Made by a program: the position numbers and the translations under genes. Below are positions 1 through 64,000 of a DNA stretch of 64,000 nucleotides, piece by piece. Below the pieces are notes generated by a model, which searched no databases, was not told the DNA's origin, and saw nothing but the letters and a program-made list of their open reading frames with translations. The DNA is from Onchidella celtica (taxonomy: Eukaryota; Mollusca; Gastropoda; Systellommatophora; Onchidiidae), in contig OZ007570.1 of NCBI GenBank assembly GCA_963931925.1, positions 30,662,688 through 30,726,687 on the forward strand, read 5' to 3'. The first letter of the stretch is position 1; each line of letters starts with the position of its first letter.

Positions 1-239
1 TTTGTAACTCTAACTTAATTCTGGCCTTTTCTTGTTGTTGTTGTTGTTTTGCTTTTAAAGTGGTACCGGTTGTACAACTGTTCAATTAAATTACCATCAC
101 ACTTAATACATGTACAAACATCAACGTACACATAAATATTCTGCTGTTTGCCAAAATTGCCAACACACCAGAGCCAGGGAACGGAAGACTTATGACATAA
201 TATTATAAACGGATGGTCCCATTAGCAGGAAATGGGCAG

Positions 240-240
<1 letters not shown>

Positions 241-282
<42 letters not shown>

Positions 283-308
283 TGATAGATAGATAGACAG
301 ACAGATAT

Positions 309-346
<38 letters not shown>

Positions 347-390
347 GGATAGATAGATAGATAGATAGATAGACAGATAGATAGATTGTT
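241..390. repeat. (GATA)n microsatellite
   Basis: About 150 bp of GATA/TAGA tetranucleotide units, with scattered GACA, GATT and GGAT variants. Open frames here translate only to repeated YLSI and are not genes. Confidence 0.97.
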
Positions 391-937
391 TTACAGTAAT
401 TACGTGCCGCCAATTTGATTTTATTGTAGTCTCAGGCAATGGCGATAATGATGTTTGTACTAGCAATGTAAACTACGCCATTGTCTAATGACCACAAACA
501 ACAATAAAGTTAACCACACACAGACGGTGATAGAATCAGATGTACATAACACTCGTGACGACGGCCACAATAACACAAGATAATCCAGTCTGTACCCAAG
601 TGTATAATTTTGTGCCTCTGGTTTCCAATGAATGGCTTTCTGCTTTCTCGTCATCATGCTTGCCGGAGTACCGTAATGAGGAGTTGGGGGGGGGGGGTTA
701 ATAACTGAATCATTCTAGAATGAACATTTAACTAGTTAGTTTGTTGTGACGTCCATTCACCATCTCCCCTCCCCCCCGACTTTTTTTCCTTCAGATTTAG
801 CTCCAGTTCTGGTTTTGTTTTGACTAAGAAGTGGCTGAAATCACGTGCAATCAAAGAGGTTGTATAAAAACTTGGGGTCAGACTAGCGCTACCCAAGTCT
901 CCGCGTGGTGTCGTCGGTAGGTGATGTAAAGATGGCG

Positions 938-1043
938 GCCAACTTACGGCAAGCCTGCCTCGACCTAGACAGTACGGCTAAAGTAAAGCCAACTTACGGC
1001 AAGCCTGCTTCGACCTAGACAGTAGGCCTACGGCTAAAGTAAA
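938..1043. repeat. Two-unit tandem duplication differing by a GGCCTA hexamer
   Basis: Unit 1 (938-987, 50 bp) and unit 2 (988-1043, 56 bp) are nearly identical. The only length difference is six bases, GGCCTA, inserted after the TA at 973-974, which makes TAGGCCTA at 1023-1030 in unit 2. No coding role is seen. Confidence 0.93.
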
Positions 1044-2072
1044 CAAATCCAAGCCTAAAATAATACCGTCTTTCAGATTGTTTGAACGGGGATTACAGTA
1101 GTAGGCCTAATGAGCAGACTTAATTTATGAATTGGGTGAACCACGAAAATGTAAAAAATGTAATCCCACCAAAAGAAAAAAAAAAACTAACATTATGAAT
1201 TATGACAAAATACAAAATGTACGGATGAATTTCAACCTCCATCTCTAAAGAGGAATGAACAAGAATAAAATACTGAGACCTCCCGACAAAAACTACTTTC
1301 TTTAGCACTGGCCTTGACACCGTGTTTGCAGTCGCTTGCCGTAAGCAAAGATGGCTGCCTGGCTTTCTATTTGCGGCTATGTGACGTGACCGAGTCTTAC
1401 CTCTAGGTTTATCACAAACTCTTTGCGCGCAATGCATTTCGTGCATCTGTTTGTATATGAAAAGTGCCATTGTAAAAACTAACTCTTTCACGCGGTGGGA
1501 TAATTCTTCCGCTTTTATTAATTTATCAGTCAACTCCGGCAGTCTGTGGATCAACCAAGGAGTCCGCTTGAGACAGGAACTAACATCTATAAGTAAATCA
1601 GTTGTGTCTTGACTTCTAAGTACCATTCCATTCTTTAAAGATAGACCTGTCAAAGCAAGTATTGTGCTTTACCTGTGTCTTTTCCAACGATGAGACGAAG
1701 CCCACTGAATCCGTTGCTAAGATGTCCAACAGAATTTAGATGTTTTAAAAAGGTATATTCTTATTATAATTATGAGCTCCTGTAAAGATTTCCTTCCTCC
1801 CTACGTGTAAGTTGTTTCAGTGGGAATTGGGCAAAATCCTACTTTTGTTTTTATTACTATCATTACTAGCTAAAATGTCCAACCGTTTTATGAACGACAA
1901 TGGACTGGGCAGGCCATGGAAGTAATTGCGTGCATGTATACTCTCTTGTGAACATCAAACTCCTGCCCCCCCCCCCCACACACGCACACCACCCACACAC
2001 ATTTCATTCTTTCATTCCGCCTTATCTTAAGCCTCTTTTGCCTTTCCTAATTAATCCCGTCCTTGGCCCAAC
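1044..2072. other. No gene recognised
   Basis: AT-rich DNA with a TAGGCCTA octamer at 1102-1109 and a C-run near 1970. A 177-codon minus-strand open frame (1120-1653) has no recognisable domain, and I do not call it a gene. Confidence 0.5.
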
Positions 2073-2130
2073 ACCTTACCTACACCCCTCACCTTACCTA
2101 CACCCCTCACCTTACCTACACTCCTCACCT
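2073..2130. repeat. 18-bp minisatellite, about 3 units
   Basis: The unit accttacctacacccctc recurs at 2073, 2091 and 2109, the last with one substitution. It sits in a C/T-rich tract. Confidence 0.85.
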
Positions 2131-2324
2131 TCCTCTTTCGATCCTCCTTCACTTTTTCATCTTTTGCCACCCATTTTCATCTTCGTGTGTCACCCTTTAT
2201 CTAGTTCTTTTTTCTGGTCTGTGATCACCTAGATCTATGCGTTTTATGAAACACTTTTGCGTATTTGGAAAGGCTGTTGATATAAGTACGTACGCAATCC
2301 CAACCGTTTGCTCCAGGGGAGCAA

Positions 2325-2600
2325 AAGTATACGTACCTATCCCTAACCTCGTCCTTATCCTTAACAACCCTGATTCTTATCGACTCCCTAACCCGGCTCC
2401 CCGTACCCTTTCGACCAAAAAAAAAAAAAATTTAAAAAATTAGGAAAACAAAAAGAAAATATGAAAGAATAATTCGTTAAGGCTGTTGTTAGGAGTATTT
2501 TTGGAGGAGTTCTCTGGCTCTGGAGCCACAGAAAGCTTTAAAATACATACCCCTAGCCCAAAAAAACTTAGGGGGGGGGGGCGTAGGTGCTTGTAACAAC
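2325..2600 (+). repeat. Dispersed repeat, copy 1 (inverted partner at 28985-29215)
   Basis: It shares the order cctatccctaacc, gtccttat, gaccctttc-like tract, ttaaggctgttgtta and cccctagc-caaaaaactt with the reverse complement of 28985-29215. Both copies carry a homopolymer G/C run. The family is not identified and no coding sequence is seen. Confidence 0.7.
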
Positions 2601-3566
2601 ATTCACTTGGAAATAAAATGCTAATTATTTGGAGACTAAAAACCCTTGTTTCGTAACACGTGTTTGCCTTTTCTGTTACCCGAGAAACGACACCTCCATC
2701 CGCTTTTTTAAGAATGGATAAAATACCTACATTTATGTATTTGTTCTTCTGCCCTATTCCATTGTTCACAATTTCTGTATGAGCAAATGTCATTTTAATG
2801 TCCTTGCCGCTCATTGGTGATTATTAATACAAAAAACAACAACAAACAAACACACACAAAAAAAACCCACATGATGTAAATTTTATGATTATTGACGTCC
2901 GTAACTCACTTAAAATACACACATCTGCCTTGTGACCATCTGAGCTTGTCTAGCAGGCAACCAACCAAGACATAAACAATTCACTGCTGGCCTCCTGTTC
3001 CCTCGCCCACCGCACGTTTCATTTGCTGCGTCATATCCTATCTACTGATACAGTCTTGACTAGGACTAGAAATTAGCTGAGACTCTCCGCCTTACCTGGG
3101 AAGAAGCTGCTGCGCCCTCCCGCCGTCTCCGTGTACGACTTTTTGTCTCAAATCCCGGGAAAATCAACAAGTGACTACGTTTCTTCCCCCCCCCCTTTTT
3201 TATTTCTCCTCCTCTCTCCCCTCTTCCTCAGCCCATTCCCTCTCGAAGTCACCCAGACACATCGAAAAAAAACAAAATCATCTTTCATTGACTTTGTGGA
3301 AAGTCCAGGTTTTTATTTATTATGATTCGGCTAGTATGTCTTATGTAGACAGAATGGTGGGAACTTGCAATTTCGGTTCTAGTTTTACTGACTGCCGTTT
3401 CTGGTAGTGCAAGGTGGCTTCTCCATTTTGTCCTTCTGTTTAGTGTTAACCTTTCTAAAATATCCCCATCTTCAACACAACACAGGGCGTTCAGAGTAAA
3501 AAGATCAGAGAAGAAACAGGGAGACGCAGTTAAAAATGTTAGGTTTTCCAAACCAGTCTATATAGG

Positions 3567-4236
3567 CCCATTTCACAGATCTGCCATCTTTGATGTAAGG
3601 ACCGACGCATCGCCATGGCGACTGTAGCATTGATTTTGATTCGTTAGCTGATTTGCACTGCGAGCATTTGAGTCGTCGCGAACCAATCGGCGGCGAGCTA
3701 ATAGTAGTCCACTACAGTAAACAATGGCACATGTGTACATACATGCGCATGGCAGATGTTCGGTCAGTTCTTTCATTTCCCTTCCCCTGTTTACACATAC
3801 GGTAGGGAATCTGACCAGCTTGGATCCATCCTTTCTACCCAAAAGGCAGGATGCGACACACACTTGTTTTTTTTTAAATTTTATTAGGTCGTTATATTTA
3901 GTGTTTTTTGTGTGTATGTGTGGAGTTTCTAAGAAGTTGCGGTAACCTCCCCGATTTTTGTGAAATCTCCCCACTTTTTTTAACCAAATCTCCCCACACC
4001 TGCTTGAACTAGTTGGGAGGTCTGAAATTAAGATAAATGAATCACCCAAATGAAATCTTTTCAATGTCAAACAAAAGCCGCTGTTTCTGATTGGTAGAAA
4101 ATCAGGAATCTACTTCCGCTTTCGCCATTGTGAAGGATAAGGGAACTGACGGTGAATGGTGGCAGTTTTTAGTTATCACAAGGCCATGGCATTGCCATTA
4201 AAGCAAGCTATTTTTCTTCCCGGTGTGAACGCGCCT
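3567..4236. mobile_element. Possible Harbinger-like short element
   Basis: The left end (aggcccatttcacag) and the reverse complement of the right end (aaaggcgcgttcacacc) share an AGGCSCRTTYACA-type terminus, as many PIF/Harbinger MITEs do. The interior has no transposase. A 165-codon minus-strand open frame looks incidental. The boundary with the foldback element that follows is uncertain. Confidence 0.3.
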
Positions 4237-4239
4237 TTA

Positions 4240-5350
4240 CCCGGAAGTCAATTACATTGAAAAATTTTTATTTTAACTTCAAAAACACAAGCGAAACTTT
4301 CTTATTTACACACATCTCACTGGTGTTTATAAATATTATTTTGGAAACACATCTAAAAATATGCTTTGGCCCACACATAATTGTAAAGGAAGTGCATAGG
4401 TGGGGAAGATATTCCCTCCCTATGCACTTTGCATAGGTAAGGAAGATATTGTACTACGTCATCACTAAACTTGTGGAATTATTATTGGTCTAAATTTAGT
4501 GCATTTGATTTGAATCGCGATATTAAATAGAATTAGTTGTCGACGAGCCAGTGGCGACAGGAGCGAATCGCGATTCGAGTCAGTCAACGATAGGTGGTTA
4601 TATGAATCAAAATCATTCCAATCAATCGGCGAGTCAGCAAAGGCAAGAGACAGAGCTCAAAGCAAAACGTAGTGACAAAGATTTTTAGATTTGGGATTGT
4701 ATGGAGGGGGAGGGCATTAGCAGGGGTGGTGGGATGGTGGAGATAAGGAGTGAACTCCCTTACTCACTTATTTGTTCAGGATCAGAACAATGAATTTCCT
4801 GTCTTGCCATTTACGACAGAGGTTTTCAATTATTATTATTTTTTTAAAAATCTTTCTCGACCCCTCTCAAAGCTCTGATCATCATCTGACCCTCCTCCCC
4901 CCCCCCCACCACCAAACTCCTTACCTCCACCACCCCTGCTAATGCCCCCCCCCCCCTCCATACCATCCCAAATCTGAAAATCTCGCCACCTTGGGGGGGG
5001 GGGGGCACCTTGGAGATTGAAAACCACTGTTTTAGGACAATTTTCATTTCAGAAATTGGAACAATTCTTATGAGGTTGATTAACTTGGTCACAAGAGGCC
5101 AAAAATACGTGAAAACGTAAACACAACAAATAACAGCAAGAATGAGACTGAACAAGTATATCAAGTTTTACTTTTAGGCACAGCTTAGATATTCATAGCC
5201 GGGTTTTACAATTATGTGTGGGCCAAAGCATATTTTTAGATGTGTTTCCAAAATAATATTTATATAAACCAGTGAGATGTGTGTAAATAAGAGAGTGTCG
5301 CTTGCATGTCTTTGAAGTTAAAATATCAATGTAACTGACTTCCGCGGCCT
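4240..5350. mobile_element. Foldback element with two nested inverted repeats
   Basis: The outer arms, about 4240-4388 and 5207-5350, are imperfect inverted repeats; matching blocks include acacacatctcactggt, ttttggaaacacatct and tatgctttggcccacacata. A second, inner inverted pair lies at about 4684-4760 and 4895-4985. No transposase is present. This looks like a non-autonomous foldback or long-TIR MITE. Target duplications are not clear. Confidence 0.75.
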
Positions 5351-5354
5351 TTTC

Positions 5355-6710
5355 AAAATGGTTTAAAAATAAGTCACATCAAGAATAACGCATCAGAACG
5401 AATGAATATTCCTAGTCTCCCATTTGAAGTGGAAATGGCCTGTCACATGAACCTGACATCCTGCAGATACGGTGTTCCTGAAAAGAACAAAAAGCGTTGT
5501 TAATGTCGCGTTCGGAGCGTGGGTAGGAGTGAATTGACGGTTTTTCCGAAACGTGACATATCCGGCAGCTACAAATTATATCAGAAGCTGTTTCTGAGGA
5601 AGTTGATGTCATGCTATAATGAACACGACATTTCTTTATTTGGGCCTAGGAATAATTTCGCTCAATCGTTTTTTAGCAGTCAAGACTCACGACAAAAACT
5701 TCTTGAAATAGTACAGGCCAGACACGACAGTTTCAAGTTCCCAAACTTTTTTTCCTCCCAGACTCGGCAGCTCTTTTTCGTTTGTGCACCGGTACTCTTT
5801 AAAAAGTCTGGTTCGTCAGTACGCCCAGATCGATACAGAAAAATTGTAATCCGTGTCACGCCCAGAATCTCCTCAGGAATTATATTCGGCCAGTACATGA
5901 CTGGAAAAATTGAGCCAGGCTTGAAGTTTGGTACTATGTTAGTACACGTATTGGGGTTAGGGTAAGGTTATAACGACAAAGTTTGTCTTATAATATGATT
6001 ATGTATTAAATGCATAACGCGAGTTGAGTCGAACACAGGCGGCATACGAAATCTTCTTATTTTATCCTTTAACATGTCGGGTGTGCGGGAGAGCGCCGGT
6101 TTGAAAAAACAAAAAATTGAATGTTGGGAAAAACCTTGAAAATAAAACAGAAATACTCAAAAGATTTTTGAAACACGGAAACAGAAATGAAGAAATCTGA
6201 GAGGAGACGTCGGGCAAAAATATCAAAATATCAAATGAAAGGTAACAATCTGGCCCCTAACCGGGGGACCCTTCTTTTACAAGCCAGCACACTACCATAG
6301 AACTTTTAACATGTACCGCCTCTCGTTCAGTTCAAATAAAGGTTTCGTCCTGTGTCGCCAACTCTCTTATTCTCCACTGAACTTATCCAGTGCACAAACA
6401 GCTTAGCCCACTTTTTCTGTTTTACTTGATCGCCGATCTGCTCCGTAATGATACGAGTAGAGCTACTACATGGCTACGTGCAACCTAGTGTGCTACATGC
6501 GCGCTTTCCGGAACTCTAAAACACAATGTTGACAGTCCGTTACAGCCGCACAGACAGATTTCTCCGAAGAGACCAGCGCAACTAGGGAGACAGTCTAGAT
6601 GACATGGAGAAGGTTGATCAGATGACCGAAAGTCTGGGAATCCTTGCACTGCCCACTATTGACAGTGTCTTCCCTTGACCCGGGCTCTGGCAACCCACGC
6701 TACGCCACTG
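5355..6710. other. No gene recognised
   Basis: Unique-looking DNA. A 148-codon plus-strand open frame (5519-5965) has no recognisable motif, repeat or splice-site support. Confidence 0.4.
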
Positions 6711-6712
6711 CC

Positions 6713-7060
6713 TCGCAGGCCTTGGCTTATTTAAACAATCATCAAGCACGTAATGGGACGGGGGATCCCCGCTTTACAAGTGACGTACATCGGATCTTTC
6801 GGCATTGCTTAGTAATCAAGGGCTTACGCAACACGCACACATACACGGCCACATTGAATGTCATGCAAAAAGAACATGACATTTTCATCATGTTGGCCTA
6901 CATAACTACATGTAAATATAGAAAGACGCAAGCAAGTTTCACAGCTGATTCACTCGCAAAATAGGCCTACTTTCTGTTTCATGTTTCTTTCCACATCATT
7001 TTTATGCTGAAACTACGCTTTATTCACTCCTGAATGACATAAGACGTCAGCACACTTTTT
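6713..7060 (+). repeat. Duplicated block X (partner at 23848-24318)
   Basis: It aligns over most of its length with 23848-24318, including catcggatctttcgg, gaatgtcatgcaaaaagaac and acataagacgtcagcacac. This copy has TACATGTA at 6907-6914 and TAGGCCTA at 6962-6969, where the partner has bare TA and GA. The partner ends where an RTE LINE begins. Confidence 0.85.
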
Positions 7061-9396
7061 AAAAAATAATAATATTCACACATTGGTCGTATCTTTGTCA
7101 TCACTTTCTGATGTCAGGGGCTAAAAATGAGGTTTGAGAGCTTCGTTTCAGGATGATCACCGGTTTTAGCACCTGCACCTCATAATGACTAAGGCACCTA
7201 CAGTGTGAAATCAAATATTTTTAGAGTTGAATAAGCCACTCTTCCTGTCGAATACACGTTTCTATGCCAAAACAAACATAGACAACCTTCTCGTACTTAC
7301 ATTGCAGAAAAGATATACATGTAGATATGTATCAAACATCAGCTGTACCATATCGGGAACGGCTTCTTAATCAACAGCGAACTTAATCCGATCGAACAAT
7401 GAATGAGCGCGCAATAGTAGTGGTGGGATGTGTGTATCTTACACGGTGTCAGAAGTCTAGATAAAGAGAGCCTTAACTTGCTACCCTCGCATACTTATAG
7501 AATAGAAACTATAGCATTTTTTTTTTTCAAGGCCAGGCTTACTCAATCGATGGCGATACATGTCAACCGAAAGGCACTTTCCAATCAGAAGACTTGACGT
7601 TTTGTGGCACCGTGTAAAAATGCTCGTCGTTGGCCAGGAGCCAGGAGGGGGCGTGGCATCCTTGTGATGGCATTGACCACGCTTTTTTCCCACCTGTCAC
7701 TCGTGCGGGGTAGAACTTTGAGCCCATCCAATGAAATGTAATCATGAAAGAACAGTTACAGGGAACTTGTAATGCTGTCCTACTGGCTAATGAAGCCACG
7801 CCCACTGTAAATACCAGTAAGAATGAACAGATAATCCCTCAATAGCCGGTCATGCTGGTTCTTTAAGTTGCACATGAACAACACAGGATTTCTTACTAGA
7901 CTCAAATGATAGTATGCGCGTGTGAGTATGTGTGTGAGAGATGATATTTGGGTCTGAGTTGGGAGATAAGCGTTGAAAATCAGGAAACGGCTCATTATCA
8001 CGCACGACGACAATATTGTCTGTGTTTGCTGGACATAAAATGACTAAGGGGGAAGTGTAAAATTTAAATGGCCCACTAATGGGTTAACTGCCAAATTTAT
8101 TATTGATATCGTGTGTACAAGGAAGCGAAAAACGAACACGAGGAAGGTCTAAAAAGAAAAAAAGAGAGGGTGGGGGCGGTGGATCTAGACACTCAGCACT
8201 CAAATTGATCACGTTTTGTCGGGGTGGATATTTTAAAATGTCAGCAGATGTGACTAATTTGAGATCTCCAACCATAATACATGTACATACATGTAAAAAT
8301 GTGAAGCCCGAAGGCAGATACGCTTCTGAGAACGAATATTCACCACGTGTACGGTGCTTACGTGTACTTCTACACTTAACTTGCTGATCATCGGTTTCAA
8401 TACACTACAAGCGGAATGCCACTCTAGGCTTACCATTCTAGGTTTGCATGAAGGGAAGTAAGGCCAAATTTTTCTTGTCCTTCCTGTCTTAGAGATACCA
8501 AATATCCGGTACGATGAGAGGAGACAGTCAATTTCTTAGTGCCTCTTTAAAAAAATCCCAGCTCGACCTAATCAAGCCCACTCACGTTACGCTGAGCCAG
8601 CGCTTGGTACACTGTTTACAAAAACTTAATGAAGTCAAGTATTTTCTCTGTTCGGTTGTAAAATAAGCCATTGTTTATATTTCCCACGCATTCACCGCTG
8701 TGTGACGCTGGGAAGCAGAGACCTGAACACGTTCCAGCCGTCCCACCTGATCATATCTAGTATCTTTGATTATATTGAGAAGCAAATTCCATGTTTTGAC
8801 TAAACAGAATAACCAATTTTGCGTCAGGTTGACAAATTGCCTTTTGTTGGATCACGATTTTGTGTATGTGTGTGGAAGTTTGAGGGTTATGGTTAGGATT
8901 AGGTTAAATTAATCAGCTACAATAACGTTTTCACTGACGACATGGTCTAACTTTTTCGGAAGTTGGCTGCAAACTGGCAACAAAAATCGTATTACGAGTA
9001 TATTTTTTGCAACATGGCTCAAAACATGGTTTCGTCAAGGCCCCTCCAGGATTAGGGACCCTAAAGCTCATGCTTCATCAGTTTCATAGTAGATCTCCGC
9101 CACTGAGTGTTATTCGCTCTTGATTCTAAAAACTATGAAAAATGAGATAATTATTAGCAGAGTGACCTACGCTTTTGTATTTGTTCTTGGAGATGAAAAT
9201 GCAATCATGATGATCCTTCGTGGACTTAACAGCTGACATGATTTGAATCTGGCTCAAAATAGAAATTCTGATGCAGTCCATGCAGGACGCCGAGAAACTA
9301 ACAAATCAAAATCAGCCGTGATCTTGCATATCTGCACAAGCATCTTTCAAGGCCGATATTAAATTGCAATGCATCAATAAAAAAAATTCATTATTA
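7061..9396. other. No gene recognised
   Basis: Over 2 kb of apparently unique DNA with TACATGTA octamers near 7316 and two close together at about 8278-8295. Open frames are at most about 94 codons and show no domain, splice or codon evidence. Confidence 0.4.
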
Positions 9397-9503
9397 TATC
9401 GGGTGATCAAAAACAAAAGCAAACTTGTCCCAACATTGACACGAAATATCTCGAAATCCTTTTGATGAATCCGTGAGAAATTTTGGTAGAGTTATGTCCA
9501 TTA

Positions 9504-9830
9504 TAATAATAATAATAATGGATGGCATTTATATATCGCATATTTGGAGAGAGGGCGTTTTCTGTGTGCGCACCAGCTGTATGGAACTCCTTACCACCAA
9601 ATATTCGAAACATAGAAAGCGAGGCACTTTTTAGATCTGAAATGAAGACCTATCTCTTCAGAAACACTTTGATGTATAGTCTGTGTGTTTGTGTGTCTGT
9701 AGTGTGGTCAGTTCTTAGGAATGAGATTTGTTCTGTTTTTGCATGTTTTGTAAAGTGCATAGAGATCTCTGGATAATGCGCTATATAAATGAACTTTATT
9801 ATTATTATTATTATCCATTAAAAATGCTCT
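9504..9830 (+). mobile_element. LINE 3' fragment (CR1/L2-like C-terminus)
   Basis: The open frame at 9522-9776 encodes FGERAFSVCAPAVWNSLPPN followed by IRN and a KTYLF-type end. This is the conserved C-terminal tail of CR1/L2/Rex-like LINE reverse transcriptases. It is followed by a typical 3' end (aaagtgcatagag, gcgctatataaatg, then an ATT repeat). All catalytic RT motifs are missing, so it is a dead 5'-truncated copy. It is part of the cluster interrupting the 9397-11826 element. Confidence 0.75.
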
Positions 9831-9956
9831 ATGCGCTTTACTGAAAGTCTTGTTCTCTCGATTGCATCTGTCTCACTCGCTCTTTCTTTCTCTCACCCTC
9901 TCTCTCTCTACCTCTCTCTATCTCAGAGCAAATTGTAACGCAGCCTGTTAGTGTTA

Positions 9957-10332
9957 GCTAGCGTTTATAGAGACGGCGGGTTTCGGGAAAACGCACGCTT
10001 GATTCGACCCGAGAAAACTCGCGCGAGGAATGTTACTCAATATGCTTTGTAAGTGTACATAGACAACTCGTGTCTCTTGAGGCGGCAATTTTGCCGACCA
10101 GCGCGGGAAATTACCAGAACCAATTGTGTGTTCTTGCTCCGCGTGTGTCGCGCGGGAGTTGTGTTGGCTGTGTACTTTTCTTGGCTTCACGATGGATGTT
10201 GACCAACTTATCACTGCTGTTTCCCGCCTTGCTATGAACACCAACCGCGCGAGTGATTAGGCGCGAGTTTTCTTGCGCGAGTAACCATCTCGCGGCAACC
10301 CGCCTACCCGCTTTCTCTATAAACACGGCCTT
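9957..10332. mobile_element. MITE with about 70-bp terminal inverted repeats
   Basis: The left end (gcgtttatagagacggcggg, continuing to aaaactcgcgcga) is mirrored by the right end (gcgcgagttttcttgcgcg, continuing to ctttctctataaacacggc). It is about 375 bp, GC-rich relative to its flanks, with no coding sequence. TTAG occurs just outside both ends but is not a convincing target duplication. Superfamily not assigned. Confidence 0.75.
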
Positions 10333-10396
10333 AGGCGCATCACAACTCACAACAGTTCACAACTCACAACTTGTATTCTAAAGTATAATAATAATT

Positions 10397-10935
10397 ATGT
10401 GAGTGTGCATGAGAAAACCCGGCATAAGTCGGCAGAGCTGATTTTGAGAAAAACGGCTTTGAAGTGAAAATATGGGTCCGACACAAACTTCCAACTTGGC
10501 TGTTGTTTAGGGGACCGTGGCATGTTACAGGGTAAACTTAGACAAGCAGTGGACTCTACTCACTATGATCTCTATAACGGCTTTATAATTAGACTATGGT
10601 CTCCTAACAAGATCCAAAAACTTCCGACTTGGCTGTTTCTAGGGGACCGTGGCATGTTACAGGGTAAACTGTAGATGAGCAGTGAACACTAATCACTATG
10701 ATCTCTATAATGGCTTAATTATTAGACTACGGTCTCCTAACATCAATCACTCCAATATTACTTGGCCAATTAGCTATTGCCACTTATAAGATTAGACGCC
10801 GTTTTCTCAAACTATTGTTTTAGGGGGGGTCACTGACTTCAATTTATCAGAAATGTCTTGTCTTTTATTATATGAACAGAACTCAAAATGTCATGTTGCC
10901 GACTTATTGTGGGTTTTCTCATGCACACTCACATA
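10397..10935 (+). mobile_element. 540-bp MITE family 'TGTGAGTGTGCATG', copy A
   Basis: The terminal inverted repeats are about 36 bp: TGTGAGTGTGCATGAGAAAA at the left, then cccggcataagtcggca; the complement is at the right end. The interior holds two tandem units of about 130 bp, each beginning cttccRacttggctgtt and ending gactacggtctcctaac. There is no open frame of note. Two more copies lie at 18981-19516 and 19801-20337. Copy A is flanked by TA on both sides. Confidence 0.92.
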
Positions 10936-10984
10936 TCTGAATATATATCAATATTTATATAATAATGAATTATAAATTTTTGTT

Positions 10985-11324
10985 GGTGATATGGAGGGGG
11001 GGGGGGGTTGGTAGGGATAAAATTTAATCTATTAATTTTAATTTCAATTTTGCCCGGGCAACGGCCTGTACGGCCTGCTCTTTATGATTTCCAACTGCCA
11101 ACTTGAAGTTATCTTTAACGTGCGCCACCTGCACACGGGCCCTCTGAATTTTTTTCGTTCTTATCCGAGAAGACTGGGTACTCGATCCTACCCCCCAATA
11201 GGACCAGGGATACGAAAATATGAGAAAAATCCCAATTTCCGACATGCCCGCACAGCCCGGGGTTTGAACCCGGGACTCTTGGCATGAGAGGCGAGCACCT
11301 GGCCTCTAGACCACCTTGTCCCTG
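10985..11324 (-). mobile_element. tRNA-derived SINE, copy 1
   Basis: Read on the minus strand, the head (from about 11323) begins ggacaaggtggtctagaggc with an A-box-like tggtctagagg and a B-box-like gggttcaaacccc, so it derives from a tRNA. The body carries gggcccgtgtgcaggtggcg and ttaaagataacttc, and the 3' end runs into a homopolymer (G on +, C on the SINE strand). A second copy lies at 28457-28850 in the same orientation. Confidence 0.85.
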
Positions 11325-12019
11325 TAATAAATGCTATGTTAAAATTTCATCAAGGTTTAATCATTACTTTTAAAGACATTTCAGATTAAGTGAGTGTCTG
11401 TCAAAAATTAATAATACAAGCCAGCTGATCAAAAACGATGAAGATTTTAACGCAAATTCAGCTATCCAGCGGACAACAGTTGAATATTTTTTCTCCAATT
11501 TTTTTCATCAAATCCAGTCCACCTTTCCAATCCAACCTTATATTGTAGATCTAAGTTTAGCAGACGACACGCAGCCAAGCCTTTTGCTTCCTATAGTGAT
11601 ACATTGATTACCTCCAAGTCGAGTGTATTCCAACTAATGTGAAATAATTTTTGACAGACACTTACATCTCTAAAAGTAATGATTAAATCTTGATGAAATT
11701 TTAACATAGCATTACACATATAATGGACCTAACTCTACTAAAATTCCTCACGGATTCATCAAAAGGATTGCGAGATATTTGGTGTCAATGTTGGGGCAGT
11801 TTGTTTTTTTTCAATCACCCGATACAATCATTTGTGTACAAGCCATGACCTTGGCCATTGTGCAAAGCGTTATCAGTGACATTAAATAAAGTCATATATC
11901 TACGATCGCCAGCACGTTGATAACTCCCTGTATCTTGTGTGGCTGGGTCGAATGTCACATGATACTGCACGAGAGCAAACTACCTGCAAAGACAAAACAT
12001 AGCTATTATCGCAGCAGTT

Positions 12020-13190
12020 GATATAACATCAGAGTACTTATTAACACCAGAGTGGACGGCTCCATTTTTAATGTTGCCAGACTAAAAGCAAAATCTCGTA
12101 CAGAGCATATTATGTTACAAGAGCTCCTCTTCGCAGATGATGCTGCAATCGTGGCCCACGATGAAACCACGCTCCAGGCTCTCATCAATAGCCTTGCCAA
12201 AGCCTGTGACAAATTCATGCTGAGGATCAGTGTCTCAAAAACTGTAGTTTTGACACAAGGCTTGAGAAACCCCAACCCAATCATGCTGAATGGCTCTCCT
12301 CTGGAGCAAGTGGGAAAATTCTGCTACCTAGGCTCAACCATCAGTGGTAGCACAGACATAACAACTGAAATAAATGCCAGAATAGGAAAGGCGGCCACAG
12401 CTTTTGGCAAACTCTCAAAAAGGGTGTGGAACAATAGCAAGCTGACCATCAAAACAAAGGTACTCGTGTACCAAACTTGCGTCCTAAGCACCCTGCTGTA
12501 TGGCTCAGAGACATGGACCACCTACTCCAAACATGAAAGATCCCTCAACTCCTTCCACCTTCGCTGCCTACGCAAAATTCTCAAGATCAAGTGGCAAGAC
12601 AGGATCTCAAATATCGAAGTTCTGAGCCGAGCCAACATTCCATCAACTCAGGCTCTCCTAGGCAAAAAAAGACTGCGGTGGCTTGGACATCTCCACCGTA
12701 TGGAAAATGATCGCATCCCCAGACAAATTCTCTACGGGGAACTTGCTACTGGCAACCGACCCAGAGGTAGGCCACATCTGCGATTCAAAGACACTTGCAA
12801 GGTCACGATGAAAGCATTCAACATCGACCCCAATGAATGGGAGAACCTTGCAAATGATCGAAGCAGATGGAGACAAAAATTGCGCAGTGGCACGCTCGCA
12901 ATAGACTTCAAGGCAAAAGAAACATACCTGACAAAACGACAGAGGCGGAATGAAAACACTCGCCAAAGTGAACCCAAAAGACTGACCTGCAATCACTGCC
13001 ATCGCACTCTCGGGTCAAACATTGGTAGAATAAGCCACGAGAGAAGCTGTCAGTCAAAGTGAAAGTGAATATTCTAGCTGCTAAGACCGTCTGTAAAGAC
13101 GCTAAAGGCCATATATATAGATATAACATCACAAGTATCTACTTGTGACCATGTAAGGATAGATGTCTCATTATAATAATAATAATAGTT
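12020..13190 (+). mobile_element. 5'-truncated LINE (RTE-related), C-terminal RT half
   Basis: A 336-codon open frame (12052-13062) starts within the RT domain. It has the FADD catalytic box (LLFADDAAIVAHDE), the LGSTISG and RIGKAATAFGKLSKRVW segments, a LLYGSETW block, a LRWLGHLHRM block, and a C-terminal zinc finger (CNHCHRTLG, then H and C). Homology to the minus-strand LINE next door (13195-15405) extends upstream of the first Met to about 12026, so the copy is truncated and has lost the endonuclease and N-terminal RT. It ends in ATA/ATT-rich sequence near 13190. It is fairly young: the remaining frame is undamaged over 1 kb. Assignment to RTE versus a related clade is uncertain. Confidence 0.9.
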
Positions 13191-13194
13191 CGTC

Positions 13195-15405
13195 CATCAG
13201 GTATGATGATGACCTTAACAACACCAGAGGAATAAAGAACAGAAATTGTTGAGAATTTCAACACATGGACAATAAAGAGAAGTAAAGGACACAGAGGAAA
13301 GACTGTTCTTTCATGACTTATGGCTTCTCATGTGACTGATAAGTCCTATTTTTGCCCTGCAGACCCTTCCGCATAACTGACAAGAGTGCTCCGTTGGTTC
13401 AGTACCACTGGGCCTTTTCTTGCGCCGTTCTCTTTTTTTGATAGCCTGCTGGACTCTGTCAGCTTCCCATGCTTTGCTGCCTCTGGTAAGGGCCGCCCTC
13501 CAATTTGCACGATCAAGCGAGAGCTTTTCCCACTCACTCACATCAATGGCAAAGGCCTTCAGTGATTGCTTGAGAGTGTCTTTGTAACGTCTCTTTGGGG
13601 CCCCAACATTCCTCGTTCCATTGGAGAGCTCAGAGAAGAAGATTTGCTTAGAGAGTCTGGAGTCGGGCATTCTGACAACATGTCCTGCCCAACGTAGCTG
13701 AATTTTTTTCAGGTGACAGAAGATGCTCAATTCCTTGGCACGATTGAGGACCTCAGTGTCTGGAATTTTATCCTGCCATTTGATCCTTAGGATCTTTCTA
13801 AGGCAGGCCAGATGAAAGTGATTTAGCTTTCTGGCATGCGATTGGTACACTGTCCAGGTTTCAGCCCCATAGAGTAGGGTGGGAAGGACCACAGCATTGT
13901 ACACTTTCAGCTTAGTGTCTGTGCGAATGCCGGCGACATCCCATACTCTCTTTCGAAGCCTGCCAAATGCAGAGCTGGCTTTGCTGATTCTTGAGAGAAT
14001 TTCAGTATCAACACGAGCCGCGGAAGACAGTGTACTGCCAAGATAGGTGAAGTTCTCCGACACCTTCAGAAGACTGTCATGGACTTTGATATTTGGGGTC
14101 ACAGGATACTTGTCATCTGGAGTAGGCTGATGGAGCACTTCCGTCTTCTTTGTGCTTATTGTGAGGCCAAAGTTGTCACAGGCACTAGAGAACTTATCAA
14201 CACAGTTTTGCATGCTATCCTCATCGTGTGCCAGAAGTGCACAATCATCAGCAAATAGTAGGTCACAGACTTGAGTACTTTTGGTTTTGGTTTTTGCCTG
14301 AAGTCTCCTGAGGTTGAATAGACTGCCATCAGTTCGGTACTTGATGCTTACCCCTTGAGGAGGAGAGCTAAAGGCTTCTTGTAGCATTGCAGAGAACATG
14401 ATGCTGAACAGAGTTGGGGCTAAGACACAACCCTGTTTTACCCCATTTGTGACAGCAAAGGGCTCTGAAACACTGCCGTTGATTTTGACTGCAGCTTGCA
14501 TGCCATCATGAAACTGGCGCACTATTGTGATGAATTCGGGTGGACACCCAAACTTCGCCAAGATTTTCCAGAGGCCTTCACGACACACTGTGTCAAATTC
14601 TTTTGTGAGGTCAACAAATGTGATATACAGCGCTTTATTTTGTTCCATGCATTTTTCCTGAATCTGTCTGGCAGCAAAAATCATATCCGCCGTTCCCCTC
14701 TCTTTACGAAAGCCACATTGGCTCTCGGGAAGCAAGTCATTTGGCGATTCAGAAGCATTCTTGCCAATATTTTGCCAGCAATTGAAAGTAGAGAGATTCC
14801 CCGATGGTTGTCACAGACTTGGCTGTCCCCTTTGTTTTTGTACAGATGGATGATTGAAGCATCTTTGAAGTCCTGTGGCAGCTTCCCTGCTTTCAACATA
14901 TGATTGAACAACTCGGTCAACCTTTCAATAAGCTTTTCTCCACCGAAGGCATACACCTCAGCAGGAATTGAATCCACGCCTGGTGATTTGTTAAAGGACA
15001 TCTGATTTGTGGCAGTTCGGGTCTCATTTGCTGTGAATGGCTTGGCAAGAGCTGCATTAATAGGAGTCTGAGGCAGGCGGTCAATGGACTCAGTATTTAT
15101 ATTTGATGGCCGATTTAGCACACCTCCGAAATGTTCTGCCCAACGCTGAATTATGGCATTCAATTCAACAATGCGTGTTGAACCATCTGACGCAAGAAGT
15201 GGCGTAGTGCCAGAGCGGGATGGTCCAAACACAGCTCGGAGGCTCTCAAAGAACTTTCTAGTCTTGTTTGTGTCGGCATATTTCTGAGTTTCTCTTACTC
15301 GCTCTTCAAGCCAGTCATTTTTCATTTTCCTCAGCTTCTTCTGGAGTACACCCTTACATGCACGCAGTGCATCAGCTTTTGCCCGGGCATTACTTTCCAA
15401 CGAAA
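13195..15405 (-). mobile_element. 5'-truncated LINE (RTE-related) with one frameshift
   Basis: Two overlapping minus-strand frames cover the connector and N-terminal RT (14681-15400: NHRGISLLSIAGKIL motif) and the rest of RT plus C-terminus (13311-14735: QCGFRKERGTADM, FADDCALLAHDE, LLYGAETW, LRWAGHVVRM, final zinc finger CQLCGRVCRAKIGLISHMRSH). A single frame change near 14735-14760 separates them. There is no endonuclease domain, so the copy is truncated at about 15405. The 3' end (ggtcatcatcatacctgatg on the minus strand) reaches about 13195, directly against the tail of the plus-strand LINE. It shares the family of that element but is clearly divergent from it. Confidence 0.92.
13311..14735 (-). 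pseudogene. LINE reverse transcriptase, main open frame
   Basis: 474 codons holding RT motifs from QCGFRKERGTADM through VTNGVKQGCVLAPTLF, the FADD box, the thumb-like region and a C-terminal C2H2-like finger. It lost continuity with its upstream part by a frameshift, so it is not a functional polyprotein. It would act as the target-primed reverse transcriptase of the element. Confidence 0.88.
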
Positions 15406-15474
15406 CGGTTAACTGGTATTTGAATTTTAATCTAATTAGCCTATTCTGTGTGTTTGTATTATTTATGTGTGATA

Positions 15475-15680
15475 TGTTTTGTACATATCTGAAATATAAT
15501 TATAATATTAATTAATGATTTGTTAAATTCGTAACCTTAATTTGACGGCCTCTGGTCACTGATACACATGTACATTTTGTTAAATGTTCCAAGAATGAGA
15601 CTGTTACAAAATTAAGCCGTGGGTGATCAGTAGGCCTAATTGCTAAATGTCACGCATAATATCTAAGTTCCATTCTAAGT
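15475..15680 (+). repeat. Duplicated block Y (partner at 27585-27760)
   Basis: Shares ttttgtacatatct, aatataattataatatta, acacatgtacattttgttaa and atgttccaagaatgagact with 27585-27760 at high identity. It carries TAGGCCTA at 15631-15638. In both places the block abuts a LINE (LINE 5' truncation point here, LINE 3' tail at the partner). Confidence 0.88.
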
Positions 15681-16453
15681 CTTTAACATTAAACTAGGAC
15701 TGTAATCCACGACTAAGTTCCAGTTATACGTACACTGTATCTCAATATAATGTACAGATTTTGTGTCATGTTACCTTATCGAATACACTTATGATATTTG
15801 ATTTAATTTACATGGAATAATATTTGAATAACAATTATGTCTTACATCTGCAGTGACCTCCTTTCGTTGGAAGGTAATGCACTCATCAGCCACACAACAA
15901 GGCATTTCGGTTTTCGCCCGCACCAGGGAAGCAGTTCTCTCTTGAATGCGTTTCAGGATTACATGTAAGTAAGTGTTTCACTTGTGTTTTACATACTAGT
16001 GATAAATAACGATATGTGACTGTTACAGTGTCAGCTCTTGTGTCTGTGACCTGTTTGAATTTCTTTAAATCATCTCTACACCCGTCAGAGCAAGTGTGTT
16101 GTTTCTGTGTGAGTACTGAATCTCATAAAACGTGACTATAATTTGCTTTAGTAAACGTAAATTATCACAGACTGCAGGAATGTACAGTTTGTCATTATTT
16201 TACTACATTTTTAATTGTTTTCCTTTTCCCTAGTCTCTCGGCCCTTTTACTGCAAACATCTTGGTATCTATTATAGTTTGTGCTAAAAAATCGTTAAATT
16301 AAAATTTCCTGTCTAATGAAAATGGATTTGAAGAACTCCAAAACACACAAACCTTAGCCAAGAATCAATTTCCTTACCACAAATTAATATCTACAGTACA
16401 GCTAGGCAGAAAATGGGTATTTTCATTAAACATCCTGGCTGACCAAACGACTG

Positions 16454-16512
<59 letters not shown>

Positions 16513-17650
16513 ATCGTGCTTTCCATTGTTAAAGACGAATATTTTCTAACTTTCCCCCTTCTAATGCACGTCGGGCAAATTTTGACATCATCATGGGCCC
16601 CTAGGCAGATTCCTTTTGTAATACATGTACTCAGAATTTTTTACCCATTTCAAAAACTAATGTCAGTTTGCGTGCATGGGGCCCCCTAAACCCTTGGAGC
16701 TCACAGAATGCTCATGCGTTGAGTCGGCTCTGGCTCCGTACGCACAGTGCAGCAACACTCAGCCCTCGCATTCCCCTGGTCGTATATTTTCTGCTTCTCA
16801 TGCACATACTGTTATATATAATGTTCACCACCTGCTCATAGGCTCTGATACTTTGTTTTTATTTATTGTTTAAATCACCGAAGTGTTAGTGATGAATGAG
16901 AGTGGTACAGAACGGAGCGAGAATGGTAGGTTGATCGATCGCCACCACTTGTTCGAAGACTGCAAGAAATGCTTATGGGTGTTGGCTAGCAGTGAAGTTT
17001 CAGATTCAGGATTATGTATCATGGCCATCAACTGACCTCAGACAGGGGCTTGGCTTGACGTAAACCCTGTATACACCTAGCAAATGTATGACAAATGCTT
17101 GGAAAATCTCAATTGGAAATACCGCAGACAAAATGCATATTTTCGGCTTGAGAAGCAAGCGACAGTTTCATGGAATGCTTGGAGCTGCACCAGCCAAACC
17201 ACGTAATCAAGTTGAGTCTTTGTGACATGTGCCAACAAATCAAAACACAACAACAACAACAACAACACACGGCATGTAAACTCTAGAACTTTGGTTAATA
17301 TTATGTATTGTTGTTGTAAATTAATGTTATATCATGTTCGAGAAAGAATGGAGAAAATAGAAGAGTGATTTATCACAATCTATTTGGATTTATTGTTTCC
17401 AAAGACCGTGGCGAAATAACCCAACTGATTGGACATTCGCCAGGTGTGAGGTAACTAAAGTCTCTGTTAATTTCTATTTGTCGGCCTCTCAATCACATTC
17501 TTCACGCCCTTCTTCTATTCACCGGCATACCATGAATCATCCACTGCCACCAGATATAATTTTCTTGTAAAATGCGCGTGCCCAAATGTCGACTGTCATG
17601 TCCTTTATCTTTCAACCGATAAATATTTTCAAGGAACAGCTTTCATACCA
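15681..17650. other. No gene recognised; (TAAA)n inside
   Basis: AT-rich DNA with a TAAA microsatellite at 16453-16514. A 110-bp stretch at 15854-15963 is bounded by good acceptor and donor sequences, but no protein family can be recognised in it. Confidence 0.4.
16453..16514. repeat. (TAAA)n microsatellite
   Basis: About fifteen uninterrupted AAAT units. Confidence 0.97.
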
Positions 17651-17654
17651 AAAC

Positions 17655-17850
17655 ACTCTTACTGCTTTTGTCCACAGCATCCGCTCCACTATTTTTACGG
17701 AAAATGACGTATGAAAAACTCTCTTTCCCAATATGGCGGTGGGGAGCGGATGCTGTGGACAAAATTTAATATAGAGAAGCAAAGAGTGTTTTACGTCATT
17801 GTTTGTAAAAATAGCGGAGAGGATGCCGCGGACAAGAGCAGTTAAGCTGG
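17655..17850. mobile_element. 190-bp MITE with an extra internal repeat of its end
   Basis: Left arm 17658-17725 (ttgtccacagcatccgctcc onward) is the imperfect reverse complement of right arm 17785-17848 (ending gaggatgccgcggacaagag). A third, inverted copy of the end (ggagcggatgctgtggacaa) lies in the middle at about 17742-17762. No coding sequence. Confidence 0.8.
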
Positions 17851-17960
17851 TACTACATACGAATCATATACGATAGAGGTGTCGGGGCAAAGTTACGGAG
17901 AGAGTATTTCTTATTCGCCTTGACTTTTTAAGACAAAGACACCACTCACATTCTCTCTCC

Positions 17961-17992
<32 letters not shown>

Positions 17993-18118
17993 GCAGAATA
18001 TGAGCAAAATTTTTCACTTACCGCGGCTTCAGGCTTTGGGGTATTAATATTTTTCTAATGAATTTAGGAATTTGACTTGCATCACCCCTGGGCCTTTCCG
18101 CAATAAGAATCTTACTTT

Positions 18119-18119
18119 T

Positions 18120-18155
<36 letters not shown>

Positions 18156-18156
18156 T
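18119..18156. repeat. (ACA)n microsatellite
   Basis: Uninterrupted CAA/ACA triplets. A CT/CA-rich tract lies at 17940-17992 nearby. Confidence 0.9.
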
Positions 18157-18159
18157 ACC

Positions 18160-18975
18160 TACAACAACAAAAACTGAACACATTTAGTGCGATTAATTTC
18201 GATCTTATCGTTCAGTGTTACTCCCCATAAAAAACAAAACAAAGCATGTGCATGTTAAGCTCAATTGGTGTTGATCACGATCAATCAGAGTTACGGTACT
18301 CCAGTTTACACCATGTATCTAGAACTAGGTCACATTAAAAACATTTGGATTTGACGCTAGGTCTTATATAACTGATTGTTACTCTAGAATGTTACGTAGA
18401 AATACACAGATTTGATAAAGTTGATTGTCCACCAGCAATGTGTAAAGAGAGACGCAGAACGAAACTTCCGATCACACTTTTAAATTCTACTTGAAGGAAA
18501 TGTGTCTCTTTTATAGGCTAGCAAAACAAAAAACAAAAAAAAACCGTAAGTAAATAACAAAAAAAAGACTGACTTTTGTCCGAAATGGACGTGTCCTGCT
18601 GTTGCTTTGTTAAAAAAAAGCGCACACTGAACACAAACACACAAACACACACCTTCGAGCACACGAAATGGTAAAACTGGGAACCAATTTTGCCGATATG
18701 AAGCTGGCTATGCGGGCGATTGCATCGCTTTATCCACTTCATACATCTTTCTCGTTTTGTTTTTGGGCTGTGGAAATATTTTGAAAGTCACCCCTTTCAT
18801 ATCCTCATGATCTTTTCGCCTTGAGTCGCTTTTACACACGCCCCGGGGGCATGTTTTGTTAACCACAGTTCCGATTCAAACTCTTAATGCGTAGGCTTAA
18901 GGGCAGTGCGGTCAGCTGTCCCCCTTCTAAAAATAGACGCCGGGGGATTCCTAGAATGCGCTAGTCGAGACAAGT
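18160..18975. other. No gene recognised
   Basis: Unique-looking DNA. Short open frames only, none with a domain. Confidence 0.4.
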
Positions 18976-18980
18976 CTATT

Positions 18981-19516
18981 TGTGAGTGTGCATGAGAAAA
19001 CCCGGTATAAGTCGGCAGAGCTGATTTTGAGAAAAACGGCTTTGAAGTGAAAATATGGGTCCGACACAAACTTCCAACTTGGCTGTTGTTTAGGGGACCG
19101 TGGCATGTTACAGGGTAAACTGTAGACGAGCAGTGAACACTACTCACTATGATCTCTATAACGGCTTTGTAATTAGACTACGGTCTCCTAACGAGAACCA
19201 AAAACTTCCGACTTGGCTGTTTCTAGGGGACCGTGGCATGTTACAGGGTAAACTGTAGATGAGCAGTGAACACTACTCACTATGATCTCTATAATTGCTT
19301 AGTTATTAGACTACGGTCTCCTAACAGCAATCACTCCAATATTACTTGGTTAATTAGCTATTGCCACTTTTAAGATTAAATGTCGTTTTCTCAAAATCTT
19401 GTTTTAGGGGGGTCATGGTCTTCAATTTATCAGAAATGTCTTGTCTTTTATTATATATACAGAACTCAAAATGTCATATTGCCGACTTATGCCGGGTTTT
19501 CTCATGCACACTCACA
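18981..19516 (+). mobile_element. 540-bp MITE family, copy B
   Basis: Same inverted ends and the same two internal tandem units as copy A (10397-10935), in the same orientation and highly similar. It is flanked by TT on both sides rather than TA. Confidence 0.92.
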
Positions 19517-19800
19517 TTTATCGTCAAAATTTGAGATAGTGCCCCCAAGTTTCAAATAATTTGGTAGTGTAATTGGGAAGTTTTAGCTGCTTACATGTTC
19601 ACCCTCTAGCTCCATGATGATGATGATGATGATGATTACTGTTTTACACCTTTCTCTCAGTTGTGTCCAATGTATGCTCAGGCATTAGGCTAACTGACAG
19701 TGATTTGATTGGAGATAATCTGCAGTATGTTGTTGAATAGGCTCCTATTCTATATTAGTGATTCGTGTTTGAGTGATCACATGTTTCATCTTGATAATAT

Positions 19801-20337
19801 GTGAGTGTGCATGGGAAAACCCACACAAAGTCGGCAGAGCTGATTTTGAGAAAAACGGCTTTGAAGTGAAAATATGGGTCCGACACAAACTTCCAACTTA
19901 GCTGTTGTTTAGGGGACCGTGGCATGTTACAGTGTAAACTGTAGACGAGCAGTGAACACTACTCACAATGATCTCTATAACGCTTTGTAATTAGACTACG
20001 GTCTCCTAACAAGATCTAAAAACTTCCGACTTGGCTGTTTCTAGAGGACAGTGGCATGTTACAGGGTAAACTGTAGACGAGCAGTGAACACTACTCACTA
20101 TGATCTCTATAACGGCTTAGTTATTAGACTACGGTCTCCTAACAGCAATCACTCCAATATTACTTGGTCAATTAGCTATTGCCACTTATAGAATTAAATG
20201 CCGTTTTCTCAAAATCTTGTTTTAGGGAGGTCACTGACTTCAATTTATCAGAAATATCTTGTCTTTTATTATATGTACAGAACTCAAAATGTCATGTTGC
20301 CGACTTTGTGTGGGTTTTCCCATGCTCCCACACACAT
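19801..20337 (+). mobile_element. 540-bp MITE family, copy C
   Basis: Third copy, same orientation, starting 284 bp after copy B ends. The right terminus is slightly altered (catgctcccacacaca). The 284-bp spacer contains a GAT trinucleotide repeat (about 19615-19636) and is otherwise unique. Confidence 0.92.
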
Positions 20338-20445
20338 TATGCGTGATACAAATTTAAAGTCCACTCTTTACAAAGATACGCTAAAAGTTTTTGGGACGCT
20401 CTAAAAATATATTTATCAGGCATATTCACCATCTCGAGATTCAGT

Positions 20446-20492
20446 GTGTACACGGGGAGGGGGTGGGGGGGGGGTGAGGGGGGGGGGGGGAG
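20446..20492. repeat. G-rich tract with quadruplex potential
   Basis: Five or more runs of at least five G within about 45 bp on the + strand, followed by a CT-rich tract. It could form a G-quadruplex; no gene is nearby. Confidence 0.7.
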
Positions 20493-20859
20493 AAGAAAAT
20501 CTCTCTGTGTGTGACTATCGATAACGCTTTCTCTCTCTCTTTCTCTTTCTGTACATCATGTGGCGTAATTTGTAAATTGGAAAGGCCCGACGGACAAAGT
20601 TACCGGGAATTCCCTTTATTTGGGGAATTACCAAACCAAAATTAATTTTGGTTGCTTCAGTTCATTCAAAAAGTCCAGTGACTAGTATAAAGCTTCACTT
20701 ACAGCTGGACAGTCAGTTTGTTGGGGAATCTAAGGTTTAGATTTTACGATCTGTGAACTATAAATCTGTTTATGTTTTACGTGTTTCATTTCTTTCCACG
20801 CGACACAGATCAACGACTTTAATTTACTCGGCTTCAGAAACATAGGAAATAAGTAATTT

Positions 20860-22010
20860 ATAAATTGAAGGTAAGTGTCTTCCTATATTTTCTCTCTCCG
20901 ACCACAGACATCGTACAGAATCTGTTGCACACACACAAGCACACACGCACGCACGTACACACTTTTAAAACACACAGGAAGATAGGCGTAACTGTCTAGT
21001 TAACTGTTTGTACCACGGAGGTACTAATAACTGTTATTAATAGCTCCATGGTTTGTACTCGTATTTGTAGGGGCTCTGAGTTTTGAACTTATTTTACATT
21101 TTTTATTTGGTCAGTTTTAAAAATTAAAAAACAATGTATTTCAGAATTTCATCTTTCATCTTTTACGAGCTTTTTTCGGGAAGATCTAGACATCTAGATC
21201 AATGTAAGAATTCTGCCCAGCCAGCGACTCCACAGAAATCCGAGCGTAAGATTGACGTCTAGACTGCTCATATGAGTGACATCATTCCTATGTTGATCCA
21301 CTCATTACGACATCACACCGACGTCAATTGGATGTAGGGAATCCGGCTCTATGGTAGTCCTACCAACCCTACGAAACTCTACATCAAATTGATGTCAGAG
21401 GGCTGCTGGCAGGGTATCTAGAAAGAAGATGGGGTAAACAAATAGATTTCACCGTTCTTTATTTTCACCCTGGGGCCATCCATAAAGTATACAAGCTCAG
21501 AGGAGAGTTAGTCCCAGGGTATTAAAAGCATACGGGCATACGGGGTGGGGAGAGTCTTAAGAGCGTATGTATTAAGTTACGGCAAAGAATGGAAAAGTTT
21601 GGTTTCATCTAATATTTTATTTTTGTTTCCAACCGAAAAGGTTCGGGGTTGTATAAAAATGGAATACAGGCTATGTATCCAATGAAACAGTCAAATAGTC
21701 CAAATCAGGGCATTGTCAGACATCCAGCACTCTAATGGTCATACGCTAGTACATGTACACGTGGGGGGAGGGGGGAGGGGGTTGAGGCCAAGCGTATGAA
21801 AAGGATACCGGGGGGGGGGGGGGATCGCCAAAGTCAAACAGATAGCCTTTTTTTTTAATTTGCCGTTATGTTTTATTCATTCAGTTACCTGGCAAAGGGG
21901 AAGTTTTTCTTCATGTAAGTCAATACCATTTAAACTGTCTATAATAACACTGTCCCCGCTGAATGACAGCTGACACACAATTGTCAAAACAAGCATAAAA
22001 GTGTGCTGAA
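20860..22010 (+). repeat. Duplicated block Z (partner at 27895-28380)
   Basis: Scattered homology in the same order as 27895-28380: a CA-rich stretch then caggaagata, ttcagaatttca-ttcatctt with acg, and attca-ttacc-gg-aagggg then tcttc and gtcaat. It is more diverged than blocks X and Y. A near-perfect hairpin (accacggaggtactaataac with its complement) sits at 21013-21054 in this copy. Confidence 0.55.
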
Positions 22011-22554
22011 TACTGTTCTAGAGTACCAGTACTTGGAAAGGCCATTCATAAACTATGGACGCTCGATTTTGGACTTAAGGGACTTTTTTTTATTACCGCC
22101 CTTGATAGATCACTTGTTGATTGGAAGGGATGACATAAAATAATACACTATGTACATGTGCGACTTTTGCACCTCATTCCACGTATTCTTGCCTCTTTTT
22201 CTTCTTTGTTCTGGTTTACGGCCCACCCCAGCGCATCGAATTTGCGACCTTAAATAATTATCTCTGAGTCTAGACCAAGGAATATTTTGTTTGGTTTGGT
22301 TTTACAATAGAAAAGATGTCTCAAAGTGTTCTTTGCATGACGCGCTTCCTTTAAATAAAGCATCTACCGATATTCATTCCAAATCTTCTCTGCAACAGTT
22401 GTTGATGGGTGATATTGTTCCGCTTGTATCAAAAACAAACATTACACCTTTTCAAAGCAGCAATTAGAATGGTAGTATGAAAGAAATGCATTTATTGCAG
22501 AGCATTTTGTGAAATAAAATATCTCAGAGATGGAGATAAGAGAAAGTACAGACA

Positions 22555-23480
22555 GTAAAACACATTCTTATTCATTTAAGCTTAAGTTATAGGTTGGTAA
22601 AGTGGTCTCGTTTATTGTCTAAGATATACATATGTTAATTTTTAAAGTACATTCTTATTCAACAACCGTGTTATAATTGGTAAAATGCATTCTCATTAAT
22701 CAACTACGTTACAGACTGGTAAAGTCCATTCTCATTCATTGACTAACATATAGTTTGGTAAAGTTTCCTCTCATTCAGCACCTGAGTTATAAATTGGTAA
22801 AATACATTCTCAATTCATAAACTAAGATATAGACTGGTAAAGTACATTCTTATTCATAAACTTATTCATAAAAGAAACCATGCATCACCTCTATTGCAGA
22901 GCTTGCACTGGCTGTCAATAGAAAAACGAATAAGGCGTAAGCTGGCTACCCTGTGTGATAAATGTATGTACAAAAACGCACCAGCTTATTTAACTGATCT
23001 TTTGTCTCCTTATGTACCATCACGGCATCTTAAATCATCTACTGACACTAAAAAGTTTAAAATTCCTAAGATGTCCCTTAAGAACATGGGCGAAAAATCT
23101 TTTTGTTTTCAAGGGCCTCAGATTTGGAATTCTCTGCCTCTGTCTTTGAGAGAGACTGCAAATTTTATGAATTTTAAATATCAGCTGAAGGGTCATTTCT
23201 TTACACTCTGAATGTCCATTTTTCGTTTTTCCCTGAGTATGCCTGTGTATTGTGTGTGTGATTACTTGATATAAATGTTGTAAAGCGCTTAGAGCCTGGT
23301 TGTTAACGGGATAGAGCGCTATAAATGCTGTGTATTATTATTATTATTAACAAAGTTTTAGATTGCTTAAGTACATTGTCATTCAATAGCTAAGTTATAG
23401 ATTGGTAAAGAACTTCAGTAACTAAGTAAAAGATTGGTAAAGTATATTCTTACTGAATAACTGAATTGTAGATTCAGCTC
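22555..23480. repeat. Minisatellite of about 45 bp, interrupted by a LINE
   Basis: Imperfect units of the form attggtaaagtacattcttattcataaactaagttatag run from about 22555 to 22880 and resume from about 23355 to 23480. The gap is filled exactly by a LINE 3' fragment, so the array pre-dates that insertion. Confidence 0.85.
22885..23350 (+). mobile_element. LINE 3' fragment (CR1/L2-like C-terminus)
   Basis: The frame 22894-23211 encodes LHWLSIEKRIRRKLATLCDK, then AYLTDLLSPYVPSR, then FCFQGPQIWNSLPLSLRET and a C-terminal KGHFF. This is the standard C-terminal segment of CR1/L2/Rex-type LINE ORF2 after the catalytic RT core. The 3' UTR has gtaaagcgcttagag, gcgctataaatgc and an ATT repeat. It is 5'-truncated and inserted into a minisatellite. 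Confidence 0.82.
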
Positions 23481-23847
23481 ACCAAAAGGAGTATACAGCA
23501 CGCTTGTTTCGGCTTTGTTGTTTATTCAAATCTTATCATTATGTTTAAATAAGAGAGAAAAACGCACGGGTCTGTTTTGGGGAGGCGGTAGAAAGACAGA
23601 TCGAATACATTGTTTCTGTTGCTGTTGCAGTTCACTGCTGAACACAAATGACATTGTGAATTTCTGGATATTTCGGGTTATATTGTTACAGTACGCACGT
23701 TGTACACAAACTGCAATGAAAAACACTATGCCATCCCTCTACCTGGCTACCGTACTACCGCGCTTGCTCGGGCCTCTCCTGTCGATATCCGATGTCGCAC
23801 TAGGCGGCAAGAGAAACATCTTGTTACTTCTATATTCTTTCGCTTGC

Positions 23848-24092
23848 AGGCATTGGCCTATTTACCATTTTAACTCACGCAGGCACCCCCGCCTTTACAT
23901 GCGTCATACATCCATAGAGATACTCATAATACCCCCCCATACATCGGATCTTTCGGTATTGCTTAGTAATCAAGAGCTGACTACAAACTTATTTATGGCC
24001 AATTGCCAACTTTGATGTCGACTCAACTAGAATAGTCTTAAATGGATCATATCAAGTGACCATCACAGACCACAAAGAGCTTACGCAACACG

Positions 24093-24124
<32 letters not shown>

Positions 24125-24318
24125 TTTGAATGTCATGCAAAAAGAACATGGCATTTTTATCATGTTGGCCTACATAACTAAATATAGAAAGATGCAAGCA
24201 AGAGTTTTACAGCTGGTTCACCCGCTTAAGACTTTCTATTACATGTATCTTTCCACATCATATGCTGAAACTACGATTTAATCACTCGTGGATGACATAA
24301 GACGTCAGCACACTTTTT
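23848..24318 (+). repeat. Duplicated block X' (partner at 6713-7060)
   Basis: Second copy of block X with a CA microsatellite (about 24088-24123) and an extra stretch of about 110 bp (near 23975-24080) absent from the first copy. It ends at gtcagcacacttttt, where the LINE at 24319 begins. Confidence 0.85.
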
Positions 24319-27300
24319 CATCGCCCGTGCAGATGCGGGGCCATCTTGCAGAAGAGGGACAGCAAAGAATACATCTGACGTGATACTGCGTGTCGTAAGA
24401 GGCGACTAAAGGTGCAAAGGTCCTGGTCTCCCGAGAAGAGCCAGTTGGCGGTGGGCCAACTACCCACCCTGTAAAAATAAACCAGTTACAGAAACACAAG
24501 CAAATACTTTAAATCAGTCTTTTATCTTGGGAGAAGGGGGAGCATCTGCACCTGTAGATTCAATGAAGGACAATCATGGACGAAGCCGAAAGGACTCCAC
24601 TGGCCCGACTGCTCCTTCATCAAACAAGTCACTCCGGATTGCGTCGTGGAATGTCCGCTCCATGTATGGAGCAGGAAAGAGTGCCCAGGTTACAATGGAG
24701 ATGAGGCGATACAGACTGCACATACTTGGAGTTAGCGAGACCCGCTGGATACAGTCCGGACTGAAACAACTTAATTCTGGGGAAAAGATTTTGTATTCTG
24801 GAAGGGAGGACAAAAAGCATACAGAAGGAGTAGCGATCATCTTGAGCAAGCACGCCCAGAGGTCACTGAGGGGATGGGAACCCTCCGGAAGGAGAATTAT
24901 ATTGGCATCATTTACTACAAAGAACAAGAACATCAACATGAACATTGTGCAGATATACGCCCCAACAAATGAAGCAACCGATGAGGACAAGGACGATTTC
25001 TACAACCAGCTTCAGGAAATAGTTGACACATTGCCAAGAAAAGATGTGAACATTATAATGGGAGACGCCAATGCCAAGATAGGATAGGACAATACAGGGT
25101 ATGAGGACATTATGGGGTGCAAAGGTTTGGGACAAATGAATGAGAATGGAGAGCGGTTTGCAAATTTCTGCGCATTTAACAGCTATGTGATTGGAGGTTC
25201 AGTATTCCCACACAAGAGGATCCATAAGGCCACTTGGATTTCACCGGATGGAGTAACTGAAAACCAGATTGACCACTTTCGCGTCACCCGGCGATTCAGA
25301 CGCTCACTGGAGGATGTCATGGTACAGAGAGGAGCTGATGTTGGATCTGACCATCACATGCTGCTGGCAAGACTCAAACTCCGCCTCAAGAAACAAGGTA
25401 CCAGAGCAGGAACAAAGAGGAGAAAGTTTCAAGTGAGCCTTCTGGATGGAGACAAGAAGGAAGAGTTCCAGCTGACACTGAGGAATAGATTCTAACCCCT
25501 TGTTGACCTCGAAGAGACAGTAGATTTGGAGACTCACTGGGCTAAGGTAAAAGGAGTATTTACATCGACATGTCAGGATGTTCTTGGGGAAAAGAAAGTG
25601 GAACACAAGGAATGGATCAGTCAAAAATCACTGGACTTGATAAGGATAAGAGGAGACCTAAAAGAACAGGTAAATGCAAGTCGTACAAGAAGCTCAAGAG
25701 TTGGTAACCAGGAACAGGACCGAGCATCAGCTAAAGAGGTAAAAAAATCAATTAAAAAAGACAAAGAGGAGTTCATAGGAATGTTAGCAGAGAAAGCAGA
25801 GAAGGCTACAACAGGAGGACACATGAGGATCCTCTACCAGACTACAAAGACTCTTGCTGGAAAATATGGAAAACCTGAAGTTTCTGTCAAGGATTACAAC
25901 AGGAAGGCTATTTTTGGAAAGGAAGCTCAGGCAAAAAGATGGATAGAACATTTTAACAGCCTCTTGAACAGACCTCCACCAAGCAACCCACCCGACATTC
26001 TACCCGCAAGAAATGATTTACCGATCAGTTGCGACCCTCCGACTAAAGCAGAGATTAATGATGCCATAAAGCAGTTAAATCGAGGCAAGGCAGCTGGACC
26101 AGACCAGGTCCCACCAGAGGCGCTGAAGGCAGGTGCTGCTGGGGCTGCAGAGGGTCTGCACTCACTATTCTCGAGGATTTGGATCGGAGGCAAGTTTCCA
26201 AAGGACTGGAAGGAAGGACACCTCGTGAAGCTTCCAAAAAAAGGGGACCTCAGCAATTGTAGTAACTACAGAGGAATCACACGTCTCTCCATCCCAGGAA
26301 AGGTTTTCAATCGGATTATCCTCAAGCGAATACAGAATGCAACAGACCCAAAACTTCGTGAGGAGCAAGCTCGTTTCAGGAGTAATCGATCAACCACCGA
26401 CCAGATCGTCACGCTGAGAATCATAGTAGAGCAGTCGCTAGAGTGGAACTCCCAACTGATAGTGAACTTCCTTGACTACGAGAAGGCCTTTGATAGCATC
26501 GATAGAGAAACACTGTGGAGAATATTGGGACATTATGGAATCCCAGAGAAGATGGTGAATCTTATCAAGAGCATGTACGAGGGGACAAGTTGCAGAGTCG
26601 TACACGATGGTGAGCTTACTGACAGCTTTGATATCAAGACTGGTGTTAGGCAGGGTTGTTTGCTGTCCACATTTCTGTTTATCCTGGTGATTGATTGGCT
26701 TATGAAAGAAACCACCAGTGGAGGAAGAAATGGCATACAATGGACCTCATGGACACAGCTGGACGATCTAGATTTTGCAGATGACTTGGCACTGTTGTCG
26801 CACACACACGACCAGATGCAAGCAAAGACTACAGCTCTAAAGAAAATTTCAGAATCTATTGGATTGAGGATACATCCTGCAAAGTCGAAGGTCCTAAAAA
26901 TTGTTGCACCCCCAAGCGAAAAAGTCAGAGTAGGAGATCAACCACTGGAAGATGTAGAGTCCTTCTGCTATCTTGGTAGTATCATTGACAATAAGGGAGG
27001 AACAGAGGCAGAAGTCAAAGCACGAATTGGAAAGGCACAGGCAGCTTTCGCGTCCTTAAGCAAGATTTGGAGAACCAAGGATAAAACTCTAAAAACAAAG
27101 CTGAGGATATTCAACTCGAACGTGAAGTCAGTCCTGTTGTATGGATGTGAGACTTGGAATGCATCCCAGGCCTGCATAAAGAGAATCCAAGTTTTCATCA
27201 ACAGATGTCTGAGGAAGCTACTTAAGATCAGATGGACAGACAAGGTCAGCAATGAAATTGTATGGAAAAGAACAAGACAGAGCCCAGTCAGAGAGGAAAT

Positions 27301-27575
27301 TGGTAGGAGGCGATGGAGATGGATCGGCCACACTCTCAGCAGGCCAGGAAACAGCATCACGAAGAAGGTATTGGATTGGAATCCCCAGGGCAAGAGATCA
27401 AGAGGAAGGCCGCGCGGAACGTGGAGAAGAGCCAGAGAAAATGATGTGCAACGAAGCGGAAAGACTTGGAATAAAATAAAGAGGCTGGCCCATTATAGAG
27501 AGGGATGGAAAGTGTTTGTTGGTGGCCTATACCCTGATCCAGGGTGAGAAAGGCAATGATGATGATGATGACAGA
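24319..27575 (+). mobile_element. Nearly full-length RTE-type LINE
   Basis: A 3.26-kb non-LTR retrotransposon: 5' UTR (24319-24526, with gtcgtaagaggcgactaaa), one long frame 24527-27547 and a short 3' UTR ending in a GAT repeat (27556-27571). The frame encodes an apurinic-like endonuclease followed by reverse transcriptase, the single-ORF layout of RTE elements. It is broken only by two in-frame stops (TAG 25085-25087, TAA 25493-25495) with no frameshift. The GAT-repeat tail and total length also fit RTE. The element lies exactly between duplicated blocks X' and Y'. Confidence 0.93.
24527..27547 (+). pseudogene. RTE endonuclease-reverse transcriptase ORF
   Basis: The endonuclease region starts with ASWNVRSMYGAGKS and continues SETRW, APTNE and MGDANAKIG (24650-25087). 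After the first stop the same frame continues with DNTGYEDIMG, GERFANFCAFN, a TWISPDG box and SDHHMLLARL (to 25492). After the second stop come the linker and RT (25526-27547): GKAAGPDQVPPEALK, NYRGITRLS, FLDYEKAFDSIDRETLWRIL, TGVRQGCLLS, the catalytic FADDLALLSH (about 26775-26805), LGSIID, LLYGCETW, and the C-terminal RWRWIGHTLSRP and GKRSRGRPRGTWRR. Many databases label this endonuclease as craniofacial development protein 2-like, a known misannotation from RTE/BovB sequence. Protein expression from one piece is unlikely because of the stops. Confidence 0.93.
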
Positions 27576-27584
27576 TATATATTT

Positions 27585-27760
27585 TGTACATATCTATAAT
27601 ATAATTATAATATTAATTGACAATTTGTTAAATTCGTAAGCTTTATTTTTGACGGCCTTGGGTCACTGTCACACATGTACATTTTGTTAAATGTTCCAAG
27701 AATGAGACTGATACAGAATTAAGCCGTATCTCACACACAATGTCTAATAAGTTCCATTCT
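27585..27760 (+). repeat. Duplicated block Y' (partner at 15475-15680)
   Basis: High-identity copy of block Y, starting directly after the LINE 3' tail. Confidence 0.88.
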
Positions 27761-27794
27761 ACGCAGGGCCTGATTAAGATCTTTAGAGGCCCTA

Positions 27795-27990
27795 AGTCTC
27801 TCCTCTCTCTTGGTTCTCTCTCTCTCTCTCTCACGCATTCTCTGTCCTCTCCCTCTCTCTCACGCATTCTTTCTATCCTTTCTCTCTCTCTCTCCTGCAC
27901 TCTCCCTCTCTCTATCTCTCATAAGCATTCTCTCTTTCCTCTCTCTCTCTCTCACGCATTCTCTCTCTCCTCTCTCTCTCTTACATACAC
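27795..27990. repeat. (CT)n-rich tract
   Basis: CTCTCT microsatellite interrupted at intervals by cacgcattct. The open frames on both strands are compositional artefacts. Confidence 0.9.
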
Positions 27991-28380
27991 AATCATACAC
28001 AGTCGTGTAAATCAGACAGGAAGAAAGGATCAGATATAAAATTAACAATAATTGTTTCAATGGGCATCGGTTAAACTTATCTTTCAACTGTTTTGTTATT
28101 TTCAAAACTTGAAAACATTTAATTGTTCAGAATTTCAACGTTCATCTTCCACGCTTGTTTCAGTTAGTTCGCGGTCAAGATTTCGTGAAAGCAGATAGGG
28201 CGAGCAAGTAGATTTCACTAGTCATTCAATTACCCGGGAAGCGGATGTTTCTTTCAGTGGGAGTCAATGCTTTTACAAATTCTCTGTAATGTCTGTGAAG
28301 AAATTAAACTTTATCAACACTGAGTAATAAGTGATACACACACTTGTCCAAGACCTCATAAAAGTATTCCTAACGATTTG
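27895..28380 (+). repeat. Duplicated block Z' (partner at 20860-22010)
   Basis: Diverged but collinear with block Z. It follows Y' directly, whereas Y and Z are about 5 kb apart in the other copy because MITEs and other DNA separate them. Confidence 0.5.
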
Positions 28381-28456
28381 AGGTCTTTATTTTAGGAGGT
28401 TCGCTGCCCTTGGCATTTACACCTCACTTTACTTGTTTTATTATTTCTTGTTCTGG

Positions 28457-28850
28457 CGGGGGGGGGGGGGGGGGGGGAGATGATATGGATAAATTTTAAT
28501 CTATTAATTTCAATTTTGCCCGGGCAGCGGCCTTTCGGCCTGCTCTTTACGATTTCCAACTGCCAAGGTATCTTTAACGTGCGCAACGTGCACACGGGCC
28601 CTCCGAATTTTTTCGTCCTTATCCGAGAAGACTAGGTACTCGATCCTACCCCCCAATAGGACCAGGGACTTGAAAATATGAGAAAAATCCAATTTCCAAG
28701 AACTACTCGATCCTACCCCCCAATAGGACCAGGGACTTGAAAATATGAGAAAAATCCACTTTCCAACATGCCTGCACTGCCCGGGTTTAGAACCCGGGAC
28801 CCTTGGCATGAGAGGCGAGCACCTTGCCTCTAGACCACCTTGTCCCCTAA
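28457..28850 (-). mobile_element. tRNA-derived SINE, copy 2
   Basis: Same tRNA-like head (minus strand, ggacaaggtggtctagaggc and gggttctaaaccc) and body as copy 1 at 10985-11324. It differs by an internal tandem duplication of 67 bp (units starting at 28641 and 28708). It also ends in a long G run on the + strand (28458-28477). Confidence 0.87.
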
Positions 28851-28984
28851 AGTATTCCTAACATTCGTGAATTCTGCTTATATTTACAGTGCCCATCAAT
28901 AAAATATCGTTTATGCCCGATTTTGAGATTTTTTACCCCCCCCCCCCCTTCCCCTGTACACTTTTAAAATGTTGTCACCCCAAG

Positions 28985-29215
28985 TTTTTTGTGCTAGGGG
29001 TGCGTATTTAAAAGCCTTTTGTGACTCTAGAGCTAGAAAGCTCCTCAGAAAATACTTGTAACAACAACCTTAATTAAATGTTCTTTCAGGTTTTCTTTCT
29101 TTTTTTCCCCCTATTTTTGTTATTGAAAGGGTAGGGGGCGGGGTTAAGGATTCAATAAGATTTAGGGTTGAGAATAAGGACGGGGTTAGGGATAGGTACC
29201 ATCCCTAATGCAAAA
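28985..29215 (-). repeat. Dispersed repeat, copy 2 (inverted partner of 2325-2600)
   Basis: The reverse complement matches copy 1 from ggtacctatccctaaccccg through ttaaggttgttgttac to cccctagcacaaaaaactt. A poly-C run (28939-28948) sits at the same end as the homopolymer in copy 1. Confidence 0.72.
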
Positions 29216-29447
29216 CGCAGACATGACTGTAGCGTTGATAGACAGTGTTGATTATGGAAGAGATAGGATAGTACATGTATTTCTGTACTCTATCACACTC
29301 ATTCTAGCCCGTTTTTCGTTACTGTCTCAGCACATTGCGACCATGATATTTCTTTCTTTCTAGACTTGCCCCCCTTCCCCACCCCCGGCTCTGTAGGGAA
29401 TTCGGCAGTTTATATATATATATATGTCACGCATAATGTGTACAATT

Positions 29448-29610
29448 GCCTAATGTGTACATTAGGCATCAAGTTGCCCAACGTGTACATTGGGCAAAAT
29501 GGTTTGCCTAATGTTGAATGCTGTCAACATTAGGCAGAAAATTGCCTAATGTTCACATTATGCAGGCACATTTTGCCCAATGTGAACAGAAAGTGAATAA
29601 CATTGCCTAA
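29448..29610. promoter_or_regulatory. Ginger left subterminal palindrome array
   Basis: Palindromes at 29448-29467 (GCCTAATGTGTACATTAGGC), 29476-29495, 29506-29535 (spaced) and 29544-29563, plus half-sites to about 29610. The likely role, by analogy with other DNA transposons, is transposase binding; this is inferred. Confidence 0.7.
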
Positions 29611-29839
29611 TGTGTACAGTTGGTAAATAAATTTATATGTCACGCTCAATTTTTAGAATAGGATACAACACATAACATTTACAATGTTTACAATAGCTTT
29701 GAGACATATTGAACAATTTGAAAAGAAGAACATTTATTAAAAATATTGGGAAACAATTATAAAGCATCAAATGTCCAATATGCAAAGGGACAAAATCACA
29801 TAATTTAATGCACTTATAATACATAATAATACATAGTTT

Positions 29840-31746
29840 TCAGACGTTTTTGCATGCTCTGCCGGGATGGCAACGAGAGTTGCACATCATTCGTTTTTTT
29901 AAGCAGGTACACCTTCCTGACGTACAGTCTGTTTTGCATTGGCATTTCTGAAAGCCTTGACCACCAGTTGCCTTTGCTGTTGCTGATCTCAATGATAAAT
30001 AAACCTCAGGAACATCATTGACCGTCATTAAAGCGTGGTCTATACGATCCAGATCAGCTGATGTAAATTTGGAATGCAGTATTCCCTCGCGGCAACCAAC
30101 TGTGTACAGACCATCCTGTTCTTTGATGACGACCACTAGAATATTTTTTGGATCTGCTGGGCCTCGATCCACGTCGGGAACTCGAAGCGTTGCACATTGT
30201 CCAACAAGTAATGGCCTAAGCAGTTGTTTCCCGCGACGTGCCATTCTGTCTGCTGCCTTCGATTGCCCCGCATTGGCGATGTTTCTTATTTGCCGGAAAT
30301 AGTCTATGTCTGATGGTCCCACTGCCGCTGATGTTGATGTTCCTGCCATTGTAGTGGCTTCATCATCTTCCACTTCATTGTCCTCTGTGGGTGATGCCAC
30401 CTCTTCAGTCACAGCAACCATCTCGGTAACTGCTTCTGTTTCTGTCATTATCTCTCCCATTGCTGCTGTTTCTGTGTCGTCATCTTCCTCTGCCATCTCT
30501 ACGTCTTCGTGTGCCAATACATCTGTGTCTGCGTCACTTTCTGTCACAATTGCACTAGTCATCGTATCTGCTTCTTCCACTCTCACTGCATCTTCAGTCA
30601 CAGCAACCATCTCGGTGACTGCTTCTGTTTCTGTCATTATCTCTCCCATTGCTGCTGTTTCTGTGTCGTCATCTTCCTCTGTCTCTCTTACATCTCACCC
30701 TCTGGTTTCTAAAAATGCCTCAATATCTTCTTCGGTCGATATTTCACGCAAAGCTTCACCTGGCAGGAGAGACGACCCCAGTCCAACTTGCGGATCGTTG
30801 CCAAATGTAATTTTAAATGGACTAAAGCCGGTAGTTTCGTGTTGGCTAATGTTTATTTGCCATTGCACAAATTTGAGACCCACTGACCATTTTTTACTAT
30901 TGTTTTCTCTCATCCAAATCACTAGTTTATCCTGAATAACTCCATTCAGGCGCTCAACCGCACCTTGGCTCTGGGGATGCCGTGGGCGGCCAGTCACCAA
31001 TTTCATTTCTGGCCAGAGGGTTGATAGCTCCGCAATAACGGCATTTACAAATTCTCGCCCGTTGTCTGATTGCAAAATGGCAGGTGCCCGAATGTCAGAA
31101 ATATATCAAGAAGATTGGCTGCCACCTCCTCTGCTCTTTTTGACGCAAGTGGACGCAATTTGCAAAATTTGCTGAAATGGTTCACATAAGTCATGATATA
31201 TTTGAAATCACCGTCAGGCAAAGTTTGAAAATTTATGAGATCAATTTGACACCTGGAAAAAATGTGATGACTGCGCACGGGTTTAACTACCAGACCTTTT
31301 GGCAACTTTCTTGCCCTCTTTTGATGGCAGTGTTCACAAAACGATATGTACAGATAATATGCTTCTTGGGTGATGTTACAATACTTTTTTTTCACTTCTG
31401 CAATTGTTTTCTTACCACCCCCATGTCCAATAGTCTCGTGAGCAACTTTGACAATGTCAAAGACTTCTTCAAGGGAAGCAACAAACTTAAAATTAACAGC
31501 GTCTGGCTCTTTCCTTCGGCGAATGAGTCTGTCCGCATTGCCGACACGTAAAATTTCAAACCTTCTTTTACAGTTGAAATCAGAAGTTGTCTTTGCACCC
31601 ACAGAATTGATTCTGAGTAACTCTTCGATGACTTGATCACGCACTGTGGTAGATTGCAGAACAACATTGGAAGCCTTGCCCTCCAGAGTTTCCCTCAGCT
31701 TAGTCTCGAAGGCAGTTCGGTCCATTTGATGTTGCTGAAGAAACAA
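29840..31746 (-). pseudogene. Ginger transposase (KRBA2-like integrase), degraded
   Basis: Order of parts on the minus strand: an N-terminal region from about 31725 (MDRTAFETKL); an HHCC zinc-binding domain (HETIGHGGGKKT, then CEHCHQKR); a DDE integrase core with first Asp in CQIDLINF, second in SDNGREFV and Glu in QGAVERLNG; a KFVQWQINISQHETTG helix region; a long acidic Glu/Thr/Ala linker containing a tandemly repeated block around MGEIMTETEAVTEMVAVTE; a VGQCATLRVPDVDRG domain; and a Cys-rich C-terminus (CQCKTDCTSGRCTCLKKRMM then CNSRCHPGRACKN). This order is characteristic of KRBA2-like genes derived from Ginger transposons. About two breaks interrupt the reading frame. Confidence 0.88.
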
Positions 31747-32270
31747 AAAATAGAAAGGAAAAAAACTTAGCTACAGCAACAGCGGGAACAAAACAACAAC
31801 AACAACAACAACAACAATAACGTAGGCCTAATTACCTTAAGTCTTTAGATTATCACCACGGCTTGTTTTGAATTCACAGTGACGTCTCATGTGTTCAACA
31901 ACAACAATAACAACAATTACGACAACAACAACAACAACAACAACAACAGCAATAAAATAGCAGACAGAAACAACAGAGAGATACATCACATAAGTAATAT
32001 TTACCTTCGATCAAATCACGCTCTGTGGTAGATTGCAGAATCAAATCCAAACCAAAATTGAAATAGAATAAAAAAAGACAGTGTGCACACGTCTGTAGAC
32101 CTCTTGAATTTCAAGTCATGTATGGAAACACACTGATTAAGGCATAGTGTTGTGTGATCCAAGGTCTGAATTCACTTCACTCACTGGCAACACACTGACT
32201 AAGGCACATTGTTGTGTGGTTAAGCTTGTTGTTTATAGTTTCACTCAAGTGAGTTGATACTTTCATAACT
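31747..32270. other. Ginger non-coding 5' region
   Basis: CAA/ACA triplet runs (31795-31817, 31921-31949), a TAGGCCTA octamer (31823-31830), a second copy of a transposase-gene stretch (gctctgtggtagattgcaga at about 32018), and a tandem pair of about 60 bp (acacactgattaaggca / acacactgactaaggca). No coding sequence is recognised. Confidence 0.6.
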
Positions 32271-32279
32271 CTGTTCACA

Positions 32280-32470
32280 TTAGACAAAATGGCCTTGCCT
32301 AATCTGAAAACATTGTCTCTGTTCACATTAGGCAAAATGCCCTTGCCTAATCTGAAAACCTTGCCTAATGTGCACATTAGGCAAGCATTTTGCCTGAGTT
32401 AAACAATAGGCAGAGGACGTGCCTAATGTACACATTAGGCAACTTGGCCTGCCTAATGTACACATTAGGC
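32280..32470. promoter_or_regulatory. Ginger right subterminal palindrome array
   Basis: Full palindromes at 32363-32382, 32421-32440 and 32451-32470 (the last two identical, GCCTAATGTACACATTAGGC), with half-sites from about 32295. The unit is the same as in the left array. Confidence 0.72.
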
Positions 32471-32889
32471 AACTGTACACATTATGCGTGACATATATAT
32501 TTTAACCCTGCCAGTGGCAAACTTCTAATAGAGGGTTACCTGTGGCGCATTTAGGTCATACTCAGAACAAGGTCATAGTGTGGCTTTGTAATATCGTCCC
32601 CCGGCCTGGTCCCAGTCGGACCTATTCCTCTGACGACACGGTGCCATATCTTTCTATCGTCTCTAAAGTTCGTGGAGCCTTACACATTAAATGCACTTTA
32701 TGTCCTTGGCTAATATATTATGTGATATTGACACAAAATCTAAGATCTTCACCAAGGGCTTCACCAATTTTACCAAAAAAATTCCCAAATTCTATGACCT
32801 TAACCTTGCTCTTGAGTGAGACAAACATTGCATTTCGTACTAGTCAGTTGATATGAGTAGTCTGAGCTTTACTCATGGCCAGTTGTTTG

Positions 32890-33034
32890 CCTCACCTTCT
32901 CCACTCACCACTCTATTTGATGGCTGACCTACATTCAGCTAGCTGGATTTTCCCCAAAATCTTGGTTTCTACTATTTTTTTGTCTCACTTCCTCCACTCA
33001 CCACTCCATTTGATGGCTAACCTACATTCAACTA
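32890..33034. repeat. Tandem duplication of about 94 bp holding an empty insertion site
   Basis: Unit 1 (about 32890-32982) reads tccactcaccactc...cattcagcta-gctggattttccccaaaatc without interruption. Unit 2 starts at about 32983, stops at cattcaacta (33034), and resumes with gctggcgttttcccccaaatc at 34375, after the DNA element 33035-34372. Confidence 0.82.
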
Positions 33035-34372
33035 TAATCCGTTCACCGAGGCATGATCACAGAAAACTGCTCGTAGCGTTGCAACCGTCGATGATATTTG
33101 AATGTAATTTGGCGTGAAGTCTTAGATTTGTGATGACCCTAACCCAGACTTTTTGCCCCCGAATTATTTAAGTAGTTTTCGATTTTGTTTATTTGCGGTA
33201 TATAAATAAAGAGAGCACCGACAAGGGTAAACATTTAGGTGGTTTACTGTAATAATTTAACACATGGTTTTGAGTCCCACTAAACTGTGGTACAGCACGT
33301 GATTAAATTGAGCTTAAAAACAAACTCACGTGATTGTTCACTGGTAGGCCAACACAAGAGTCAGACTAGGCGTTGTCAGAGATCTTTCAATTTCAGAATT
33401 CCTTTCATCGTGGATTTAAACATCAAAATCAATACGATGCGGAACATTGGAGAACAAGACCTTCAAACTGTCAGACATCCAAAATATAACTCATGCAGCA
33501 TTGAAAACAGTCGCTGCAGAATTTTTCTCCAAGTGAGAGGATCATGTATCGCGTTTGGAAGGGAGAATGCTGACAAAACGAGGGCATTCATTTTATTCAA
33601 CCGAATATCGTCACCAATCCAATGGAGACATCCGACTCAGAAAGCGACGGAGATGATAAAACATTCAAAAACACCGAAAAGTGCTTGCCTGTTTTGAAAT
33701 AAAACCAAACACACACACACGCACATTTTTAGGGCTAACCTTTCTATTGGGCCTAAGGTTGTCCCAAGTCTGATCATTGTACCCACAAGGCCACGCTCTT
33801 GCAATGACAGGGACTCAGAGGGGAAAGGGTAGTCATATCTCGATATGTATATTTCTTACAACTTAATACAGATTGGAAAGCCTAGCTACTTTACAAACTT
33901 CATCTTTCACAGGGTGTTACCGTTTAGCATAACTAGAAGGCTGTTTTCAATTGATAAGTAATGAATCTGTAGTAGCTTTATCTTACACTTACAGGAAAGG
34001 AACAATAAATGCATTATTTACGTGTAAAGCAAACCTCAAGTCCGTAACGTGATGCTACGCCACTCCAATTCATCAAAGATTGTTACTATATTTAGGAATT
34101 TAGATCAACTCAGGGAAACGAGAAGTGACAGATCATGTTGGAACACACGTATACTGTAAACATCTATAAGTTTGGGGCCTATTCAATTGAAAACATAGAA
34201 AAGATCAAAGGAATTCGCCGCTTTGAAAGAACGGTGCTGTGCAGAGACTTCAAATTCAAGATTTGTAGGGTCATGATAAATGTAACACTGCATGCAAAAA
34301 TTCAGGACGCTATATTTCGTAATAGCTGAGAAAATCCAACTAAACCGTGGTCACGCCTCGGTGAACGGACTA
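33035..34372. mobile_element. 1.34-kb TA-site DNA transposon (non-autonomous)
   Basis: The ends are inverted repeats of about 28 bp: TAATCCGTTCACCGAGGCAT at the left and, complemented from the right, TAGTCCGTTCACCGAGGCGT. TA occurs on both sides (33033-33034 and 34373-34374), and the uninterrupted sequence survives in the neighbouring tandem unit, so the insertion is certain. The size and TA target fit Tc1/mariner relatives. No transposase is recognisable: open frames of 136 codons (33287-33697) and 64 codons (34135-34329) show no DDE motif. Confidence 0.85.
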
Positions 34373-34936
34373 TAGCTGGCGTTTTCCCCCAAATCTTGTT
34401 TTCTACTATTAAATCGAAAGAACGTATGTGGACAAAAATTCTCTCCCCCCCCCCCTCCCCCCCCCCTCCCCATCTTTTAATGTGTCAGCATCATGAGATG
34501 ATCGACATAGAGTATATTGTATTGACCAATTGCCAAATCGGGTTTAATTGTACGATGAAAAGTGAAATATATTATGATTTGGGATAGGAAGTTTGTAACT
34601 GCATGTCCTGGTTTGTTTACAAGTAAATCAATCAATCAGTCTGCCAGGCGGGTTCAGTTTTTTTTTTTTTTTTAATGGATCATTTTCTCGGTTGATATTC
34701 ATCCATAGTGTCTTTTTGTTTCCTAGGGTAGTATGGATAAGGTGGGTGTGATGTTAAGGTATCGAAAGTGCCGAATGAGTTGAGCTTTGGTATGCCTATC
34801 GGTTAAATGGTTCAAAAGCTGCAGCATAGTCATGCGGGTATTGGCAAATGTAACCATAACACCCACCAAATGATGGATTCGTTCTTCTATTCCCTATTCT
34901 TCTAGTGTACAATAACAACAGCACACAGATACACGA

Positions 34937-34937
34937 T

Positions 34938-34970
<33 letters not shown>

Positions 34971-35025
34971 ACAATATCAATATAATAATATGTAGTATAT
35001 GGATTATATATATATATATATAATG
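34937..35025. repeat. (AT)n microsatellites
   Basis: Two AT dinucleotide runs separated by a short AT-rich spacer. Confidence 0.9.
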
Positions 35026-37755
35026 TACTCCATCTCAACTCTTAAACCCATCGCTGATATTCTACTTAAACACATACAAAAACAAACAAACACACAAGCA
35101 AATAACTGGCCTTAATTTAACCCGACAATTTTTTAAATTATAATAATATTTATTATAGAAAGCGCATTTCACATAAAATATGGAAATATTCTGCCTTTTC
35201 GAAATGTATAGTTTGTAAAGTGATAGTTTCTAAGCTTTATATATATGTGATGGGTGTGATGGGATTTAGAAGACAATTATAATGGAACTTAATAGTCAAC
35301 CATTCAACACCCAACACCGTGGTGCTTGCTCACGACCTCAGTATCTTACGACCCTCACAACACAACAACACCACACCAGGATCTTTTCCACGACAGGGAC
35401 CACATTTATTATATATAAAAAAATAGAAAAGGGTTATGTAGTCCAGCAATGATTGGAGTTTACCAAAAGGAACAAAAAGAAAAGCTATAATATATATAAA
35501 CTGTAAAATAATGACTAATACTATGAACTAAAACTATAAACGGCTAAAAGAACTAAAACTAAAAAGAATTAAAATCATGAACAATAACCCAGTGCAGCCA
35601 CGCCAACCGGCATCCCTGGCTCACTGCCTCACCCTTACTGTGAATAAATCCAAAGCAATGGACATACATTACACTAAGCATATAATATAATGTATACATG
35701 TATATCATTAGCATGCGTGGATTAATAGTTATACTGCTACATGTGTATAATCCACCTCACGTATCTCTCTCTCTTTCTCTCTCTCGAACGCACACTGTAT
35801 ACGCGCCTGTCGCCCACGTAACTAGCTTCATACAATTTAGGGACATAGATGAACACAAGCTACAGAGGCCTCAAAATACACGATGGTACCAATCTCTATA
35901 GGCTTCTTAATCACTTGAGCGTGACGCCATCTTCTCCATCAGCCCTCGGTGACATCCAATAGTAATTCATGTAATAACATAAACATCACACTGATAACAA
36001 TAGTACCAAGACACGGTTACCCAAGTTAATACTTGTGCCACTCTCTTCCATAACCATGATCGCCTACGAGCACAACTTCATTATCGTCGCTGTCAGGACC
36101 ATGCCATTACACCCATTCGCACCATGCACATTCATACACTAGCACGCAATGACATTCCTTCCTACTATAGTATCCACTAACCATGGACGGACTGGCCTGA
36201 CCCATTGACCTCATGCGGCGTCTCACGCCCCACAGTATTGGCTGCCTCCACATACCGTAAAACACACAACATGCAACAATTGGGACAATACACTGCATAA
36301 CACCTAGTCCCCATGCTTAAAATGAAGATATTCAAGTGTACACGTACTAACCGTCCAATATGCAGACCTGATAAAAGATCCAATCAACTATGCCTACTTA
36401 TCAGTAATACCAGGAATCTTCCCAATTATTATTGCGCTCGTACTAGCAATAGGCTGTCAATCACAGCAGAGTGACTGAACTAGAAACAATAGAAAGCTTC
36501 CATAGCATTGATATTATTTAACATTAATTAGTGTAGCAGCAAACTCTTAATTATCACCGCCAGTCTAGTGGCCATAATATCTCTAACGAAGACGTGCTTA
36601 AGCAGTGATCATCCAACCACATTGTCCAACATAGTAATCGTATAATAATATGCAATATTCATTTGTAATATTCACTGCAGAGTAAATGAAGTGCTTTAAG
36701 TATGAAAGAGAACAAAGTTATTAAGACCAACTCACCAGTTCTCAAGAGTCAGAACTGCAAAACTTGTACGAAGGAACAATGACCGTCCTCTTGGTCCGAG
36801 TGCCCAGCTTGGAAATGACGCTGCGGTAGATTGACTACATGAAAATATGCATTTCATGCAGCGCCAAAACCTGCCCCAAGTTAATTGTAATTGAGTTCGG
36901 GAATTCCACCTCTGGGCCACTCACGCCCACAAAACATCCTGACACGCCCACAAAACATCCTGACACGGCCGAGTCGACTCGGTCAGTGCAGGTATTGGAG
37001 ATCATAGAATCCAAGCACCCGACACCCCCGGGCACGCCTTCGGACCACCGGAGTAGTCGTGACACGGTCACATATAGTTACTGAACTTGTTGATTAAACT
37101 TCCTCATTCCTTGTCGCCAAGCCACCACATTGATATAAAAGGTGGCGCTACTGGTGCCTTACACCCCATTCCTTGCCTGACGCTGACTTAACACTCATCT
37201 AGTAGAGGCGAGGGAGGGGTCCTGGGGTAGAGTAGACGTTTTTACACATTGTTGTTGCGGTATCCAGGGTGGACAATTCTATTTTTACTTTTAGTGGATC
37301 GCATGTCCTTCATTTTCGAAACCATAGGATGGAGGTTAGTACCAGTATGTTTTACTGTTCTGTATGAATCAGAGCTCTACAACCATTCGAACGTTTGCTT
37401 CAGTCACGGCTAGAGCTTTTGAGCTTAACTATTGCTGCTGTCCAGGACAAAGCTCATTGCTTCAGTTTATTTCTTTTTGTACCATCTTGCAAATCCGGTA
37501 TTTTGTTTATTTATATATTATTAATTTATTGTCATTGTTGTTGTTTAAACCAAGTAGTGCTTTGTAGACATTTTTGTCCAGAAGAGTAAATGAGTGAATT
37601 ACATAGGCCTACTGTCGAGAGTTAGATTTCTTAAGAAACGCTCTGTGAAAGAATAAAAAGTACCACAATCTTTCGACAACATGTAAATTTTGACAGGGTT
37701 TTTATGATAAGCCATTAAATTAAGGTCATGTGTGTATTTATACATTTACATCTAT
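35026..37755. other. No gene recognised; A/C-rich segment inside
   Basis: The + strand from about 35880 to 36480 is notably poor in G and rich in A and C compared with its surroundings. A 24-bp direct duplication (cacgcccacaaaacatcctga) lies at about 36926-36970. An 81-codon frame (36839-37084) has no recognised domain. TAGGCCTA occurs at 37604-37611. Some of this may be an old repeat that I cannot place. Confidence 0.4.
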
Positions 37756-37759
37756 GAGT

Positions 37760-37761
37760 GG

Positions 37762-37816
<55 letters not shown>

Positions 37817-37936
37817 GGATGGATGGATGGATGGATGGATGGATGGATGGATGGATGGATGGATGGATGGATGGATGGATGGATGGATGGATGGATGGAT
37901 GGATGGATGGATGGATAAATAGATAGATAGATAGAT
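37760..37936. repeat. (GATA)n-(GGAT)n compound microsatellite
   Basis: GATA units, then about 25 GGAT units, then GATA again. A GAA/AAG-rich tract follows to about 38010. Confidence 0.97.
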
Positions 37937-38099
37937 TAGAGAAGTTAGTATAGAAAGAGAGGGAGAGGAGAAGAAGAAGAAAAATAATAATAAGAAGAAG
38001 AAGAAGAAACAGAGGGAGAAGACAAGGATTTTTGCTACAGTTTAGACCTAAAATTATCATCACTGGGTGGTTGTGTGAAAGCACAATGTGGCCCTAAAG

Positions 38100-39820
38100 G
38101 TTATTCAACAACAACAACAAAAAAATATGAGCATAAATTATATATTTATTATAGATCTAGATCTATATATAATTCACCACCTTAGGTTTTGTTTGTTAAT
38201 ACTCCACTTACTGCACAACTGAGAAATTCAGTTACACATTTGCGGCTTTAGTATTAGGATAAGGAGTTAAACTAAATCGGAATTGTGAAGCAGCTTGATA
38301 AGTGCTACAGTGCAAATTAAAATAGTGTTAAAACGTGCATTCCTTATACCTCGCGTGCGTCTCGTTTTCCGGAAAATGGTTTGAGTAAACAACAGCTAGG
38401 GTCGTGACGTTGGCGGAGCTGCTATCAGTATCACAATGCTCTTGCACACGGCCAACCCTCTTTGCACACGGCGAAGGAGCTCCTTGCCCACGCACCTCTG
38501 TTCCCACGGCACTTTCTGGCGATTGGCCATCGCTCGATTTAACCAGAGTTTAACTTTGGGAACAGAGTAGACCACGTCATTGGAAATTCCCAATATTATT
38601 ATTTTGCATACTACACGTACATTCAAAGCTGCATCGAAGCATCTTGGTAATCGACTCCAAAACCGAAAAATAATCGAACGGCAAACTTTAAAAAATTCAT
38701 CGTTACCAGGCCAGTTGTACTAAAATAATATGTTTTTTCCTTCTCCTGAATAAGTAGCGAAACCGATTACAGGTACTACAGTTGTGGGGGACGGTGTCGA
38801 CCTATGCTCCAAAGTTTTCTAATGTATCCTAACTTTACAAGTTTCCTTACACCTACCTATGTCATGTATTCGCCTAATGATAAGGTTGTTTCCACCTGCC
38901 CCCAGATTGCCCTGTAGTAAACGTCTCATCTAATTATGCAAATGCACACTATCCACACTTACGTTTTAATCACACAAATGCACCTGATTAAAAAATAATC
39001 AAAAGAAGCAACAACAACAACAACAAAAAGTGAAATCCTGGATTATAGAGTGCATTGGGAACAGCAACAACAATAGAAGCCATTGCCTTTGGTACAAGTG
39101 TCGAAGCCTACCATATCGAGTATAAACTGACACCATCCTTTCAGCAGACCATTGCAGTCCTTGGCCAAGAACCCACCGGTCGAGTGATGCTCGTTCTGCA
39201 TGAAGGAGTAACCAATAATTGTGGACCTATTGCCATGTTGACCTTATTGCACAATTTAATACTAGACAGCACTGGTACCAGTACTCGTCAGGCATGAATG
39301 CTGGAAATGTGCAGGATTAGTTTCATCCACTCGAGCCCATATATCAAATGCTAACGGGAGCTGTCAGTCAGGCATAATCAGACACCTGTACTTAGATTAA
39401 GGATTTTCATATCTTGGTGTCGCTAGGATGTTTTCAAAGAGCGCAAGATGAACGTAATAATAATGATAATAATAATAACAGATGTGTTTTAACTGATTTC
39501 TCCCTCTCTTTCTACCTGTAATGTGTTCTGCAGTGACCCCTGTATATATACGTAACAATACCGCAAATGTTTTTTCTCTATAGGCTTTGGATTTATTCAC
39601 AGTAAGGATGAGGCAGTGCACGTGTGAGTGTGTGAGAGAGCATTAGTGTGTATGTGGAAAGGCGGGGGGGGGGGGGTATTTTGTTGGGGGTGGCTGAAAA
39701 CACCTGTATTATGCAAACGCTTTCTGGGCAGAATCTTTGTGAAGTCGGTGGAAAGCAGCTTCATTCGTAAAGACTTAAGCAACTAATTCCTCTGACCTCG
39801 CACTAAAATACAGTCAAGTT
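38100..39820. other. No gene recognised
   Basis: Contains TAGATCTAGATCTA (38152-38165) and an 80-codon plus frame (39055-39297), which reads like a protein but matches no family I know and has no clear splice context. Confidence 0.4.
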
Positions 39821-39824
39821 AGAC

Positions 39825-40482
39825 CCATTTCACATGGCGCGGGTGCTTCCCACGCCCGCACTTACGTGGTCCGCACAAACTTATGGCTGAGGTTTTCAAT
39901 GGAGTCTTTCACAAGGCGCGGAGGTGAGTTTTGTCCGCGCGCGGGCGAAATGCTTGCGTGGGCCTCACTAGGGTCTTCTGCGAACCCGCGTCCCACAATG
40001 GGATAATTATGCTTTTCAATGGATGTCTTCACACATAGCGGACAAAAACCGCGTCCGCGCATAGCTCCAAGGACAAATTCCTGCATACGGTGTACAATTT
40101 CAACTCGATTTCATGTGTGTGTGCGCTTTAGCTTGCAAATCATTTTGATTCTGACCTTTTTTAATTCAGTAGAAACAATATGGACGCAGAAATTGATACA
40201 GAACTGCTAATATCATTAGTGCTAGAGAGGCCAGTTCTGTGGAACAAGTTCTTCCGTTAATCGAAGGATATATTAATAATGTACATCCATGCCTTCTCTT
40301 CTGTCTCAAATACAAGATATATGAGGAGAAGCCGATCACTACCCATATTTCACGACTGTAAAATAGGATAAAAAAAGGCTGGAGAGATCTAAGTTAGGGC
40401 GCGATTTTCAGCTACCCCGTGTGAAACTAAGTGAAAGCGCATGCGGACGGGAGTGCGCCCGCGTAAAAGTGCGGGTGTGACG
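39825..40482 (+). mobile_element. Harbinger-like relic with MADF-domain fragment
   Basis: GC-rich inverted ends (catggcgcgggtgcttccca at the left; reverse complement of gtaaaagtgcgggtgtgac at the right) enclose the start of a MADF-type protein: MDAEIDTELLISLVLERPVL then WNKFF at 40181-40249, ended by a stop. A second MADF-like bit (RIKKGWRDLS) lies near 40365-40395. MADF/Myb-like proteins are the usual second gene of PIF/Harbinger transposons. The copy is degraded and holds no transposase. Confidence 0.5.
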
Positions 40483-40715
40483 AAGTATATTTATGGTCCC
40501 CCATAGTAAACGTTCCCCCAGTTTAAGTACTTCGTGGTTTACGCTTTGTGGTAGCTGTAAAGTATTTGTTCTCCCATTGCAGATGGGAACAAATGCTATG
40601 AAGTAGCTGGTCCCCCCGGGACAAATAGGGCCTACTTCATAGTAAAAAGCCCCCCCCCCCCTTTTATGTTGCCAAAAAAGGAGAATTTCGATAATTTGTA
40701 ACAATTACTGTGACT
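40478..40715. repeat. Dispersed repeat 'ggtccccc-tagtaaacgttccccc', copy 1
   Basis: Contains atggtcccccatagtaaacg, then caaatgctatgaagta and ggtccccccgggac, then catagtaaaaagccccccc. It is related to 41960-42355. Confidence 0.55.
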
Positions 40716-41580
40716 GTAGAAACAAATTCTGGCCAATTGAATGCTCCTTCTTTAAAATCTGTAAATTAACATTACCACTGCATGTAATTCGGTCCGATAT
40801 TTTTATGCTTGTCAGTTAATAGGTCTACCGATCTTGACAGTGTTGGTGCTGTTGTTATTTCGTCGTTTTTGATCAGAAAAACGAACATTTTAAAATAAAA
40901 CAGAACTTAACCACTAAACTTCATTCTTAGACATAGTTCCTTACTACCCTTTCTCCTCTGACAGCAACAGCAAAACAAGAACAAGAACAACAACAACAAT
41001 AACAACAACAACTACTGCAAGTGTTACTATATACACTTCTACAACAGTTCCTTTTGGACCTCTCTCTCTCTCTCTCTTACATGTATTTACTGTTTCAGTC
41101 AATTATTCACAATAAAAAGAAATGACCTTGGTGAGTGACCTTGGCTTCTCGAACTTCATACAACAAAATGTCACACGTTTCAACAGCTCAGCTCACACTG
41201 TATGTCAAAAGTAGGCAGCTGGTCTATTCCCATCGTCTAGAGGTGGTGTATTAGCAACGATGACAAGAAGATGAAATTTAAACAGCGATTTATTAGCAAA
41301 ATTTCAAAATTGAACCCCTTCATCAAATGTTTTAAAATTGAAATGGATTAGTAGTGTTTGTGAGTATAAAATCTAAGATTTTGTGAGCGATCTGATCAGT
41401 AGTGATTTATGATTGTCGAACTTTTCATGTTCGACGATAATCGATTACATACCTAGTCCATATTCGATCATGGAGCATGTATCGATATGGAGTTCCTCTT
41501 AGGGAGTCCACTTCGACTATTAAATAGGCCTGAGTCGATCGTCGAGGCCTAGGCGGCCTAACCTATTTCGCCTCGATTCT

Positions 41581-41792
41581 ATACATTTCCTGTTGAAAGC
41601 TTTTATTGTTCGATTTTTTTTTCACTTTACAAAGGCGAAAGGTCTTCTCTTTAGTTTGCTTTGTATCGTTTGGGTTTTATTTCTCACGCAGGGCTTCGCT
41701 ACATAAAACTTTTTCTTTTGCCCAATTTTTACTTTGCTTATAGCCCTGCTGCGACCCCTCAGTTTTTCTGTGGTTTTTATGATATTTAGGCA
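41581..41792 (+). repeat. Dispersed repeat 'gggttttatttctcacgc', copy 1
   Basis: Shares tgttgaaagcttttattgttcg, gtttgggttttatttctcac, ttgcccaattt and gcttatagccctgctgcg with copies at 43470-43655 (inverted) and 43785-43940 (direct). Confidence 0.8.
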
Positions 41793-41959
41793 CATCAGTG
41801 ACCGATGCCTAAGTCGAGGACTACTACGAAGGATGGGGGGTGTGAGGGAGGGGACGGGATGTGGGGGAGCCAATCCATTTAAAACTTCGTCTGGAACAGT
41901 CTATTTAAACAAAGAGGATAGGAGGGGGAGTTGAAATGGCTTTAACGTGTTTCTCTCTA

Positions 41960-42355
41960 TCTATGGCGGGGGGAGGGAACTAAAGTGCTATGAAGTATTG
42001 TTCCCCCGGATCTTTTATTTCATAGTAAACGTCCCCCCCGGACGAAGTAGAACCCCTGTGTCTCTGGTACAACGTCACCCCCCCCCCCCCAAACAAAAAC
42101 AAAACAAAAATGCTATTTAAAAAAAAAACAACACCAGTCAAAAATCGTTTTTGACACAGAATTTGGATTCGAGGGTTGTCATGGTGACATTTCATTGAGT
42201 CCTCAAGGCTTCCTGTGAAAATTATCACAATTCTTCATTTTTGGCAAAATGCAAGGGGGAACTTTTACTTTGAAGTCCTTGTTCCGGGTGACCTTTTACT
42301 ACAAAGTGTTTGTTCCGGGGGAACGTCCACTACGGGGGACCAAAGATACAATGTA
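41960..42355. repeat. Dispersed repeat, copy 2, arranged as an inverted pair
   Basis: The left arm (gctatgaagtattgttcccc to catagtaaacgtccccccc) and the right arm (agggggaacttttacttt to cgtccactacgggggacc) are imperfect reverse complements around a spacer of about 190 bp. Probably a non-autonomous foldback element. Confidence 0.55.
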
Positions 42356-42359
42356 GTAG

Positions 42360-43465
42360 ACAACTACAGGCACGGGGAGCACCCGCACCGGGTGAAAGGG
42401 TATCTTTTTGCCCAATTTTGACTTCACCAAAGACAGTGTGCCTATCTGTTTAGTTTGGTGGGTTTGTTCATATTTTGGGGCCGACTGAAACCATTTACAA
42501 CCGCCTGTAAGCTCCTACGCCCCGTGGAAGTGCACAGACGGATATTGTTTACCGCAGCGACCTACTTTCCGCTCCATGCTAAGAATGGTTTCGCAGAGCC
42601 TCCCGTGTTTCGCAGTGCAAATCGACCAATAGTGAAACCTCTCTATACATAATACTCTCTGGTGTTAGTAAGTCCATGAATATAACATTGTATTCGATAC
42701 CGCCATAGAGCCACGATTTTTCGGTCGTGGTCGGTTGAGACTTGAGGGGAGGGCACGGCCGTTTAGTAGTGTATGGCACGCCAGCACGGTAACGATAGCA
42801 AGTCGTTCTAAATCTAGTGTTCAGGCGTTCAAAATGACCTTGCTTAACAGATGATTAACAAAGAGCCTTGTGACTCGAATATCGACCTTGCAAGATGCAT
42901 CCCCATTGTGCGTGCTTTATGTGTGTGTCACTTTACAATTTCTGTGATTTTATAAACTATCACCATCAGGATTGGACTCGAGTTCACAGATCAATGTCGT
43001 AGCACCGTGTTATGTATGTGGTTGATGAATTCGAAAATGGCGGAGTACCGATGCCCTTCCAGTCATTGTGTTTCTGTTCGGGCAACACGATCGATTTGCC
43101 ACGCTAACATAGAAATGGCACGGTCGGACTCGATCAGTCAGTCTGAAAGACTAGAGATCTATGACCATTTCATACCCTTTGTTAGTTGATAATAATCGTT
43201 GAATTGTTCTCGTCATTTTTAAAAAATCATTTCTTTTTCAAAATGTTACTTGTTAGCCGACTTCATGTTTACCAATACCATGTAAATGTAACCATGTAAT
43301 ATGAATGGTCGAAATTGTTTAGGGTGGGGGATAAATGACTTTAGTTTAATTCGTGCAGCTTGGCAGCGTCTAATAAATCAGCAAGACTTTCCCCTTCTTA
43401 AGGACATTGGGCAATGATTATCATTACCATACATCAGACATTCAAGCTCTGTGAAAATTAAACAG
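42360..43465. other. No gene recognised
   Basis: Unique-looking DNA. Short open frames such as 43007-43189 have no known domain. Confidence 0.35.
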
Positions 43466-43469
43466 TTTG

Positions 43470-43655
43470 TTGAACAAAACCAGCGAAGACAAAATTGGGC
43501 AAAAAGAAAAAGTTGTATGTTGCAAAACCCCGCGTGAGTAATAAAACCCAAACAATACAAAGTAAACTAAAGAGAAGACAGAAAATACACAAAATTTTCG
43601 GCTTTCGCCTTTCTCAAGTGAAAAAAATCGAACAATAAAAGACTTCAACAGGAAT
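43470..43655 (-). repeat. Dispersed repeat, copy 2 (inverted)
   Basis: Reverse complement of copies 1 and 3. Together with copy 3 it forms an inverted repeat with a spacer of about 130-190 bp (43656-43784). Confidence 0.8.
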
Positions 43656-43784
43656 GAAGCGGAACAGTTTGACTAGTGGAGGGCATGATGTGAAAGAAAT
43701 ATAGATATAGGAAGATAAACCGATAAAAATGTACAACTATCAAAATAAAAGGAAACAGAGAAGCACAATACAGCACAAAGTATT

Positions 43785-43940
43785 TTCTGTCTTCTCTTTA
43801 GTTAACTTTGTCAAGTATTGTTTGGGTTTTATTTCTCACGCGGGGTTTTGCAACATAGGCCTACAACCTTTTCTTTTTGCCCAATTTGGACTTTGCTTAT
43901 AGCCCTGCTGCGGCCCCAGTTTTTCTGTGGTTTTTATGAC
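43785..43940 (+). repeat. Dispersed repeat, copy 3
   Basis: Same family as copies 1 and 2. It alone carries TAGGCCTA (43856-43863) where the others have TA. It is followed by a TA(GATCTA)3 run at 43965-43984. Confidence 0.82.
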
Positions 43941-43944
43941 AAAA

Positions 43945-45745
43945 CCAGCGGTTGATTATAATAGTAGATCTAGATCTAGATCTAGTATAATACAGATCTA
44001 CTGTGTTTTTTTCAATGTATCTCTGGCACAAAATGATTTTTTGGTGATCTTTGGTTTTTAATTTGTTTCTCACAGAGTGTGCCAGGTGACTGCAGTTTTC
44101 ACAGGCACCCACAGCCTGTAAAAATGTCTCTGCTGAGACACTGACCAACCCCTCAAAACTGCATTACCTGCATGCAAGGTAGGAGAGTTCTGTGAAAAGT
44201 AATTTTTGTGGCACATGTATTTGATCATTCGAAGAAAAAAAGGTTCTTAATGAAACGAATTGGTTGAAAATTCAGTGCACAGTAAAAAATTTTAAAATAT
44301 AGACTAGATGATTTAAGGGTGAGCTGTTGTGCGCTTCTTGATGAAAATGCAGTGGCATTTTATTACAAATAAGGCAAGGTTACTCAAAGTTTGTGTCCAA
44401 CAAAGCCATGGCCTTTGCTTTGCAGTTGTTTTTTTTTACCAACTACTGCCACTGTCAGGCCGATATGACATTAACCCTTTCAATGTTTAATCCAGCCTTT
44501 CAATATGGCCCGCAATTTGTTCAACCAGGCCGAATCTGGCTTTGTCTATTATAACGCTGCCATGTGTTCAACCCAGCCGTTTCCAGCCGGCCAGTGTACC
44601 CCCGTTTTGTATACAATTTTGAGAGGAAGAACAATGCATGAATAGCTATAAATAGTAAATGATATCACCAGGTAATCTTCAGATGCCCACTGACCCAGTT
44701 TGAACTGTAAAGTGTGGGTTAGGCCTACAAGTAATGTATTGTATTACACATGGTCATCCAACAGGCCTGTTCCTCCCTCTAAGCCTATGTCATCATGTAT
44801 TGGTCAGCACAGGCTTGTACTGTAGTACACAGCATGTGCATAAAATTTACTAGTGTGGTGCCTCTGTGTGGGTAGTGTTGTGTGCTTGGATAAAAAACGG
44901 GATGGGATGCGATAGTGTGTAATAGTTTAATACGTATAGGCCTAGTGTCCGTCTGTCTCAGAGGTAGTGTCATACATCCCCGTACAGCATTTCATGTTCA
45001 CAAAACCAACAAGCAGATTTTGGCATTCCGATGTAAATAGGTACCTCTCTTTCTTTCCCTAACCCTCTCCTCTTTCCCTTTCTTTCTCAAATACAACCAC
45101 CCTGGAAGCGCACTGGTGTGCTATGCATACTATTTCTGTGTCTGTAAGGGAAGAGTGCATAGAGCTGAGTGTTCTTGGAAGACAGAAGAACTATAAAACC
45201 CAAAAGAGGACGCCATGTGAGGGTAAAATGAATTGAAAAACGTCATTTAAAACAAAAATTAACTGTAGTTATCATTGGTTGTGTTTTGAGCTGGCTTTAC
45301 GTTGTAACTTGTATTAAAGTTTTGAAGCTTATACATATACTTTTAGTGGTATAGTCAGTAACTGAGATGTATGTGATGATTTTTTTTACTATATTTAGAT
45401 CTCTCAAACTTTCACTTAAGATTTCTCTGGTTCATTTTTTGAGTTCACTTCCTGCCAAGAGTTTATGTTCAAATCAAATGAAGAGTGCACCACAGTCTGA
45501 CCTGCTGTAACATGTTAGGCATCATGAACGACTTTGCCCTTTATTCACATCAGGATTTTCATGAAATTTGTTTGTAATAGTGGACTGATTACGGTGTTAT
45601 CTCAATGCAGTACTATCTGAAAGTATTGAAATGACTGAAAGACTAGAAAGAGGTGTCACAAGTCTGGCATCTCTTGAATGTTTTACTTTTAATGACAATT
45701 GGCAGTCAGAACATTTAAAAAGTACATGTATATATTAATTCTAAA
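43945..45745. other. No gene recognised
   Basis: Contains TAGGCCTA at 44720-44727 and 44937-44944. A TTAACCCTTT piggyBac-like end at 44471 has no visible partner. Confidence 0.35.
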
Positions 45746-45749
45746 CATA

Positions 45750-46550
45750 CAGTAGACAACGGTAAAACCGAAATCGGCGGGACCACGGGTTTGTTTTCGG
45801 TTTAGACAGAGTTTCGGTTTAGCAATAGGAGACTTGAAAAACGCCAGTTTCAAGAGAGGCAACCCAAATCACTATCATAGAGGACAAAAATACATTATGT
45901 AATGTAAGTGCACAGCTAAACGGGCTCAAGTCCTCGCTTGCTCTGCGTTTTTGGCTTAGAATGAGGATGGGTGATTGCTCAAGTCTAGGCACACTCGAAG
46001 CATGGATATGCGGGCGAATGTGGACTAACTCTCAGAACAGGGAGGCATGTGTGTGGACGGACAGTACAGAACCGTCGTCCTGCCGACCTCCTTGCCGTTA
46101 CCGTACACGATGTCATGAAATGCGCTGTCCGCAATAACTAGATCTAGTGTTGTCTCTCTGGTGTCATACATTTTACATGAAATGTCTCTCGTGATGCGCC
46201 AAACGTAACGTCTCCTGCCATCTGATTTCGGACCCGTGAGGTTATATGCCTCCATTCTCTTCCCCATCCCTGTAGTGCTTCCGCTCCCATGCAGGCCGGA
46301 CAGAGCGAAGCATGCTCTGCTTTTATTTTTTGAGGGGAGGGAGGTGTAGTGGGGTGATACAGTGTCTTGGCTCGATCTATGGCAAATCACAGTTGTCTGG
46401 CCACTGGCTCCTGCAATTTTCTTTTCGGTTCAACCACAGGCTTATTTCGGTTTAACAAAGATAAAGAGGGAAAAAATCGGGGATTCTTATTTTCCTTCGG
46501 TTTAGCGCTAGTTTTGGTTTATCCATTTTCGGTTTAATCGTTCTCCACTT
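45750..46550. mobile_element. Pogo/Tigger-like non-autonomous element
   Basis: The left end cagtagacaacggtaaaaccg and the reverse complement of the right end (aagtggagaacgattaaaccg) form inverted repeats of about 23 bp. TA lies on both sides (45748-45749 and 46551-46552). CAGTNGAC-type ends with a TA duplication are typical of the pogo branch of Tc1/mariner. Extra cggttta motifs occur just inside both ends. A 121-codon minus frame (46025-46390) is not a recognisable transposase. Confidence 0.78.
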
Positions 46551-46552
46551 TA

Positions 46553-48650
46553 TTAAACATTGACAAAGAGATCATACTCGACCACTTTTATTTTTCGAGC
46601 TGACACCTTTACTTGAGAATCTGTTGCTGAGCAAAGAAAATGAAACTGAAAGTAACCTTCATCCGTTGCAAATACTGAAAAAAAAAAGTGTTGTGCATTG
46701 TGAACTAAACTGAAACTATGGGTGCCCAATACCAAGAATGAAAACACAAAATTAGAAACTGAAACTGTACAGTTGTATTTGGTCAAGTATTGGATTTGAA
46801 ACTAAAACAGATTTTAACAATAAAAAGGATGCAGTTATGTGTGAACTGTAGAGTGTCGTCACACATCAGGCTAAGGAGCTGATAACAGACGAGTGCGGCC
46901 AACTTTTCCATCAAAGGGAAGCCTCCAGGACACGATAAGAACGCATAGTTAGGATGTTTTGCATTCACAGGTCTGGCGCTCGCCACCTCGTGTGAATGTG
47001 GAGGATAATTCACTGTAATGGCGCATTTTACGAAGCCGAATAGAGAAAACGCAAAGTTATGTTCACTGCCCCGCGGCCACTCTTGGCCTTGATTGAAGTT
47101 ACGGGAGGATTTCCATTGAGTCACACAGTAACATAGATATATAATGATACATGTACTGTAGTTCAAGGACGGGCGTGCCGTTAGCGGGGCAGGGGGTGCA
47201 GGTGCAGACCCCCGTGGCGAGCGCGTCCTCTAGATGGATGTTTTTGTAATTAATTTCTACCCGACTCGGGGATTAACACTCAGAACATGATGTATTTATT
47301 CTACATTTGAAACAAAATGAAAATTTGTAAGTAGCGTACACTTTGACCCAATGTAATTCGTTAAGATGCATAAAATGAGGCCGTGAAAAATATATATTGT
47401 AAAAAAAGGTTTTGCATCGACACATCTTTCATTGTTCTATCAGTGGTGTCATCTTTGAATGAAACTGTCTCTCCCGCCATCTCTCTCATTCCCACATCCG
47501 CATTTTTATGTGTGGCAGTGAAACCGATCAGTGCTGTGTCATTAATTTAAATTATTTTTATGCGCTGAGGGCTGAGATACGAAGAAATCACCGTTCCCTC
47601 TAATCAGTATCTATTCTCTGTTGTCTTTGACCCGGTCGGTCAGAGTCGCCAATCTCTGTGGCCTGCAGTGAGTTGATTATGACTATGAGACTGAACATAA
47701 CCGTGTCGCATCGATGTTAGGGCAACTAGTTGTTTTTCCTTGAGTTTGAGTTGATGTCATCGCACTTGGCCACTGCTTCCTACCGGGGAGATAAGAAGAA
47801 TTGATCCCACAAACCGGCGTCGACAATTACGGCATGGTGGTATAGTGCGGTCTTCACTTTGAATATAAGAAATTATCATAAATCATGTAAATTTATATGT
47901 TCCTCGTACAATTTTATTTTTTGGTTCTCAAATCTGTAAGGCTAGACTCCCATTCGTCGGGGTACGGTCAGGCTGCTCTCCTAACACCCGGCTGCGACTA
48001 GTAAAAACCTGCTTCGTGATCATTACAAAACGGCTGCGACATTCGTCTTTTGTCACTTTTCTCTTTCTCTGCGGGTTGAAATATAACTGAAACATGGCCG
48101 CAGTGTGGTTTCATCCATAAAAATTGCTCGACCGATGCAGCTATTCCGAAAACTCTTACAAATTATGTGGTGCGTGCAGAAGAAAGCGGGAAATGAACAC
48201 ACGGTTTGGAAGAACCTCGACCTTTTCTGCACATGTGCAGGGGCATTTTGTTACATCTCCGCTTTTTAAAAATTCTCTGTTTTCTTTCCAATTTCAGTCT
48301 TCAGTTTGATTCTGTTTAGGTCTTGCAACTATTGTTTTATTTCTTACGTCTAACATAATTTCTCGTCCTCTGTATGTGTTTATTGTGCTAAGCGGCTGAC
48401 CTGTTACACAGGAATACTTTGCCGTTACGCTCTTGCCTAGGCTTCTCAATTTTTACCTTGATAACAGGATACGCATTTGGTATTTGAAGATCTTTGTTTC
48501 TCGACGGCCTCAGCCCAAGGCGGGTGACCCAAATTTGGGGCTGGAAACTTAATGCCAGCATCCACTCTGTACACTTCACATGTGCCGCAGCAGAGACGGT
48601 CTGTGGCACTGACTTGCAACTATTATCTGTATTATTATGTATTATTTATT
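46553..48650. other. No gene recognised
   Basis: Two kilobases with only short open frames, none with domain or splice support. Confidence 0.35.
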
Positions 48651-48654
48651 ATGT

Positions 48655-49527
48655 AAAGGGGCCTTTAAATGTACAGTTGATTCATCGACAAAGTCAGAGT
48701 TTAACCGAGAGACGCTGGATCTGGGTCATCGCTGAACCGACAGTTTGTCGACGAGAGAAGTTCCGTTCAGACTGTTGTAGCTAGTTGGCGCGAAATTCAA
48801 AACGTCAACAGGATGGCTGAAGCAAGGCACCTGGATGATTTGGCAGCATGTTTTGTTCTCAGTTCGGTAAATTTCAATAAACTGTAGCACAGTTTCCTTA
48901 TTATTCCACCCGGACATTGTATCAGTAGTAGAACTAGAAGAACTGTGGTATAAATATGTAAAATAAAAGCAAAACTGGTAGCGTGTAGGCAAAAAATAAA
49001 CAGCACTAAACAGCTAGATCTAGATGAAACAATGGTGTAGGCCTCAACTGACTCCAACAAAGAGGGGCGTGAGAGTGAGATGTGTTGTTATATAATTAAA
49101 TTGCCTTCACTTTCAAAAATGAAGGGACGGGCCGTATGGTGAAAAAACAAAACACACAAAAAAATGTAAACTTGGTAATCCGGCATTAAATTGCGTTCCT
49201 CGCGGGATTTTTACTAATTTTAGGTCGCTGATCACGAAAATCATATTATATTTCTGATTTGACCAATATTTAGGAAATTTTTAGACTGCATTCTTAACTC
49301 CGCCTGCGGCAACATCAAAGAAGCCACTCCCTCGTCGCCACTCGTCGCTCATGCTTCAGTTCGCCTGCGGGAAAATATCTGGCGAAGCCAGATATCTGGT
49401 GCATTGACTGAGAACCCTTCGATATCGAGAGGGTCGCTCGTTTCCACGTTCATGTTTACGAGAAGTTGACAGGATCCCCGCCATTCTTAGTTTGTCGATG
49501 AATCAACTGTACGTTTAAAGGGGCCTT
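48655..49527. mobile_element. TIR element of about 870 bp, unassigned
   Basis: AAGGGGCCTTTAAATGTACA (48655 onward, continuing gttgattcatcgacaaa to about 48692) is mirrored at 49491-49527 with about three mismatches over 37 bp. No transposase is inside. A palindrome around aaatatctggcgaagccaga lies at about 49374-49399. No clear target duplication, so the superfamily is left open. CTAGATCTAG occurs inside at 49014-49023. Confidence 0.72.
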
Positions 49528-49832
49528 AACTCGTATGTAGGTCACTGGTCTCCTGCGACAGTCACTGCTAAGAACGATAACTGCTGAATAATACTTATAA
49601 TAGTGGAGTATGTTCAGTTATGTCCCCTTCACAAAATAATTCTCCACCTTTGAACGCAAAAGGCTTTTCTTTATTAGGCCACCTACAGTAACCAAATTTT
49701 GCATGTAGGCTTCAAATACTGTGAAGGATGCACTGAAGGTTGGATTTTTTTTTTTTACTGATTTCGTTTTTCAATTTTTTTGAGTTTGCTTTGTGTTACT
49801 GTCTGCTCAACTCCTATTCTCCTTTTTTACAG

Positions 49833-49939
49833 GCACATGACCCTGGACATGAACACTCCATGACCCAGGAAATGAACGCTTCATGCCAGCTGATTTAAAC
49901 CCGAAACACAAAAATACTGAGACACACCATTCCTTTAAG
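49833..49939 (+). other. Candidate 5' UTR exon of the BIR gene
   Basis: A 107-bp segment between a good acceptor (ccttttttacag) and a good donor (aag-gtgagtac). It holds several short upstream ORFs: ATGs in repeated catgaccctgg/catgaacactcc wording, each closed by a stop within the exon, so it cannot be coding in frame with exon 1. Its position 514 bp upstream of the first coding-exon acceptor fits a leader exon. Without transcripts this remains tentative. Confidence 0.4.
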
Positions 49940-50478
49940 GTGAGTACTAGTCTTTTTTGTTAAATTATGAAGGGGTGTGGTGCGAATTGTTGCATTTTTG
50001 ACATCGATGATATGTGTGCAAATCAACAGACAGAATATGACGAATTCATTCATCTCCGTATCCTGTGTCTTGGGGAATTCCCTTGCCGAGACATGTAGAG
50101 AGGGTAGAAACTGACAGGTGGGGTCCACGCAGGGTGGGGGTTTTAAGCTTTTCTTTTATAATTTACAACAGCCTGTAGATGACTGAACCCAGCACCCCAC
50201 TCATATTTATGTAGTTCTCAGTAACCCAGTCACATATATTTGATTTCTAATTTCACATTGTAGACATACAGGATGATATATTTATATAAATTTATATACA
50301 TTTTGCACCATTGATAAGAAAGACTCGATGAATGTGCATAGTTTCAGTTTCATAATCTTTTATTCCCGCTGGTGGTTGGTGGGCATTTCTGGTAGGGTCT
50401 TCTTTTATCCCATCATTCAGCTATATTCTGTCTATCATCTTGCTTTTTTCTAGCACAATCTGCCGATACTGTGTCCAC

Positions 50479-51808
50479 ATGCTTTCTCCAAACTCAGCCC
50501 CAACTAAAAACTTTAATTCCAGAGCCTGCTGTTTGGCTAATGAGGATACCTACATATCAAGAACCATGAAAGGCTGTGGATATATCTGGCTTTGTGTCAT
50601 CATTGTGGTTCTTATTAGTACCTTGTTCATTGTGGATCTTGCCAGTTACTTGTTATACGGTACTGGACCTGAAGATCAGGATGGGGAATGTATAAGAGCT
50701 TTGTGTCTCAATGGCCTCAACCTCGTGGTGTTAACCCTTGGGAATTTTGTATTTCCTGTAAAATCTGACATTCCAGTGAAGTCGACAGATGACATACCTG
50801 GCATTGTTCATTCAAAGAGACACCCTGGCTACCATTCAAAAGCTGGTTTTTGTAACTTTAAAGAAGATTCAATTGAGTCACGGTCACCAGTTGACCTTCC
50901 GGTGACTATTTCCTTGTTGTTCTTTCTTTGTGCCTGCTGTGTATATGCTGTTCATGTTGTGCCCAATAAGCAGTCAAGCCCGGATTCAAACCTGAGCTTG
51001 AGATTAGTGAAACCCCTGGCCAGTGGCATATCTGGGAAACATGTGGATGGTTGTATCGATTCATTGGATACCATCAGCTGTTTTCTTTGTTCCTCCAAGC
51101 TCAAAAAAAAATATCCTTACCTGAGAATGCAGGACTGGTTTCAAGAACTTAACCCATTATATGGCGTTTTCCACGAATATGTTGTCTACCCAGTATTTGA
51201 TCTGCTGGCCTCATATTTACCACTGTCTCTGAATGGTGGGTATGATTTTCAGTATTCCTTTACAGAACTGGCAGAAGCTGGTTTTAAGTACACAAATGAA
51301 GGAGAATTTGCGAAATGCACAGGTTGTAACAGGACAGAAGAATTGTCAAATTTCACAACAAATCCCAGCAGTTCTGTGTATCACAGACGTGGTTGTAAAT
51401 TCAGTGATGGAACTTTGAATGGTTTATATCAAGGTGACGATTCAGAAAATTCTGTGACAGAGCAGGCATCAGCAGGTTTTCCATCACATGATGAAGGGTT
51501 TGAAGAGCTACAAACTGACTCGGAAGTATATGTTTCAATACCAGCGTCAGTTTCCAATAAAAGCAGTGCGCCGGGCTCAGACACACCTTTCTATGGAGCA
51601 GCAGCCAAGCCTTTACAGGGAAAACCTGTTGGAGACCACACATCAGTAAGTGCTCCCAAACTCATGATGAAGACCTCAGATTCTGTGACAACAGTCAGTG
51701 GGCACACCCACATTCCAAGCCATGATGCTGTTAGTGACAGAAGCTCTGTGGCATCAGTGCAGCAAGAAAATGATGATATGGCCAGTGAAGGACCACAACA
51801 TTTGACAG
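50479..51808 (+). CDS. BIR gene exon 1 (N-terminus, hydrophobic segments, atypical BIR)
   Basis: Acceptor cttttttctag at 50443-50453, donor ACAG-gtaggatg. From Met1 (MLSPNSAPTK) it has a likely membrane anchor YIWLCVIIVVLISTLFIVDL and a second hydrophobic stretch TISLLFFLCACCVYAVHVV. It then has the BIR-like core FTELAEAGFKYTNEGEFAKC followed by TGC, H and C. The spacing is C-x2-C-x18-H-x3-C, unlike the usual C-x2-C-x16-H-x6-C. The exon ends in Ser/Asp/Gln-rich sequence. It is by far the largest exon. Confidence 0.85.
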
Positions 51809-54800
51809 GTAGGATGTACATCTCAACTTTGGAATGACATACAGTGTAGTTTTACCACAGTCACTGGTGAACTTATCAGTGTTAGATAGTTATATGTAAA
51901 AAGCAATCTATATATACCGAGGAACTGAGGAAACTGATTAATGTTCTGACTTATAGTGACAGATGACACTTCTTTAATCTAGATGTTTTGCCTTCACAAA
52001 TAAATAAATTCATAAAATGTAAAATAATATGAAAGAATATGATTTGGTAATACTTTATTTGGAGAATTATGAAAAATAATGAGATATTAACCCTTTGAAC
52101 ACTGGTCCCCCTGTCCTTATGAACCCCTGGTCCCCCAGCCGAAAATTGCCATTTTCATAGACAATAATATAATGATGGAAATACACAACAAATGTGAGTA
52201 TTACAGAATGTTTTTCTTATCTTTTATCTCCAGTATTGGGCCTTGGTATGCCAGTTGGTCCAGCACGTTGAGCCCCTTTTGATACATAAAAAACTTTGCA
52301 TCCTGTGCATTCATCACGAAAATTTCACAAAAAACCTCTCCAAACTACGCGCCGGCTTCTAGTTTCTCTTTGTTTACAAGTGGGAATAAAAAATGGTGGC
52401 CAAACGCAACTTTTGATGACGTAGGAGCACAAATATGCGGTGTCGCCCTTCTGACCGCTGTACAGGTCAATAGTGTATATATCGCCGTAGAATTTGACCG
52501 ATGTACAGGGCAATAGTATTCAAAGGGTTAAGTGAAACAGTTGTGCAGCTGACTGACAGACAAACACAGACGCTGAAACAGAAATGAGGTTTGCAGATGT
52601 AATAATATAGAACTGTTCATCGGTTTTGTTTTAGTTCCAAGGTCATCACAAAGAACTGTTTCAACATGTAGCAGTTCATCTGGCTATTCAACTGGAAGTG
52701 ATGGTTCATCTGGAGGTAAGTGCATAATGCTATTTCAGTTCATGTGACAGTTTCAAATAGAGTGGCAATTATTGTGGTTATAGTTTCCAAAGAAAATGGC
52801 AAATATTCAGTTACTGTGTCCAAAGAGAGTGCAAGTATTGTAGTTACTGTGTCCAAAAAAGTGGCATGCATTGTAGTTAGTGTGTCCAAAGAGAGTGCAA
52901 ATATTGTATTTACTGTGTCCAAAGAGAGTGCAAGTATGGTAATTACTGTGTCCAAAAAGAGTGGCATGTATTGTAGTTACTGTGTCCAAAAAGAGTGGCA
53001 AGTCTTGTAGATATTGTGTCCAAAAAAAGGAGCAAGCATTGTAGTTACTGTGTCCAACAGGAGTGGCTAGTACTGTGACTATAGCTCCCAAAGAGTGTTG
53101 CAAATACTGAAGTTATATTTTCCAGGCAGAGCAGCAAGTCTTGTAGTTACTATGTTAAAAAAGAGTAGCATTACTAGCAAGCACTGTAATAATAGTTCTC
53201 AAAGAGAGTGACAAGTGCTATAGTTAGTTCCCAAAGAGAGTGGCAAGTCCTGACCTGTAGTTATGGTTCTGAAAGAAAGTAGCGAGTATGATAATTACTT
53301 TAGAAATAGCAAATTGACTGATCTGAGGTGAAAAAAGGAAAGCTTGGGTTAAAAAAAAACAACACAAAACAGCCAGCAACAAATCATTGTTATGGGAAGA
53401 TATTTCTTAATTTTCATCCTTCTGTGCATTAGATTAAAACTTGTTCCTGATGACTACTGTCTGTAGTATTAGGTGATTGTATGATTCTGGGAGTCTTTTT
53501 AGCTATTTAGGTACATTGTGTAATTTTCATGGATGGACAGTTAATGCTGTGAAATGGTTTTGGTACAGATGATGCTTCACACGATGCAAGACCTAATGGC
53601 GCTGCAGCATCTTCTGGTTGGGTTAAGTCTGACTCCAGGCCTTGTGACAAGGGTTTCTGTAAGTAAGACACACGTGTGCATGAGTGACAGATGGGAAGGC
53701 AAGACAAAAAAGCGTAATGTAAATACATGGAAAAGGGATGGAAATGAATAATCGAGCACGATGATGCATCAGTAAAATATTTGCAAAAGAGTCACTGATT
53801 GCTTTTTTCACTCTGAAATTTGTCTAATCATGGCAGGCCCTAATTTTCCCACAGCAACAAAATTTAATGTTAAATTTTTAATCTACACATTGATGCCATC
53901 AGCAATAGCAACATTAATGGGAGCTCTGTGGTTTCTTTAGATTGCAGCGACAGTAATTTTGTACATACATGCCGATTTCCAGGCCGTAGATTGTTTTACA
54001 TGAGGACGGCAAAGACAAAGATGTCAGCACAAGGAGCAATATCAGTATTACTTGGCAGAGCTTATATATTCTGGAAATAATGTAAAACCACTTGTTACAA
54101 GAAGACCATGATACACTCAGTATAACTGAAAGCTTCGACTTAGAGCTGCCCAATTTCATTCTGCCAATACAAAATATATTATTATTAAGGTATATTTTCG
54201 TGAAATTTATTACTTTTTATTTGTTTTATTGCATATACCTAGATGACTCGCACACATATCTTGTGGAAACCATGGACAGGAAACCAAACCATCAAACTGT
54301 GTCAATCTACAATGTAACTTGTCAGAAGAACAAAGGCCACTATGCATATTTTCCGATCAGTAGTTTGAAGATGGAATATCTTCCTTCAAGTGTTAGAAAT
54401 CCAGCATTCCTGAAGTTGATAGAGCTTATGGCTCGACTAACTGTCAAGATTATGGTGAAAGGACTAAGTCACAAGCGCCCCAATAAAGAGGCTGAGGGTA
54501 AAAAATACCTGATTGGTACTGGAAGTTGCCTAGAAGGCAAGGGCAGCATTGCTTCCCTTAAGAATGAGGATGAGTCTAAATGGAAATTAACTTCAGTGAA
54601 GAAATATTTGCCTTTTCATAAGAAGCAGATTGGAGAAATTTATATTGAAACAAATCGCCACATTGTGTTTGATGACACCGAAGCAGAGAACACAACTGTG
54701 GAACTTGTTCTTGACAGCATGGGGAGAAAAGAGATTGTGACTGTGAAAGGTGTATCTGTCGTGCACAGCGACATTCCAGGTGACTGCAAATCACGTCTTA

Positions 54801-57800
54801 AATGCCGTACCACAGATGTGGAAGTAGTAACTAAACTGGATGAGTACAGAGAAGAGTTCTGGAGACAACTGAAAAACCTGCCATCAGATATGCATGAAGC
54901 CCTCTTAAAAAGGGTATTCATACTGGGACATCCACATGGTGGTGAGAAAGTCTTGTCATCAGGCAACAGTGTGGTCATCAAATACTTGTTGAAGTCAGAG
55001 AATCAGGTTGGAAGGACAGTCTTAGGGATGGAAAAGGTCAACAACAATCAGCAGAGTAAGTAATTTATTTTCGCCATAAAAGTCTTTTTTGCCTAGACTT
55101 TTGACAATGGCTATAGAAATTTCAAGGAAAACAATAATGCTTTACATGAATCTGCATCAAAGATGCCTAGCAGAAAGTAAGGGCTGGCCCACAGAAATTT
55201 GTTTCACTAGAAATACTATGTACTTTTAAAAATCTGCTGAAATTACATTGTTTCTTTGTACCATGCACAGTACATTGCATTAGCCTCTTTCAACAGACAA
55301 TAATTTTGGAATCCCAGTGCACTTGAAGAGTGAGGTAACTATATTTGTGTTTTCCAGTGCCCCACGATCCAGAACAAAATGTGCGAAAAGTGTTGCTGTA
55401 CACTGCAGACACCTGTACTGGTTCTTCTGGCTCACCCATTCTTACCTTCAAGATGGCAAGTAACAGTGGGGATGGAGAGATTAGCCCTGTGATTGTGGAA
55501 CCAGAACTCTGGATGCATAATGGATTAGACACAAAACATGAACTTGGCGGCTCAGTCATGAAACGTGAGTCCTCCCAACTCTTACTGTCTGTCTGTCTAT
55601 CTCTGTAGGTCAGTACAGTTGTGTGTTCATACATAAAAATGCAGAATCTTAGGCATGTCTGTGTACGTCTGTACTAAAGGGGGCATTGGGTTTTTCATGT
55701 TTACACTCAGCAGTGTACACGTGGTTATCATATATCCTGCAGCACTCGTGTAATCTGACAATGGTGTCACAGTGTTGGCTTCTGTGTGTGTCATACAGTG
55801 TCATTGTTCACCGGTGGAAATTACCAAGCTTCACTTTTACTGGAAATTGGATCAATAGATTTCTCAACAGACACTTTTTTTGGTTACATTTTCATTGAAA
55901 ATTGGACTCAAGCATATCTCCAAAGACACTGTTTCATTCTAGGTTTTCAGTTAGTGGAAATCAGACATATCTTTTTTCAACTGACACTCCCTTATGCTCC
56001 ACTTTTGGTGAAAATTGAATCAGTACATTTCTCTAAATCAAATGGTCAATTTTTCATATTTCACTTTAGGTGGAAATTTGGCTAATGCATTCTCTGTAAA
56101 GACATTTTCATGTTACACTTTCAGTGGACACTGGACTGGTACATTTCCCTATAGAGACTTTTTGCCAGAAGTAATTTTTGTGCACAGAGTGTACCATCTT
56201 CTTCACTGGCCTCTTTATGTCATGTGTTTCCCAGAATTGACGCAAGAAGACATTGCCAACCATGGCAGGCCCATGAGAGCAACAAGAAATGCTGTCAACC
56301 AGAATGCAGGTGATGGAGTGAACTCTTTTAAAGAGCAGGTGACAGGTCCAATCTTCACAGTGGCTAATCAACCTGCCCATCCTGCATATGTTGCATTTGA
56401 AAAACGCTTGGACAGCTTCAGATCTTGGACATCAGAACATATTCAGCGAGGGAAGCACCTTGCAGAGGCTGGGTTTTTCTTTGCAGGTGGGCTTATAAAT
56501 TTCATCTTGTACTAACTTCAAGGAACACTTTTTTATGTATGCATTCAACTAGTTTATCCGCAGAGCTAATGAAGTCTTTTTCTTAACCGATGGAAGCAAA
56601 TATTTATATATTTAAAGTCACAACATTATTTAATGTAGAGATTTCACTTGTTTATGTACGCATTCAACTAGTTTATCCTCAGAGCTAGTGAAGTCTTTTT
56701 CTTAACCGATGGAAGCAAATATTTATTAAAGTCCCAACATTATTCAATGTGAAGATTTCCTATCGCAGTAAGACTGATGACGAAAGAAAATTTAGACAAG
56801 AAGGCACAAATTTGTGATCAATCAAATCTTACTGAAGAAATTGATAACATATAAAAACATTTCCAAATGTCCTTGTTTATAATGATTTTGTGCTCAGTAG
56901 CCAAATTTGCACACAAGTTCATGATAATATTATAACATTCCTGGAATGGTTTTACTTTGTGAAAAATCCTGTTTAAAAAAAAAAAATCCACCTTTTCTGA
57001 TAATCAGGTCACAGAGATTAATATACAATTTATTACATTTATTTGACAGGATATGCAGATTGTGCCAGATGTTTTCATTGTGGACTGGGCCTCAGGACAT
57101 GGAAGCCTGGAGATGATGTATATGTGGAGCATCACAGATATAAGCCCACATGCCCATTTCTTGTGACACAGTTGAGAGCCAAGGGGATCACTGATCCTGA
57201 GCGACAGTTGCTGCAGGGTGCCAGTGTCTGGGGTAGGAGGCTGTTTTGCCACTGGATTTCCCAGTTGTCTGTTCCCTGTGTTTTGTTGGCTTTGGAGTGT
57301 GGAAGTCAGACTGGAGACAGTTGTTTTAAAGTGGGAAAGGCAGATTCATCTTTGGTGTTGCGCTCTACCAAAATCATATTACATGATGTACCTCTGACAG
57401 TACAAGCGTGGAAACATCGCGGAAATGGATGAATCTCATGAAAGCCAATTTCCCCTGTCAGGGTTAGTCTTGTAATTGTCGTGCTGGGTCACGACTTGTT
57501 TTTTTTGTCACGGTTTCGTTGATTTTAACCAGCGGAAATGTCCTTGAACTGTTTTCGTGAACAGTTTGTTTTGTAACGCTTTTTCTTAGAGATGGAAAGA
57601 AAGTGGGGCAAGATAGAATAAATGGATAAATTAGCAGTGACGGTGCAGTTCTCGACCCCGTGATTTTGATGAACTCTAACAGGGGTGAGAAAAGGGAGAT
57701 AGTAAATTCGTACATAAAACGTAGAGGGTTTAGAGACTTTAGGAAGGGTTTTGACATGTTAAGTTGCAGCCGGCCGCACAGTATATAAGCGCAGCCATTC

Positions 57801-60208
57801 CTATGTTTGATCACTCCATGCAGAAATATCCTTCTGTGCAGGCGGTCGGCGGGATTCTGCCAGAAGAATCAGAAGACTGTTATATTCATGTCTATGTCCT
57901 TTATAGACACTGAAATGAGACCATACGCTATTTGTGAGAATTATCCACTGCTGTTATCCATTGTTCCCTGATTTCTGATCAGGGACCAAGTGTAAGTGTC
58001 TGCCTGTTGATTCAACAATGAACGTGAAGCTGACCTTAATTTTCCAGTAGGAGGGCTACCGAAGAATGCAAGACTTCCATGTACATTAGCTTGCAACTAG
58101 ATCTAGCATGAATGTCTGGTATACACATTTGTAAATTGAAATTGATGTGTCTGGATGAGGCTGGGGATTGCCAGCCCATCCTAGAGCAGATCTAGATCTA
58201 ACTTAACTACGTCAGTTTGTATTGACGAGTTTGATCCATTATAAGCGGTAGGCACAAATAACTGAGATAACATTGTCGTCTGAGACATTAGAATATTATT
58301 TGTTAGATAGTAGATAAGTAATACTTAAATTGTGAGTGAGACAGAATGATATAATCTTTTAGGAATCTAGAGGAGACTTCTAGTGACATATTATTGAATT
58401 TTCATCTGATGCTGCTGATGTTGTCTTTTTAATATGTAAGAGCTAGACGAAATTGTTAGGGAATAATAAGTAAATAAATTTGTGGCCCTGCAGGTCTGTT
58501 GATACAAAAATTCAGATTGTTATTAGTATGTGGCATGGTATGAAAGTGTAATTCCTAAATACCTCTCGATTTTTAAATGCAGTCGTAACACCTATAATTC
58601 CTTAATACCCAACTCGTAACATCCCCACTGTCCAAACAAATGTGGTGTTCAGTAATGCAGTAACAAAGGCTACATCTGAAAAAATTCTAATTTTAGAATA
58701 TTGGTCTGTTTAAAATAACCATGGTGTGTTTCTCAGGGTTGGCCCTAGATGGAGTTACATTCCTATGCATGTCAATTTACTATAAGTTTTTGCAAGCAGT
58801 TTGCTGTCCTTTGCTTCTGAACTGGAAAGTATTGTCATATGATGGCAATTGGCATATAGGAATCATGGAAAACGGAGAAAAATCTTCCCTGAGGTACAGC
58901 CTTAGTGTGTAAAGATTCTATCATGTGCCTTTGTTTATGGTGTTCGTACCACACACAATTTTTTGTGAGATCTACTGTATAATGGTGTCAAACAGGCTGA
59001 TCTTTGTTGTATAACACAAAGCCCATGATCTGACACTCCGTCCACATCTCTTTTATCAGTGTGTAGTGCATGTTACACAGTTCAGTTTATGTGAAACATC
59101 TCAATTTCCTCATGTGTTGAGGTTTGCCAAATCTTTTTCTCAGTGTTTTTAAAATATTTTTTAATATCCTTCAGATGGTACCTGTGACAAAAAAAAAATA
59201 TTTTAAACTTTTAAAAAATTTCTAGAAAACTGAAAAGTGTACCTTTGTTGATCTCTTCGTTCCACAAGAGTGCAGGTTGCCAAACTTTTAAATATCCATG
59301 TTGGCAGTGGTTGACTTTACACTCACGATAAATAGTTTGACATATATGATATGTGCATGCAGAGACTTGCAATGACAACAGTATGCTTTCTGATGTTTCT
59401 TGTTTCCAGGGGATTTTATGGCTAGAATTGTTGTAACAAAGTTGTTTTAGTGTGATGGTGATGTTGTGAAAGTAATGCAGATGTACACGATATAAGTATT
59501 CATTGACTTGGAATGTTGAGACTCATCGCAGCTTTCATGAATCAAGAAAATGCTATATGTATTAGAAGTAAAATACTGCATTGTTGCAATCTGAAAGAGA
59601 TTATTGTTTCAGACCATTTGAAGTTTGTTGCACATTTTTCTCAAAGATGAAATGTGGTGAGTATATATGCATACCAAAGTGCCATCTGAGAGGATTTCAG
59701 GATGAAGATTACTGTTGTGGTTACTGAACCATTGAATAAATCGTCCAGTGGTAAATCTAGCAAAGGCAGTATCCATCCAGCATAACCTGATTCATTGTTT
59801 GAAGTCTTTGGTTGTTGAGGATACTGGTCAGCGCCTATTTTACCTCATTTCCTGGTTTGGTTTCTTATACCTGTTGTCTTTTTTTGTTTGTTCCTCCTTC
59901 TTCCTGTTCTGGATGTTTCCTGGAGCCCTCAAATAGGTTTTTAGCTGTGAGAAGGGCTATAACCTATATTCATGCTCTCATTTCTTTTATTATAGAGTTG
60001 AGGTTGCCTACAAATAATGGAGGAAATTCAAGCAGACAGAGTGTTACCGGTAACTCATCAAGCCCACAGGCTGCATCCTCTGAAAATTATTATGAAAAAC
60101 TCTTGGAAAAAGAAGGAACTGGAGCTGGGATAAAGATGACAACACCTGTCGTACATCAGCCTCAAGAGATAACAGTTGCATTTGCTCACAATGATGTGGC
60201 TGTTGGAG
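50479..60208 (+). CDS. BIR-domain / trypsin-like peptidase fusion gene, 3' end outside window
   Basis: Eight exons join as 50479-51808, 52635-52715, 53569-53658, 54243-55055, 55358-55564, 56235-56486, 57050-57232 and 59996-60208. Every junction has AG/GT borders and every intron is phase 1; the sum is 3169 bp (1056 codons plus one base). Predicted layout: hydrophobic segments at about 33-61 and 140-162, an atypical BIR-like motif (C280, C283, H302, C306), a Ser-rich linker (about 310-540), a trypsin-like peptidase domain (about 560-830; apparent His640, Asp692, Ser795), a canonical BIR (about 898-962) and a polar tail. BIR proteins are inhibitors of apoptosis and bind caspases or related partners. 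The peptidase fold in the same chain suggests a defence or cell-death regulator, but function is inferred. The start at 50479 is the first in-frame ATG after the acceptor at 50453; 50566 is an alternative. A RING finger, common in IAPs, may follow beyond 64000. Confidence 0.85.
52091..52527. mobile_element. PiggyBac-like MITE in intron 1 of the BIR gene
   Basis: TTAA at 52087-52090 and 52528-52531 flank inverted ends CCCTTTGAACACTGGTCCCC and, complemented from the right, CCCTTTGAATACTATTGCCC. The TTAA target duplication and CCC-starting ends are the piggyBac signature. 437 bp, no transposase. Confidence 0.88.
52635..52715 (+). CDS. BIR gene exon 2 (Ser/Gly-rich linker)
   Basis: 81 bp, acceptor ttgttttag, donor GGAG-gtaagtgc. 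Encodes VPRSSQRTVSTCSSSSGYST and GSDGSSG. Phase 1 at both ends. Confidence 0.82.
52725..53300. repeat. Intron 2 minisatellite of about 36 bp
   Basis: Repeats of the form gttactgtgtccaaagagagtggcaagtattgta, at least twelve imperfect units. A 96-codon open frame over part of it is a by-product: a good donor (52716) lies before it. Confidence 0.85.
53569..53658 (+). CDS. BIR gene exon 3 (linker)
   Basis: 90 bp, acceptor tttggtacag, donor TTTCT-gtaagtaa. Encodes DDASHDARPNGAAASSGWVK then SDSRPCDKGF. Phase 1 at both ends. The frame is visible only when spliced. Confidence 0.75.
54243..55055 (+). CDS. BIR gene exon 4 (peptidase domain, His and Asp)
   Basis: 813 bp, acceptor catatacctag, donor CAGA-gtaagtaa. 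Starts YDSHTYLVETMDRKPNHQTV. The peptidase fold begins near GKKYLIGTGSCLEGKG. The catalytic-type His lies in IETNRHIVFDDTEA (codon 54659-54661) and the Asp in TTDVEVV (54815-54817). VFILGHPHGGEKV matches the HPHG strand seen in PA-clan peptidase domains of invertebrate proteins. A long non-peptidase N-terminal extension (residues about 501-565) is of unknown role. Confidence 0.88.
55358..55564 (+). CDS. BIR gene exon 5 (peptidase domain, catalytic Ser)
   Basis: 207 bp, acceptor gtgttttccag, donor AAAC-gtgagtcc. Encodes PHDPEQNVRKVLLYTADTCT then GSSGSPILTF. GSSGSP corresponds to the GDSGGP motif of trypsin-like enzymes, with catalytic Ser at codon 55426-55428. The oxyanion-forming Gly residues are kept. 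Confidence 0.88.
55806..56165. repeat. Intron 5 degenerate minisatellite of about 60 bp
   Basis: About six diverged units containing (c)actttcagtggaaattgg, atcagtacatttctc and agacactttt. It lies between exons 5 and 6 and is non-coding. Confidence 0.65.
56235..56486 (+). CDS. BIR gene exon 6 (first half of canonical BIR)
   Basis: 252 bp, acceptor tgtttcccag, donor GCAG-gtgggctt. After a QLTQEDIANHGRP linker it encodes RLDSFRSWTSEHIQRGKHLA then EAGFFFAG, the N-terminal three-helix part of a BIR domain. Splitting a BIR at this point is plausible because the joined sequence reads EAGFFFAGYADCARCFHCG without a gap. Confidence 0.9.
56528..56760. repeat. Intron 6 tandem duplication of about 118 bp
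   Basis: Two units sharing gcattcaactagtttatcc, ctttttcttaaccgatgga and cacaacatta-t-aatgt. Confidence 0.88.
57050..57232 (+). CDS. BIR gene exon 7 (zinc-binding half of canonical BIR)
   Basis: 183 bp, acceptor atttgacag, donor TGGG-gtaggagg. Encodes GYADCARCFHCGLGLRTWKP then GDDVYVEHHRYKPTCPFL. Zinc ligands C932, C935, H952 and C959 have exactly the family spacing C-x2-C-x16-H-x6-C. WKPGDD is the classic peptide-groove strand. Confidence 0.92.
57233..59995 (+). other. Intron 7 of the BIR gene
   Basis: 2.76 kb without a supported exon. A splice-bounded open stretch at 58737-58893 would break the phase-1 series and is not included. CTAGATCTAG (58097-58106) and TAGATCTA (58194-58201) lie here. 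Confidence 0.6.
59996..60208 (+). CDS. BIR gene exon 8 (polar linker)
   Basis: 213 bp, acceptor tttattatag, donor TGGAG-gtaagtga. Encodes ELRLPTNNGGNSSRQSVTGN and, later, YYEKLLEKEGTGAGIKMTTP. Low-complexity and charged; no domain. If the donor is skipped, the frame stops seven bases later (TGA 60214-60216), so an alternative short C-terminus is possible. Confidence 0.75.
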
Positions 60209-61375
60209 GTAAGTGAATCTGAGATGGGCCTAGTCAATTTCGTGGGTTTATGGCATATTGTGTTTGCAGTGGTGTTAAAATTGGAATAGATGCCGTCTTT
60301 GAAACATGCAGCTTAACTTTATGAAATATTTTGAGATCTCAACATTTTGTCCTAATTTTGCCACAAAGTGCTTACAAAAAGTATGATAAAAACAAAATAA
60401 AATTACCATATGATAACAAATGAATGAACTTCTCATAGAATAAAATTGTGCAAAAGTAATCAATACATCCTGTCTGTAGGACATCAATGTTTATGATGAT
60501 ATATCTGTAGATGTCCCACAAAAGAGCAGTTGGGCAGTTGTTTTCATAAGTTTTTTTGATACTCATATAACTTAAGTGTGTGACATAAATTTCATTTTAG
60601 TATCGAGGTATACTAAATCTGTGCTGCATGTTATTTGAATATGGCATCTGTGAGCTGGGGTATTGCTTCTTGGCATGTTGCACTTTCCCATCTGTTGGTT
60701 TGTTCTGGTTTGCCATTGTTCCTTGTTTGCCATTGTGTGTCAGTGATTACTTTTCATTATCATGCCACTGCTTTGAAAACTAAATGGGAAGGGAGGGGGG
60801 ATGATGGGAGGGGGTTGGGTTCCTCCCTATCTAACACTAGCTAAAGGAGTGCACTGTTCACTGACTCCATCTCTCATGTGGCTGGACTGCACCATTATCT
60901 GGCAGTCCAACTTTGTTCCCTTTCATTATGAAGTCAGAGAGATGATCAGCTTTTCCCTTCAATCAGTAATTCTCTTGTCACACTGCCAGAGACAAGCAAT
61001 TTAACAGCTGATGGCTGTGTTTAATTTTTGCTGATGGTGAGCTTGTGCGCTGTTCAATACGGCCCCTTTGGAGTGCAAGGGAGTCAAGGGCAGAAACTCT
61101 TGACTGATACAGTTTATCTTCATCTGAAGATCTCCTATAGTCTCATTTGGCCAAGACTTTCAAGTATTATTTTTTTTTTACCTAGAAACTCTAATTTGAC
61201 AATAGCCGGTCAGTGTTGCTAATAGGTGCTTTTGAGCTCATTGGTTTTTGTCTCGCTTTGGCCATTTTCTGTCACATTTGTAGATTTTTACATCATCCAG
61301 ATTTGCTAGATTAGTCTTATCCTGTGGCAGTTAGATAGTATGAAACCTCAAAGCACCTAAAGCACTCCTTTGACA
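60209..61375 (+). other. Intron 8 of the BIR gene, proximal part
   Basis: No exon recognised. AT-rich, with short open frames lacking domain or phase support. Confidence 0.55.
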
Positions 61376-61379
61376 CAAC

Positions 61380-62400
61380 CTCTGCAATGTTTTGTGAACC
61401 TCAAAACCAAGGAAACATCCAATATTGCTATCAACGCCAGCGGCTCCCTTCTAGCTTGACCTCAGTCCCTCAAAACCAAGAAACACATCCAATATTGCTA
61501 TCAACACCAGCGGCTCCCTTCTAGCTTGATCTCAGTCCCTCAAAACCAAGAAACACATCCAATATTGCTATCAACACCAGCGGCTCCCTTCTAGCTTGAT
61601 CTCAGTCCCTCAAAACCAAGAAACACACCCAATATTGCTATCAACACCAGTGGCTCCCTTTTAGCTTGATCTCAGTCCCTCAAAACCAAGAAACACATCC
61701 AATATTGCTATCAACACCAGCGGCTCCCTTCTAGCTTGATCTCAGTCCCTCAAAACCAAGAAACACATCCAATATTGCTATCAACACCAGCGGCTCCCTT
61801 CTAGCTTGATCTCAGTCCCTCAAAACCAAGGAACACATCCAATATTGCTATCAACACCAGCGGCTCCCTTCTAGCTTGATCTCAGTCCCTCAAAACCAAG
61901 AAACACATCCAATATTGCTATCAACACCAGCGGCTCCCTTCTAGCTTGATCTCAGTCCCTCAAAACCAAGAAACACACCCAATATTGCTATCAACACCAG
62001 TGGCTCCCTTCTAGCTTGATCTCAGTCCCTCAAAACCAAGAAACACATCCAATATTGCTATCAACACCAGCGGCTCCCTTCTAGCTTGATCTCAGTCCCT
62101 CAAAACCAAGAAACACATCCAATGTTGCTACATGTATCAGCACCAACTTCTCCCTCCTGGCTTGATCTCAATCTCTCAAAACCAACACATTCAATATTGC
62201 TATCAGCACCAACTTCTCCCTTCTAGCTTGATCTCAATCTCTCAGAACCAAAGAACACATCCAGTATTACCATCAGCAATAACTTACCCCTCCTGGCACG
62301 ATCTCAATCTCTCAAAACCAGAGAACACAATCCAATATTGTTATCAGCATCAACTTCTCCTTTCTAGCTTGATCACAATCCAAAACCTGATACTAGTATC
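61380..62400. repeat. 70-bp minisatellite, about 14 units
   Basis: Unit cctcaaaaccaagaaacaca continuing tccaatattgctatcaacaccag and ggctcccttctagcttgatctcagt, with a period of exactly 70 bp over about ten units that are almost identical, then degenerate units to about 62400. One unit carries TACATGTA (62129-62136) where the others have TA. The high similarity of the central units suggests recent homogenisation. Confidence 0.95.
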
Positions 62401-62627
62401 ATAGCATGACCCAAATTTCCCAAATCTTGATGTTCATCAATCATAACTGTTACTCATACTAATTTCTGTCATCAAATACGGATGATAATTTAACCCACTA
62501 AAACTCACAGTTATAGTTGTTCCTTTGCCGTACACTGTCAGCGCCATGCTATAAATTCTATCGTCAGTGTTCATGTACCACGCTGTCAAGATGAAATAAA
62601 CTTGTAAATACCATATGTGTATTTGTG

Positions 62628-62733
62628 TTTTTAGTTCAGTGGATGTGATATGTTGTTGTTTCTGTTTAATCATCACTTTGTTTTTAGTTCAGTGGATGTG
62701 ATATGTTGTTATTTCTGTTTCATCATCACTTTG
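62628..62733. repeat. 53-bp tandem duplication
   Basis: Two units beginning tttttagttcagtggatgtg at 62628 and 62681, with two or three substitutions. Confidence 0.93.
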
Positions 62734-63870
62734 AATCTTTTCAGAGCTTTGTAGTGGGGAGGAGAAGCATTTCAGTTTTAAAGTGTCAGTATCATTATTC
62801 ATGGCAAAGTGTGATTTCTTGGATGAAACCAGTTTCAATCTCAAGACAGGACATAAAATAGTTTTGAACCTCAGTTGATACATGCAGGAAAAAACATGAC
62901 AAAACACTGAACAGTGTCTTACTTTCTTTAGGAACAGTTGAAAGTTTCCTTCAATCCTAAGGCAGTTCTTCAGAAAGCGTCCTGTTTCTTGTTTTGTTTT
63001 GTCTCTGGCCTCTCATCTTAGAGCTCGCAGACACGTTTCATGTATTCAGTGAGACAATTTGATAATTATGGAAACTTGCCGGCAGCCGAGGACAGTTTTC
63101 ATTGGAGTGACTGTACTTCATGTGAGAGCCCTGGGCATGTTGAGACAAACATTTACCAGCGTGAGTTTGGATTGAAAAATGATGCCATCGTGTGAAAATG
63201 TCAGCTTATTTGAGGCTCCCAGTTATGGAGAATTGACTACTAATGTACTATATAAATGAACATTCAATCTTGATATGGTACGTCTGAAGTCTTTGGCGAG
63301 CTAGTGCTTGCCTGCCTTCAAGCTGTTGAAGCATGAAGCCAGAGAAAAAACATTCAAGGACAACATGATATCATGTGTGAAGACATCTAGGTCGGTTCTG
63401 AGACATGGGCCATTTGAACCAAAAAAAAACGCAGATAGAGCCAAGTGGCATAATTTCATATTGCAATGGTGCTTCAGTCTGTAAAGCAAACAGAACAGCA
63501 GCACATGAGCTATGAAGAGAAGCTAGGAAAGCCTGAACCAGCAGTCATCTGTTTTATGTTGCCATCATCAGTGTCCGTAACGTTCAAGAAATTTTCCTGA
63601 GCAGATTTGCTCCATTGGCCTTTTCCGCGCCCACAGACTTTCCCCTCAGTGCCAGGGTAACTTAATGGTCTCTGTTGATTAGATGGATGATCACACTGGC
63701 AGATCCAGTATCGTTCTTGTGGGAGAAGACATTGACACAGATGGGCTTCCATAGTCAGGTATTTTTTTGTCAGTCTGTGATGAACAGTTACGTTAATTGT
63801 GGTGATCTTTGCTTGACCAGGTTACTATTTAATATGCTCTGAGTATTTCTGTCTTGAAGCCAACAAGATG
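62734..63870 (+). other. Intron 8 distal part or downstream sequence
   Basis: No exon that fits the gene's phase and domain expectations. An acceptor-like site at about 62744 opens a 43-codon stretch with no domain and no donor, so it is not called. Whether the gene continues past 64000 cannot be told. Confidence 0.4.
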
Positions 63871-63872
63871 TA

Positions 63873-64000
63873 TAACACCGCATTCAGACCAAACCGCCGA
63901 CAAGGGGCGCGTGAACACGGCCGAGCGACAACGGCTGAGTTGCGTATTCACACCAAAAGTGTTGGTCGCGAGTTTTGAAATGACTAAACATGGATGCCAG
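63873..64000 (+). mobile_element. End of a Harbinger-like element, cut by the window edge
   Basis: acaccgcattcagaccaaaccg followed by gcgcgtgaac and gcgtattcacaccaaaagtg resembles PIF/Harbinger terminal regions, where GC-rich CATTCACACC phrases repeat. The rest lies outside the window. Confidence 0.35.

Follow-up and report, generated by a model that had tools for sequence, protein, structure and literature searches.

Among described systems, Tc1, Tc3, ISY100 and Sleeping Beauty are among the closest to the octamers analyzed here, with a TA target that is duplicated and end bases that come to lie between two TAs. Tc1 of C. elegans has CA ends; GG and GA ends are, to our knowledge, not Tc1-like. 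The cutting geometry published for Tc1/mariner elements matches the footprint geometry in this genome (PMC2170065, PMC3878927). Sleeping Beauty leaves C(A/T)GTA (PMC3878927) and Tc1 in the soma of C. elegans typically leaves a +4 scar (PMC13148408). Unlike the Tc1/mariner footprints described, symmetric four-base scars dominate here, if scars they are. The +4 scar of worm Tc1 we take to be one-sided. Pogo/Passer elements also duplicate TA and leave footprints of 0-4 bp (PMC9976928), and DDE_1 transposases are abundant in this genome (at least 150 matches, with the best 150 of 407 first-look candidates scored), but the single pogo-type locus examined, L071, has no convincing inverted ends. The PHIS groups have target duplications of AT (ISL2EU), ANT (Pangu), CWG (NuwaI) and TNA (NuwaII) (PMC4482050); none of these fits a bare TA, and the groups were therefore rejected as a source of GG ends. 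In the part of the openly licensed PMC literature that was accessible, no description of a genome-wide scar class of this kind was found: among the matches listed for TAGGCCTA no title or abstract opening pointed to a paper on scars, and TACATGTA combined with footprint and excision led to a match on Phytophthora promoter motifs.

In the window, by which we mean the whole 64-kb stretch of DNA analyzed, TAGGCCTA occurs 9 times, TACATGTA 15 times and TAGATCTA 11 times, against first-order Markov expectations of 0.5, 1.3 and 0.9. A first-pass annotation had reported nine, about fifteen and about ten, respectively, where about one TAGGCCTA and about two of each of the others would be expected; its nine TAGGCCTA coordinates are all exact, and the excess that it claimed stands against the Markov values. 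The occurrences are given below, with no strand assigned, and rest on word counts unless alignment is named as well.

1023..1030, TAGGCCTA octamer
1102..1109, TAGGCCTA octamer
6962..6969, TAGGCCTA, 6-bp gain against the sister copy at 24102-24318, which reads GA (count and alignment)
15631..15638, TAGGCCTA octamer
31823..31830, TAGGCCTA octamer
37604..37611, TAGGCCTA octamer
43856..43863, TAGGCCTA, 6-bp gain against sisters 41642-41782 and 43482-43588 (count and alignment)
44720..44727, TAGGCCTA octamer
44937..44944, TAGGCCTA octamer
107..114, TACATGTA octamer
6907..6914, TACATGTA, 6-bp gain against a bare TA in sister 24102-24318 (count and alignment)
7316..7323, TACATGTA octamer
8278..8285, TACATGTA octamer, the next one 10 bp away
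8288..8295, TACATGTA octamer
15960..15967, TACATGTA octamer
16622..16629, TACATGTA octamer
21750..21757, TACATGTA octamer
24240..24247, TACATGTA, equal-length TTCATGTT in the sister copy (count and alignment)
29272..29279, TACATGTA octamer
35695..35702, TACATGTA octamer
41078..41085, TACATGTA octamer
45723..45730, TACATGTA octamer
47148..47155, TACATGTA octamer
62129..62136, TACATGTA, gain in one unit of a 70-bp tandem array (count and alignment)
2230..2237, TAGATCTA octamer, isolated
11546..11553, TAGATCTA octamer, isolated
38152..38165, two chained TAGATCTA with one TA common to both
43965..43984, three chained TAGATCTA with TAs in common
46139..46146, TAGATCTA octamer
49015..49022, TAGATCTA octamer followed by GATGA (partial chain)
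58098..58105, TAGATCTA octamer
58193..58200, TAGATCTA octamer preceded by AGATC (partial chain)

Five of the 11 TAGATCTA starts thus belong to overlapping 6-bp chains (43965/43971/43977 and 38152/38158). When all 16 palindromic words of the form TANNNNTA are pooled, 87 are observed in the window versus 15.8 expected, 29 of them being TATATATA within AT tracts, while the 240 non-palindromic words together reach 349 versus 260.6.

Word counts over the 1,140,862,475 bp of one assembly, probably that of a marine snail, yielded 57,668 copies of TAGGCCTA, 141,062 of TACATGTA and 145,787 of TAGATCTA. With expectations from Markov models of orders 1-3, scaled from 264 kb, the ratios of observed to expected are 5.7-6.8, 4.7-6.2 and 8.4-10.3, respectively, and the excess of these octamers in this genome is confirmed as real. 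For TACTAGTA, with 15,387 copies, the ratio is 1.2-1.7, so that the CTAG signal is weak in spite of the presence of CT-ended Tc1 families with open frames, which are known by presence and not by copy number. When the 256 palindromic octamers are ranked over 264 kb, TACATGTA comes first (42 vs 7.0), TAGGCCTA fourth (18 vs 2.0) and TAGATCTA fifth (23 vs 3.7); the remaining four of the first seven are made up entirely of A and T.

Aligned repeat copies show how the octamers differ from their sister sites. Alignments below 70% identity or 80 columns were left out of the gain counts, as were gaps whose flanks matched at fewer than 13 of 20 bases, loci shorter than 1,000 bases, and L003-L005, which overlap L002. 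The remaining alignments contain 897 distinct insertion sites, 42 of them of 6 bp, and 11 of these 42 are gains at a bare TA, with the extra bases lying between two TAs where the unoccupied site has one, as in a footprint. Seven of the 11 are palindromic (5 CATG, 2 GGCC), for which the chance would be about 1e-6 if the tetramers were random; none of the five AT-type 6-bp gains is. TA-type gains peak at length 6, in line with an indel excess predicted by the first-pass annotation, with 11 cases, compared with 0-3 for each of the other lengths between 3 and 12. Over the same range 7 of 8 palindromic gains have length 6, the lone palindrome among TA-type gains of lengths 3-5 and 7-12 being TAATTA; the length-2 gains include 7 trivial changes from TA to TATA. 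The alignments hold one TACATA gain and no GATC gain at TA.

The individual cases bear out most of what had been read by eye. Of five places said to show a 6-bp gain, the five comparisons exist, but they concern only four octamer sites. The sister reads GA once, as claimed, opposite the TAGGCCTA at 6962, where the gap appears as short separate gaps in one alignment and as a single 6-bp gap in another. In the 70-bp tandem array of 14 units, one carries the TACATGTA at 62129, and since 12 of the other 13 read TA (the last reads CA) this octamer is a gain. An octamer facing a sister sequence of equal length was likewise found, the sister reading TTCATGTT, although the TACATGTA starts at 24240 and not at 24237; judging from this alignment it probably arose by point mutation and would then not be a scar.

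If two bases remain from each inverted end, the extra bases should be self-complementary rather than mixed, and apart from mild exceptions this is what an 8x8 table of end dinucleotides reveals, in agreement with the expectation that enrichment would be specific to palindromic tetramers. There is a strong excess of the matched ends GG-CC, CA-TG and GA-TC, while mixed ends stay near expectation (GG-TG 6 vs 6.4, CA-TC 7 vs 10.2, GG-TC 6 vs 4.8). Mild exceptions are the self-paired TC (7 vs 2.5) and CT (4 vs 2.2) and the mixed TCCT/AGGA (19 vs 8.3); outside the table CCGG (5 vs 1.1) is raised as well, and so are certain words that are AT-rich or not palindromic (ATAA, ATTA, GCAA). The shortened or one-sided scars expected alongside full ones from Tc1/mariner footprints show no excess for GG, TAGGTA/TACCTA being at expectation (76 vs 76.6); for CA, TACATA/TATGTA show a slight excess (235 vs 201.5), and the count of one-sided GA words (442 vs 146.8) is swamped by GATA repeats.

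Of the GG, CA and GA ends proposed for element families, CA and GG occur on elements in this genome, but no convincing GA-ended, TA-flanked element emerged from the inverted-repeat search. CA-ended Tc1 families with open frames are present; the CA-ended families are A, B and C, and Tc1 elements carry the ends CACTCATGC, CACTCGAGCC and CAGTAGTG just inside the TA. A GG-ended family, TA-GGCCATGGGACCA, has 817 ends (406+411, allowing up to one mismatch, versus 4+7 in the control), the adjoining TA being there by selection since it belonged to the search word. The TA-flanked inverted-repeat search also returned a member of this repeated family at L018:1271-2182; L012:19-129, window positions 48672-49511 and L027:5162-6107 were rejected as inner parts of longer inverted repeats. 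A search of HSP boundaries for TA-GG ends returned the GG-ended family and a TA-GGAGAC boundary in the 133-bp repeats of the window. No transposase was seen in three GG-ended copies: L049 has no frame above 92 codons, L018 no stop-free stretch above 61 codons, and the 1103-codon frame of L070 matches reverse transcriptase and endonuclease in Pfam and therefore represents an inserted retroelement. No autonomous copy was found among the longer ones read.

We lean towards the view that most of the excess TACATGTA and TAGGCCTA are excision scars of Tc1/mariner-type, TA-targeting cut-and-paste transposons, on the strength of directly observed gains at TA, palindromy, restriction to matched ends, genome scale and resident CA- and GG-ended elements. 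Such an element would insert at TA and duplicate it; on departure its transposase would cut precisely at each 3' end but two bases inward from each 5' end, leaving an overhang of CA or GG on either flank, and fill-in with blunt joining would yield TA-CATG-TA or TA-GGCC-TA. These cutting and repair steps are our inference, and so is an origin in families distinct from the young ones studied, where the GG type would have used a target resembling TG-TA-CA. The footprint reading of the first-pass annotation therefore survives in part: self-paired ends, 6-bp gains at TA and the known cutting geometry speak for it, while differing element flanks, the missing one-sided GG excess, the weak CTAG signal and the want of a GATC gain or convincing GA element speak against it.

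If the scars stemmed from the young CA-ended Tc1 and GG-ended families now resident in the genome, their ends and adjoining TA would fit exactly. Scars and intact insertions show no common target-flank preference, however, for the CA and GG families examined: with identical flanks merged first and similar flanks merged in the final comparison, position +1 is A/T in 25 of 26 flanks of CA-ended elements versus 60 of 110 for TACATGTA (P=2.7e-5), and in 21 of 26 for GG-ended elements versus 50 of 128 for TAGGCCTA after repeat merging (P=1.5e-4), a disagreement also present before repeat copies were merged. As 817 GG ends moreover face tens of thousands of octamers, these families are disfavoured as the main source, and we consider this origin very improbable. 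Still less credence is due to octamers being carried inside high-copy repeats or being putative selected binding sites. TACATGTA does recur every 20 bp in some tandem arrays (C1:383670-383982), and a set of 70 TAGGCCTA includes 5 groups that each derive from a single repeat, but 64 of the 70 and all 55 of 55 TACATGTA are left after merging copies with similar flanks, sister copies of the same repeats lack the octamers, and the unrelated flanks largely refute this explanation.

The chains bear on two other alternatives. Genome-wide, TACATGTAGGCCTA occurs 1,456 times versus about 213 if independent, so that TA-sharing chains are about 7 times commoner than expected; arrayed TACATGTA were excluded from an expectation calculation. 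Chains combine different unit types, and triples are found at C1:6583457-6583476 and C1:10598180-10598199. A TA-specific micro-insertion without excision, adding a fixed palindromic tetramer plus TA and preferring TAs that already bear a unit, for example as a side reaction of end-joining or of a transposase, would let chains accumulate, and it would agree with symmetric GG scars raised without one-sided ones and with octamer flanks unlike those of the elements examined. It nevertheless seems decidedly unlikely, as no enzyme adding invariant GG, CA or GA ends is known to us, Tc1/mariner cutting already predicts both TA duplication and end dinucleotides, and target hot spots in common would likewise yield chains. 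More broadly, a still or recently operating process might insert TA together with one of the palindromic tetramers GGCC, CATG and GATC, almost only symmetrically and preferring neighbours of earlier units, either through undescribed GG- and GA-ended lineages that excise far more than they persist or through micro-insertion of this kind; we hold this to be unlikely. Quite unlikely, too, is an origin of the octamers as units or relics of the hexanucleotide arrays (TAGATC)n, (TACATG)n and (TAGGCC)n by slippage and mutation. Tandem TAGATC units do occur, as in hexanucleotide microsatellites: among 100 listed TAGATCTA, 32 are part of 6-bp chains and 46 have another copy no more than 100 bp away, and the reversed word ATCTAGAT is likewise abundant (78,668). 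On the other hand 54 of the 100 are isolated, or about 76 per Mb versus about 12-15 expected, 100 listed TAGGCCTA include one 6-bp pair, slippage cannot make chains of mixed units, and single CATGTA and GGCCTA gains occur at bare TA. TAGATCTA may form a third scar class, part of which consists of hexamer chains, with no gain seen in the aligned repeats.

If the octamers are excision scars, the roughly 160,000 CATG and GGCC octamers beyond expectation would be a countable record of transposon departures, and not just of copies that stayed. A single assembly would then suffice to read off the rate of excision, the types of end and the modes of repair. The number is an upper bound on events, since part of the octamers sit within tandem arrays or were duplicated together with a repeat and so do not each mark a separate event. 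The lack of one-sided GG scars and the weak CTAG signal would then bear on germ-line break repair in this lineage. In the window itself, the density of TAGGCCTA is about 2.8 times the genome mean (9 versus 3.2, from 50.5 per Mb).

As evidenced by a count over the window, the TA-flanked palindromic octamers TAGGCCTA, TACATGTA and TAGATCTA (cores GGCC, CATG and GATC) occur 9, 15 and 11 times, against first-order Markov expectations of about 0.5, 1.3 and 0.9. All nine coordinates that the first-pass annotation gave for exact TAGGCCTA were reproduced, and its figures of about fifteen TACATGTA and about ten TAGATCTA were borne out. Note that the 29 copies of TATATATA in the window are an AT-tract effect. 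In the whole assembly (1,140,862,475 bp, 43 contigs) we counted 57,668 TAGGCCTA (reversed word 4,983), 141,062 TACATGTA (53,745), 145,787 TAGATCTA (78,668) and 15,387 TACTAGTA, the octamer with core CTAG (23,979). With expectations scaled from a 264-kb sample (the window together with twenty 10-kb stretches taken at round coordinates) at Markov orders 1-3, the observed/expected ratios are 5.7-6.8, 4.7-6.2, 8.4-10.3 and 1.2-1.7, respectively. Among the 256 palindromic octamers in the 264 kb, TAGGCCTA, TACATGTA and TAGATCTA together hold ranks first, fourth and fifth, and the remainder of the top seven consist of A and T only; TGACGTCA is likewise over-represented (12 vs 2.8 expected). Tandem arrays of about 20 bp at 383670-383982 and 393762-393829 of contig C1 carry TACATGTA in every unit, so that its raw genome count is inflated.

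Exact 6-bp gains opposite a TA, once a GA, in sister repeat copies had been claimed for the window and were seen at four places, listed here with a further repeat.

Repeat features of the window
6907: 6-bp gain, CATG (self-BLAST)
6962: 6-bp gain, GGCC; sister reads GA (self-BLAST; one gap in the all-against-all alignment)
43856: 6-bp gain, GGCC; two sister copies inside the window (self-BLAST)
62129: 6-bp gain, CATG, inside a 70-bp tandem array (alignment of repeats)
10397-10936, 18978-19517 and 19794-20340: three copies of a 540-bp element, 92-94% identical

The 70-bp array (61399-62381) has 14 units, one with TACATGTA; because 12 of the other 13 read TA at that place (one reads CA), the difference at 62129 is a gain by direction. 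The 540-bp element is bounded by inverted ends of about 38 bp (TGTGAGTGTGCATGAG...) and contains a 133-bp tandem duplication; TA stands at both borders in the one copy read (10397-10936). A dispersed repeat (10993-11322, 28465-28846) contains GGGTTTGAACCCGGG, which resembles a tRNA-derived promoter box.

An all-against-all alignment of the longer sampled sequences (995 alignment rows) yielded 897 distinct insertion-bearing sites, 42 of them six bases long. Eleven of these 42 read TANNNNTA opposite a single TA, against 0-3 TA-type gains at each length of 3-5 and 7-12, in agreement with the expectation that 6-bp indels at TA would be the commoner ones. Seven of the eleven are palindromes (five TACATGTA, two TAGGCCTA) and one more is TAGGTCTA; the sole palindrome at the other lengths is TAATTA, and none of five AT-type six-base gains is palindromic. 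No GATC gain was seen among the 897 sites.

Each octamer was further parsed as TA, left end, complement of the right end and TA, and eight of the 16 end dinucleotides were crossed. Matched ends are in strong excess for GG-GG (18 vs 2.0 expected), CA-CA (42 vs 7.0) and GA-GA (23 vs 3.7), and in mild excess for TC-TC (7 vs 2.5) and CT-CT (4 vs 2.2). For GG, CA and GA the excess is thus limited to self-complementary cores, as had been proposed, mixed ends lying near expectation except TCCT/AGGA (19 vs 8.3). Beyond the end table, CCGG (5 vs 1.1), GCAA (12.5 vs 4.0) and AT-rich words are raised in the 264 kb. Of the ends GG, CA and GA suggested for source families, all three are raised as matched ends, and six-base gains were seen for GG and CA.

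Matched ends are the expected product of two copies of one inverted end. If the two-base overhangs on both sides were filled in and then joined blunt, exactly these octamers would result, and we rather favor such double fill-in and blunt joining of excision overhangs as their origin. The +4 somatic scar of worm Tc1 is one-sided. One-sided GG scars here equal expectation (76 vs 76.6), and one-sided CA scars lie slightly above it (235 vs 201.5). The proposed octamer type differs from the worm scar, typically +4 in the soma according to PMC13148408.

The assembly contains at least 150 matches to DDE_3 (Tc1-type) transposases, from 500 first-look candidates of which 150 were scored, and open frames of 337-376 codons are common among them; it also has 148 matches to Transposase_1 and at least 150 diverse DDE_1 (pogo/Jerky type) frames (150 scored of 407); the one DDE_1 locus inspected lacked clear inverted ends. 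Inverted repeats adjoin TA in six resolved families, three with CA ends (CACTCATGC, CACTCGAGCC, CAGTAGTG) and three with CT ends (CTAGACAGC, CTGACAGG, CTCATGATC), the boundary at TA being assumed from the known superfamily rule. One Tc1-type family (sampled loci L029-L038 and L046), with inverted ends of about 200 bp opening CACTCATGCACATAAG and open frames of up to 384 codons, is probably recently active, because several copies score alike. The random sample also contained a GG-ended non-coding family of about 900 bp, TA-GGCCATGGGACCA (locus L018:1271-2182, contig C5). With at most one mismatch, and with the adjoining TA as part of the search word, its ends number 406 + 411 (817) genome-wide (control 4 + 7); the 100 listed are all exact, many as convergent pairs about 900 bp apart, and the outside sequence varies between copies in ten pairs fetched. 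None of three copies read showed a transposase, and no autonomous copy was found: the longest stop-free stretch at L018 is at most 61 codons, L049 has no frame above 92 codons, and L070 carries an inserted reverse-transcriptase gene.

TA-flanked elements with GG or CA ends, predicted by the first-pass annotation, were found, but their flanks do not match those of the octamers. CA-ended elements occupy TATA: of 26 flanks, 96% have T as the first base beyond TA and 25 have A/T there, whereas 110 TACATGTA flanks read T 42, C 30, G 20 and A 18 (A/T against G/C, P=2.7e-5). GG-ended elements have A/T there in 21 of 26 flanks, TAGGCCTA octamers in 50 of 128 (P=1.5e-4; copies of one repeat merged). 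The CA- and GG-ended families examined are therefore not the main source of the octamers. C is the first flank base in 57 of the 128 TAGGCCTA flanks (20% background, P=2e-10), and CA opens the outward flank in 30, against 8.2% after TA generally and 3 of 26 in the GG family; this raised outward CA suggests that the TAGGCCTA sources had a TG-TA-CA-like target. CT-ended families, which keep open frames, accompany only a weak CTAG excess, in a comparison that leaves CT copy number aside.

Octamers of unlike type also overlap at a common TA: for TACATGTAGGCCTA the genome-wide count is 695 + 761, compared with 2 + 2 for the reversed control, where by our own arithmetic about 213 would be expected of independent octamers. 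The opening 585 kb of C1 contain 27 GGCC octamers, and 4 of them have a CATG octamer no more than 25 bp away, where 0.18 would be expected; the 264-kb sample holds no mixed GGCC/CATG chain, with 0.04 expected per order. Chains of TAGATCTA are homogeneous. Among 100 matches listed, 32 lie in 6-bp chains and 46 have another within 100 bp; the other 54 stand alone, and their density of about 76 per Mb is still about five times expectation.
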